Notes under the pieces: model-generated
Databases searched by the model: none
What the model was told of the DNA's origin: nothing
The model's input: only the letters and a program-made list of their open reading frames with translations
Part shown: one piece after another, positions 1 through 64,000 of the stretch
Position numbering within the stretch: the first letter of the stretch is position 1
Layout: each line of letters opens with the position of its first letter
NCBI GenBank assembly: GCA_914767715.1
Contig: OU612067.1
Coordinates: forward strand, 23,720,162 to 23,784,161
Reading direction: 5' to 3'
Source of the DNA: Membranipora membranacea
Taxonomy: Eukaryota; Bryozoa; Gymnolaemata; Cheilostomatida; Membraniporidae
Length of the DNA: 64,000 bases
Translations under genes and position numbers: made by a program

Positions 1-451
1 AGTAGTAGTCCTTATTATTGTGTATTTAGTGGTTGTCCCCTCTTTGTTTGTGTAAACCTAATCTAGTAGTTAGTTACATATTCAGTAAGCTTCATCAAGG
101 CTGTGAAATTAGGTTGCTCTTGATAAGTTTGTCAAGTTTATCACCAGTGTTGATGCAGTGTTTACCTGCCATAGTGAACTTGCACGCCAAATTGATATCA
201 AATGCTGCATTCTCATAGCGATGCAGTCTCCGTCCCTCCTACCCTCCCTGCCTGCCTTCAATGCTTTGTTCTACGTAGCTCAAATCAAGTTTGGTGGCTG
301 TTTGATTCATGGTTGCTAGCTGATTCATGAAAAGGACAATATCAAGCGCACAGCTGCCTGGGTGTTGCAATGACATGGCGGTGTTACCTATAGCTTGAGC
401 CTTGAATATGTATATCTATATTTCATATACATGTTCCTCTTCTTTTTACAG

Positions 452-636
452 AGCTTGAAGGTATTGTTAAGGGAGATGGTTATCTCTTCGCGATCCTAGA
501 TTTTCTATGTGAGATTGTTCCCGGTACTTTTCACTTCTATAGCATCGCTTCTCTCAAAGTCGGCCTGAGACCATCACTAAACAAGAAGGTTAATTTGGAA
601 CTCATGAGAATTCAAAAACTCATCAAAAATCGATAG
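452..636 (+). CDS. Terminal exon of an unrecognised gene (partial)
   Basis: A strong acceptor (pyrimidine tract then ACAG at 448-451) is followed by 60 codons in frame 2 and a TAG at 634-636. The peptide begins LEGIVKGDGYLFAILDFLCE and ends QKLIKNR; it is hydrophobic and helix-prone, like the end of a helical-repeat protein. An AATAAA follows at 879-884. I do not recognise the family. An open stretch at about 72-218 after a TTCAG could be an earlier or alternative exon, but it has no clear donor. The gene runs off the left edge and converges on prickle. The exon call rests on splice signal, codon quality and poly(A) signal together. Confidence 0.6.
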
Positions 637-878
637 TTTTTTTTTATAACTTCATTTTTTGTATCACATGAGAAGCTATTAAGAGCTCTTGTAATCAAGT
701 TGGAATAATGTACTCTGTGATGTAATGCTATAACACAGTACAGAGTTTTGGTTTGAAATATTCAAAGTCTTGCAGGATTTTATATTCGAATGTACCTTTA
801 CAATTCTGTTTTACAACTCTGATTACATCACTTGATCCAAGGCCCTAACTCTTCATGTGCCAAAATTTTGGTGTTGAT

Positions 879-884
879 AATAAA
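879..884 (+). terminator. Poly(A) signal AATAAA of the left-edge gene
   Basis: AATAAA lies 243 bases after the stop codon of the 452-636 exon, on the same strand. Confidence 0.5.
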
Positions 885-906
885 CAAAGATATTTATACA
901 TGCTCA

Positions 907-916
907 TTTATTTATT
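907..916 (-). terminator. Overlapping poly(A) signals, probable prickle 3' end
   Basis: Two overlapping AATAAA hexamers read on the minus strand about 575 bases after the prickle stop. The interval 917-1489 would then be its 3' UTR; it is AT-rich and holds no convincing ORF. The 3' ends of the two convergent genes would be only about 25 bases apart. Confidence 0.45.
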
Positions 917-1489
917 GGAATTCAACACCATCATGGTAGAACATAGCATTAACAAAATTACATCTAAAAACGACATTCATTGAGAAAAAAAAGCTAAAGA
1001 TTCAACAAAAATATATAAAGAAAAAAATTGAGTTTTTTAAATACAAATGGTCTATTCAACCATCGGATAACTTGGAAAAATAAATAATCTGATACCGACT
1101 TCTACAACATGCTTTTTCTAGAAAAAAAATACATTGGTGCACATAGCAATACTAAAGGTAAAATAAAAGCATTTTCTTATGTAATAATTACAAGCACAAC
1201 ATGCAACTGCATTTCCCTCCAGCTTCTCACCAGTAGCAAAAGGTACTAAATTTATTTTACGAGATGAAAAGCTAACATGCAAACTATTAAAAGTGGAACT
1301 CTGACCAAAAGGATGGACCAACTATAATGCACATAGTAAATATACCTCCAATCGATTAAAAATTTACACTACTAAAAGTTATCTTCTCATTTATAAGGGT
1401 GAGCTAACTCATTAAACAATAAAAAAACATTTTCAACTTCAGGTAGATTAAAATCAATATACATAAATAAAAAAAGTTCTGCAGATGCG

Positions 1490-4400
1490 CTATTGTACAG
1501 CACAGTTTCCACTCCTAGACTTAGATTTAGAGTTTTGTCTGCTGAGCTGAGGAAACATCACAACTGGTGACGGGGATTTTCGGGCTACGTGTCTCATTCT
1601 GAGTCCCCCTGACCTAATTACCTCCGCATCATAAGCATCATCGATATCTGAGTCATCACTTGAGCTGCAACTTGAACTGTCATTGTCTTCTCCTGGTTTT
1701 TCACTCAGATTGTCCATAGCTGCTTTACCCTTTAGTGAGTTTGAGGTGTGCTTCGAGCTTCCCTTGTGTCGCCTAGTAGGAGATAGCTCAAAATCTTCCA
1801 AATGTGTTGGCAGGGAACCCCTTCTGGCTGATGCTTTTCTGGTGATTGGGTTCATTTTTGTCTGATCTGCGTAGAGTTGGACATTGGCTTTCTCAACTTC
1901 GCTTAGTTGTGAGAAAGTGACTGATTTATGCAATCGAGGAGGAGGTTTCGGATCCTCATTATTATTATTGGTTATGATAGGAGACTGATTCCCAAGTCCC
2001 ATAGCTCTCATATTAGATGTCGGCTGGGATTGGGTGAGAAGCTGTGTCTTCTCATCTTCCATCTCTTCACTATTCGATCTGCCTATCATGTTCTGTAAGG
2101 ATTTCCGTAGCGAGAAAACTTGGTTTTGTAGTGAACCATATCCCTCGCTGTTGTCAGTAGCGCTTTTGTAAGTGTCAGTTTGACCTTGAAACCATTGATC
2201 GTCTAGTTGTTTTTTACGACTTAAAGTGTCACTTTCTGAATGGTAGACTTCTGCCTGGATCCATTCTTTGAAATCTTCTTTACTGTTACTGGCTAGACTG
2301 GCGTTAGCGGAGTCGGTTGAGTTACGATTACCCGCTATTGCTATCCCTCGACTACATTCTATAGAACAGTATGTTACTCCATTTTTGGGTAAAAATGGTG
2401 CACCTAACAACGGTTTGCAGCAAGCGTAGCATTTAAAACATTGTTCTGTTGCATGCCAATGTTGGCCTGCATGTGTCATTTGCCCTTGATCGACTCCGAT
2501 TTGTTCACCACATGTGTCACAAAATTCTGAGAAGCATCTCTCGAAACAGCAGCAGCAGTATGGCTTGTCGTCTTTCATTACGTAACGCTGTCCCCCTAGT
2601 TGCTGATCACATTCGAAACAGGCGAAATGTTGCATATGCCAACATCGATCCTCAGCCTCAGTGCACTCGTCGGCAAAGATAATCTGCAGAAACAGGAAAA
2701 AACGGAAATATGTTAACATGATTTTGTACTTCAAAATGTTTTGTAAGCCTCATTTGCACTTGAAAAAAACTGGACCAGTCAGGCCCTCCTTCAAAAATCA
2801 ATATTGTGGCGACAGATACGCAATTGAATTAGTCATTGAAAGCTAAAGATAATGTTTTACAGAGCTTTGGCTAATTACTCATTCATTACTCATTTCAGAT
2901 AAAAGTGTTGCGAGTATTCTTTATGTTAATAGTCTTATCGCTTCTTTCACAAGGCTTAATATAAAATACTATATTTCCAATGTCCAGTTCTGAAAATTCA
3001 ATCGTTTATGTCTTGAGGGAATTCAATTTAAGCCATGTTTTGTTTTCATCAAGCAACAAAGAGCCATTAGATGCCTTAGTTTAAAACATAGCTATGGGTT
3101 GCTTCCGAGTACATAACACACACGGCAGAGAGTGGTATTTATTGTGTTTACATAGAGGTTTATCAGCTATTAGCATCTTTGATATAGTAATAAACATTCT
3201 TGTTGCATTTTTATGTGCGTAGTTTTTGACAGCTTGTAGGGCTCAATCAAATCAGTGTCATTCCATGTTTGTGTTTTTGTTCATCCTCTGATATCAAAAT
3301 AACATCAATATGCCCCACAGGCTTTTCAGATCATGCACAAAATTTCATTAATCATCTAAGTAATTGTTTCTATGCAAACAGCGCATTCCAAAGGTATGTT
3401 TGAGTGTTACCATTGTTGATGTTGGTTGGAAGGTAAATTTGATTTCTTACCACAATTTTAAATTTTTGGTAATTAAAACATCTTGCTTTACAACTATTTA
3501 GGGTACACCCAGAATGTCGCCTTTATTTGACAGACAGCTGATTTTAATTTTATTCCAGAATGGTATAATGGTGGTACTGCCCATGGTCAATTCACTTATG
3601 AATGAATATCACAGCCGGATGCCATTTTTTGTGTAGGAATTCGGGAGTTCTAATCAAGGGGGAACGATATATTGTTTTTTGTTTCATAGCCTGTGATCTT
3701 CGTTTTCGTCTCTTTGTATGATCAAAAACTCGATACCAACCTATCATCAGTATTTACACAAACACTGAAGCCTGCAGTAAGTTCTTACCTCATCACATGC
3801 AGCACATCTGGGTTTATGTAACTCGGCGTAATGTCTCCCACAGTAGATGTCGCCATCCTTGTGGAAATAGATCAGGTCTACGAGAGTTTCCTCACAGACC
3901 GTACAGATAAAACAGGAAGGATGCCACGAGTCGGTGGCGCTGACACGAGGAGCGAACACTGCTATATCACCACCCTCTACCGTTCCGTTACACTGTCAAA
4001 TGTGAGAGAAAAGAGTTTTACAAACTGGAGGCAGGAAAAGCAAGACTGGTTTTAAAGGAATGAAAAGTAAAAGGGGAACACTTTGTATAACATTCAGGAC
4101 ACAAAGCATTGCTGCCTGCTATCAAGGAGTTAACTCCTTGCTGCTATCAAGTTGGACATTATATACTTAACGTTTCATGGGGTACAGGATTTGTGCAAGG
4201 GGGATAACCCTTAACATACCCCAACAAGACATAGGGAGTTTTACCTCACTGAATCTAACAAATTTATAGAAGCCATCTAGCTGCACTTGTTTAAAAATGC
4301 TCACCTTCACACAGTTACAGCCTTGCATTGTAACAGGAAGTGGCCGGACACTGCCTCGGCCCATAGCTTCCTTTTTGCGAAGTATGTTGAAGTTTGAATA

Positions 4401-7400
4401 TTCCACTTTCTCTTCCTCAGAAAGATCGTGACAGAATCTGTTATCTGTGTCATGTGGAGGTAACTGCCATAGTAGTTGTCTCATCCTGTATTGTTCACCC
4501 ATACTGTTGATGTAGGGAACTTTAACTTCAGGTAAACAGCTGAAATATCTGTGTACCTGGAAATATAAAAAGCAGAGTTATGGTAAAGAACCGGATGTAA
4601 TAAGAAAAAAGTCTTTTGTAGTGAGAGAACTCAGGGTTCATAACAGTATTGGTATTTTTCACATGGAAAAAAAGCGACATTTCTGTGGCAAAGGATGCGT
4701 TATAATCTGTAATGTCAGAGTTGTGTCGGCAGTCTTATGATTTAATATGTCACCACGAACCAAGTACTCAGCCCATAAGTCAAGCTTCCAAAGTAATGTA
4801 TCCCCACAGGACTTTCTACATCAAGTAAAACGGGATTCAAGCGTTTACAACCAGATGGAGCGTCAAACTATGTTTGCAATTTTTGCCGTTGGAAAATGAA
4901 AATCAATTTGGTGACACAACATGCTGCCAAACAGGTGCTATGTAAATTTTGAGCTGCCAAGTTACGTTGGAGATGTGTGTGTTGGTTCATCTAATCCATT
5001 GACCACCAGAGTGTTTGCAGTTACAATAAGCCATGAGCTATTAAAATTCATGTCAACCTCACGCTGTGAAAGGGCACCTTGCAGCTAGCTGTCATCGCCA
5101 GTGCAAAGCACCGGTGTCTATAGTGGCATGGGAGGTCATTTAAAAATCCACTTTAATTCGACCAACACTTGAAATCCTACCTACAAGTCTACGGTCTGAA
5201 AGCAATCAATTTGCCCAGTTTAAAGATTTTGATGTAATGACATTGTAGGATTTGCATAGAATAATATTGATAGGACTAGCCAGCTGACATGACAGGATGT
5301 TGACATGAGTAAACATCAGCATGTCAGCTGTCTCTACACTCTCCACACACTGCTGCAGTATAACATCAGCGCTGTCTCACTTATTTTACTACTAAGTTTG
5401 TTCTTATAATAGTGTCATGCCCATACATTTTTACATCCTATCCATGTGTGGAGAGTTTCAGGGCTGGACCTACTCGACTGCGTGCGGCGCGCCTTCCTGC
5501 CGAAGACTCTTCTGCAAATGCAAGCCTAGTTCTGCTGTTTACTGCCTCAGCTTTATTTGGAGTTTAAATGGATACCTTTCGGAGTCAAATTTTTTCCAAC
5601 TGAACATGTTTTACAACACTGCAATATCACTTCCTTATAGAAATTACCTCCTTCAAAGCTATATACAGCCGCAACACGATATAATCATATAGCCACATAA
5701 TGTTATCATTTGCAACTAGAGTACTCTAAAAGTTGATATTAAAATTACATGTACCCTATGTAGCCCTGTTCCGCACTACAGTCTTATTAAACTGACCACG
5801 ATTGTTTGCTCCCTAATCCAGGTACAACTCTGTCACTCATGACACGGTAATGCTTGCTTACGATGAATCACCTTGATTTACCTGTGCCTCTGAGTTCAAT
5901 TTTGTTTATTATGCAGCTAATTTAAATGTGATTTTATCTATATACTAATTTATATCTTTATTGACAATTCAGCAGGCACTTGAAATTTGCCATGACACCA
6001 TTTAACCAGATGTCAACCCTAGATTACAGCGTAACGCCGTGACCATGCGTCCACGACATCCCTATTGTGACCCTTCTCTGCTGCGTGGAAACCTTGACCA
6101 CTTGATGAAGTGGCAGGCTTAAGCACATGGTTGGATGTGACGTTATGTAATGCTAATAGTACTGCCATGCCAGTGACACTGGCAAGCTAGCAAACCATCA
6201 GCTGGAGAGCGATATTATGTGCACTTAAGATTTCCGTCAAGTGTCATACAAGCATCACAGCAAGCACCTAGGCAAGCACCTTGCAATCCGTTGTCATGTG
6301 CTTTGCATATAGCCCTTCATAAAGTTGACATGCAAACCCTATTACATGTGCAAAAGTGTAAAATACAGCCATAAATAGATTCACAGAACAGTTTTTCCCA
6401 TCAGAGTGTCATGTTGCAGACTCTTGCAGCCTATTTAAATCCTGTCGATATTAGACATGGCATAAACTCCATTTACCTGTCATAGAGGTTCTACTTGTAC
6501 AGCAGTCACTGTGCAGGCATGCCATCACTATAGCTATATGCTAAAAGGCACGCCTGTCATTTTTTCTGACACCACTAAGAACTTAATTGGCCGTCTCACA
6601 TTATATTATTCTCAATTATTGTATCAAAACAGCACAATTATATATTACGCATTAAACATTATTATTCAAGATTTTAATATCTCGACTGACCATTATTTTG
6701 ATTACACTTCAATCTATCCTTCAGGCCGGTGTCAATATAATTACAGCTAGAAGCACAATAGGCATGTCCAGTCTAAAGCCCTCTCCAATCCAATAAGCCT
6801 GCTCTTGTTCTTAGCAGAAGTGCCCAATTTCAAAATCTTGCACCCAAAGTTACAATGCTGATTGGTTCATTAATTACTGACAGATTTGGCATATGACATG
6901 GCCGAAATTGACATGCATCAATTTGAGTTTGAGTCAAATTGCTTTAGAGTACCTGCATTACTTTACTGGCAACAATTCTAAGTGCTGTTGCTGAATAATG
7001 CTTCACTTTTTCCGGCCTGTATAGCTTAAAAATTAAAACCCTGGGAGACCTAGGAGCTTGGCGACTGGGGTATTAATTAGATTAAATGAAGCATGATTTG
7101 TACCCAGTTTTCATATAGGCCCATGTCTTGCATATTGTATGTTGTGTGTACATTAAGATAAAACTGGGGGCACAATTGTTTGCTTGTAAACATTACTATG
7201 TTATCACACGAGTTTTACATGATAGTACTTGTTGCAAATGAGATGAAATGTTGGAAAAAGAAATTCTATAACACGGCGCACATTGTTAACAACATATTCA
7301 AGTAAGAGCTGGGCCAAAATGCAAGAGGTGTGTTGTGGGGCATAGATCATCAGTTTGCTACGCTCTTATCAAAGTGTCAAACTTAATGGGTACTGATAAA

Positions 7401-10400
7401 ACTTAAAGAAAATTGCAGTATTTGCACATTTGGAAAGCATGAGCATGCTGACAGTCATAACATCTATATTGCTCACTGATATGTTATTAAACGTGTCAGA
7501 TTTCGGCCCCTGGGTTCTGTAATAGGTTACTGCAAGTCGTAAACCACTTGAAGTCAAGCAAGCACCCAATTTTCGCATTGGAATTGAAGAATCGATATTC
7601 GATAGGTGAGGTTTGAGACTAGACTGTCTCCGCCGGTCCGCTGTTTGCTGCCAATTACTAAATGGGTGACATTGTCTGCGTTCAACGGAACTGGCCGTTA
7701 AGAAGTGAGACAAGGGGCTACACTTGAGTCTATTAGTGAAAATGAAATAAATTGGTTAAGCTATAATCTTCATTACTCAATCACCATCATGACCAATCGT
7801 CTCATTATAGAACAATGGCCCAAATTAAAGCCCAATCAATATAATATTGCCAATTGCATATTAGAAAGACCAGTGCCGAAATTTACTATCCAATTTCTCC
7901 TTATTAAGGCAGACTAGGCAAAATAATCACCAGGGTATTGAATTAAACTAATGGAAGAACAATAAACTTGTCTAAAATAAACATTTAGCTCTTTTTTCGC
8001 CTGGCCTCGTCTGGCTTACCAATTTGGAGCTCGCTGGTTGCTAATGCATGCTTTGCGCAACCAACCCCAGCCGCTAAAGCTTCATTGATTATAGACAATA
8101 ATTAAGCTTTGATTAATTTTTGCCCAATTATTGACGTAAGCCCATTCTGCGTTCACAATTTGGCTTCCAATTCTTGCATTCCAGCAAATAATGCAGGCAG
8201 CATAATTTTTATTATATCGAAGTGAGTCGGGTCTAAACACAGTTCATTGACAAAAACTCACGCAGAGGCAACAAAAACAATACACATCTCTGCACGATTT
8301 ATAGCCCAGACACCAGGAGAACGGGCCCAAAACTTCAAGGGGCGAACCTCAATGACCCTTCAAATGTAACAGATCCTGCTTGTGTAAGATTAAACTAAAG
8401 CTAACCTGACATTGCCTGGGGATACAAGATGCACATGGGATTAGTTGTTGTACTGATTTACCCCTTTTTAAATCCGGAATAGTGTTCATTCACTATTTAA
8501 GCAGGTGGACCTGAGAGTGAGACCATAGACAAGTTAAACGGCTACTGGGTACCCGTATTATATACAAGTGTATCATAGTAATAAGACTAACGATATCAAT
8601 GAAAATGATGGGAGACAACTGCCCTAAAGAGGACAAAGCCTTGTTATGCTCTCTGCTGAGGGTTTGGGGGAGTGGGACAGGAAAGGACCCCTTACAAAAT
8701 AAAATATGCTGACCAGTCAGATAATATTAAGGGTGTTTCAGAATGCCTCCGCTAGCATTCAAAACAATGGTTTTGTAATTTTATAATTGCTAGGCTAAGC
8801 TGTGGTTTTGGGCCTGCAGCCAATTTCTCATATAAGCTTGCTTGCTGTTTGATAATGCAAATAGACACACTTAATTTTCACCACTAAAGAAACATTATTT
8901 TGTGTGTCAAAACAACTTTTTAATGAGTTAAAGCTCTTCGGTGGTCTTGTCTCATTTTGCGTTGCTTCAATTATTAATTATCATCTAGTGTAGTCGAGGA
9001 AAAAACTGCCTACCGCTAATTTTTAAAAGGATCAGTTTTGATTTTGACACGCTGGAAAACCCCAAGACACTTCTGACGGTACCAAAAATAGCTCAAACAC
9101 AATGAGCGACTCACTCAAACAAGATGTCAAAAAATATGACCTCTTTTGTGCAGGAACAAAAGCGACAATTTGTCACAAGTTACGCTTTGACATGTTGTTT
9201 TGTGGTTTTGTCAATTAGAAATTAAAAACTTAAAGTTCTAGAATTTGTGTCTCTGAAAAAGCTGATGGCTCTTTTATTAATGATAGGCATGTCATGACAA
9301 GTTGAGAAATCCTTTTGTAAGTGAAACAAAGGGAAAAAGAGCAATATAAAAAAGACAGCATGAGCTAAGAAATCACAGCAAGACTATAATTTTTGCTCTT
9401 TGGGTGGCACATGACGATTTTGACAACATTTTTTGAAAAAGGTGCAGTTGTGATGAAACTTGATAGTTTTCAGTTTTCACGAAAGATATTTGCAGAGTTA
9501 ATTGCTGTTGTTTCACCTTCTGTTTAGCGCTGGCGTTTATTGTCCCAGTGAAAAATATCATATCACCTGCTTACTAATGCCAATTGCCAACAAGGCTGTC
9601 AAAAAGAGCAGGTAGCAGTCAATCATTGAACAAGTTAGCAAACAACATAAACACTTCATAAACGCTGTGTCAACATGTAAACTACCTGTAATCGATGATA
9701 TCTGAGCAAAGGCATTAGCAGCAAGGTGCTTGCAAGATGCTTGACAGCACCATATATGATATCATCAGCAATATTCTGTATTCTGTTATGTTTATTGGGG
9801 TTTATGCCAAGGGCAATGTAATGACACCAATGGTCAAGTTTTTTGTCTGTGCTCCAGATACCTTTTTGGGCATGCTGAGACAACATTCCATACAACATAT
9901 CAATCAAAAGATTGTTGTTATATTACGAGGAATTTAGAATTCAAAAGGATTTCTGATATGGTATATTGATTATGAGTGAAAGTTTGGAAACCTGACCCAG
10001 CAAATACACATAGCGTTGTAGTTAGGCTCCATCCAAGTGCTTGGGCACTCCAGTCCTTCCCTTGAAAAATTCTATATTAGGCCCTTCAACCTTGGCGACT
10101 GCCTATCGAAAGCTATTCATCAAAAGCTTGTCATTGTGTTCATTTCCAATATGCTACTCATTTTTTCATGATAATGGCAAACAAATATCAAAGTTTGGTT
10201 GTTTATATTCGATAACAAATGGCTGCATTCTAAATTCTCTTATGTCTGAGAATGCACTCGAAACCAACTCCACTCATAAGAGTGCTGACTCACTGAAACC
10301 CTTATCATCGCCTACACTTTCATTATTTCTCTACTAAAAATTTCAAGTCAATTTTTCTTGCACTGGATGACAATATTTCTATCAAAAAAGGCTTTAAAGG

Positions 10401-11192
10401 CAACCATAAGAGGTTCTACCAGCACAATATCTGTAGCTGTTGAGCAGTCAGCCTTGCCTGTAGTCTGCATTGACAAGCGTTGTTCGGTGAGGGAGGGGGA
10501 CCACCCGCCGAACAACGCCTGTCAAGACAGGCTAGCTTTGCCTGTAGTCTGCATTGATCACAGAATGAAGAGCTAGTGAAGTGCAGGTCACTGGCATCCC
10601 AAATTGCATTCTTTGTTTAACAAAAGCTAATTGAGTGGCAACATGCAATTTCTATAGATTCTGTTACATTAAATGCTCACTTTTACACTTGTATATGCTC
10701 TGATTCCAAGGTGTTTCTAACTGATGCTTATGGCATTCATCTCTAAATTTCTGTCACTGTTGCGAGATGTCATTGCAAATGCCACCTTATCTCTGCTTGC
10801 TGCCCTTGTTATGTGTCGTAGTCTTTCATCGGAGACAGAAATATCTTGTCCTCTTAACTCCTGACCAGAGAACTGCAGGTAACCTCAGATTGGCCTGCCT
10901 CGAACTCTAAGCCAAAAATTTATTACGTTGTGTGCAGTGGTGTTTTGGCAGGAAGTGATATCAACCTCTAATAAACGTCCGTTAGAGAACCGGCGGGATA
11001 TTCAAGAGTAGCCAACTGACCTGTTCTGGCTTCAGTCCAGGCGGTATCCAAGCGTACTCTTCTAGAGCACAGCCGCTGTCGTTATCCGACGCTGACCCAC
11101 AATGCCTCTGAAAATCGCTGACTAATTTGTTCATTGACTCGTCGGATATCTCGTGTGCTTCGAAAGGGCATCTGCATCTCTGACAAACTTTC
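1490..11192 (-). CDS. prickle: Prickle-type PET-LIM planar cell polarity protein (3' exons)
   Basis: Four exons in phase: 11021-11192, 4305-4556, 3789-3992 and 1490-2683. The first two encode the PET domain ([14 protein letters not shown], then [20 protein letters not shown] and [13 protein letters not shown]). Exon 3789-3992 carries LIM1; the last exon opens with LIM2 and LIM3 (zinc-ligand Cys/His pairs, [14 protein letters not shown]) and continues as a polar Ser-rich tail. The protein ends CAVQ, a CAAX prenylation box, as in Prickle proteins that act at the plasma membrane with Van Gogh in planar polarity. TES lacks that box. Exon 11021-11192 starts in mid codon ([10 protein letters not shown]...), so at least one 5' exon with the start codon is missing; none was found upstream. 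Internal introns are about 0.3, 1.1 and 6.5 kb. Confidence 0.95.
4557..11020 (-). other. Large prickle intron
   Basis: This 6.5-kb interval separates the two PET exons. I see no splice-bounded coding exon in it; listed ORFs are short and look random. It holds a 16-bp perfect palindrome near 4127 and the foldback element at 10454-10557. Confidence 0.6.
10454..10557. repeat. Short foldback element between 20-bp direct repeats
   Basis: A 64-bp insert (10474-10537) lies between two exact copies of TTGCCTGTAGTCTGCATTGA at 10454-10473 and 10538-10557. The insert folds back (GCGTTGTTCGG against CCGAACAACGC) and ends CAAGACAGGCTAGC, a terminus shared with elements at 43.08 and 59.85 kb. The 20-bp direct repeat is long for a target-site duplication. 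Confidence 0.6.
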
Positions 11193-12546
11193 CTACAACA
11201 ACAAAACGATACCATGAACATTTTTGAAACAATTTTCTTGAGAAACTCCCTTCAGGCAGATATTGCAGCCTTAAATAGAGAACTGTCTGGGGTAAAGACT
11301 CTTTCCTCAGACATTTGATTTTAATATTACAAGATATTTTTTAATCCATTAGAAGTCAGAATTTACTTAACTCATTTTGTTTATATTTCTTTTTGGTATT
11401 CCCTACTCATGTAACAGTATAAACACTCAATCTCACAGCATACCTAATGTTTGTGACAAAATAAACCAACCATGATTAGATTACCACGAACAGAATATAA
11501 CATAAAGACTCTTGTGACCCTGGATTGTTATACGGTTTTTGTTAACAAAGGAGACAGCATTTGAGTTAGTCTTTTTTTCTCACACATGCCATGGGGTAAG
11601 AGTCTAGAGCAATGCATTGTGGTTGATACCATGACAACGAGTCAGTTTGTTTTTGATTCTCGTAGACATTGAAACTTGTGACAGCCCGTTGTCAACGGTG
11701 TAGGACTGTAGGTAATCATCTTAGAGTTCTCTAAGGCAGGCGACAGCGATAATAAATTAATTTCTTATCGTTACATCCAACAAAACAGAGTATCATATTT
11801 TCGCTATTGTCCGATTGTTATTTATCGTCTAAAACGATCATTAACCTACCCTGGGCAGCCTAGATCGGTATCACAACAGATCAAGTTTAGGCCTTCACCG
11901 AGTCATGACTTCTGTATAACTTTCCTATATTAATTACGTATCCCGCTCCCAAGTGGTGTAATAACAATTACATAAATTTGATTGAAATTTTGTCATTGTA
12001 TCGCAATCTCTCTTTACAAGACGTTGGAGTCAACTTGGGCAAATGGGCAGCTTGCCTTTACAAAGAGCAAAGACCTTTGGCAGTCATCTGAAAAAGTCAT
12101 TTTTAATTTCACAAAAGCCCACTTAACCATCTGGAAATTCAAGGAGCCAACACGCAACAAAAGAAATCTGTATCACTACAATATCTCATATACAATACTC
12201 GGAGGTGTTTAATTTCATGTTAATATTAGTCATGATACCCCATGCAGCTTCATAATTCAGACGCTGACATGCTTTTTGTGATTTAGAGTTTAGCGCCCAC
12301 TGTTTCTCCCAGCATGGGCGTGTAGCGCCAGAAATTATAAAAAATTAATTTAGAATGATGTCAACATCCTCATTAATTATTGATAAGAGGTCAGCAAAAC
12401 GTCACGAAAATAAAAAAATGTTTTATTCGGTCAGTGGCAGCATCATTTTTTGCATGCAGGTATTCTCTTGTGTGTTGCATGTGTAAGTATGCACAGCGCA
12501 TTGGAGTAAAACTATGAGAGCCAAAATCTCATGTGTGCATCACTGC

Positions 12547-12573
12547 AAGGAGTTAGAGTGTCTCTAACTCCTT
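12547..12573. repeat. Perfect small hairpin
   Basis: AAGGAGTTAGAG and CTCTAACTCCTT form a perfect 12-bp stem with a TGT loop. A related core, AAGGAGTTAACTCCTT, forms a 16-bp palindrome near 4127. Confidence 0.6.
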
Positions 12574-15500
12574 GGTCACAGCTTCATTTTCAACTTGCTG
12601 TGTACTCAATTTTACAGTTACTGATTTTCAAGATTTGAAATGTAATTTAAAGCTGGCTTCAGGAGGCAAATTGATGTTCTCCAGTGCAATTGTGCAGTCA
12701 AGTATCCGGATATAATATACACAAATTAACACCTTACCCATCTAAATTTGGATGACCAAAAACTGATGAAAGTGTAAGTGTAATCATCCCAACCATACAG
12801 TCGGATATCTTACTGGTGTAGTGACTATCCTAGCTAGGGAAGTGAGAGAAACTATTCACTGCTGATATTTCCCTCAGCTTGCCTAGGTTCACATGGTTCA
12901 GACACCTGGAACTATCTCTCAGAGTGTCATTATCAATCTTCGAACCAAAACAAAAACCATGACAGGATTCTTTTTAATTTTCCCACCAAAGTCGCTGTCA
13001 CAGAAGCTCTTGACATAATCTTGACTCAGACCACAAGAGAGGAAAAAGTAAAAGGCTAGCAGGGAGTGACATACTTCAATTAGCATACGAATGTTACATT
13101 GCTCAATTATTCCATTGTTTTACACACCCTTTTAGCCTGAGGCCCTAGCTTCGGTCTCTTGTCACTCTTGACCAAAGCCTTGTCAAGAGCAGTTATCGAG
13201 TCAAGTTGTGCTTCTCAGAACAAATAAATAATAATGGATGTATGATGTTGGTTACCTGTGGCGGGCTAGTCCCTGTCAAGTCACCATTAATATGTCAGAG
13301 AAGCATTGTTTTATCATTTATCATTTATTTTTCATCATTATCTTTTGAAATCCCAAAGTCCTAACTATTTTGTAAACAAATCGTTCAACAATTTGATAAT
13401 ATAATAGGCAACTTTTTTTAATTAACCCAAGGTGTGCAAACATTAGGCATTGCGAATATTGAAGAGTAGGCCCCTTGTTTCCCATAACTCACCTGTGCAG
13501 ATTTTGTTAATGAAAAACAGCAGTTACCAGAGGAGCACTCGCCCCTGTTATCCTGCATCAAACTAATTTGCAGAATTATCATTACGATTATTCGGTATAG
13601 GTGTCAAAACACAATAATTACAGTAGTTATAATTGTATAATGAGTACTGTCTGATACAGTATTAGGGAGCTGTTCACACTGGGTTTAGGGTTTAATTGAC
13701 ACCTCATACCCTCCTATAACAGGTCTAATCCGCATGTTATCCGGCAGGAATTAACTCAAATTAACGTATTATCACTTGTTTTGAGCTCAAGTGAATGGAC
13801 ACAGTGCATTAGAGAATTATGAACGATTACCACTCTTATGTGAAACCGATTGGGCTGTAATTAAACACAGTTGGTGATTATGGAAACCCGCTGGAATCAA
13901 ATTAGAATTCTAGCCAGCTTATAACACCATTTCCCAGCAACAAGGTGTTAACTGGTATATATTGAGTGATGTTTTCAGACAATATTACGCAACTGCCCAT
14001 TGCCCATTTCCCCAACAAAAATGCGTTTGATCATTCTTATTTATTTCAGCACAATGCTCTGCTACACCTAGCAGCTTATTGGCAGATAATTGTCTTGTCT
14101 AGCAGCTTTATTATCCCAGCAATACAAGACCAATGCTTATTTTCGGCGCACAGACCTCTTTTGCCGCCAATGTTTAGACTTAAAAGTGATTCGTAATCAG
14201 CAGAAACGTCAAGGAAAGCAGAAACTTGCTCTTCTCGCTCTCGCTGTTAATTAACACTCGATTAATTTATTTGCAAATATAACGGCATACACCAGATGGC
14301 CCAGGAGTATACTTGATGTCTGACTTATAATAATAATATGATGTTAATATATTTGGACGCTGCCGATATGTGGCAGCAGTTTACAGTTGTCAAGGCATCT
14401 CTTATACCTGAGCAGGTTTAAATATTACCGGATGTAGCGGTGCTCGGACCAATGTAAGAGTTGACTCAGAAACCCTCCAAGCCTGCGAGTCAAGCTTGGA
14501 CCATTGGCTGAACGAGGGACTGTCGTTGGTCTGAATAGAAAACTTTAACAGCTCATATGTGTGATAATGGTCTTCACATCCCAGTAAAGTAGTTGTGTGG
14601 CCTCTTCAAATTAACCTAATGCCATCTTGCAGTAGGGCAACTGTAATTTGCTCTTTTTTCTTCTGGTTGATTGGACAGACTCTGACATTACGACAAGGCA
14701 GCGCTGTTTGTAACATATAAGAGTATTAACTCATTCAGTGAATCAAGACTATTCAAGCAGCCTAGTCAGTATAAAGAGCTAAGACCTTTTTGCAGTGCTG
14801 CCCAGGGTAGCGTTTCTCCGTGCCTCAGACAATAGGAAAATATGGCGAGCAGGAGGGCTTTTTACACTTAATTCATAGCTATTGTTTTGTTATGAAAAAC
14901 TCGTAGACGTCTTAACACCTAAATTAAATCCACCCTATAACAAAGCAATTCTCTCCCTTTTTGAGTTACAAAAGGCTGAAAGTTTAAGTAACAGCATGAA
15001 TCTATCCTTATAGTTGCTACAAACAGAATGGATTATAAATGCTTCTGTTTTAAAGAGTGTGCTTAAGATTTGATCGAAATCCCCTCAGCTAATCTTCAAC
15101 TTCCGAATACCGAAATATGATGTATGAAGGTTTAAAATGAGATGTGTGGTATATTCTCATTTGACAAAGCATATTCAGGGCACCTTATCAGGGCAGGCTT
15201 TAAAATATTGCTTAGTTTATGTGGGCAACATTACAGCTACTGTGAACATCAAACTGAAATGTAAATGAGGATAGCAGCTCAGATTGTCAATGAGAGCTTT
15301 TGAGGCAATCTGTAAGCAAAAACACAAACACTGACAACTAAAGCAAGGTGCCTGACAAGTGCCCTTGTAGTTCACACTTTCAAAATGAGATTTAAAATCT
15401 AAATAGAGAGAAATGAAACTGAGAATGGCTCAAGTGGTATGGCTTTTTAGAAAAAGTTGAATTTGAGTTCAGTTTGAAGAGCCATTACACGGGAAGTGCT

Positions 15501-16026
15501 GTTTATTCTGGATTTGAGTGACAGATGTCACTCTGTACACGCTATAGTGATAGTGCGGGCGTAGCAGGTACGCCACCGTATTATGAAATGATAAGAGCTC
15601 AGGCTATCCACCTAATCAATGCTTGGTGCTCTGTTTTTCCTATCTCTAATGCTGATTATCATGCAAGGTGTAATAATTGTCTGCTACGGTCGCTCTCGAC
15701 TCAAGGTGAGAAGTACAAGATTATAGCCTGTGTAGCCAAAGCAATACGAGAAACAACGGAAGCCCCCTCATCTATCTATATGTATAGTATTGGCTGGAGA
15801 CTGAGGCTACAGTTTGGATTAATTACAATGTTTGTTGGGTGAAGTTTAACAAGTGTTGGCACGTGAGCTGTGTTTAACTTTACTGCTATAGTAAATACCA
15901 GCAAGCTGACACTTACATAGAAGGTCTCTGATAATCTCTGCAGGCATTGGCAGCCTCTTAAAGTCAGCACTACCAAATTATCAATCTGGTAGAGAGAGAG
16001 AGAGAGCACCTGTTATTCTGATAGTT

Positions 16027-16266
16027 AAGAAATCAGGTTTTTGGTATCATTCTAGAGTTCTCAGTCTAATCTATAAAACTGCTATAAGGTTTATTAACAG
16101 CAAGTGGCCAAGTTTCAACTGATTTTCACTCAAAGTTGAGATTAGAAGATACTAAAAAGCTGCTATTTTGTTTATGGAAACTGGGCCATATATTGTTATT
16201 GAACCTTATAGCAGTTTTCTAAATTAGCCAGAGAACTCCAGAATGATACCAAAAACCTGATTCTTT
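16027..16266. mobile_element. Long imperfect foldback, MITE-like
   Basis: The first 65 bases or so (AATCAGGTTTTTGGTATCAT onward) recur inverted at 16201-16266 with a few mismatches, and pairing continues inward, so nearly the whole 240 bp can fold into one hairpin. No clear target-site duplication was found. A foldback MITE or a long hairpin RNA gene are both possible. Confidence 0.6.
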
Positions 16267-17125
16267 CACAGTCTTACTTATCATGAGACAGACAGCAAGT
16301 CAGCAATAAGAAGCGTCATCATTTTGCAATGTGTTAAAATTACAAAAAATCCGGTGGGGAAATCCCAAACTTGTGACTACTGTGGAACGCTCTCAGTCTA
16401 TACAACAAACCTAACTTCCCTTCCGCTCAAGACACAATAAAATGTTACGTTAGTACATGACACATTCATCAATGATCACCTCTTCATTGCAATTGTTCTT
16501 AGAATAAAAAAGAGTACAAGTATTTTGGTGCACAGCTTGAATAGGCTAGACTGTTTAAAGTGATTCGTCGGCCAGTGTGTACTAAAATAGATATATAGTA
16601 CCTTTATTGTTTAGCAGCTTGCACCCAATCACCTGTCCTATAATGTCATAATGCCAGCTGACCAGTGTGGCAGTGTGATTGTTAAAAAAATAACTGAGAA
16701 TCAATCGTTTGAGTTTTCAAAGCCAATTGAAAAAGTATGTAGTGTTACTCAGCCCATCCTTGGGCAAATCAGAGTAATTTTGGGCAGCATTTATGACCTT
16801 CAATTAAAGGCAGCGTCAAATTCTTCTCAGTACATCAAATTTCTGGGCCATTCATAATAGTCCAGGTGCACTGGTGATGTGAATATACTGTTCTTACTCA
16901 GACTCTGAGTCCAAAGCTGCCTATTGTTGCAACTGTATAGTTGCTGCTAGGCACTGATATACAAAATCTACAGAGAACTCAGCTGTTGTAGGTGTGGTAG
17001 CCAAGCCCACGCTGACGAACCTCAGCAATTGTGCATGTGTATACACGATTTTGTAATTCAGCCATGACGCTATCGAGATACAAATGACCAATGATGACCT
17101 AATTCCAGACATCGTCATCACACCA

Positions 17126-17186
17126 TTGTTATCCTGGGCAGGCTGTCGGAGGGGGGGGGGGGTAGTGGCCTGCCCAAGCTAACACA
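17126..17186. repeat. GC-rich foldback element
   Basis: CCTGGGCAGGC pairs with GCCTGCCCAAG around a 12-base G run, with GTTA/TAAC at the outer edges. It resembles the foldback at 30409-30497 (GCAGGCTGT then a G-rich centre). Confidence 0.55.
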
Positions 17187-18149
17187 ATTGTGATATCCCA
17201 TCGAGTGTTTCAAGCCGGCCAGGAGTGGTCCGACCTCAAATGACCTGGTCGGCAGTGAGTAACTCTTATAGCTGAATACTCTGTTACTTACCTCCACACT
17301 GAATGTTCAAAGAACCCAGGACACTTTGCACATTGCAGGCACCGCTGACCGTGCCCCAACTCCATTGAAGCTTTGGACGGCCAATGACCTCAGGCTAAAA
17401 GGATAAATCCACCTCAGCTAGGCAGCTCTTCTGAAAATAAAAGATTACAATTCTAAATTCTTTGCTTCAGAAGGAATTTGGAGTTGAAATACCAACAAGC
17501 AGAAATACCATGATATAATGGTTTAGCTACCGATGATGTTCCCACTGCCGAATGCCACATACACCTAAAAACTTAAGATATACAATATTCACTATACATT
17601 AAACGCTATTCTTGTGATGCAGACATGGATTTCATTCTAGATGATAGTTGATGCAAGTAGAATTATGTTGTCAAAACACGGAATGAAAATATGAGGATTT
17701 GACAATTGAAAGCACAATTTTAATTTGCAAAAGCCTGACAGTTTCTGATCAGCACCGTAGTTCGATGATCTTAATGATAGGTAAATTAGGTCCCAAACCA
17801 CCAGTTATAACTGTTAAGCCCATTTTAATTACACGAGTCGAGTCGGTAGCTAACTGCCTTATATGTTTGACACCTTGAAACTCCATGGGATTTGTGCCCA
17901 GCTTTATCAGATTTTAAAAAATGCAACAAAACACTCTGATGTATTTACCAACTCATTCAACGTTGGTCATCCATTTACAAAACTCAAAGTCGATACACTT
18001 CAACTCATTAAAACAATTCTATGCTGTAGTTTGCATAGATTTTCTGTACGAAAGCACAGTCCTTGTTTAAAAAACTCACAGACATATTTAATTAAACCAA
18101 TGTTCATGTTTAAATTTCCACTATGTTATAATTGGTTTTGATTACTATC

Positions 18150-18173
18150 GGGGGGGGGGGGGGGGGGGGGGGG
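18150..18173. repeat. Poly-G run of 24 bases
   Basis: An uninterrupted homopolymer in an AT-rich context; its length may be unreliable in the assembly. Confidence 0.9.
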
Positions 18174-21075
18174 CTGTTAGTTTGCTGTTTATGAATTAAT
18201 TCATAAGACTGTTATTTGTAAGCAGCAGTTTACATTTTATAAATAAGACAAGGGATAGGTCATTAGTAGAAAATCATGGTCAGTTCGATCGAAATCTTGA
18301 TGTTGGCACAGCTGACCATCTCAAAAGGGACATACTTGTTTGACCCAGGCAAAGCAGTTATGCTATGTCTACACACACCATATTTGCCATAGGATTGGGG
18401 CACTTTTAATACGGCCAGATGCTATAGGATAGCTAGGTTAGATCTAAAAATTTTCGTGTGAAGCCAGCCATTACTGTGCTGGTGCATAGGGCTCCGACTT
18501 TTGTGTAACCAGCTGCTAACTAGGGAATGCTCATTAACTTCTTGACTTCTTTAGCATTCTCAGGGCACCCCTTGGTCTACCGTCGGCACATCAAACACGC
18601 TGTTTCAGGCATTTAAGGACAGATAAAGGCTTGCCCTAATCCTTCAAATTGAGAATTAGTCCACATATATACCTTAAAAGACCTCGCTTTCCATAGAAAG
18701 TGCTTGATGTCATGCCAAGTCAAAGGCATTTAACATAAGAGATTACATGCGATTTTAGCTAATAGTTTCATTGACTATGGTAGCGTTATTGCCAGATTTT
18801 CACCAAATCCTTTGATCTCTAAGGTCTTAGTTATTTTTGTACTTTTCATTAAAGAACTTAGCGTGATAAAACAAGAAAATAACTCGATAAGATTGTCTCG
18901 ATCTTTGTTAAAGTTGCTAATATTGGAGCCGCCAACGAGTTTCATGAATCAAAATAAACTGAATTGACAGATAGTTGCTCAATTAAATTGGCTTTGAAAA
19001 TTACCGGAACTGAGAGCTGTTAGATTCAAACATGGAGCTGAGTTGATAATCGTTATTGATGTGTGAGGTAACAAAAAATGGAATTATTTGTTTTATTATT
19101 TTCTATTCAACAGTCTGCCGCCGCTCAAGTCCGCAATGCTCTGAATTTAGATTTTGTCCTTATGCTATATATTTAATTCAAAAACAGTAATAAATGGCCC
19201 GCTTACCAAATATCAGCATATGCGATGAACAAAACACCAGCAATAAATCCACAAGTCCAATTTGTGTTTCTGCTATATTAGATCCAAAAGTATTGTTACA
19301 AGAGAAGTATCCTTATTCGATGATGATGATGGTACTATATATTCACTGTGTTGGTAATGTCCCTTACACACACAGCTGATCGTATGAGGGCTCTATGCTC
19401 AAGTAAAACCAGGTAATTGTATATTATTGTGATGTAGTTTGATATGTCTGTGATGTCATGTAATTAGAGCAACCTGATTGGTCAATATTGTGAGCTTTAT
19501 TATTAATCCAAATGAGCACGCAATTTCTTATTGGGCATCTATGTTGATAACTATTGTTCTTGTGAAACTAACAATAATCTATTAATTATTCAAAGTGAAC
19601 ATTATTCAAAGTGTACACCGCAGTCTGGCTAAAACATCAGTGTAGGCTGTCGTAGGAAGTGGAAAATACGCAGACAGCGGTTGTAAACTCAGCAGATCCA
19701 TAGTGAGACGCTTTTATGTTAGCAATGTGACATATCATACAAACCGCACTGTACTCAGATGTTAGATATAGACGTGTTGTTTTTGAATGGATTTGATTTT
19801 AACAGTTAGAACACAGCTTAGCTGTCAGTTTGTTGTGATAACTGGAGTTGTCTGAGATGGTTGTTTGTTTTTTTAATTTAAAAACCCTCTCTCCAGAGAT
19901 GTTTACATAAAATAAAATCTTTTACTGGGTGCATAAAATTGTTAAAAAGAATCCCTCTTGAATAAGGTAAAAGAAAAAAAAAATAAATAGATAAAAATCA
20001 ATACTGACTAAACGTAACTTGTGTTACACAGTATAGCTTGGCCTCGTTTATTTGTTTATTAAAAATCGCTAACTAGGTGGTTGATCGTTTGGGCCTTAAA
20101 ACTGTTTTCTCAATTAATCTCGCAACTTAAAATGTATAGTAAGTCCAAAGTGAGTGAGCAGACAATAAAACTGACACCTATACATCTCTCTGTGTCTGTC
20201 TGTCTGAGAAAACAGCATTTATCGCAGGGGACATGTGTTTGGGATGACAAACTTGTATTCTATGTTTCCAATTATGAAATTAAATAACTCTGTGAAAAGT
20301 TGAATATGGCTGGAGTAGGCTGATATAATATTGTATGATTATGATGATCGGCACTGCCTACTTACATCAAAGAGTGCAGTTTTCACTCTATGTAGTACAT
20401 TCAAGTCAAACATATCAACAATGTATGATCAGCACACAATCTACTGTGATTGGCAAAACAATGCAAAGCTGCCTGTTGGGTCAATTCAGCGACCTGTCCG
20501 AATCTTCCTGGCAGATGTTGGCACTTGTATTTCCAAACCCGAAGAGACATCTTTGATAAGGTTTGAAGATAACACAATAACAAAATAAATTACAAATTAC
20601 AATAAACATATCTTCATTTCCTGACTTATTGTTGCTTTGTATACTGAACGTGGAAGGACAACTTCAAACTATCAACTGTACTTTCATATCATAGAATCTA
20701 TTCATGATGATAATCAATAAGTTAAGAGGTTGAAGTGTCAAGCTGAGACCGATATAGATATTTCAAAAATGAAATGTAATCGCTCATTATCTCCCTGTAA
20801 TATCCTGCCCTTATAAGGCCAATAGGACAAATATGGCCATGTGCAGAAGTGCTTTTTCGCTATGGTATTGTGGTTAAAATGAGCATTTAGAATATTACTA
20901 CAGCCATAAACAAAAATTTCGCTTCTAAACTAAAATCTTTTTTAATTATCCTTCTATACAAAAATCCTACTGCATTCTATTTAGACTGAGTGGTTATCAA
21001 TTAAGACCTCAGTTTTCTGGAGAACTGAGAAATGAAACACATGCCATGTTAGTGGTCTTGGTGATATAACGCTTC

Positions 21076-21081
21076 TTTATT
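21076..21081 (-). terminator. Poly(A) signal of peptide gene E
   Basis: AATAAA on the minus strand about 94 bases after the gene E stop codon. Confidence 0.55.
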
Positions 21082-21174
21082 GCAATACAGAAGATAAATA
21101 TGATAAGCCCTTACAATGTAATTTGGTAATCATTGCTATGTGATTGTGTCTTCAGTGTATCACCAGTTGGATGT

Positions 21175-22962
21175 TTAGCCGATTTTATTAATTACATCCT
21201 CATTCATCCATTGCCATGCAGCATCAGTTAGGAGCTTTCCTTCAACAGCAGTGGACCCCAAGCCGACGGCTGCTTTACAGGCTGCTATTTCTGCACATAA
21301 TTCAACAATGCTAGGAGGGGCTGCTGTAGGAATAAGGTCACGCTTTCCCCAGACTTTCTCCAATAGCCACATGCTGGCCTTCTTGGCAGCGGCATCACCG
21401 ATAAGTCCAGCTGCTCCCAGTCCGACGGCAGCTTTACAAGCCGTGATCTCTGAACACTTCTTTACGGCATCTACGATCAAGTTTCTTTTAGCATCTACCA
21501 AAAACAGAATAGTGTGATGATTGATTCTTTCTTGGATGAAAGTTCTGAATTAGGTATTGTTATCCCCCTCCCTGTTAGTCCCACCCCCTCCCCAACATCC
21601 ATCTTTAAAACAGAGGTGGAGCTGAACCTGAACCTGAAATGCACTAAAGATATAGCAGGCGTCAACTAGTCCAATGACTTGATATTATTCTGTGGTAAAT
21701 CGATTTTCAGCGACCCAGTATATATTCATATGTTTTGTCATAAAATGTGGAAAAAATGCTTACCTTTATTCGCTAAAACAATGAATGCTGAATCAACAAG
21801 GTCACGCTTTCCCCAGACCTTCTCTAACAGCCACATACTGGCCTTCTTGGCAGCGGCATCACCGATAAGTCCAGCTGCTCCCAGTCCGACGGCAGCTTTA
21901 CAAGCCGTGATCTCTGAACACTTCTTTACGGCATCTACGATCAAGTTTCTTTTAGCATCTACCAAAAACAGAATAGTGTGATGATTGATTCTTTCTTGGA
22001 TGAAAGTTCTGAATTAGGTATTGTTATCCCCCCTCCCTGTTAGTCCCACCCCCACTACATCCATCTTTAAAACAGAGGTAGAGCTGAACCTGAAATGCAC
22101 TAAAGATATTGCAGGCGTCAACTAGTTCAATGACTTGATATTATTCTGTGGTAAATCGATTTTCAGCGACCCAGTATATATTTATATGTTTTGTCATAAA
22201 ATGTGGAAAAAATTCTTACCTTTATTCGCTAAAACAATGGATGCTGAATCAACAAGGTCACGCTTTCCCCAGACCTTCTCTAACAGCCACATGCTGGCCT
22301 TCTTGGCAGCGGCATCACCGATAAGTCCAGCTGCTCCCAGTCCGACGGCAGCTTTACAAGCTGTGATCTCTGAACACTTCTTTACTGCATCTACGATCAA
22401 GTTTCTTTTAGCATCTACCAGAAACAGAATAGTGTGATGATTGATTCTTTCTTGGATGGAAGTTCTGAATTAGGTCTTGTTATCCCCCTCACCCACTCAA
22501 CATCCATCTTAGAAACATGAGCTAGAGCTGAATCTGAAATGCCCTAAAGATGTAGGAGGCGTTAACTGGGAAACTAACTCAATATTGTTTAGTGGTAAAT
22601 CGATTTTCAGCGACTCAGGGGGGTCTTTCAATTAAAATCAGCCAAAATCACAATCTGATCGCTCACTCACTGAGTGGGTGAGACATGCTAGGGGTCTCAC
22701 TTTCAGGTCGCTCACTCAATGATGGAACTTTATACACTCTGAGTGAGCGATATGGGATCGATTTTGTCTAATTGAAATACAAAGTGAGCGATAAATTTGA
22801 GCGATGTGATAGTGATAATTTGCATTATTAATTGAAAGACTCCCCTGTATATATTTATATGGTTTGTCATAAAACCTGGAAAAAATTCTTACCTTTATTC
22901 GCTAAAGAGGAGCACGAGGACACTGTTACGAAAGCAGCAAGAATAATTAACCCAACTCTCAT
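21175..22962 (-). CDS. Secreted multi-peptide precursor, gene E
   Basis: Four coding exons: 22893-22973 (ATG at 22962; signal peptide MRVGLIILAAFVTVSSC), 22220-22414, 21764-21958 and 21175-21494. All junctions are phase 1. The two middle exons are 195 bp and almost identical. Each encodes DAKR, a peptide from NLIVDAVKKCSEITACKAAV to LLEKVWG followed by KR, and a short spacer ending LANK. The last exon repeats that peptide and adds a divergent, more acidic one (DLIPTAAPPSIVELCAEIAA...) ending INKIG-stop. Lys-Arg with preceding Gly predicts convertase cleavage and Trp-amide ends; the terminal Gly predicts another amide. The Cys pairs are spaced by five residues. Function is unknown; a helical defence or signalling peptide is inferred. 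Confidence 0.85.
22618..22845. mobile_element. MITE inside intron 1 of gene E
   Basis: The ends GGGTCTTTCAATTAA and TTAATTGAAAGACTCCCC are inverted copies. The insert interrupts sequence that is continuous in the other two copies of this intron (near 21715 and 22170), which defines the insertion well. The interior repeats CGCTCACTCA-like blocks. Superfamily undetermined. Confidence 0.75.
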
Positions 22963-23084
22963 TATGGTGTGTACTGCAAATAGAAAGATGATAATTGTGA
23001 TATTATACAGTAAAAGTTGACAGTGATTAAAAAAAGGTTGATTAAAATGGATGTCGGATGTCTTATCACTCTCCACATCCCGAA

Positions 23085-23250
23085 GCATGGGCGGTGAAAT
23101 TGTAGGGCCTTAATGGCTAGGCCGCAATATCTGCGCCAATTTGCTCTCTGTTTCCAGGCAGGTCAGAGCACACCTGGGGGCCAACCACCCCAGTAGTCGA
23201 TGGAGTTCAGTGGGATTCGAACCCACAACCTTCAACATGTGCATGCTAAA
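23085..23250 (-). mobile_element. tRNA-derived SINE fragment
   Basis: On the minus strand GGTTCGAATCCCAC matches a pol III B box and T arm, followed by a non-tRNA body. No complete cloverleaf can be drawn, so a functional tRNA is unlikely. It lies in intron 1 of gene E, between the noncoding first exon and the signal-peptide exon. Confidence 0.5.
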
Positions 23251-23504
23251 ATGGTAAAATATACTTAGGCCAATTTAGTACATCAATTTATAAGGTTGTG
23301 AGTAAGAACATGGTGCTGGAGGGGAAGGAGGTTTAGATGTGATAAAAAAACTGATTTACAGGAACAACCGCGAATTTAAGGTGAAAAGAAACAAACAGCA
23401 AATTTAGACATAAAAATAATATTTTTATTTTGAGGCTCGTTTCTTAAAAGAATGTCATTCATTCAGTCTTTTGAGCCAACTTTCTAAAAAGAATTTGAAC
23501 TCAC

Positions 23505-23600
23505 CTGGTATTCTGCTTGTTGTCTGGAGAACCTCAAACCTGTTGTAGCTATAGCTTACTTAGGACAGCAAGTAGGTAGCATTGCTCTTTATATACGATA
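23505..23600 (-). promoter_or_regulatory. Gene E promoter and noncoding exon 1
   Basis: TATATAAA reads on the minus strand at 23588-23595. A donor CCAG|GTGAGTTC follows at 23505/23504, giving a short 5' UTR exon of about 60 bases. The signal-peptide exon has its own acceptor TTTGCAG ending at 22974. Confidence 0.65.
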
Positions 23601-24890
23601 AAATAGCTACACTTTAGTGCCAATACTTTAAAAGTGGTGGACAGGTGACTGACACCCTCAGGTCTTTGTCTTATGTATGATAACAGGCTATGACTGAACA
23701 AGATAGAACTAGTGACTTGCTTTTAAGTTTTCCAAGGTCATACCATGCTAAAACAGGAATATTCTCCAATCAGTTTTGCGGTCTACAGCTACTACATGCC
23801 GAATAGCGCTGGAATAAAAAAGATGTTCTCAAGACATCCGATAACCCCAAACGATAAATCCAGCTGCCGATTTTCACACCTCCGAAAGGACATTATGGAG
23901 GCCTTACCTTGCATGACAATGTAACTCCAAAAGAAATTACCTTAACATTATTGATGAGCTGCGAATATGGTATTGGTTGCTGCTTAGAAACCCTGACTAG
24001 AACTCAAGTAAATGTCTCACCACCCACAAATACTTTTAAGCTGTTGGTGGCTTGAGGGAGAAGTTAGCCGCATAAATTGGTTTGATAATTTTAGGTTTTG
24101 CTTCTAATTCCTCCATATCGACAACTTTTTTGATGACAATTTCAATAAGCACGAAAGTCATTAACGTAATATGGAGCAAAATTTTCCCGACGAAAGTGGT
24201 AGCTTACTGGGCTTATACAATTAATAGTATTTTTTTTAAAAACTTTTGATCCCATCCCAATGGATATTTATAAAAGTTTGCAGTGATGTCTTATATATAC
24301 AAGTGATAAGAGAGTAAAAGCACTCTCAGTTTTACAATAGTTCAGGGCTTTTTCAGGCCGCATTCAGGTAGAGCGTATATGCAAGACAATTTAACACTCT
24401 CTCTAATATCCTGATATGTTTTGCTCCTGAAAAACATATGATCTTATTTCAAAAGCTTTTAGATAAACTATAAGGCGTGGTGTGAACTGCTGAAATCTTG
24501 TCACCAATATAATACTATATATATGGACTACTGCTGTATAGTTACTGAACCGCATTGATTGGTCCTCAGGTTCAGAATCGATAATAGATGAGACTTGTAA
24601 ACTTTTGTCAAGCAGCTTGCCTGAATTTTTGAAGTTTTTACCGGGACGTCAGTTAATGCATAACGTAAAGTCTGCCAGATTTTTGGCTGTATTTAGATCC
24701 TGACACAAAGTTTTTTACTGATGGTATATCTCCACAAATAGCCATGCTATGTAATTTATACTGATCCATAATGATTCATACCAATACATCTTGTCAAAAA
24801 TATTGTGAAAGCTTATGTGAATCCACAGTTTCACTGGTTTATTGATTGAAAGTGACAAGATTGTAGTATCATATATTTGAGCAGGGCCAT

Positions 24891-25951
24891 TTATCCGGAT
24901 ATCTTGGCCCAATCCTTGTTGGGCAACTGCTTAACAGGCCCATGGCATTTTTGAGGGTTGGTAGCACAATATTTGGCAGCAGCGGCAGCAGCAGTGGAAA
25001 TAGCTCCTCTCTTTCCAAAGACCTTAGACCAATGAACTAAAGGTTTAGCAAGACGTGTAGGATGGGGATGGGCAGGTTTAGGGTGTCCGCATCCTAGTGG
25101 GCTGGCTGCACAAATCTTGAGATAATCTACAAGTGATTGGAGTAAACTGTTTATATCAGACAGATGCAATTGTATTCAGAGCTAATTGTTTTATTTTTGA
25201 TCACCCAGTCTCAGCTACTCCAATTTTCTCATTTGACATAAAATACCCCATCTATACACATTTCTAATTTGAAATAGGGCAATATATTACCCCCATTGTT
25301 ACTATGATGATAGATTAAGTAATTAAACAATACACAATTATGTAGGCTTTCCCCCAAAATTCCATAAAATCCCCTTGTGATTCCTATTTTGAGGGCTAAA
25401 CACAAATGTATAAATCTTCTAGCTTTAACACTATGAAATGAACATGTATTTTGACCCCGGGAATCGGGATACCCGACCACTAACCGTCGGGCAAAAGTCT
25501 TGGGGGCTCAGACTACCGACCACTCTGCGCATGTGCGAACTGTTGAGGCATAGGTTCGGGCTGAATAAATTCACCTAGACTGAGGACCTAAATTGGGAAA
25601 GCAATAGAAACCCATAACTTAGAAATAATTAGGCCTCAATGAAACAACGGATTTGGGGTCTCATAACCTTTAACTCTGGCAGTTGCCTTCCTGGATGGAA
25701 GGCAGCGCCACCATCCCTGTGCTACAGAGATAGACTATATCACGAGCTATCCGGCACGCAGAATGTATGGTACCCGACTATTTTAAAGTTCAAATGCATC
25801 AATTAATTTGTGTTGGAACTGTAGGAGGAATGAAGTCACCTTGGTGAAGAAGTGCCTAACTTAGTATAAGTCGTAGCCTACCTTGAAGCCTGTTGAAGCC
25901 GTTAGCATTGACCGCAGCCAGCATCAGCAGTAATATAGCTACAACCCTCAT
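24891..25951 (-). CDS. Two-peptide secreted precursor, gene C
   Basis: Exon 25882-25961 (ATG at 25951) encodes the signal peptide MRVVAILLLMLAAVNANG and ends in phase 1. Exon 24891-25126, after acceptor CTTGTAG, encodes two peptides. The first starts near YLKICAASPLGCGHPKPA and ends WSKVFG before KR; the second is GAISTAAAAAAKYCATNPQK... ending WAKISG-stop. Both have a Cys pair spaced by six residues and a Pro/His-containing middle, and both end in Gly, so amidation is predicted. There is no Lys-Arg before the first peptide, so the signal peptidase or another enzyme must set its N-terminus. AATAAA lies at 24838-24843. Function is inferred only from kinship with genes A, B, D and E. Confidence 0.82.
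25127..25881 (-). other. Gene C intron
   Basis: No exon is seen. The segment 25680-25745 (GCAGTTGCCTTCCTGGATGG...) has a diverged counterpart at 55550-55612, so a dispersed repeat is present. Confidence 0.5.
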
Positions 25952-26080
25952 CCTCAGTTCACTTTAATGGGATAAACATGAACGATAAATACAGTAAAAT
26001 GTTTTACTTTGAGTTCAAGTGACTTTGATGAATAAATGTCAGTTCAATGACACAATATACAATATACAGCATACAATATT

Positions 26081-26238
26081 ATACAGTATACAGTATACAG
26101 TATACAGTATACAGTATACAGTATACAGTATACAGTATACAGTATACAGTATACAGTATACAGTATACAGTATACAGTATACAGTATACAGTATACAGTA
26201 TACAGTATACAGTATACAGTATACAGTATACAGTATAC
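26081..26238. repeat. Heptanucleotide satellite, about 22 copies of ACAGTAT
   Basis: A nearly perfect 7-bp tandem repeat in intron 1 of gene C, between its promoter and signal-peptide exon. A 7-bp unit without stops opens reading frames on both strands; these are not genes. Confidence 0.95.
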
Positions 26239-26473
26239 AATAACAGTGCTCCTAGGGAAAAAAAGATATTTGATAATTAATCTTGTATCATTTCCTTTTA
26301 AAAATACCTTTCTTTTAGTCTTGTTTGTTTGGATATTCCTGTTGATATTTCGACTTTTGACCATTAACGTCAGAATATTGACCATTTCAAAGGTGGCAGT
26401 GAAGTAATTTGACATTTGAGATTCATAAAGATGATTGTAGCTTGACAATAAAAGTATATATCACATTACTGAC

Positions 26474-26600
26474 CTTGGAGTGACTTCAAGCTGATGAAAT
26501 TAAGACAAAACTGAACTCCGGTTTTGTGACTGACAGACTGTATAGTTGGCCTGCTAGGGTGGCTCTCTGCACCTGCGACTTCCCATAGCCAGATTCAATC
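26474..26600 (-). promoter_or_regulatory. Gene C promoter and probable noncoding exon 1
   Basis: The minus strand carries the cluster's upstream block (GGCTATGGGAAG, then AGCCACCCT) followed by a weak TATA-like ACTATACAG near 26538-26546 and CTGTCAGTCAC, which gene D shares. A candidate donor CCAAG|GTCAGT is at 26474/26473. The TATA is degenerate compared with genes A, B, D and E. Confidence 0.5.
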
Positions 26601-28107
26601 ATGCTAGGAGGTAATCTATTTCTTTGCAGGGTAGGGTACTAACTACTGAGATTGTGAAAACATTACAAAGGGGAGGGGGTCTGGGGGCTCAGACTAGCCT
26701 TTATTGTGTTTTGCTACCACTCTCGGCTGTATGTTGCTGATAAATTATTTAACTGTTTACAGATTTTACATTTACAGCCATTCAGCTCGAAAATTGAAAA
26801 CACAATGGTGCATCTGTCTTCTCCCGATACGTGGCATTGTTGTCATCTATACGTTTCATGTTGTTGACTTGTTGCTTGTTGGGCAGTCCCAAACTTTTAC
26901 GTTAATGTGTTTAAGAGTCCCAAACTTTGTCTGTTTTGTTATGTGTTATGTGTTATAAGTAGGCCTATCACATGATCGACAAAATATAGTCCATTTTGAT
27001 GGTTGCGATAAAAAACTTGATGCAGTAAAATAAATCCAGTAAGCTACCCTTATGGAGTAAATGTTAGCTAGAGTTTTTTTTTTCAATACTTTTATTGGCA
27101 TCATAAACATTTTTAAGAAAAGACAAAGCTTTTCGTTATGTGCCAAGAGGAAAAAGGAAAAACAAGGAATTTGTAAAGCTTTAGCTAGTTTTGGAGATGG
27201 CTTATTGTAAGCTATTACCAATTTCAGTTTCACTCACCTATTATGACCCCTCTAGGGTTTTTATAACCCGGTGAGACGTAAATGATGAAACGAGAATAAT
27301 ACAGAGAAGTGAGTTTAGACTGATGTAGTAAAGATAATCCTAAACTCGGGTTCACCGACTAGGAGTGTATTATGCTGACTGTTAGTGTTCACATGAGTCT
27401 TCCCATAAACACATTTGATCTTAGATAATGGGTACTTTTTACTTTGTGGGGAACTCAGACTTGGATTGTGTTACAGAGCTGCAGGCCTAAAGTGTCCTCT
27501 GTATAACTTATGAATTAGTTTTTTTTATTGAAAATATTCTGTAGATTCCTGTGAGGCTTGCATAGGATCAAGTTTGATCCAATCAAGCTACATTTCGGGT
27601 CTGTAGAGCGGCTGATGGCTCAAAAGGGGGCGGGAAACTCCAAATACAGATGAATTGGATCATAGTTGATTAAGGTTTGCAGGTCACCTAGTTTAAGTGC
27701 TCAAACCAATGAACTAAAAGGTTTAGTTCATTGCTTTTACAATAACCATGGTTAGTACACGAGTCAACTGGTAATGGTTGATGAAATTTGCTGCCAGTGC
27801 CACAGCTATAACAATCTCACTAAGCAAAGTAAGTTTTCTTATAGCAGCCTCTCTATGATTTAATTAGTGACTACCACAAAATAAAAAGCAAACAAATAAA
27901 TGCTCTTGGATAGAGTGTTTTGGTTGCAGCCACTGTGCCAACATAGTTGTATAACAAATTATATATGTCAGCTGTTTCTTCATTCGTAATTGTAGCCGTT
28001 CATTGTAAGAAAAGGGAATGTTATTGAATAGTAAGACATGTATCAAGTTCTGGTAAAGCTCAGGTTGGGTCAAAGGAATATTATGGTAATTTTTGCACCC
28101 TATTGAG
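26600..28107. other. Intergenic DNA between genes C and D
   Basis: No gene is recognised. A perfect 12-bp-stem hairpin (CAATGAACTAAA, 3-base loop) lies at 27707-27733. Confidence 0.5.
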
Positions 28108-28152
28108 GCGGTAACTGTTAATTTCTGAACATGCTGAACAGACTGAACAGCT
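28108..28152. mobile_element. Solo terminal repeat of the 28321-28874 element family
   Basis: GCGGTAACTGTTAATTTCTG followed by CTGAACAG-type repeats matches the terminus of the neighbouring 554-bp element. No opposite end is visible. Confidence 0.6.
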
Positions 28153-28291
28153 GAATAGCACAGGTGAAAATTGAACACGGTCTTGTAAATAACAGATCTA
28201 AACTAGGACAATGATTCAGGTAAGGTATTGGTCATGTGGCACACAATCAACTGCGTCAAATAATAGCGGTAGATTTAAACCATTAAACCAA

Positions 28292-28297
28292 TTTATT
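28292..28297 (-). terminator. Probable original poly(A) signal of gene D
   Basis: The context ATCAATAAATTGG on the minus strand matches the poly(A) signal context of genes A (32737) and B (45023). It lies about 635 bases past the gene D stop because a 554-bp transposon intervenes. Confidence 0.5.
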
Positions 28298-28320
28298 GAT
28301 TAAAATTGGAAAGATTTTCA

Positions 28321-28874
28321 GGGTAACTGTAAATTGCTGAACAGGCTGAACAGACTGAACAGCTGAACAGAATTTCTCAGACTACTATTTGTTTGATTCT
28401 TTACATGATTGGCTAATTTTGCATAAGCGTGGACAATTCTTTATATTCTTCTCATTAAATTATTTATTTTAAGTTTGCATTCACCTTGGTTTCTTTCAAT
28501 TTTATGCACAGCAAATTTTTTGGCATTACACGACTAGTGAATGGATGGAAAATAGCCCCCCCCCCCTATAAACAAAGCTTGTTAAGACTGGCTAGATGGA
28601 AGGTTGAGCTGGCTAATGTTTCTGGTATCCAATTTCCAGAACACCATCAGATTTTGTCATAATTGGCACATTGATTGCTTCATTTGCTTGCCCTAAATTG
28701 GTTATATTAGGTGCCAACAGGAACTTAGTGACTCATCAAATCATTTGGTTAGGAGGAATGTGTCTGACAAGCGATAGTCAGCCAGAGAAATGATAACAAA
28801 TAATAATTTTAGTCTGAGAAATTCTGTTCAGCTGTTCAGTCCGTTCAGCCTGTTCAGCAATTTACAGTTACCGC
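28321..28874. mobile_element. Non-autonomous DNA transposon with 8-bp TSD (hAT-like)
   Basis: Long inverted termini of about 58 bp (GGTAACTGTAAATTGCTGAA..., built from CTGAACAG-like 9-mers) flank a non-coding core. An exact 8-bp duplication GATTTTCA lies at 28313-28320 and 28875-28882. Eight-bp duplications are typical of hAT and P superfamilies. It is inserted between the stop codon of gene D and its likely poly(A) signal. Confidence 0.85.
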
Positions 28875-28931
28875 GATTTTCATAACATTAATTCGAGCAG
28901 TCACTTAGCCCAGGGAGCCGAATACATCATC

Positions 28932-29459
28932 CTAATGTCTGATAAACCCTGGTTTGACAGGCTGACGAGGTGCGCTGCATATGTGTGGATTAGCAGCACA
29001 ATACTTTTTTGCTTTCTCTAGTGCGGCATCAAATACGCCTCTCTTTCCAAAGATCTTTGACCAAGCCTCATTGCCGATTGGTTGAAGAGGTTTAGACCTA
29101 GGCCCAGTACATATGTGTGGGTTGGCAGCACAGAGCTTGGCAGCTTTTGCGGCAGCAATAGGGATGGCACTTCTTTTTCCTAAATATTTATATATCTATG
29201 GTTACAATGATGAATAAACTGGTATTTGACCTTCAAATAAGTAAAAACAATACAATATATACACCAATCTATCACTTTTAACGCATATGTTGGTTCAACA
29301 GGTAGATAGTCAAATTAAGGCAATTCATTCGGGTTGGGAATATGTGGTTGGAGAAAGGTCACCTTGACAAAGTTAACATTGTTTTCTACCTTCGAAGCTG
29401 ATGATACCATTGACAGTGACCGCAGCTAGTGTCACAAGAAGAATAGCTACAACCTTCAT
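28932..29459 (-). CDS. Two-peptide secreted precursor, gene D
   Basis: Exon 29390-29469 (ATG at 29459) encodes the signal peptide MKVVAILLVTLAAVTVNG and ends in phase 1. Exon 28932-29179 follows acceptor ATATTTAG and completes GKR at the junction. Peptide 1 starts SAIPIAAAKAAKLCAANPHI and ends WSKIFG-KR, so a Phe-amide is predicted. Peptide 2 starts GVFDAALEKAKKYCAANPHI and ends GFIRH-stop, without the amidation Gly. Both share CAANPHIC (six-residue Cys spacing) followed by a Pro-rich stretch. No propeptide exon was found between signal and peptides. Gene C is its closest relative in the window. Confidence 0.83.
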
Positions 29460-29959
29460 CTTCAACTCACTGTAATGGAATAAACGTAGTACATTAAAGA
29501 AATACAGAAATACAGAAAAACAAACATCTTTTGTATCCAAATGACTTTGATGAATAGACATGGACATACATTTTGGGTATATGTCTACCATTAAAAACTT
29601 TGGACTCGTGTAATTTCGTCAAAATTGGATGAAATGAGATGAAATCTAACGCAGCTCATGACATCATAGAGATTAATCCAAAGCAAAAAATTGAAGGAGA
29701 TAAACGCATATTTCGTTGGGGAAAAAGTTGGTTTCACTTTAATAGTTCCATATACAAAAAATATCGAATATCGGTTGAAAACCCTGCTGTGACCTCACAC
29801 CCAGGCTTTCCGATTTCACCAGCAATTATTGAATGGGCCGACTTCAATGCCTTATAGCAAAACTTGTAGTGGTCCGACAAGGTCAATCTTGATTTGAAGC
29901 TGATTAGCTGGCGAAACAGCTTTGATAATCCCAATCTTCACTTCATGGATGCTTTAACT

Positions 29960-30150
29960 CTGGTTCAGTGACTGACAGTCTTTATAGCTGGCTACTATAT
30001 ATAGCCAGGTTAGGGTAGCTATCTGCACCTGGGACTTCTCATAGCTTCATTTAATCAAAGTAATGCTAATGGGCACACCTTTTCTTAGCACGGTACGATT
30101 ACTTGGAAAGTTTTCATTAGCTGCAGGCCTAATTGAGCTACAGACCTTCC
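29960..30150 (-). promoter_or_regulatory. Gene D promoter
   Basis: TATAAAG reads on the minus strand at 29980-29986, with a second TATATATAG about 15 bases upstream. The upstream block CAGGTGCAGATAGC and the CTGTCAGTCAC downstream of TATA match gene C. The exon 1 donor was not located. Confidence 0.55.
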
Positions 30151-30408
30151 TCCTGCAATGATGTAAATAAATTATCGTAATACTAAACGGTTTTGTGCTG
30201 TTAGCCATGGCGGTCACATGCTGCTGTACATTTTTGATATATTTAAAATGTAGGCCGATATTTTACTTGCATCCCGCAAACTTGAAAAGTGAGGAAAGAA
30301 TTAAAGGTCAAGGATCAAGGTCATGTCTTGGTAATTTATTGTCCCTTGCTACCTAATGAGGAAAAAATTGCATTCACAAAGAATACAGGATCTAACCTGG
30401 GACCGAAT

Positions 30409-30497
30409 TAGCCTGAGCAGGCTGTTGGGGGTGGGAGAGCGGGTGGGTGAGGAGGGACCCTCCTCACCCAGCCACCCCCGACAGCCTGCCCAGGCTA
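30409..30497. repeat. GC-rich foldback element
   Basis: TAGCCTGAGCAGGCTGTTGG pairs with the inverted right end ending CAGCCTGCCCAGGCTA; the centre also folds (GGTGAGGAGGG/CCCTCCTCACC). It belongs with the other short TAGCC-ended foldbacks in the window. Confidence 0.65.
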
Positions 30498-30499
30498 GA

Positions 30500-32730
30500 C
30501 CGGAACTCAGGTCAAGACCAGGTTATGACCTGATAATGGTTCACCATATATGGTGTATTGTTAAAAATATGACTGTAACTGTTATTGGGGTGACACAGAC
30601 TACCATTCAATATAGAATGAGCTAGCCAGTATTTTATACCTGCGTGTTTGATTTTTTATGCCTGGGATGGGAATGGGTTTTCTACATGCAAGTATCAAGT
30701 AAGTTTAAGTCTTTAACTAAGATGAATCAAATGGTAAACATATCTCCATTGCATATGTTCAAGTTGATATATATTTGTTTTCCTCAATATACTTTATGAT
30801 GCTGAGTCGCGATAATCAAGTCCTACAGGCATGTGTACAGTACAGCGAGTAACTTATTTTGAGAAATTCAGATTGTTAGATAGTCAAATCTTTAGACAAA
30901 GAGATAGATCATTTTAACAAATGGCAATATGTATGTGAATAGATTTTAATCAAACTAGTAGCCATATATAACTCTTATTACATGGGTGACCCATAACAAC
31001 AAGATTGTAGTGCTAAGGTTTTTTGCTGTCAGCCTCTGTAGCGGCCAGGATGTCGACAAAGTTTTGATTTTACTAACACATTGGGGTTTAATCCGTTGAG
31101 ATGTTAAACTGCAAGAAAATAAGGTGAACATAATAAACAAGGAATTGCAAATAGCAATAATTTGCTTAGCATAAAGCTTAACGTAAAGGAAATATACAAC
31201 AAAATTCAGCTATGTCATATAATCCATAATTACCTATTTGGCTCCTATGATTTCTCGGCAGCAAATATATCTGGTATGTGTATGAATTGTCTCTGTATAT
31301 ATGACTACAAGAAATAATATCTATGAATACAACGATGCATCTTCGTCTCTGTGACTCACTCTCTACAGTCAAGTCCGTATATTTTGGGTTGAAATGCTAA
31401 CAAAAGAAAATATCATAATGAGCATAGGTTAGTAGCTAACAAATTAGAAGCTTCGCATAAAGCCTACTACAGGCGGCATCCTGTCGTTACAGCCCCTAAG
31501 GGGAAATGGCCTGATGGGAAATGGTCTTCTGGTTTGGCCTTTTGACCTGAAATTGGAAAATGCAGTGATGAAAATTTCGTACCTGAAAACTGCACAAAGA
31601 CCAGTGAATATTATAATCAGGCAGTTATAATATAATTAAGTTATGTCAGCTTTGCATAATGATAAATTTCAATGGCGACTACCCAGAATAAGGGTATAAG
31701 AAGAGAGCAGAGGCATTTCTAGTATTATTATTAGTTCAACGGTTGCATTTAATGTAATTTACAAGGTATCAGACCGTTGCATGAAGTGTCCGCATGTCCA
31801 CTTGTCTGCGTGTCCGCATGTTCACATTGTCCACACTAGACTGTATGATAGCTCAAACAAACAAAAACTTTTTTACAACTGAATATCATTCGAGTCCTAC
31901 CATGACTCAAATATTAAGAGTAATTCTGTAATTGTCAGAGTACTGATTTTCTCGCTCCCTCACTCGCTGCAGAAGTAAACATTGAATCCATAACCTGAGA
32001 CATATTGTTTATCACCAAAACACTGCAGAGCTCAAGTGTACATTTGACTGCAAGTTTGTAACCACTGACACGTAGTCATGGAAAGGTGGTAAAAGATACT
32101 GTGCTGTCACTTTTGATGAAGTTCTATCAGTGAATAATCTAACAGTCAGTAATTGATACTGAAAATCTGGTAGATTGTACGTGATGCATTGCTTGACGTT
32201 TGAGTAATAACTATCCAAAACCCTGGTAAGTTGCTTTATGAAGGTCGGCTGCAGCATTACTGATATTCTGGACCAATAAAATGAAAGAAGTGCATCGCTG
32301 CAACTGTCCATACTTTTAGCCATGTGTTTGTGGTAGTTCAGATACATTAATATACCCCAAACATATGAAAGCTGAAGCAAATTGAGAGCAACTTGACCAC
32401 TTGTACACCAAAGAAAGAAGAGAAAGAATTTCGATTATACTTATTGGGTACTGTGTGCACTGATATACTTGGAGCAAAGGGTAAATCTTCATTACTCCTA
32501 CGGTCCTACGTGATTAAAATCAGATCAGTTAGCTACCATTGGGCTCATGTGTGTCCAAGTAAGGGTGAGGGGTATGGTACATTGGCATTATTGAACAATA
32601 GAGATAGGCCTTTGATATAATGATGAATTTGTAAGGATGGGGATTCTCTTTTGAAGTGTTGCAAAGGGCTGTTACCTTTCTAACAAGCATCCATAGGACA
32701 TTCAGATAATGTACTCAAGATTAAATATTT
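30500..32730. other. Intergenic DNA between genes D and A
   Basis: No gene is supported. The longest frame (32012-32380, minus, 122 codons) has no splice context, signal peptide or recognisable motif. Confidence 0.5.
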
Positions 32731-32736
32731 CACCAA

Positions 32737-32742
32737 TTTATT
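32737..32742 (-). terminator. Poly(A) signal of gene A
   Basis: AATAAA in the context GGTCAATAAATTGGTG, about 50 bases past the gene A stop; the context is shared with genes B and D. Confidence 0.65.
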
Positions 32743-32792
32743 GACCAAAGTTGAAAACATAAAATGATAGTACAAATACTTGAGAATGTAAT

Positions 32793-35644
32793 TTAACCAA
32801 AGATCTTATTCCATACGTTCTTAGCACCTTCAGCAACAGCCTTAGCTCCGCTTACAACAGCACCTCTGCATGTGGAGTTAGCAGCGCATGCCTTGGCAGC
32901 AGCAATAGCGGCACCAGTGACGGCGACTCTCTTTCCGAAGAGCTTGTTCCAGGCACTTTGCACAGCTCCGGCAAGCTTCTTAGCACCACTCTTGACAGCA
33001 TTTCTGCATGAAGCACTGGCAGCACAGGAAGCAGCGGCCTTGGCAGCAGCGGCAGCAGCAGCGGAAGCGGTGATGACAACTCTCTTTCCGAAAAGCTTGT
33101 TCCAGGCACTTTGAACAGCACCGGCAAGCTTCTTAGCACCACTCTTGACAGCATTTCTGCATGAAGCACTGGCAGCACAGGAAGCAGCGGCCTTGGCAGC
33201 AGCGGCAGCAGCAGCAGAAGCGGTGATGACAACTCTCTTTCCGAAAAGCTTTTTCCAGGCACTTTCCACAGCACCGGCAAGCTTCTTAGCACCGCTCTTG
33301 ACAGCATCTCTGCATGAAGCACTAGCAGCACAGGAAGCAGCGGCCTTGGCAGCAGCGGCAGCAGCAGCAGAAGCGGTGATGACAACTCTCTTTCCGAAGA
33401 GCTTGTTCCAGGCACTTTGCACAGCGCCGGCAAGCTTCTTAGCACCACTCTTGACAGCATTTCTGCATGAAGCACTGGCAGCACAGGAAGCAGCGGCCTT
33501 GGCAGCAGCGGCAGCAGCAGCGGAAGCGGTGATGACAACTCTCTTTCCGAAAAGCTTGTTCCAGGCACTTTGCACAGCGCCGGCAAGCTTCTTAGCACCG
33601 CTCTTGACAGCATTTCTGCATGAAGCACTGGCAGCACAGGAAGCAGCGGCCTTGGCAGCAGCGGCAGCAGCAGCGGAAGCGGTGATGACAACTCTCTTTC
33701 CGAAAATCTTGCCAAAGAACTTCTTAGCACCTTCAGCAACAGCCTTAGCTCCGCTTACAACAGCACCTCTGCATGTTGAGCTAGCAGCGCAAGCCTTGGC
33801 ACCAGCAATGACAGCTCCGGTGACAGCAACTCTCTTTCCAAAAAGCTTGTTCCAGGCAGACTTTACACCATCAGCAAGCTTCTTAGCACCGCTGGTAACA
33901 GCGTCCCTGCATGAGGCACTAGCAGCACAGGAAGCAGCAGCCTTAGCAGCAGCGGCAGCAGCAGCAGAAGCGGTGATGACGATTCTCTTTCCGAAGAGCT
34001 TGTTCCAGGCAGACTGCACAGCGCCGGCAAGCTTCTTAGCACCGGTCTTGACAGCGTCTCTGCATGAGGCACTAGCAGCACATGATGCAGCGGCCTTGGC
34101 AGCAGCGGCAGCAGCGGCGGAAGCGGTGATGACGATTCTCTTTCCAAAGATTTTGTTCCAGGCTGATTTTACACCATCAGCAAGCTTCTTGGCACCACTT
34201 TTGACAGCCTCTCTGCATGAAGCACTAGCAGCACAGGAAGCAGCGGCCTTGGCGGCAGCGGCAGCAGCAGCGGAAGCAGTGATGACGATTCTCTTTCCAA
34301 AGAGCTTTTTCCAGGCAGTTTGCACAGCGCCGGCAAGCTTCTTGGCACCACTCTTGACAGCTTCTCTGCATGAAGAACTAGCAGCACAGGAAGCAGCGGC
34401 CTTGGCAGCAGCTGCAGCTGCGGCGGAAGCAGTGATGACAACTCTCTTACCGAAAATCTTGCCAAAGAGCTTCTTAGCACCATCAGCAACAGCCTTAGCT
34501 CCGCTTACAACAGCACCTCTGCATGTGGAACTAGCAGCGCAAGCCTTGGCACCAGCAATGACGGCACCAGTGACAGCGACTCTCTTTCCAAAAAGCTTGT
34601 TCCAGGCAGACTTTACACCATCGGCAAGCTTCTTAGCACCGCTCTTGACAGCGTCTCTGCATGAAGCACTAGCAGCACAGGAAGCAGCAGCCTTGGCAGC
34701 AGCGGCAGCAGCAGCAGAAGCAGTGATGACGATTCTCTTTCCAAAGAGCTTGTTCCAGGCAGACTTTACACCATCGGCGAGCTTCTTGGCACCGCTCTTG
34801 ACAGCGTCTCTGCATGAGGCACTAGCAGCACATGATGCAGCGGCCTTGGCAGCAGCGGCAGCAGCAGCAGAAGCAGTGATGACGATTCTCTTTCCGAAAA
34901 GCTTGTTCCAGGCAGACTTTACACCATCGGCGAGCTTCTTAGCACCACTCTTGACAGCATCTCTGCATGAAGCACTAGCAGCACATGATGCAGCGGCCTT
35001 GGCAGCAGCGGCAGCAGCAGCAGAAGCAGTGATAACAATTCTCTTTCCGAAGAGCTTGTTCCAGGCAGACTTTACACCATCGGCAAGCTTCTTAGCACCG
35101 CTCTTGACAGCGTCTCTGCATGAAGCACTAGCAGCACAGGAAGCAGCAGCCTTGGCTGCAGCGGCAGCAGCAGCAGAAGCAGTGATGACGATTCTCTTTC
35201 CAAAGAGCTTGTTCCAGGCAGACTTTACACCATCGGCGAGCTTCTTTGCACCGCTCTTGACAGCGTCTCTGCATGAGGCACTAGCAGCACATGATGCAGC
35301 GGCCTTGGCAGCAGCGGCAGCAGCAGCAGAAGCAGTGATGACGATTCTCTTTCCGAAAAGCTTGTTCCAGGCAGACTTTACACCATCGGCGAGCTTCTTA
35401 GCACCACTCTTGACAGCATCTCTGCATGAAGTACTTGCAGCACAGGAAGCAGCGGCCTTGGCGGCAGCGGCAGCAGCAGCAGAAGCTGTGATGACGATTC
35501 TCTTTCCAAATATCTTGTTCCATACCTTCTTAGCACCATCAGCAACAGCCTTAGCTCCGCTTACAACAGCACCTCTGCATGTGGAGCTAGCAGCGCAAGC
35601 CTTGGCACCAGCAACAATGGCACCGGTGACAGCGACTCTCTTTT
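32793..35644 (-). repeat. Coding tandem array: 153-bp and 138-bp units (gene A)
   Basis: Fifteen 153-bp units and four 138-bp units lie head to tail without spacers. The block order and the local sharing of variants (LADGVKS in the first block, LAGAVQS with VVITAS in the last) show local duplication and homogenisation. The array is much more GC-rich than its flanks. Long antisense frames arise only from the repeat's codon composition. Confidence 0.95.
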
Positions 35645-36700
35645 CTGAAATCAAATAAAAATATGTCCTTCAGAATATTTCATAAGCTCACATGCTATGC
35701 ACGAAATAAGTCTAATTATAACACTTTTGTGATCAACTCTTTTCTATTTCATAGACATGTCCATTAGCTGAGGCACAGACATACTTCCTTGCTCCAAAAT
35801 TGCTGATTGTCAACAATAGCTCATATCCAAGTCCATATTGATGGGTTAATTCCTTGTCATGCCATGTCGTGCCGAATTTTAGCTCAGTTTTTGGCTATTG
35901 GAAATTAACTGCTGCACTTTTTTTGAGCTTTATCTGAACAATCTAAATCACTTATTATTATTCTCTTTTAATAGAAATTACCCTCAGTTTCATTCAGAAT
36001 ATTGTCGACGGTTGTGTGAACGGCCTGTCTGCACTGATCGTTCTGGGCACAGCTTCTGATGAGTCTCAAAACACCATCCTTCATGTCCTCTACTCCCTCA
36101 TCTAATGTATCGCGAGCACCATCTACAAAAGATATCGGTTGATAAAATTCCTGTCAAACATTTTTCACTTATTGTAAACATGATCTTTGGTAGTACGTAG
36201 GTACACTGAACAGAAATAATGAAGTGTATTTTAATTAACAAAACGTAAAGTTAAACAACGGTGGTGAAAGGTAATAATACTTTGGATCACACAAATTGTC
36301 TATTCGATTCAGTAGTTTTAACTTGAACAATTTTGAATTTCAGAGTTTATCTTAATGAGGGATTTTTAATTATTGTCACATTTCATTGTAACAATGTGGT
36401 ATCAATTTGTAAATGACCAGTACTTGAGAGTAAACAAAATTATATGATGAAGCAGCTCTTTATCCTTTATTCGATGGAAGCTGGAAGTAAATGCCATTAC
36501 CAAAATAAAAGAATCAATTCGGATGAGAAGTGTAGGCAGAAAGAGGTAACCTTGATCAAGAAATTCAATGATTAAATTATGAAAAGTTCTAGCCTACCTT
36601 TAAGAAGGTTGAACACGTTAGAAATGTCAGTTTCTGCGCTCTGCAAGAAGTTAGCATTGACAGCGGCCAGGGCCAGTACTAGAATAGCTACAACCTTCAT
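32793..36700 (-). CDS. 19-copy amidated helical peptide precursor, gene A
   Basis: Three coding exons, all joined in phase 1: 36598-36710 (ATG at 36700, MKVVAILVLALAAVNA signal peptide plus start of a propeptide), 35982-36122 (47-residue acidic propeptide from DGARDTLDEG to NETE) and 32793-35644 (peptide array opening with EKR). The array holds 19 peptides separated only by Lys-Arg: four 44-residue peptides (VAVTGA...C-x5-C...NKIFG) and fifteen 49-residue peptides (IVITAS, seven Ala, Lys, then C-x5-C and a Lys-rich half ending AWNKLFG). The order is 1+6+1+4+1+5+1. Each Gly precedes Lys-Arg or the stop, so all 19 should be amidated. The mature peptides are strongly cationic with one Cys pair each. 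Antimicrobial, cytolytic or signalling roles are inferred, not shown. Confidence 0.9.
35982..36122 (-). CDS. Propeptide exon of gene A, with a buried Cys-x5-Cys unit
   Basis: A 141-bp symmetrical phase-1 exon. Its second half (LRLIRSCAQNDQCRQAVHTT) has the same S-C-x5-C-R-x-A-V pattern as the 49-residue mature peptides (SCAASASCRDAV), but no Lys-Arg bounds it. The acidic first half could balance the charge of the cationic array. Confidence 0.8.
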
Positions 36701-37175
36701 CCTCAGGCCACTACAATGGGAAAGGCGCCGTACAATATATGAAATATGAATTATTCGTACTTATAAAAAGTGCTTTTTGTAAAGTAAACATGAATGATTA
36801 GATTTACAGTGCATGTTAGCAGAGCTGTGTATGCAGAAAGAAATACACCGGGTTTTAAATCGTTAATTTTTTCTAAATGATAACAGATTCCAAACTCATG
36901 CACACTGCCCAAGTGCTAGTTGGCAGGCTTTGCTTGGAATCCTATCTACTATTTTGTCCATGCTATGGTTGAACACGAAGAAATTGTCTCAATAATTTTT
37001 TATCTTGCGAAATCGTCGAGATTTATCATAAAATTACTGATATTTCCAAACTCATCTCTTATCAAATTTGTGAACGAAAATGAAATAAAGCTCTTGTTGT
37101 TATTGATGACTGACAGTAGATAAAATCCAGAATTTATATCCAGCTGTGGTATAATGGTGGAATGAGAGTACTCAC

Positions 37176-37400
37176 CGTTGTGTGTCTTTAGTAATGAAGT
37201 CGAGACGAATCTGAACTCTTGTTCACTGGGGAGCAGTTTATATAGCCAGCTCCCATGGTGGCTTAGTGCACATGGGCCTTCCCATAGCCATATTAGATCT
37301 ATGATTATATGTTATCTTCTTCTTTGCAGGTTACTATGCTTTCAATGTATCGCGTAGCTGAAAGCCTAGATCTTCCTCCGGAACTAATGCATTTTTATTC
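37176..37400 (-). promoter_or_regulatory. Gene A promoter and noncoding exon 1
   Basis: TATATAAA at 37237-37244 (minus), with GGCTATGGGAAGGCC and CATGTGCAC upstream and a distal block ATGCATTAGTTCCGGAGG near 37377-37395 containing an ETS-like TTCCGG. A donor ACAACG|GTGAGTAC is at 37176/37175; it splices to the acceptor CCATTGTAG ending at 36711. The arrangement matches gene B and the orphan copy near 44.1 kb. Confidence 0.7.
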
Positions 37401-37999
37401 TCTCTATATTTAGTGTAACGTTACCAGCCATGGCTGATCTCTGTTGGAGGTGAATTATGAACTAGAATTAGAACTAGAACCATGAACAAACATTTAAGTT
37501 TTGGTTAAGTGCAAGTTAAGTTAACATAACCACCTTGATTTAGGTTGTCCTCTGTTTGGGTAAACAATGAATACATTGTACACGGAGTGAGGTTGGCATC
37601 AGCAATGTTCAGGGTCTGCAGTATATTGCCTACTACTTACCATAGACCATAGATACAAACTAACAAAATGTATCTCTTTTTTGATAGCTACTCGGGTCTG
37701 GCTTTTAAGATAAACATTGCAATTGTTGGGCTTGTTGTGTACCATTTGCATTTAAACCTCCTATGTTTTTTTTACCAGACAATAAAACTTTTTTTAACTC
37801 CAGAATGTTATTAATAAAGCGACTCTACTATGGGTTTTTGAAAGTATTAATAAACATAGTCATTTGTCATAGTTTGTTTTCCAATCTGAAACCCAGGACA
37901 AAATTACATTTCAACACCTTAACCTTACATGTTTCAATGATTAGCAGTGTTCGAAACAACAATTGCCTGCAAAAATAATGAAACGGTCCTGAAAGTTAA

Positions 38000-38360
38000 A
38001 GGGCAACCAAGGTTTCGCAGCAACGCATTAGTGGGTAGTCAATAATGTGCTAGGCAGCCTCAGCTTTGTGCATGACGCGGTGCAAAACTCAAAGTAGTTG
38101 CTGACTCTAAGCTTCACTTCAGTTTAGGGGAGGTTCCAAGACATTGCTGTAATAATGATAGAGCACAGGCCAAATAATAACAGGAACAGGAAACTGCTCT
38201 GTGGTATTCTATTCTAGCTGAGTTTGAGTACCTAATGAATGAATTGTTACACAAGAATTCTGGCTGATTAATCATTCGAATTAGATTTTGTCATTTTCCC
38301 TATGCAGAAGGCGTCATCTGCTATCAATCGTGAGAACATGTTTTAAACCTTGGTTGCCCT
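38000..38360. mobile_element. 361-bp MITE flanked by TTAA
   Basis: Sixteen-bp perfect inverted termini, AGGGCAACCAAGGTTT and AAACCTTGGTTGCCCT, lie directly inside TTAA at 37996-37999 and 38361-38364. TTAA duplication is the piggyBac signature, though the terminal AGGG is not the usual piggyBac end. Confidence 0.8.
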
Positions 38361-38802
38361 TTAAATCTGTGTTTCCAATGCGCAGACAAAGATGGAATTT
38401 TTCAAATATCTGATGATTTTAAACAAATGCTGTGGATGTCGCGACAACAGCTTAAATTTACTGAGAAAAATTGCTAAATGTAAATCAGTCATTATTGATT
38501 GATAGGGCATTGTTTATGAGTGTCCCATCTATGACATCAAATCCTTCCTTATCAATGTAAACAAATCCTTCTGATGTATTTGGCGCCAAAATTGAGCACA
38601 TGTACAGAACCGGAATTTGTTTATCTATCAACCTGGATAGGGAATGGAGAAAGTGAATCTGAACTGAACTCCCTTTCAATAATGTTGCCCATTGTAAACG
38701 CAGGATATTCAATCAATATTCAATTAATTGTATTTTTTTCATAAATTTCTGACATAGAATACATTTTCCCCTGTTGATTGCTGGTAGAACATATTTTGCT
38801 GC

Positions 38803-38852
38803 TGTCTCGTTCTCGCCCTGTCTCGCCAAAATCTGAAAATTTGCCATCACTA
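38803..38852 (-). mobile_element. Fragment of the 58832-59131 hAT MITE family
   Basis: On the minus strand TAGTGATGGCAAATTTTCAG and the following GAGACAG match the left end of the element inserted in HDAC11. The rest of the element is absent. Confidence 0.65.
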
Positions 38853-38879
38853 ATTCAAAGCATGTCATGTTATTATTTC

Positions 38880-39240
38880 CACTATGAAAAGTAGTAATAA
38901 GGTAAAATTGATAGTTAAATCTTTATTGCAGAAAAGAAGGAACAATAAAGTGCCTATACTTGCAGGCATGCTGTTGAGCTTAGAACATTTTGGTTCACAT
39001 GGAAAAAACACAAGGGATATTTATACTTCAGAACGCCCAGCTGCGCTACCACACACATTCCCAGACGGAGCTTATAAAAATAATTTAATGAGGTTTTGGA
39101 AGGCAAACAACAAATATGAGTATTATAGAGTGTATGTAAAATTGATAAGAGCCAGCCAAGAGGTTTGTTCCAGAATTATAACATCCAAGTCCATGCTGAC
39201 ACTTGTGATCTTAAGCGGACATGTAGATCACTGATAAAAC
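38880..39240. repeat. Duplicated block shared with 49010-49140
   Basis: AAAAGTAGTAATAAGGTAAA at the left and GATAAGAGCCAGCCAAGAGG onward at the right match the intron-1 region of gene B, with an extra insert of about 220 bp in this copy. With the promoter copy at 43850-44290 it marks an old duplication of the region upstream of gene B. Confidence 0.7.
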
Positions 39241-39769
39241 AGGCTGCAACTACCATTAACTGGATGTCGAAATTTTATTTGACTGGTATTTAGCTTAGAA
39301 AAGCTTAGAAAAATTAGGAGTGAAATAATACTGAGAACAACGAATAGCTCTCTCATTTACTCATCCGATTCATCCGATGGTTTGATCGCCGTCTGAGCTT
39401 GGGCTCCGTTAATTGGCGATATTTAGTGTTTACTTGATTGACTGTAGCACAGTTAATTGGAAATATGTCAGTAATGATCAGAAAGTCCATTATTTAGTTG
39501 TTATCATTTTTAATGGGGGTTTCATGTTTTAACAGCATTGAATTGTTATTATGAGTAAAAAAGAAAAAGGGGGGCTGTTTATGTTACTACTGAGCATCAC
39601 CTCAGAGTGGGTACATAATCTAAGGGGCACACTTGTATAAACCAAGTGTAAAAGAGAGGTCTGTCTGGTACAGTGAAGTCAAAGTAGATTCAGTGAATCC
39701 TAGATGCTATTTCGGGGCAAGATATATTTGTAGGTTTCATTTCACCTCCAGACCAGTTCGACCAAGCAG

Positions 39770-42700
39770 AAAAAAAAAAAAAAAAAAAGAAAGAAAGAGA
39801 CTACACTGTCATTGGTCGCATTTTATTGCCATTTTGCTATGTACTATTCAGCCTATTTAAAGTTGGATTCATATACTTATAAACACGCTGTTTGAAAGAA
39901 TAGCGTTTGACATCAGTGTTGATAGTGCCTTTGATGGCGCCTATCCTTGTGTGATGATGGGAATGTGACACAGTGACCATTTCCTCATTAACTGCAGCTG
40001 TACCGGTGATGATTTTAAAATATAACTTTAAGTCAGCACCCTTCCTTCTTTCAAACAATGTTTGCCATCCGACTTCAGTCATATGGGCACTGATATGGTC
40101 ACTACGTCTTTTTTGATATGCCCACCTAAAGGCTTTTCTGTTTATGGCCTCCATGACATCTATATGCTTACCCAAATGAGGAGACCAACCATGAGAGGCA
40201 TACTCTAAGATTGGTCTGCAAATAGTTTTAAATGATACTGTTTTAGTCTTAGTTTTAGCTTTTTTTAAGTTACGCATAAGCATATGAAGCGTTCTTGTGG
40301 CTTTCTTGCAAATCTCTCTGATGTGCTTGTCAAAAGAGAGGTGTGCATCTATGTGCACACCTAGGTATTTTACAGAAGAGACGTGTGATAATTGGGTAGC
40401 ATTTAAGTTGTAGGTTTGGGAAGGATTTATGATGCTGGCCTGTGCCTGCCTCTCGACTCTCATAAATTCACACTTTGAGACGTTAAAGCACATCTGCCAG
40501 GTGTCGGCCCATTTTGCAAGGTTATCAAGATCAGACTGTAAGTCGATTTCATCCGCTTGTGATTTGATTCGATGATATACCAGAGAGTCATCAGCAAAAA
40601 GTCTTAAGGTGGAGTTATTAATGCAGGACGGCATATCATTGATAAAAATGAGGAAAAGAAGAGGTCCAAGTACACTACCCTGGGGCACTCCTGAGGTTAC
40701 ATTGTGATGTGAGGATTTTGTACCATTCACAGTCACAGAGAGTGTACGTTTGGACAACCAGCCTGATATCCAGTCACATGTTATAGGATGCACACCTATC
40801 GCCTTAAGCTTTAAAGCTAGCTTCCTGTGTGAGACAACATCAAAAGCTTTAGAAAAATCAAGTACAGCAAGGTCGGTAGGGACATTTAGATCATATGAGT
40901 CCACAAGTTCTGAGATTGTTGTTAAAAGTTGAGTGTCGCAACCGTGCCTTTTTCTGAAACCGTGCTGGCAGTCTGAAAGCAAGTGGTTGGTGTCCAAAAA
41001 GTTGTTGATGTCATGGCAAATTATATGTTCTAATACCTTAGATGCAATACAAGTCATGGATATTGGGCGGTAATTGAGAGGTGCTGTTCTGGAATCCTTT
41101 TTGTGAATAGGTATTACGTTAGCCCGTCTCCAGTCATCTGGAACCAGACCCGAATCAAACGAGTATTGAAATATCATTGCTAAAAATTTATAAATATAAT
41201 TTGCTAGGAATTTTAAGAGTGCAGAGGAAAGGCCATCAGGCCCAGCGCCTTTGGTCCTGTCTAGGGTCTCAAGTTGTCTTAGTACCCCTCTTGGTTCAAT
41301 GGTAATTTTAGTAGTCTGTTTTGCGATGTTGTCAATCGTTGGTGGGCATCTACCATCATCGACCGTGAATACTGAACTAAATGAGGAGGCAAAACATTCG
41401 GCAAGCTCTGCTGGTGAGTTTTCACTACAGCCATCAAGTTTTTTAATAGTATTGTTATTACCACGGCGATTTGCTATAAATTTGAAAAGAGGTTTTGTAT
41501 CGCCATTTTCTAGCCTATCACAAATGTGTCTATTTAAGAATAAGTTGTAGTCTCTATTCATGAGAGTATTGCACAATTTGGATTGAGCAGCTAGTTTGTC
41601 CCTGTTTTCTTTGGTGTTATAGATGATGCTAGTTTTATGCCACCTTTTTCGACGGGCAATCTCTCTCTTCGTTGCCATCGATAGCCAAGGGCCTGAGTTG
41701 GTTTTCCTAGTACGACTAGGAATATTTGCACTAGCGGTGCGGTGGATACAATTTTTAAAAGTTTCCCATACCCTGTTCACTGGGGCTTTGTTTTCAATAA
41801 GTTGGCATACATCTTTCTCAAGATCAAAGCAGTCTACCATGATGTCTGGGATATTTGCTTTTTTGAATATATAAAATGGGATGGTGTTATTATTCTCATT
41901 TGTATGGGAAACAGGGTCTTCTGAGAAAAGATCAAAGAGTATTATATCGTGGTCAGAACAACTTGGTTGGCTCGTTGGAGTGGAGAGGTCAAGGTTTGAA
42001 AGGACAAGATCGAGAGTATTGCCATGCCGATGTGTTGGGAATTTGACATGCTGCTGTAAGTCAGTGGAATCTGTGAAGGTCAGAAATGATTCATGCATAT
42101 GGATGTCTTGCCTTTTTTTTAAATTACATGTAGTCCAATCTATATCAGGTAAGTTGAAATCGCCAACAATGACTTGTCTGCACGATGATTCATTTTTGCA
42201 CCATGTGATGAAGTCATCAACATTCCTAACTGAAGGCCTATGGTAGTATACCGTAAGATCGAATGAAAAGCCGCCAACACTAGCAACAATTGATAACAAT
42301 TCACCTGTTTCTGCAGGTAAGACTTGGGTGACAACAATGTTTGAGGAGTCAAGAACGCCAATTAGCACACCACCTCCACGTCCTACAGAACCTGTGCGGT
42401 CTAACCTATAGAGAGTGTAATTTATACATACTTCTTTATCAGTAATACATGGGATCAATTTGGTTTCAGTTAGTGCAAAGATATCAGGTTTGTGCTGGTT
42501 TAGGGCAACTTCCAGTTGATGACTCTTTCCACTGATACCATTGCAATTCCAGTTCATTATTTTAATTGAGTGCTTGTTATTCATTATCTGCCTTCTTCCA
42601 ACCTAAGTAGTCAGAAAATATGTATTTATATCAGTTATTAGGATGATTCACTTTGAACAGTGGCATTCTTTGCAGCTGTAGTTATTGGTTCACCATTATT

Positions 42701-42850
42701 ATCAATATTGCACCAAGTTTGGTTATCACTGGTGCGACGTTGTAGATCACCACTACGAACTCTATATTTATTATCTGGAAATTTTTCAGCTAGTGACCTC
42801 CTTGCACGCCTCATGATGAACTCTTTCTCTTTACTCATTGATATTTAATT
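39770..42850 (-). mobile_element. LINE retrotransposon, CR1/Jockey-like, intact ORF2
   Basis: It contains the ORF at 39837-42584 and a short upstream frame (42638-42838, 66 codons) that may be the end of ORF1. The 3' end on the minus strand runs into CTTTCTTTC and a T run (39770-39788 read in reverse). The 5' boundary and target-site duplication were not determined, and 5' truncation is likely. Confidence 0.85.
39837..42584 (-). CDS. Endonuclease-reverse transcriptase (LINE ORF2)
   Basis: An uninterrupted 915-residue frame. The N-terminal apurinic-type endonuclease shows NWNCNGIS (11-18), LTETKL (38-43), GDFNLPDIDW (141-150) and the catalytic SDHD (210-213). The reverse transcriptase shows PLNYRPIS (502-509), LDFSKAFDVVSH (575-586), GVPQGSVLGPLLF (632-644) and FADD (663-666). 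It drives target-primed reverse transcription of its own RNA. No stop or frameshift is present, so the copy is young and may be active. Clade assignment within the CR1/L2/Jockey group is uncertain. It lies in the decayed gene copy upstream of gene A. Confidence 0.95.
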   Translation of the reverse strand: MNNKHSIKIMNWNCNGISGKSHQLEVALNQHKPDIFALTETKLIPCITDKEVCINYTLYRLDRTGSVGRGGGVLIGVLDSSNIVVTQVLPAETGELLSIVASVGGFSFDLTVYYHRPSVRNVDDFITWCKNESSCRQVIVGDFNLPDIDWTTCNLKKRQDIHMHESFLTFTDSTDLQQHVKFPTHRHGNTLDLVLSNLDLSTPTSQPSCSDHDIILFDLFSEDPVSHTNENNNTIPFYIFKKANIPDIMVDCFDLEKDVCQLIENKAPVNRVWETFKNCIHRTASANIPSRTRKTNSGPWLSMATKREIARRKRWHKTSIIYNTKENRDKLAAQSKLCNTLMNRDYNLFLNRHICDRLENGDTKPLFKFIANRRGNNNTIKKLDGCSENSPAELAECFASSFSSVFTVDDGRCPPTIDNIAKQTTKITIEPRGVLRQLETLDRTKGAGPDGLSSALLKFLANYIYKFLAMIFQYSFDSGLVPDDWRRANVIPIHKKDSRTAPLNYRPISMTCIASKVLEHIICHDINNFLDTNHLLSDCQHGFRKRHGCDTQLLTTISELVDSYDLNVPTDLAVLDFSKAFDVVSHRKLALKLKAIGVHPITCDWISGWLSKRTLSVTVNGTKSSHHNVTSGVPQGSVLGPLLFLIFINDMPSCINNSTLRLFADDSLVYHRIKSQADEIDLQSDLDNLAKWADTWQMCFNVSKCEFMRVERQAQASIINPSQTYNLNATQLSHVSSVKYLGVHIDAHLSFDKHIREICKKATRTLHMLMRNLKKAKTKTKTVSFKTICRPILEYASHGWSPHLGKHIDVMEAINRKAFRWAYQKRRSDHISAHMTEVGWQTLFERRKGADLKLYFKIITGTAAVNEEMVTVSHSHHHTRIGAIKGTINTDVKRYSFKQRVYKYMNPTLNRLNST

Positions 42851-43080
42851 TGTACATGATTTTTGGGCTCATTGTGGCTTAACAGAGTTGTCTACAATTC
42901 TCACATAAAAAAGATGATAGAATGTATCGTTATCAGGTAACACAAAGGCAGACAATCTGAAGAAAGTAATGTTCACTAACCAAGGGTTATAAGTCTGTGT
43001 AAAAGCAATGACCTTTGTTTCATTGATAAAGAATATCACCTCACCTATAAACCTTCAACTGTGCAGGTTGGGTATCCCTC

Positions 43081-43132
43081 TAGTCTGTCTTGCTAAGCTT
43101 TGTTGTGGAACAAAGCTTGTCAAGACAGGCTA
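43081..43132. repeat. Short foldback element
   Basis: TAGTCTGTCTTG and AAGCTTTGTT pair with AACAAAGCTT and CAAGACAGGCTA around a four-base loop. TATCCC flanks both sides, a possible target duplication. It shares the CAAGACAGGCTAGC end with elements at 10.5 and 59.85 kb. Confidence 0.65.
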
Positions 43133-43649
43133 GCTATCCCCCACTTACACATCATCAAATTTTTTTTTTTAAATTATCATCTTTTTTACATAATGCAGTC
43201 TTCTCTATCCAACAGAACTCTAATTACTGTTACTGTTACCTGTTACTCCTTGGTCTAACTCATAGCTTTAGGTGGCAGTCCTATGGTCTAACTTCATCAT
43301 TACATTTCTCCTTTCACAGACTATCACTGTGGCTGTGACTATAGATAGATAGATTAAAATACTAATATGTAAGGTAGGTAATGATAAAAGCAAAGACTAG
43401 AGCAGCAAGTCCAAAGACTCCTTGATAAAAGTATATATATAACGCAATTGAAACTTGGTAGGCTACTGCATACATAACATACATTCAACTCTACAACAAT
43501 GCTGCCTGTCTTGACAATCTTGTCAATACAAGCAAATTATACCTGCTGCAAAGAGGCACAGCAGGCAGGTCATATGAGGGGATAAGAAAGAGGGGATTAG
43601 GTTGGAGGGTTTGTGCCATGGGCCTGCATTTGTGCAAGCCTGCAATTTG

Positions 43650-43709
43650 CTAGCCGATGTGTTGGCTCTAATTGGTGGGTGGGGAGAAGACACCCAACAC
43701 ATTGGCTAG
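43650..43709. repeat. Short foldback element
   Basis: CTAGCCGATGTGTTGG pairs with the inverted CCAACACATTGGCTAG (one mismatch) around a GC-rich centre. Confidence 0.6.
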
Positions 43710-43849
43710 TATTTTGCCCATGTCAAGTATCAAACACCAAAACCATTCATATAACACAACTCAATTGCCAAATTGACCTTATACAAAATTTACAGTCTGT
43801 TATTCATTCCCCTGACGTTTGTGGCATTTAGACCTGCGGTATTCCTAGT

Positions 43850-44290
43850 ATTAATATCAGTCAGGGTTATAAGACTACCCCGTCCCCTCTATATGAATCA
43901 AAATTCAATATTGGCTAAAAGTGACACTAGAAGATAACTCTTACAGCCAATGCCACATGCGCTGGTCAATGTAGGCACCAGGTGACCATACAGATGGATT
44001 TGGAATTCTGAGCCATAACTTTGTTAAGTTCAGCTCCTACACCAGAGCAGAACATGCGCATAATGAACCAGTTATGTGTCGTTTGTGATGATGTCGAGAC
44101 GAATCAAATTTCAGGGCCCCTGTCGGGCAGTTTATATAGCTGGCTTCAATGGTGGCTATGTGAACATAAGCCCATCATAGCCTTATAAAAACATACATAT
44201 TGGTTTAAGGCTACAAAATTACATATCTGCGGACCTATTATCTCCGCCGGAACTGATGCATTTACGAATTATCCCTCGTAGCTCGAAGAT
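43850..44290 (-). pseudogene. Orphan copy of the peptide-gene promoter and exon 1
   Basis: This block aligns with 49180-49680 upstream of gene B, including TATATAAA at 44131-44138 and the distal CAGTTCCGGCGG. The donor equivalent to ACAACG|GTGAGTAC has become ATAACTGGTTCATT, so the splice site looks lost. No signal-peptide exon follows; downstream lie a LINE, the 38880-39240 duplicate and a MITE. It looks like the remnant of a sixth gene. Confidence 0.7.
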
Positions 44291-44408
44291 GACAGTCATG
44301 TCAACAACTTTCAATGTCCCAAAATTGGACATTATTGAACAAAAATTATGCTTGTGTAGTTTAGACTATTCAAGTCAAAAAAAATCACGATGGACAGGTA
44401 ATTTGAAG

Positions 44409-44822
44409 CAGGGGCGTATATTCTAAAAAATTTCACTCACTGACTTTTCAGAGATGTGCATAATAATCGGGCGTAGCCCGATCCACACGCCGTAGGCGTG
44501 GCGGGGAGGGTGTGGGAGGGGCGCTTAAGCGGCCTCCCACCACGGAAATTTTTGCATATCGGTAGCAAAATAGTGCAAGCAGAGAGGTATTTCAATAGCT
44601 CACTGAGCTGTTGGGTACTTTCAGAAAACAACTCAATAGCAGTAGAAGATTACAGTAAAAATGCTCCAGTTATAAAGCACCCATTTGAAAAAAAACTGAC
44701 CTTGGTGGGATTTGAACCCACAACAATCTTATTACCAGTGATTATAAGGCTACGCTCTACACACTGAGCTATTCAGCCACTCACGAGGTTCCGTGGGCCG
44801 TGAGTGCTAATATACGCCACTG
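44409..44822. mobile_element. 414-bp hAT-like element with perfect 8-bp TSD
   Basis: Termini CAGGGGCGTATATTCT and the inverted CAGTGGCGTATATTAG fit the hAT YARNG end. ATTTGAAG is duplicated exactly at 44401-44408 and 44823-44830. The interior holds three consecutive hairpins (44466-44545) and a tRNA-like segment (44700-44785). Confidence 0.85.
44700..44785 (-). repeat. tRNA-like segment inside the hAT-like element
   Basis: On the minus strand TAGCTCAGTGTGTAGAGCG (A box, D arm) and GGTTCAAATCCCACC (B box, T arm) are at tRNA-like spacing with a long variable region. The acceptor stem is poorly paired, so it is a tRNA relic rather than a working gene. Confidence 0.55.
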
Positions 44823-45022
44823 ATTTGAAGAACCTATATTAATCTCTGCTGTAATTATGAACAATAAATACTGTTCAAACCAGCCCATGGGTGTCCAATG
44901 ACTGCCTCATGAATTCAACAACAAAAGAATCTGCTGCTTTGATGATAAAGTGATGAAGACCTATTACAAGCAAGCAGTCATATAGCATAGAAACAGCAGA
45001 CAAATATAAATTAGTTCACCAA

Positions 45023-45028
45023 TTTATT
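45023..45028 (-). terminator. Poly(A) signal of gene B
   Basis: AATAAA in the context GATCAATAAATTGGTGAA, about 53 bases past the stop, matching gene A. Confidence 0.65.
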
Positions 45029-45080
45029 GATCAAAGTAAAAAATGTATAACAATAATGCAAATATTGTTGAGTAGGTCAC

Positions 45081-47305
45081 TTAACCAAAGATCTTGTTCC
45101 AGACATTCTTAGCACCTTCAGCAACAGCCTTAGCTCCGCTTACAACAGCACCTCTGCATGTGGCATTTGCAGCACAAGCCTTGGCACCAGCAATGACAGC
45201 TCCTGTGACAGCAACTCTCTTTCCAAAAAGCTTGTTCCAGGCAGATTTTACACCATCAGCAAGCTTCTTAGCACCACTGGTAACAGCATTTCTGCATGAA
45301 GCACTAGCAGCACAGGAAGCAGCAGCCTTGGCAGCTGCTGCAGCAGCAGCAGAAGCAGTGATGACAACTCTCTTTCCAAAGAGCTTGTTCCAGGCAGATG
45401 CAACACCATCAGCAAGCTTCTTAGCACCATTAGTGACAGCATCTCTGCATGAAGCACTAGCAGCACAGGAAGCAGCGGCCTTGGCAGCGGCGGCAGCAGC
45501 AGCAGAAGCGGTGATGACGATTCTCTTTCCGAAAAGCTTGTTCCAGGCTGATTTTACACCATCGGCAAGCTTCTTAGCACCACTGGTGACAGCATCTCTG
45601 CATGAGGCACTAGCAGCACAGGAAGCAGCGGCCTTGGCAGCAGCGGCAGCAGCAGCAGAAGCTGTGATGACAACTCTCTTTCCGAAGAGCTTGTTCCAGG
45701 CAGATGAAACACCATCGGCAAGCTTCTTAGCACCACTGGTGACAGCATCTCTGCATGAGGCACTAGCAGCACAGGAAGCAGCGGCCTTGGCAGCAGCGGC
45801 AGCAGCAGCAGAAGCTGTGATGACAACTCTCTTTCCGAAGAGCTTGTTCCAGGCAGATGAAACACCATCGGCAAGCTTCTTAGCACCACTGGTGACAGCA
45901 TCTCTGCATGAGGCACTAGCAGCACAGGAAGCAGCGGCCTTGGCAGCAGCGGCAGCAGCAGCAGAAGCTGTGATGACGACTCTCTTTCCGAAGAGCTTGT
46001 TCCAGGCAGATGCAACACCATCGGCAAGCTTCTTAGCACCATTGGTGACAGCATCTCTGCATGAAGCACTAGCAGCACAGGAAGCAGCAGCCTTGGCAGC
46101 GGCAGCAGCAGCAGCAGAAGCAGTGATAACGACTCTCTTTCCGAAGAGCTTGTTCCAAACGTTCTTAGCACCTTCAGCAACAGCCTTAGCTCCGCTTACA
46201 ACAGCACCTCTGCATGTGGAGCTAGCAGCGCAAGCCTTGGCACCAGCAATGACAGCTCCGGTGACAGCAACTCTCTTTCCAAAAAGCTTGTTCCAGGCAG
46301 ACTTTACACCATCAGCAAGCTTCTTAGCACCACTGGTAACAGCATCTCTGCATGAAGCACTAGCAGCACAGGAAGCAGCGGCCTTGGCAGCAGCGGCAGC
46401 AGCAGCAGAAGCGGTGATGACAATTCTCTTTCCGAAGAGCTTGTTCCAGGCAGACTTTACACCATCGGCAAGCTTCTTAGCACCATTAGTGACAGCATCT
46501 CTGCATGAGGCACTAGCAGCACAGGAAGCAGCGGCCTTGGCAGCAGCAGCAGCAGCAGCAGAAGCAGTGATAACAATTCTCTTTCCGAAGAGCTTGTTCC
46601 AGGCAGACTTGACACCATCGGCAAGCTTCTTAGCACCACTGGTGACAGCATCTCTGCATGAAGCACTAGCAGCACAGGAAGCTGCAGCCTTGGCAGCGGC
46701 GGCAGCAGCAGCAGATGCAGTGATGACGATTCTCTTTCCGAAGAGTTTGTTCCATACGTTCTTAGCACCTTCAGCAACAGCCTTAGCTCCGCTTACAACA
46801 GCACCTCTGCATGTGGAGCTAGCAGCGCAAGCCTTGGCACCAGCAATGACAGCTCCGGTGACTGCAACTCTCTTTCCAAAAAGCTTGTTCCACGCAGATT
46901 TTACACCATCAGCAAGCTTCTTAGCACCACTGGTAACAGCATCTCTGCATGAAGCACTAGCAGCACAGGAAGCTGCAGCCTTGGCAGCGGCGGCAGCAGC
47001 AGCAGATGCAGTGATGACGATTCTCTTTCCAAAGAGTTTGTTCCATACGTTCTTAGCACCTTCAGCAACAGCCTTAGCTCCGCTTACAACAGCACCTCTG
47101 CATGTGGAGCTAGCAGCGCAAGCCTTGGCACCAGCAATGACAGCACCGGTGACGGCGACTCTCTTTCCAAAGATCTTGTTCCATACGTTCTTAGCACCCT
47201 CAGCAACAGCCTTAGCTCCGCTTACAACAACACCTCTGCATGTGGAGCTGGCAGCACAAGCCTTGGCACCAGCAATGACAGCACCGGTGACGGCGACTCT
47301 CTTAT
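45081..47305 (-). repeat. Coding tandem array: 153-bp and 138-bp units (gene B)
   Basis: Ten 153-bp and five 138-bp units without spacers. Variant residues cluster by position (VSSAWN in two adjacent units, TNG in alternating ones), as expected from local unit duplication. Confidence 0.95.
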
Positions 47306-48762
47306 CTGCAATCAAATATTAATATGATCATCCCATTAAATAATTGACAAACAAACATGTTATCCAAGCAAGAACCTCATGGCACTTTAAGGTAAAGTGA
47401 GGTGAGGATAGTTTGGGTAATTTAAAAAACGCATCACTATGAAGTGGATAAAGTGTTTACAGATTTCTGCATGTAGTTGAATCGTACCCAGACTTTGCTA
47501 AATATTCGATCAATCTTAATCATATCAATATGCTTGATCACTATTCTCATCTAAACAAATTTACCTTCGGTATCATCATCCAGCATGTTGTTGACGGCTG
47601 TGAAAACTGCCTGTCTACACTGATCATTCTGGGCACAGCTTCTTATGATTCTCAAAACACCATCCTTCATACCTTCTACTCCCTCATCAACATGTTCTAC
47701 ATTGTCATCTAATAAAAAGAATATTTCAGACTGAATACCTAAGATCACTTCTTGTTTTACACTCTTGCGTATTTACAGTACAATAATCTTGAAAATAACC
47801 AAGGGTTGCTTACATAAATAATTTTTCTACTGTATTTTAGTAAAAAGGGAAGAGAAAAATTATCTCTTAGAAGTGCATATAAGTAAAGTGTAGTGAAATA
47901 TAAGTGGTCACAGGTTTTTATCTTTTACTCCTTGGTTTTATCCTAGGAGAATAATTGATTCAAGGACCTTAGTTGTTTTATATCAAAACACATACCTACC
48001 CCTGGACAATAAAGCCAGCTGAATTTGTTGATCATATCTAATGAAGCATTCCAAGCAAGTGTGGTTGAAATTCATTTTGTTGATAATGTGGGAACGATTA
48101 TCCTAATTGATTTAAATGTCTTCATCAGAAGGAAGAGATTTATGTCATCATACCAATTCATGAGAATAATTCAGTTTCTAAATATGAAAAATAATAATCA
48201 AATAATTGGTATTAATTATTAATACTAAAATATTAATTAATTGCCTGCAGTTATAAACACTCACCAACTAGTTCCTTGAGTTCTTCTAATTTATCACGAG
48301 CACCATCTTTAAAACAAATAACAGTCAACAGTGTATACCAGTTAAGTACAATAGTATTGAAACATTTTTCTTTGATTATAGTTCCTTTGATTTTGGTGTA
48401 TTGATTTTCAGCACATATTTATCTCATTATAATATGATTATTAGCCAAATCATTACATTTATTGGTTCACTGGTGAAAAATTAAAAAAAAAATCTAGATA
48501 GGCCATTCATCCCTTTTCCATGAATACAATACATAAATGGTGAAAGGTAAAAAATATCCAGTATACAGATATTCATCAGGACAAGAAGTGCAGGTGTAGA
48601 CAAGAACAGTTAGTTTTATCAGGAAATTAATTTTAAAGTTTACAAAAGTTCTAACCTACCTTTGAGATGATCGAACACGTCAGAAAGCTCAGCTTCTGCG
48701 TTCTGCAAGAAGTTAGCATTGACAGCGACCAGCGCCAGCACTAGAATAGCTACAACCTTCAT
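45081..48762 (-). CDS. 15-copy amidated helical peptide precursor, gene B
   Basis: Four coding exons in phase 1: 48660-48772 (ATG at 48762, signal peptide MKVVAILVLALVAVNA), a 42-bp exon 48265-48306 (DGARDKLEELKELV), the propeptide exon 47565-47708 (from DDNVEHVDEG, with SCAQNDQC) and the array 45081-47305 (opens DKR). The array holds five 44-residue and ten 49-residue peptides in the order 2+1+1+3+1+6+1, the first, third, fifth and seventh runs being the 44-residue type. All end in Gly before Lys-Arg or stop. The 49-residue units read DAVT-S/N-G where gene A mostly reads DAVKSG, so each array has been homogenised separately. It has an extra mini-exon relative to gene A. The paralogy is certain; the biological activity is inferred. 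Confidence 0.9.
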
Positions 48763-49422
48763 CTTAAGTTCACTTCAATGAGAAAGGCACAAATATAATA
48801 AATTCTATTTATAATACTTTTCCAACTTTAGAGTGTTGTTGTAGGTTTAAGGAAGATGAATAAATTGCGGGCGAATAAAATTGTTGAAAACGCTGGATAT
48901 TCAATATTCAAAAATTTTTTTTATTAATTTTTGCAATGGAATACATTTTCCCACTGGTGATGGAAACACATTTAAAAATTTATGTATTCAAAGTAGATTT
49001 TGTTATTATTTCCACTATGAAAAGTAGTAATAATGTAAAATTGATAAGAGCCAGCCAAGAGGTTTGTTCCAGAATTATACTATCCAAGTCCATACTGACA
49101 CTCGTGATCTTAAGCGGACAGATCACTGATAAAATAGGCTAAAATTACCACAAATTGGTTATCGAAGTCCTAAAGATACTATCAGTCAGGGTTATGAGAC
49201 CTCCCCCCTCCCCTATATGAATCGATAATCGATTATGAATATTGACTAAAAGTGACACTAGAAGATATCTCTTACAGCCGATTCTACATGCGTTTGGTCA
49301 ATGTAGGCTCCGGAAGCAGGTGCCCAAACAGATGGCTTCAGAAATCTGAGACGAAACTTTTTGGAAAGTTCTGCTCATGCCCGAGAGCTGAGCATGCGCA
49401 GAATAATCCGGAGAGTACTCAC

Positions 49423-49680
49423 CGTTGTGTCGTTTGCAATGAAGTCGAGACGAATCTAATTTCTGGGTCCCTGGTAGGGAGTTTATATAGCTGGCTTCAA
49501 TGGCGGCCGTGTGAACATGGGCCCCCACTTAGCCTTATTACAACGGTTTGCAGCAGTATGAGAAACAGGGCCCGTGTTCATACTCACCTCTGACAATATT
49601 TGTTTTAACGGGTCACTAAGGCTATGATGTTACATAACAGGGGCCCATCAATCACCGCCGGAACTGATGCATGTATGTAT
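49423..49680 (-). promoter_or_regulatory. Gene B promoter and noncoding exon 1
   Basis: TATATAAA at 49482-49489 (minus); distal ATGCATCAGTTCCGGCGG near 49652-49669 with an ETS-like core; exon 1 donor ACAACG|GTGAGTAC at 49423/49422. The signal exon acceptor is CATTGAAG ending at 48773. Confidence 0.7.
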
Positions 49681-50074
49681 TATCAGTCATGTTGTTGGAA
49701 GAGGACGCTTGGGTTTGCAGCTTTCCATCTCCCAGAACCGAACAGCTTCACAGCATATATATTTTTGTTGTAAAGCTTTTTCATTTCCAATAATAAATCA
49801 CTATTAACTATGTAAAATAATATCACAATGAGCAAAACAACCAGAAATGCTGAAACTAAGATGGATTTGAATATGGCAATCTGAAAGAGTTACTTTTCCG
49901 TTGCAATAATAACAGCCTTATCCAAAAGCTTGCCAATATTTTAGTACTTTTTATAAATTTGTCGCATGCAAACATTTCGAATTCATGATATATTTCTTTC
50001 ATTTGGTGCATGCAGTTATTAACTCGAGGATATTGCATTGTGGGAAAGCTGGCTGAGGTATGTGACCAAGTGAG

Positions 50075-50238
50075 ATTCAGTGCAAGCTATAATTCAAAAC
50101 TCCTATTAATTCAGACGAGGAAAATTGGTCCCTTCAGCCAGATCTCAATGCATTCTAATGTCACTTAATTCAAACTCTGCTTAATTAGAACAAATTTTTG
50201 TGGTCCCCAGAGGTTTGTATTAAGTGAACTGCACTGTA
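50075..50238. mobile_element. TA-flanked MITE, copy 1
   Basis: Clear similarity to 56040-56214 (AATTGGTCCCTTCAGCCAGA; GGTCCCCAGAGGTTTG), same orientation. The left end is diverged. Confidence 0.65.
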
Positions 50239-50239
50239 T

Positions 50240-51640
50240 GCAATTGTTGAGAGTTCCTACGCTTATACCAAGTACCAACTGTGGTCGACGGTTTGCCGGA
50301 TAATTGTTTGTAAGAATGTTTTCGACCAACTGGCAAACCCGGCAAAAATGTCTCATTAATGAAGGACTGAATTTCGATGTGGCCATGTATTCAAAGACTC
50401 GTATTAAACTCAACTCATCGGGCAAAATTCTGATTACGTAAAAGCTTCTATATATGATAACGCTAATCTTGCATACCACTCCCTTCAATAGGGAACAACA
50501 TCTTGCATATATACATAATATATAGCAGAGGAATTCATAATTGATAAATTATACTGCATACATTCAGTTGAGTGTCAAATTGGTGATTAGACTTGCACAG
50601 CTGTTTTTTCTCACTGGGACATCTACATCCGGATGATTTAGGGGTTGGTCGATGGAACACGGAAAGTTTAACAAGGTTAAACACGGTAACTAGATAATTT
50701 CTGAAATGAGAGGGTGGAAATATTTCACAGAAAAGGCAGCAGTAATGCTGAAAATTTATAATTTTAAAGGATGATTTCTTTTTTTTTCTCCCAATATGCT
50801 TAAGTGACTGCAAGAGTAGCTATAAATAAAGCAATCATGGGAATTATTTTTAGCGATCTAAAGATGTTACCATGTTAATCAAGGCTCTAGTAGCCCTAGT
50901 CCCCATCCATTTACAAGAATACCTACATTTAATCAGTAAACCGAAATACACTTATTAATCTCGTCTATAATGGTCACAGTGATGTCATGTCATACTCTAT
51001 GCTTTTATAGAATTTATTTGAGCTATGTTCACTATCCTAAGTGCACTCTAGGTCGATCTAACCAACCTCCATATAATATAGCTATGTAACTTTATAGCAC
51101 TGTATATTAGTTATATATTCACACCAATTGCCCTAAATGAATTATTTATCTGAAAATTGACTGATTATAGAATTCATTTGTAGCCAATTGACAAAGTAAG
51201 ATTGAAAAGGATCAAGATCGCTTTTTATGTACAGCTTTAGGCGTTGCTTTGACCAAGGGTATTTGAGTCAGGGTGAATAACCAAACATTGGTTCTATTTC
51301 ACTACATAAGAATTGATACCGTCAAGCCAGATAGACTGGGTTGCCTCCGTGTTTTCTGTTTTGACGCTTTCTGCTCATTGACCCAAAACTAAATATGATT
51401 TGAGTACCTTCACTGGAAAACATTACAAATTTTTCCATATTTATTTATAATTTTATATGTCAATAAGAAAATAAATTTATTTGTCAATAAGAAAAAAAAA
51501 TTTATATACAGCTCTGAAAATATGGTGGCTGAAATAACACATAATGATATGTAAAAGAATAACACAGGCCAATAAAAATGGTAATAACCGGGTTAACAGA
51601 AAATAAAGACAGAAATGTTACGGTTGAAAAAAATGACCGC
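50240..51640. other. Intergenic DNA between gene B promoter and HDAC11
   Basis: AT-rich; no gene recognised. The right part should hold the HDAC11 3' UTR, with candidate minus-strand AATAAA signals at 51440-51445 and 51646-51651. Confidence 0.5.
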
Positions 51641-51673
51641 TAGCGTTTATTTCGATCAGCAGACTTCTTAACA

Positions 51674-54600
51674 TCAAGATGGTCTTTCCACATGCTGTTC
51701 AGCATCGGAACATTCAATTAAACCTTTACTACGTAGGTTGAGTATAGAGTTAGCAATAACCTGAGCGGTAACGCGCTGATATCCACCACTAAGCACCATA
51801 AATATAGGGATGGATAGCTCCTTAGCCTTACGGAAAACTAGCTCGTCTCGGTCTATGATACCCTGCAGAGATAAATAGTGAAATCATGATTGTATCTTTA
51901 TCAACCATCAATCACTACACTGGTTTGACAGTAGACCTGTGCTGGAGAAAACTTTGGATACATTTTTGTTGGATATCAAAGTAGGAGGCCAACCTGACAA
52001 GAAGCCAATTTTGTAGTTGCATATGTGAAAGTAATACAAAGCTGTCATCAAAAAATAAAGTAAGTAAGTAGGTAGGTAGGTAGGTAAGTAGGTAGGTAGG
52101 TAGGTGGGCAAGTTATCTCAGCTTCCACTTAATACATACACACATATGTACTGTATTGTCAGCTCAAAGTTAGAGGGGGGGAGGCCGGTTGTGAGTGCAG
52201 TAGTTTAGGTTTTACTGACATAATTGAAGGATCAAACTAAAATGACATAACACGGCTTTTAGGTATTTTCATACGATAGGTCTAATATTGCTGGGCTAAT
52301 CTAATATAAAATTACCATTGCCCTGTATTGTCTTATCTCTAACACTCAGAATTACACCTATAAGTCAGACGGGCTGGGAAGAGTCATCTGGCTAACTCTA
52401 CTGACGCTCCATGAATCAGCATTATAACTTACTTTCTGTTCTACTTCCAAAGCAGGGCTAATTTGGTGACAAGTTACATAATACATGCATTGCCAATAAT
52501 GAGCAGGGAAAAAGTAACTGGTATTAAATGAAATGCAAAACGTTTTGGTTTTTGAGGTGGTGTGTGGATGGGATTACAAATAATACGGTGCGATAGTTCT
52601 ATTTTACACTCAAGGAAACCTTGGATGGCAAGGCTACCTGAGAGGAAGAGGGATATAGACTAGATCAGCTTATGAATGGTCCTATTCCATGCATATCCTA
52701 TTTACTTTGATTAGGAGATGTGTCCAAAGTGATTACATGCTGCCCGGGTATATACAAGAAGACACAACACGTCCTGGGTAATGAAAAAGTAACTCTGTGG
52801 GTCCTGAGTATATAAAAATTGACTCCATACGTCCGGACGTATCGCGAATAGATACGAAACTCTATGAACACTCACCTGCTCAGATATTCTCAGTAGGCCG
52901 AGAGGATCGTTTATCATACAATCTGTACCTGCGTTATAAGCGATTATATCAGGTTTTCTTTCTCCGTATAGCGATAATATACTGTCCAACTTTCTACAAA
53001 ATACAAGGTCAGATCCTGATTAATAATTTTAGCATTATATCATTGTATTATATATATATATATATATAATTGAGGCTCACAAATACAACAATAAAAAGTT
53101 GTTTGATTAACTCTGTGTCAGAAGCAGGCAAGTAAAAATGTAGTGAGACGATGGAAGTATGTGGGTGAAATTGTTATCTTTGTAGCAAAAGAGCAATATA
53201 CAGTTGATGAGGGTGTTCCTTGCACTGCAGGCATTCAGTCAGTGAGAAAATCCAAAATAGAAAATTGGCTTTAGGATTAGGGAAGCATTATACAGCCGCC
53301 GCACATAATGAATATTGCTATAGTTTAGGCGGTCTTACTGTGTCGGGATTACTGGTCGCAGCATTTCATTATCAACTAACTTTGATAACGGAATGCATCC
53401 CGACACAGATGCTGCTATGTTAGTGGAGGTGGCCACTAGTCAGTCACTCACACGATATTTATTACACAACTCTTATTGATTTCAACAATGCAACCTCCAC
53501 ATGTTAAACAAATGAAACACAGGTGAACTTATAAGTTTCATCATTGATATATATATATATAAACTTTGTTTCGGATAATAATAATTCTTTGAAAATGTTT
53601 TACAGAAATTTGTATTACGGGTCAGGATACACTTAGAACTTTGCAGGGCCTTACAGCTGGTATTCCAGATTGATCACCAGAAAGTGGTACATAATGTAGA
53701 TACAGCGGTGTACAGTGAGTATACAGCTATCAGCGCCAGCTGTCGCTTCTGTGGAGGCCGAATGTAGAGATAACGAAACAGCGCTTAGATGATAAGGGGT
53801 TTGGGCGTCACCAGTACTGGATGTCCCTGTGCAACGCAGTAAAGTCATCAGTGTAGGGATGGGCAATATAATTTTTGTATAAACTGGCCCAGCGCCATAT
53901 ATTTGTTTTCAAAGCTAAAATTAAATTTCACAAGTTGGCCAAGGTCCTGTGCAGTTTTGGGGCAGCAACTAAACTACGGCCTCTCACTTTAGGCAAACAA
54001 TATTTTATCCTTCTACTTATTGATGTGGCTAGCAATATGACAATATGATTTTAACCAACACGCTAAAACACCGCAATTATTAAAAATATATCAATTTCTC
54101 ATTCCCTAGCAAAAAACATTATCAAGTAATATCGGTCAAATTTTGCATTAAACCCAAAAGGAAAAGTGATGTTTTTACACAACAAAGGGTGCACAAGTTG
54201 AACGGCAAATTTTGCATACTGCCCAGCTCTAGTAAGGAATTAAGGCTACAGCATTATTGATCATTGTGTATGGCCTTGGTGATCCAAACTTAAATTTACC
54301 TAACTTTCAGACTATTCACAGATGTTGGTTTACATATCCCCGCATGATCCTAGCTGCTACTGTGAAAGTCACACGAATTGAGGGAGTGATGTCTAATATT
54401 ATATTATACATTGAGTCACATAGTGTTCAGTCGTGAAGGTTTAACTAGTTCAATAATTCTAATGAATGAATTTAATGTTACAAGCAAAGAAAAGAAAACT
54501 AGACTGCTTAGTTCTTAGATATATAAAATTTGTTGCATGAATTGAGCTAACCATTTTCGACATAGTGTCTTTCAACACAACGGATGTAATTTTTCACATT

Positions 54601-57600
54601 CACTAATCCCCGGCTTATCCAAGGAGTTGGTTAAATTCGCAAGGTTCAGTCACGCACCTCATTCATCATGTTTGCTAGCATTAATTTTGGCTAGCTAAGA
54701 TACTGGCTTATATAAAGTAAAGAGAGAGAGCTAACAATAAATTTCACTATTTTAGGCCTGCAAGAAATGACTAATTTTTCCTACAGCAAATATTTTACTC
54801 TTCCAAGTAATATATATATATATATAATTTATGACATGATATATATGTATATATATAATATAACATCTCACTCTGTAACTATATCCATATACTCTTTATC
54901 AGCTGTGAAAGGCTCAATCTCAACAGCCATCAAATTCTTCATTTCTGAAAATAATACCAGTATCAGTGTCATATATATATCATCATCTTTCATCATACAT
55001 ATATACATACAATATTATATAAATTAAAGTTAGGCTAGATATGAGGAACATGTAGAAAGGAGTGGTCATGGCCCAATGGGTAGGGCATGGGTCTTTCAAT
55101 CGAGATGTCCCGTGTTCGATTCCCGGCTGACCACGGTGGTGTCAGGAAGGGAATCTGACCTAAAATGCACATTAGGATACAGTCTATAGTCCCACACTGC
55201 TAACAGAAACAATAAAACCAAAACAAAATCAGGTTTCTCACCCGATATCACAGGGTATCGAGACCATAAATGGATGCGACTTTTATGTGTAGAGTGCTGG
55301 CTATATTAGTATGAGTTTTTGCCTGTGTTGATTCTGCTGATAAGTAAATGTTGGGACCACCACAAAAAATGTAAAAAAGTTTTGATAAATATGTTTATGG
55401 ATGAGACACAAGGAGTGCATCTGCAGAGGAGAGCTTGGATTAAGTCACGTAAACTAAGTTTGAAAATGGAAAAAGATGATGCAAGCCCGTTACTTCCATT
55501 ACTTGGGTGGCAATAGAACAATGGTTTTGGTATATCATAACCATTGTGTAAGGAAGTTGCCTTTCCTGGGAGGTAGCACCACAGTGGCTGTGCACAAGAT
55601 ATTGTATATCACAAGGCAGCAGACTAGACAATAAATGAATGTACGCCTGAAGGTCACACGCAGAGGTCAGGTGCTTTAATAAGTAATAGCTGAATCTAAT
55701 GTGAGCAATGTCATCAACAACTGACTGACTCGTAGAATGAGGGTATACCATATCGGTATAAGTCCACCTACTTTTTGCATGTGTATCATTAGGATATATT
55801 CTGCCGTTGTAGACATCCAGTGTTCTGACCCAGTTGGTAGACATAAAATCCATCTGATGTCCATTTCCCTGCAAAGGCGTTAAATTTATATTATGAACTA
55901 GAGCCATGCAGGATCCCAAATCTGCACTAGAATTATGTTGCAATTACAGAAGCAATATCCAAGCAACTCAATTTCAAAAATTCAGTTTGGAATCATCTTA
56001 TCATTGAGATTCTCTCAGCGTAAGGATAACTTCATCATACAGTGTACTGCTCTTAATTCAGACTTTATAATTAGGAACTCCTGTTAATTCAGACAAGGAA
56101 AATTGGTCCCTTCAGCCAGATCTCAATATATTCTACAGTCACCTAATTCAGACTCGGCTTAATTAGGACAGAATTGGTTGGTCCCCAGAGGTTTGAATTA
56201 AGTGAACTGCAGTGTATATCAACACAAAAGATTTCTCAAGGTTAAAAAGAACTAAACACTATTCAACCCTCAGCTTTGCGGGGAGCTTTGTTGCTTGCTT
56301 ATCTCTTGCAGACTGAGAACCTCGAGCAAATTTCATAATCTATATAATGGGAGTTATAGTCTGTCGGTTCTGAGTAACATTACAACAGGACTAGAAAACC
56401 ATATTGCATATCATTTAACTGGCTGGCTGATTAGCCAGTGGGTTTGGAGACTGTGACATCAACAATGCCTATAATTACCAATCTGAGATATCCAGATGGG
56501 CATGATCCTAACAAAAAATAGATTTTTTTGGTTTTCATATTCATATATTAAAGGTAAAAGCGTAGCTTGTTCCGTTGTAATAAAATTTATTATTAATAAT
56601 CAGTGTATGCAGTAGCTCTCAACTGAATGATGGAATTTCCATTGATTTTAATAATCAATTTTATTGCAACGGAACAAGTCATGCTCTTACATAATATTTC
56701 AACGATACCTACCTGATGAGCGTCTAGGTCGATTATAAGAGCAGATTTGATGTGACCTGTTTTATGTAGAGTAAGCAGAGCTCCACTGATATCAGCATAC
56801 ACACAGAACCCTCCGCCCTCATCACGTGAGCAGTGATGGAATCCTCCGCCGAGGTTTATTGCCCACCTGCGATCTAAAGCTAGCCTAGCAGCCTGTAAGT
56901 AAATCAAAAACTGATTCTCATAACGGAGTAAGATTAATCGCTAGTAGACAAGGGAGTACAAACAACTTAGCAAGTTTGAACACCGCCCAGAGAGTTAGAA
57001 GATCACAAAGAAGTGCAGTATTACATAACATAAGTTGAAATGACATGATGAATGGGCTATCAACTGTCATCAGATAAATTGTTAATTAAATTTATCAGCA
57101 AACCTGAGCTCTGAACAATTGTTCAATAGTGTGATCATATCATATATGCATTTGAATTTGCTCCCCTTTACAAGTCGGCAAACCAATACGACTTGAAATG
57201 CAGGCAAGCTGGATACAAAATTGATATAATTCTTCATGTTGAAAAAATAATGTTGACATATCATCTGTAATACAAATCACTTAACACTACTATAAATTGT
57301 TCGTGAATCAAAAAATATTATTGACGTTGATATTTAATATTTCATACCATGATAGTTCCAGCCGTTTGCTGTCTGAGTTTAGACAGTAGTCTCCACTGAA
57401 CGACTTTGTTAGGCAGACAGCCTACCGGAGGTACTTCTGTTATTCTCGCGACAGTCGGTGAATACTGGAAAAAAAATCCAAGTCACATCAATGAGTTGAA
57501 GATTGATTGATTGTATTCTATCACTAACATAAGATAATATGTTGCGAGATAAGGTTGTTCATACTGAAAAGGAGCCAGCACATACAAGGAAAAATGAGTT

Positions 57601-59297
57601 TAAACATTGATGGATGATTAAAAGAGAATATCATTTAAAATATGGATAGCATGCCTCAAAAACAGTATTTACCAAGGGCACTTCTGTGTTTAATTGTTCG
57701 ATACCTGCCTGAGGGGCATTTAGCAAGAAAGAAAAAAAAGAGAGACTATGTTAAAGTTAAAGTCTTTAACTCCTTGGTCAAATTGTTATTAAAAAACAGT
57801 AGACTATACTAGGAATCAATGGGAATCAGGCATAGCATGAATCTCTAAATATTGTCTCTGTTATTTAATCAGAATGAGAACTAGAATCAAAGGATGCGGA
57901 CTTATATTTACACATTAAAATGATCCTACCTTTGTGTAACTTATTTCTGAGTATGATGAATGGATGATTATTGTGATGTTTACCATATATCTTTCATGTT
58001 GTACAGTTTCTGATCAAAACTTCATGCCAAAGTCAAAAAACTTGGAACTGGGTAGATATTGAGCTAAAAGCCGATAAAAATATTGCTCTAATGTCAAGGT
58101 TTTTGGATTCACCCAACCAAGCATGGAATTGTTTTGGGTGGAGTACAGCAATTGGAATGTGCATTGCAGTACAGTACATGACACTCCAACGCTTACCAAT
58201 GAAGTACAGTGCGACGCAGTAAATTCCAAGGTCAAGTACACAGATTTAAATAAATCATCATCACCAGGCATGAATAAATCATCTTACACTGAGACTGTCT
58301 AAGTACTCCTTGGAGTGAAATTCTTCTAGTTGTTCTCTCGTTATCTCTGGTGGTGTTACAACTGAGTCTGTCGTCAGCATCTTAGCTTCTAAAAGAACAA
58401 TATTATCATACTTATCTCGTGTTATTTGGATAACTTAACAAGCCCCGAGCTTGGAGAAAAAGGATTCTATTATAACTCACAGATATACTGGATCTTGTGT
58501 CAGTAAAATCTTAGAAGTCAGTGAGTTTTTTGCTCTACTAGAATCTTATTTCTCAGATGCAAATTGGAGGCAGGAATACTCCATCCATTAGGCTTTCCAC
58601 ATGACCCTCCCTTCAAGACATTGTTGGCAGAATTATGATTATTATTTTGAATGTAAAATTACGCCAAAGAATTCAAACAAAGTGTGTTTTTCTAAACGGT
58701 TTTCACCAAAAACCCCAACAACGTCTTTTTCACTATGCAATCAAAATAGCTTAAGTAAAATTCTTTGCGTATGTCATTTAATATTTAAATCCCTCAATTT
58801 GGTTGATCAAAATACCTGGGTTACTCGACACTAGTGATGGCAAATTGTCAGATTTTGGCGAGACAGAAGGAAACCGAGACCGCAACAAAATTCGAGACGA
58901 GGCCGAGACATATATTGATGCCGATAAAATTGAAAACTACCACTTTATTCGCATCAAAAACGGGTTTTTGATTTTTTGGTTTCAAAAAACCCGAAAACCG
59001 TGGCAAAAACCGTGACAAAACAGTGTTTATGATGAACAAGTCTCGACATTTATCAAGAGCGTCTGTCTCGACGAGAAGAGACAGTGTCTCGAGGGGACAA
59101 GTCTCACGAGACCGGGACTTTGCCGTCACTACTCACCACATAGGTAATTGTATACATTTCTCCATTTTGTGGAATCAAAAGGATGAAGCTTTTCCATCCC
59201 AAAGAAGGTAATATTGTAACTGTCTGCGTAGACGATGGGCCAGTGGTGGGGCTTTGCGTCATGAGCCTCGTACAGAGCTGCACAATGACATTCTGGG
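51674..59297 (-). CDS. HDAC11: Histone deacetylase 11 (class IV), nearly complete
   Basis: Eight exons join in phase: 59137-59297, 58288-58388, 57348-57464, 56713-56892, 55772-55868, 54872-54944, 52876-52993 and 51674-51862, about 345 codons, close to the usual length of the family. Recognisable blocks are HHWPIVYADSYNITFFGMEK, ARITEVPPVGCLPN, AINLGGGFHHCSRDEGGGFC (catalytic His pair), IIDLDAHQGNGH (zinc Asp and His), IAYNAGTD (zinc Asp) and MVLSGGYQ (transition-state Tyr). All are intact, so an active zinc-dependent lysine deacylase is expected; family members mainly remove long fatty acyl groups. The first exon with the start codon, needing only a few residues, was not found. The gene is head to head with the LYSMD-like gene. 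A transposon abuts the first visible donor. Confidence 0.96.
52060..52106. repeat. GTAG/GTAA tetranucleotide microsatellite
   Basis: Eleven or so GTAG or GTAA units in the last HDAC11 intron. Related CTAC repeats occur near 60640 and 60735. Confidence 0.85.
55062..55225 (+). mobile_element. tRNA-Glu-like SINE
   Basis: A 73-base tRNA-like head (55062-55134) has GTGGTCA/TGACCAC ends, A box TGGCCCAATGGG and B box GTTCGATTCCC, with TTC at the anticodon position. The anticodon stem does not pair, so it is not a working tRNA. The following GGTGTCAGGAAGGGAATCTG is a body motif common in tRNA-derived SINEs, and an A-rich tail follows. It lies in an HDAC11 intron. Confidence 0.75.
56040..56214. mobile_element. 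TA-flanked MITE, copy 2 (mariner/pogo-like)
   Basis: Imperfect inverted ends CAGTGTACTGCTCTTAATTC and CACTGCAGTTCACTTAATTC between TA dinucleotides at 56038-56039 and 56215-56216. Tc1/mariner-type elements duplicate TA. Confidence 0.7.
58832..59131. mobile_element. 300-bp hAT-like MITE at an HDAC11 splice donor
   Basis: Inverted ends TAGTGATGGCAAA and TTTGCCGTCACTA fit the hAT terminus. The flanks CTCGACAC (58824-58831) and CTCACCAC (59132-59139) match at six of eight positions, an aged 8-bp duplication. The right copy spans the exon-intron junction of the HDAC11 exon that ends at 59137. Confidence 0.78.
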
Positions 59298-59845
59298 CTG
59301 AAAAATAATGAAACAATGAAGGTAATGCAGGCTTAACACATAGATAGTGACAGTGTAATTTATTCTCGTGATATACAAAGACAAAGAAAAATTGGAAAGA
59401 AAATCTTAATTTGTTCTGCAGTCTTGACAAATTACATAGGCCTACATGTGAACTGGCCAACAAACAGAGTGGATGGCAGTGAGTGCCAAATGTTACTTAC
59501 TCGCTGGTGTGAGTAAGGTTACCAACATGATTATTTCTTACTCATTGGCCCTGACCACTATGATGAATTACAGAGCAAGCAGTAGATACTTTACATTTTG
59601 GGAACTAGTATGTACCAACCTTGCCATACTTTGATTGGAGAACAGTAACTCTCCTGTGAATTCTGCTAGTGCTAAGCTGACTAGCTGAAGGTGCTTCCAA
59701 GGACTCTTGTGGCTACCAACTAGAACTACCAAACCAAGGACTGGAGTTAGTTTTTCCTCACTCTTACTTACAGCAACTCTTCATTTCATCTTCTTTCACT
59801 ATCTACATACAAAGTGAATTGTTATACACCACCACCATGCATACC

Positions 59846-59877
59846 AGCCTGTCTTGAAAAGCTTGTCAAGACAGGCT
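59846..59877. repeat. Short foldback element
   Basis: AGCCTGTCTTGA and TCAAGACAGGCT form a perfect 12-bp stem with an eight-base loop; shared termini with 43081-43132. Confidence 0.65.
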
Positions 59878-59885
59878 ACATGGAT

Positions 59886-59980
59886 AGATCCAGGTTTTTT
59901 AGAGTAGAATAGTAGTATGTATGTACTATCTATTAGATAGTACATACATACTACTATTCTACTCTAAAAAACCTGGATCT
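59886..59980. repeat. 95-bp perfect palindrome
   Basis: Two exact 47-base inverted arms (starting AGATCCAGGTTTTTTAGAGT) surround a single T at 59933. It lies nine bases after the foldback at 59846-59877. Confidence 0.95.
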
Positions 59981-61898
59981 CTGGCAAAGTTTGTTTGACT
60001 CATCCCCCCAGAAGACCCAAAGGGGACAGTCAAACATTGTCAGAGACCCAGGTTCTTGAGTAGATATGTGTAAAAGGCACACATGTACTTCAGGCTTGCA
60101 GATAAGTGTTACAGAAAGAAGGCATGTTTTGCTTGAATCTTGTAGCAAAAAAAGCGAAAAAAAGGGAATTTCCTATTATTTTTCTCTCTACTTTCTGTCC
60201 TTCAAACACAAAAGAGTGTGGCTAAATTCATAATCTTGATTGGATATTGTATTAAAGCCCTTAAAATGAACAGCTCATTAATGTAGATTTGAGGTTAATA
60301 TATTATAGACCATGTACCAACCGGTGTGTGAAGAATAGTTACCGTTGCTCTTCCAGTAGCCCCAATAAATATGATTAATAATATGGCTCAATGCTATTTG
60401 CAATGTGTCCTCACTACTGAAAATTTCTAGATTGGTGTGTTTTCAAACTTCTTCAAATACATAATCAGGATTAACCTGGTGCTATATTATACAAAAGTCA
60501 TCCATTTGATGATAAGAAGAGTCTCAAGATCCAGGTATCAATATATATCCTCAAGAAACATATGTGTAAGGTTACGCAAATCAAATTCATGTGACCTTTT
60601 CTTACTCCTAACTAACTACTCGAATTGTGACTAATCTTGTCTACCACCTACCTACTCCCTGCTACTACCTACCTAGCTACCATAGGCATCTGGAGTTACA
60701 AGCATGTCCAGTATCAACCACCCCCTTTCCCTCCTACCTACCTACCTACTACTCTATCATGGGTCCTGGGAGTTACATATCTTTAGTTTGCCAATGTCCA
60801 GTTCAATTTTGGCTGGTTGATACTGAACATTGGAAAAGCAAAGGCATGTAAGTCCCAGGGGCCCACGTTATTGCCATGTAGGCCTACTCTACTGTAGTTT
60901 TCAGTCACTTAGTCAGTGACTAGCTAGTCTGGCAACTGAGAGACAGACAGTGAGTGAGTGGTCAATGAATGAGGATTAGGTAACTTCTAGTTAGTTCTAT
61001 ACATACATCTCAAGGACCATGTTTGGTCGACATCATTATGTAGAAATAGGTACAGTTGTAGGCTAGGGCTAAGGGATTCTGTCGTTACAAACATATACCC
61101 TTGTTTTGTGATCTTATGGATTCTCCCGGCTAACGGCTTTAGTAGTGGTAACTCCAGTACAACAAATTAGGTTTCTACAATGCATACTTCAGGCATTCTC
61201 TTGCCTAGCCTACCTGCCTGGTTTAATCAGAAACAACACTAAGGTCTAGGTATTTTGTCAATACTTCGTTGAGAAGTCCCATGGTCCTTGAAAGGAATCG
61301 TTAGTTATGGTTCAAAATAATATAGTTGTTATATTAAGGCGGTTACGTCATCTGTGAAATAAGGAAAGCTATGTTGGTACTCTTCAGTAGGCCTATAATT
61401 ATATCCCATCTTTATTTGTATTAGTCTACCACCTCAGACTTTTCTGAAGGACTGTCCAGGGAACTCTAAACTTATGCATGTCTAGCCTACAGTGCTAGCA
61501 GCTCGGCGCCGGCATTACAGCAGACAATATTTCTGTTGTAACCATATCTGTATCATTGCTGACAGTTCTGCTCTCACAGCAAGGTTTTTTTTGCCCACAT
61601 GAGTTGCAGGAAGATCATCAAAATGTCCACTGTACCCAATTGGAAATATCACTGTTTACTCACTACTTTTATTTCAAGCAAAGTTGAAAGGAGAATATGG
61701 ATCCCTGTGACTGTACATTGCCGTTTTAATGTAGGGCCGAGGTATTTGTTATTTTGTTTATATTGGTTTTAGCTTTGATATTTACCTCTAATCTATTTAA
61801 ACTAAACTCCAGTGAACATTTACTGCTCTAGGTTACTGTCTTGTCTGAGGTGACCTCGGCTAAATATTGAATGTCTTACATTGTTCTTTCTCTTCTAG
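59981..61898. other. Presumed divergent promoter region of HDAC11 and the LYSMD-like gene
   Basis: No coding exon is supported. It should hold the first HDAC11 exon (minus) and a 5' UTR exon of the LYSMD gene (plus), since 61899 is preceded by a strong acceptor. CTAC-type microsatellites lie near 60640-60670 and 60735-60755. Confidence 0.45.
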
Positions 61899-63146
61899 GT
61901 TTCCCATAGAGTGTACTGACACAACCAGCTGAAGACTTCAGCAGAACCAGAAGCTAAGATTAATCCCATTACGACTTTGAATTCTGGGTCGGTATCAGTG
62001 TCAATATCATCGTCAATAGAAAAATTAAGCACGGGATATAGCTAAGAAATTCCGAAAGCCTCAGTCCCTTAAGAGTTAGAGACAGCTCCCGGAGGTCCAA
62101 AAACTTCAGACCTTTAAAAGTGAGAGACAGTATTCGCATAGTAAGCTTCAGGCGATAATGGCCAGTCGCGGCGGGTATGTGCAACTAGTTGATGAATCTG
62201 AGAGCTCATCTAGCTCCAGGCGACAAGTGACTTCATCCGGTGATAAAAAATCAAAAGAGACATCCAGGCTCGTAGGCGGCCAGGTTCAGAATGTTAAGAG
62301 TAAAAACGTTTACGTATTCAGTGACGGCACTGTAGCTGATCATGAGGACGATCCATTGGAAATGAACGAAATGACACAAAGGATTAAATCGTCTTCAAAT
62401 CAGCCTAGATCCTACAGCTCAACGGGCAGCTCTAGTCAATACGCCGATGTTATAACTAAAGAAATACCAATAGAAAATACAGATACTCTGCAAGGACTTT
62501 CAATCAAATTTAGGTGTCCGGTAAGTTACTATGTTACTAACTATACCCCAACTTTGCCAGTGTATCGGCTTTTATTTTTCTTCCAGCGACTTCCTTGAAT
62601 CATGCAGCGAGTTGTGCTATAATGATTCCTGAGGGAGTTTTTCTCTCTGCATGAGGTAGTTAGATAGACATGTTGAAGTGAAGCTCTGTATTAAAACGTG
62701 TCAAAAAATATCTTGTTTGCTTTCAAACTACAGCTTTCAAAGTTGAATATTATTTGTTGATGCATCAATAAAGGCTGACGACCAAACGAGACTGTTACAG
62801 TAGTTAACAAGGAACTATAGCTAAATGATGCATACATAGGATGGAAGTCGAAGGGCAGCAAAGTTTGGAACAGTTACACTGAAGGTTGGCGATTTGCAGG
62901 TTGCGACAGTATCAATATATTGAACAATGTTTGATGTCTATTTACCAACAGGTTCCAGAACTAAAGCGGATCAATGGATTATACACCGACAACGAGTTTT
63001 ACGCGTTGAGCACGATAAAAATACCAGTCAGATCTCATCAGAGCATGCTACAACAGGAGCTAGATAAAGTAGCCAAGGAGAGAGAGCAGACCAGTGCAGA
63101 TATACTCGCACACCGAGCTAAATGTGCTGCAGATATCGTCAGCAGT
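61899..63146 (+). CDS. LysM-domain membrane protein, LYSMD3/4-like (5' part)
   Basis: The exon 61899-62520 follows acceptor TTCTCTTCTAG; the ATG at 62158 has a good context and opens 121 codons. It joins in phase 0 (donor CCG|GTAAGT) to exon 62952-63146, 65 codons, ending AGT|GTGAGT. The N-terminus is polar and Ser-rich, as expected for a cytosolic tail. The LysM domain crosses the junction: ENTDTLQGLSIKFRCP, then VPELKRINGLYTDNEFYALS and TIKIPV, about residues 109-147. LYSMD3/4 proteins are single-pass membrane proteins of the Golgi or cell surface; the membrane segment would lie in later exons beyond the window. LYSMD1/2 are less likely given the long polar N-terminus. Confidence 0.82.
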
Positions 63147-64000
63147 GTGAGTAAATACCATAGTAGGAGTATATGTTAGCCTGAGTTTTGTGTATATAGA
63201 TTAGGGGTGGCTTTATATTAGCGAGCACTTGCTAAATGTCGTCAACAGTGTAAGTAAATGTTAGAGCTTGTGTATAGTCTAGCTAGTCTGGGGATGACTA
63301 TATTACCGAGCACCTAATTTTGGCTATTGAGCTATTAGAAAGTGAAGAGGGTGAGTGAATGTTAGCTAGCTTTAAATTTAGCCACTTCAAGCATAATGTG
63401 TGAAATGGCGGAATTTTTCTCTCGCAATCACTAAAATTCTTCAAGGGTTGAACTAAGGTCCTCACCGCTCATCCCATATCTGAGGGAATTTTAACCAGGA
63501 GGGTTTAAATGCTTCTTTAACTAGCATTTTTACTGATATGTCACAGATTTTGACCGACTGTCAACATATTATAGCATATTGACTTAGAAGATTTAGGAGG
63601 TTTGGGTGAAATGTCTTCATGGCTATACTCAATTTCTTACCTTCACTTGGTCCCACATTAATCATTATTATGTTAGGACATGGGAATAGGTCTCTCCGTG
63701 TATTGTCATGAAGAAGGAACTGGGATGAAGAAAAACTATTGATTATTTCTGCTAAATTCCACAACTAGCTTCTCAGTTCCGTTAATCTCACTCACTTATA
63801 GGTTAATTATCAAGGGTCACGATGAAAGTCAACACTGTTTTGCATAGTTATCCAATTTATGAATAGTGACACATGTCTCCAATGTAGGCTCCACCCATTG
63901 ATACTATATTATAGAAGCCTACAATTATAGGCCCACCCTCAATAAAAACTTTGGGAAAGAAATCAGAGAAAAAATTATCTATAATGAATAATCTCAAAAA
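63147..64000 (+). other. Intron of the LYSMD-like gene (right edge)
   Basis: No further exon is seen to the end of the window. Confidence 0.5.

Follow-up and report, generated by a model that had tools for sequence, protein, structure and literature searches.

Which kind of product is encoded by five neighbouring minus-strand genes in the bryozoan Membranipora membranacea, and what might that product do? The genes (A to E) lie within the window, the whole stretch of 64,000 nucleotides that was analysed, and code for predicted secreted precursors that together hold 42 peptides with a pair of cysteines (15 in A, 19 in B, two each in C and D, and four in E).

Gene models and precursor layout

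The five genes for Cys-pair peptides that had been proposed from the DNA alone were borne out by our gene models, in which 10 out of 10 coding introns are GT-AG and 10 out of 10 are in phase 1. By inspection, the signal peptide is on a separate N-terminal exon in all five genes and in a further relative (gene F, see below), and in genes A and B this exon also carries the first part of the pro-region. The signal peptides of genes A to E do appear related, as claimed, although the start of E had to be corrected (to MRVGLI). The models are as follows.

48762-45081, minus strand: gene A, 837 aa
49412..49560, minus strand: gene A promoter (TATA at 49489) and putative non-coding first exon with 5' splice donor, from alignment
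48660..48762, minus strand: gene A coding exon 1, signal peptide MKVVAILVLALVAVNA and start of the pro-region
48265..48306, minus strand: gene A coding exon 2, pro-region (GT-AG, phase 1)
47565..47708, minus strand: gene A coding exon 3, acidic pro-region carrying its own Cys-x5-Cys
45081..47305, minus strand: gene A last exon, 15 peptides with Gly after each; AATAAA at 45028
36700-32793, minus strand: gene B, 1031 aa
37165..37315, minus strand: gene B promoter (TATA at 37244) and putative non-coding first exon, from alignment
36598..36700, minus strand: gene B coding exon 1, signal peptide and start of the pro-region
35982..36122, minus strand: gene B coding exon 2, acidic pro-region with Cys-x5-Cys
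32793..35644, minus strand: gene B last exon, 19 peptides with Gly after each; AATAAA at 32742
29459-28932, minus strand: gene C, 105 aa
29900..30062, minus strand: gene C promoter region, homologous to that of gene D, from alignment
29390..29459, minus strand: gene C coding exon 1, signal peptide
28932..29179, minus strand: gene C coding exon 2, two Cys-x6-Cys peptides
25951-24891, minus strand: gene D, 101 aa
26450..26615, minus strand: gene D promoter region, no consensus TATA at the aligned position, from alignment
25882..25951, minus strand: gene D coding exon 1, signal peptide
24891..25126, minus strand: gene D coding exon 2, two Cys-x6-Cys peptides; AATAAA at 24843
22962-21175, minus strand: gene E, 259 aa
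22893..22962, minus strand: gene E coding exon 1, signal peptide; TATA upstream at 23595
22220..22414, minus strand: gene E exon 2, peptide copy 1 and linker
21764..21958, minus strand: gene E exon 3, peptide copy 2 and linker
21175..21494, minus strand: gene E exon 4, peptide copy 3, then a final Cys-pair peptide of net acidic charge; AATAAA at 21081

Each peptide has one cysteine pair, Cys-x5-Cys in 38 (A, B and E) and Cys-x6-Cys in the remaining four (C and D), and 41 of the 42, all except the second peptide of C, have Gly immediately ahead of Lys-Arg or the stop codon, both in agreement with the original prediction. Gene A contains 10 long (48 residues) and five short (43 residues) peptides and gene B 15 long and four short ones, with Gly-Lys-Arg present in all 32 internal units of the two genes and Gly preceding both stops. 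Bounding by Lys-Arg, also predicted, holds generally, except that the first peptide of D directly follows the signal peptide with no Lys-Arg upstream. A predicted W-x-K-(I/L/V)-F-amide end is shared by 34 of the 42 peptides, namely 32 of the 34 A/B units and one peptide each of C (the first, ending WSKIF-Gly) and D; the E peptides lack it, as does one peptide in each of genes C, D and F. The differences between the repeat copies of gene E are all silent (40 codons compared), and its precursor also holds two short acidic linkers of 15 residues, without Cys, that are predicted to be released.

Promoters, relics and a dispersed gene

The promoter element is GRGAAGKSSCAKGTGYA, and the promoters of genes A and B are 78% identical. 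Two relics were also found in the window.

43852..44324, minus strand: relic 1, gene A-related promoter and 5' region (TATA at 44138), splice donor lost
27309..27429, minus strand: relic 2, promoter-like stretch resembling the promoters of genes B and F

In a self-comparison of the window, relic 1 shares 70-76% identity with 49177-49737, and no family exon matched downstream of it up to the gene B promoter. Relic 2 shows 66-67% identity to the promoters of B and F (E 4e-7 and 2e-7), and the stretch from there to the gene D promoter contains no family gene belonging to it. Gene F, a sixth member located on chromosome 11, is a small two-copy gene with paired Cys, a related signal peptide and promoter and the same intron phase; one of its peptides has the W-x-K-(I/L/V)-F end and its last peptide ends Gly-Lys-Asn-stop. 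The family is thus not confined to this cluster, and more dispersed genes may exist elsewhere in the M. membranacea genome; the 20 kb on each side of the window yielded no further members at E 0.1.

Relatives and family identity

A database search with propeptides and units, as recommended in the original prediction, gave no described family above cut-off and a homologue only in Watersipora subatra and on an ENA contig, the latter matching gene E. The protein search was limited to entries that have words in common with the query and are 0.55-1.75 times as long, such that relatives of other lengths can be missed, and within this scope C and D had no relatives at E 0.01. The Watersipora protein (P0001, uncharacterized, 679 aa) matched with an E value of 5.3e-112 and 40% identity over 83% of the 390-residue query. 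It has the same order of parts, with a signal peptide (MKVLALLL...), an acidic pro-region with Cys-x5-Cys and Lys-Arg-bounded Cys-x5-Cys units that, where intact, end W-x-K-(I/L)-F-Gly. It differs from A and B in having fewer units, some of them longer (50 and 54 residues), and a lower charge, and two units without Gly-Lys-Arg run into a second copy of the pro-region or into a low-complexity tail, a feature that may be genuine or an error of the gene model. A PF10346 match on this protein looks spurious. Of the suggestion that the peptides are species- or clade-specific, the first half falls with the Watersipora homologue, while the second stands so far, the named relative being a cheilostome. 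On sequence grounds, genes A to E and their relatives constitute a bryozoan family of predicted secreted peptide precursors.

No family in Pfam, NCBIfam or PDB accounts for the units scanned. Six units and a 49-residue stretch from the pro-region of gene A gave nothing above cut-off in Pfam (E up to 10), including no BRICHOS match in the pro-region stretch, and the two weak sub-cut-off matches are not to hormone families. Five units had no NCBIfam match above cut-off, a search of PDB sequences with one unit and with a 16-unit profile gave best E values of 0.68 and 4.3, none above cut-off, and a fold search with the unit model returned no match. We found no published description of this peptide family.

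Variation among the repeat units

The 34 A/B units fall into two types (long and short) in two genes. Among the 25 long units mean pS is 0.262 and mean pN 0.044, and the variable columns at codon positions 1/2/3 number 6/6/34 of 51; for seven short units, leaving out the two terminal ones without Lys-Arg, they number 5/3/18 of 46. Since variation lies mostly at third codon positions, the units are under purifying selection. At the DNA level, 24 of the 25 long units have their nearest neighbour within their own gene, two of them in a tie with a unit of the other gene, which fits an array under homogenisation. By mean distance, however, just nine of the 15 long B units stand nearer to the B units than to those of A. 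The nearest unit to long unit B12 belongs to gene A, a hint of gene conversion. The pro-regions of A and B also resemble the peptide units (12 comparisons, uncorrected p 0.0006-0.028), but this is suggestive only.

Charge, structure and processing

Mature A and B units carry a charge of +4 to +7 (N-terminus counted, amide assumed) and the corresponding pro-regions, after presumed signal cleavage, -14 and -8; the five distinct intact amidated Watersipora units are less charged, at +2 to +4, and the last peptide of E is negative (-3). In A, B and Watersipora units the second (C-terminal) segment exceeds shuffled sequences in amphipathicity (five peptides; uncorrected p 0.001, 0.019, 0.031, 0.043 and 0.084, from 16 segments of eight peptides tested), whereas the same shuffle test gave no significant amphipathicity for this segment in C, D and E or for the first segment of any of the eight peptides. 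The description of the peptides as helical is carried by an AlphaFold unit model of moderate confidence (pLDDT 68, pTM 0.31) in which two helices meet at the ring, and amphipathicity is found in the A, B and Watersipora units only.

The precursors have the layout described in the original prediction for processing by signal peptidase, proprotein convertase, carboxypeptidase and PAM, and the genome encodes PAM-type exons, which makes amidation plausible. Two PHM exons (C3:3206044 and C2:33086410) match PAM structures (1.8e-9 and 1.2e-8), with dopamine beta-hydroxylase at only ~0.5. Several other copper-monooxygenase model matches look by eye like MOXD/DBH rather than PAM, going by their signatures, and only the two PDB-checked exons were therefore counted as PAM. 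By established pathways, signal peptidase would remove the signal peptide, a proprotein convertase would cleave after Lys-Arg, a carboxypeptidase would trim the ends and PAM would turn the terminal Gly into an amide, while the two Cys of each unit would join into one ring. Such processing would yield peptides of ~35-55 residues that begin with an Ala-rich or hydrophobic segment, continue with a Cys ring of 7 or 8 residues and a second segment, and in most cases finish with an aromatic amide. Computed monoisotopic masses of the oxidised, amidated forms include 4100.18, 4588.44, 4529.41 and 4609.50 Da.

Possible functions of the peptides

We put the probability at about 0.5 that the A and B peptides are cationic, membrane-active defence peptides. 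They would be stored in secretory cells, where the acidic pro-region would neutralise part of their charge, and then be released, the multiple copies per precursor giving a higher dose. The opposite charges of units and pro-regions argue for this, as do the amphipathic C-terminal segment in A, B and Watersipora, the two modelled helices at the ring, the apparently homogenised array of 34 units and the existence of PAM-type exons. Clustered genes with a promoter module in common, the relics and a single dispersed copy also give the family the look of a turnover-prone effector family. Against it stand the modest charge of the Watersipora units and the acidic last E peptide, the segments in which no significant amphipathicity was found, selection that is purifying and not diversifying, the mean distances of the long B units, and the conserved W-x-K-(I/L/V)-F-amide end, which resembles a receptor-binding motif.

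An anionic propeptide ahead of multi-copy, cytolytic cationic peptides is described for the cupiennin precursors of Cupiennius spiders (PMC7889660), and this arrangement, which A and B share, lends support to a defensive role. The cupiennins, however, are linear and separated by anionic linkers, whereas A/B units have a Cys pair and no linkers; among the window genes only E has short acidic linkers of that kind. Nicomicins and frog Rana-box peptides (PMC6265681) are likewise cationic, with a helix, one small disulfide loop and an acidic pro-region, but their loop is C-terminal and their amphipathic helix N-terminal, whereas the bryozoan ring is internal with the amphipathic part after it, the pro-region stretch scanned in Pfam has no BRICHOS domain such as marks the nicomicin type, and the precursors are many-copy. 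In abstracts from the literature, bryozoan chemical defence is attributed to small-molecule metabolites and symbiont products, and a conserved multi-copy amidated family would give bryozoans a peptide toolkit of their own, for surface cleaning or signalling. We regard as rather doubtful the more far-reaching proposal of a bryozoan-specific arsenal, in which a new ring-helix amidated scaffold would be stored in the form of polyproteins with up to 19 active copies and the pro-region would be a diverged unit copy, alike in Cys spacing, serving as neutraliser until cleavage.

Signalling is the closest competitor to defence, although we consider it the less probable of the two. The peptides would then be lineage-specific hormones or neuropeptides whose Cys ring and helix expose the conserved aromatic amide end for binding by a G-protein-coupled receptor, much as in calcitonin-type hormones but without homology to them. 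Calcitonin, CGRP, amylin and adrenomedullin have a small Cys ring, then a helix and an amidated end, and in calcitonin and CGRP the ring is at the very N-terminus. The bryozoan units share this plan of ring, predicted helix and amide end in a prohormone layout with Gly for amidation, but have no sequence match to these hormones and come in tens of copies. Membership of the calcitonin family was rejected, as Pfam gave no hormone match for the six units and the pro-region stretch and 9-18 residues precede the first Cys in the aligned A, B, C, D, E and Watersipora units (the partial ENA protein was set aside). A hormonal role gains from purifying selection and from the common end in nearly all A/B units, in one peptide from each of genes C, D and F and in the intact Watersipora units; it loses from the peptides of C, D, E and F that lack this end, from the lack of Pfam matches above cut-off for the six units and the pro-region, and from the alignment, in which no residue between the two Cys is invariant. 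Units of 35-54 residues at up to 19 per precursor are also unusual for hormones of that size. A disulfide loop followed by a helix is the plan of amylin too (PMC6265681), but the family is absent from the 11 precursors in the part of a Bugula neritina neuropeptide survey available to us (PMC4990251).

The Ala-rich, closely similar repeats of A and B would also suit a bulk secreted material such as mucus, adhesive or an egg or cuticle coat, with cutting merely a way to secrete a repetitive polymer; we think this improbable given that Gly-Lys-Arg is kept in every internal A/B unit and Gly before both stops, and that the small two-copy genes C, D and F also have paired Cys and the aromatic end. 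Finally, a non-functional GC-rich satellite repeat, to which the open frames of 745-958 codons on both strands of the array might point, was rejected as having a negligible chance in view of the third-position bias, the homologue in another bryozoan and the unlinked gene F with its same splice structure and related promoter. The long opposite-strand frames in the window (847 and 745 aa) we take to be by-products of the GC-rich repeat. The 958-residue repeat ORF gave high-scoring Pfam rows (e.g., DUF5612, 2.8e-15), which were regarded as composition artefacts as no single stretch passes the threshold.

Gene Structures and Peptide Features

The minus strand of the window reads as five precursor genes (A to E), whose coding introns are all GT-AG and phase 1 (10 of 10). 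Genes A (837 aa) and B (1031 aa) encode a signal peptide and an acidic pro-region, followed by a last exon with 15 and 19 peptides, respectively; C (105 aa) and D (101 aa) hold two peptides each, and E (259 aa) has a repeated peptide-and-linker exon and closes with a different fourth peptide. In A, B, D and E, AATAAA lies 48–94 bases past the stop; in C the distances are 464 and 635 bases. Downstream of the C stop are short, CTGAACAG-rich, 90–98% identical stretches in direct and inverted orientation (28108–28158, 28322–28384 and 28810–28874), and a 7-base unit, ACAGTAT, is repeated in tandem about 28 times (26052–26247) between the promoter of D and its signal exon.

Gly precedes Lys-Arg or the stop in 41 of the 42 Cys-pair peptides of the window, with a spacing of Cys-x5-Cys in 38 and Cys-x6-Cys in four. 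When 16 units (single Cys-pair peptide copies) from A to E, the bryozoan Watersipora subatra and an ENA-contig protein were aligned, three positions were invariant, namely the two Cys and the final Gly, and a Lys three places before that Gly was kept in at least 90%. The ending W-x-K-(I/L/V)-F before Gly occurs in 34 of the 42 window peptides: 32 of the 34 A and B units (Phe replaces Trp in two B units), one of two peptides in both C and D, and none of four in E. Units of A and B carry a charge of +4 to +7, and the pro-regions of these genes −14 and −8. Anchoring on the Cys pair brings out a resemblance between pro-regions and units (p 0.0006–0.028, 12 comparisons, uncorrected), and the acidic piece may therefore be a diverged unit.

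AlphaFold models the unit, at moderate confidence, as helices at 2–15 and 18–43 (pLDDT 68 for the best model and 59–68 for the others; pTM 0.31); Foldseek returned no match to this model. The segment following the presumed ring closed by the two Cys was more amphipathic than shuffles in five peptides from A, B and Watersipora (p 0.001–0.084, four below 0.05, uncorrected), those of C, D and E were not significantly so, and the first segment was significantly amphipathic in none of the eight peptides tested.

Relatives and Novelty

A search of 5.8 billion proteins with the first 390 residues of A, in which scoring was limited to the 7,992 candidates with most words in common, gave one match, an uncharacterized 679-residue protein of Watersipora subatra (E 5.3e-112, 40% identity) that has its parts in the same order as A. 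Gene E also gave one match, a 145-residue ENA-contig protein that shares Gly-Lys-Arg-Asp-Leu with it (E 4.3e-10; 67% identity across 18% of the query); for C and D there was no match at E 0.01. In the Membranipora genome itself, at least 34 places match the A/B unit at E 0.001 and at least four match the E unit at E 1, all within the window. Searching with C at E 1 yielded ten matches. Two are C and D themselves, seven are weak and lie in A and B, and the tenth (E 0.008) is on chromosome 11 and belongs to a sixth gene, F (C11:11289659-11290768, +), within the examined stretch C11:11284000-11293999:

C11:11289659-11289728, + strand, F signal exon, related signal peptide MRVLALLLLALAAVNA...
C11:11290557-11290768, + strand, F unit exon, two Cys-pair peptides

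The F intron is GT-AG and phase 1, the TGA in the match is the gene's own stop, and AATAAA follows about 70 bases past it. The first peptide has a wider Cys-x8-Cys, ends Gly-Lys-Arg and lacks the aromatic end; in the second the spacing is Cys-x6-Cys and the terminus reads WSKIF-Gly-Lys-Asn, which makes its amidation less certain.

Single units fit no family in Pfam, NCBIfam or PDB, and no title or abstract describes the family in literature whose coverage leaves out most subscription papers and bioRxiv. Excerpts of a Bugula neritina survey list 11 precursors, including insulin-like, pedal, vasopressin-like, glycoprotein hormone and NPF, none resembling this family (PMC4990251); the term "bryozoa" does not occur in excerpts of a spiralian neuropeptide survey (PMC8557429), nor "peptide" in those of the Flustra genome paper (PMC13326412). 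We rate multi-copy amidated peptide precursors as familiar, and the Cys-pair scaffold and family as not familiar.

Selection, Promoters and Turnover

The last exons of A and B contain long and short units. Across 300 pairs of 25 long units, mean pS was 0.262 and mean pN 0.044, and variable columns fell at codon positions 1/2/3 as 6/6/34 of 51; seven short units, counted after two terminal ones were left out, gave 5/3/18 of 46, and the three E repeats differ only silently over 40 codons compared. Judged from these codon patterns, the sequence is genuinely coding and the peptide in the proposed frame is under purifying selection. By mean DNA distance all ten long A units lie nearer A than B, and just 9 of 15 long B units lie nearer B; 24 of the 25 long units have their closest single neighbour in their own gene, two of them in a tie.

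A TATA box lies upstream of A and B, where a conserved donor suggests a non-coding first exon. Both C and D are preceded by promoter-like homology; there C has a TATA box, and D no consensus TATA at the aligned place. E has its own TATA box and aligns poorly with the other family promoters. The F promoter can be aligned to the B and D promoters. Common to B, C, D and F is CTATG(G/A)GAAG...CA(T/G)GTG, which in B and C lies about 20–40 bases upstream of the TATA box; it is followed by (G/C)TGAAC..GAGTT, which is weaker in D. GRGAAGKSSCAKGTGYA has three sites in the window (B, C and D) at up to one mismatch against 0.03 expected, a count that shows rarity and not independence because the element was built from these promoters. 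Two stretches carry a promoter without a gene of its own:

43852-44324, relic 1, with a weaker form of the element, as in A; a LINE-type reverse transcriptase lies downstream of it, in the same orientation
27309-27429, relic 2

Copies have evidently been gained and lost in the cluster. The LINE-type open frame downstream of relic 1 also lies within it (39837–42602, −); it has 921 residues and encodes endonuclease and reverse transcriptase.

Processing and Possible Function

In animals, precursors of this layout are processed by signal peptidase, convertase, carboxypeptidase and PAM, in that order, and by analogy the Membranipora precursors would follow the same route. The genome has 22 exon-level matches to copper-monooxygenase, several of which we take, by eye, to be MOXD- or DBH-like; the exon at C3:3206044 matches PAM structures at 1.8e-9 and that at C2:33086410 at 1.2e-8, both reaching only about 0.5 against DBH. 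Four copper-monooxygenase places stand in a row at C4:13623487-13684220 (eight matches, five reading across a stop codon, perhaps by running into introns), and the one inspected has a MOXD/DBH look.

We favour, at a probability of roughly 0.5, secreted defence peptides, a reading based on the charge, the acidic pro-region, the clustered, turning-over genes and the high dose per transcript that many peptide copies would give. A role as hormones comes close behind, if more tentatively: a receptor ligand would be expected to combine purifying selection with a ring and a conserved aromatic amide end, as seen here. A single membrane-lytic role is made less likely by the lower charge of the Watersipora units and by C, D and E peptides that are not amphipathic, and the family may have more than one job.

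Genomic Surroundings

The genome searched comprises 339,339,785 bases in 18 contigs, with the window at C3:23720162-23784161. Three neighbouring ORFs, presumably Prickle-like, carry PET and LIM domains, and one carries a histone deacetylase domain. Excerpts of the report on assembly tzMemMemb1.1 give 339,374,674 bases in 21 scaffolds (PMC10290214). A weak Rfam tRNA match (32 bits; 55062–55135, +), where ARAGORN made no call, is possibly a tRNA-derived repeat, and a 95-base stretch at 59886–59980 is almost perfectly (99%) self-complementary.
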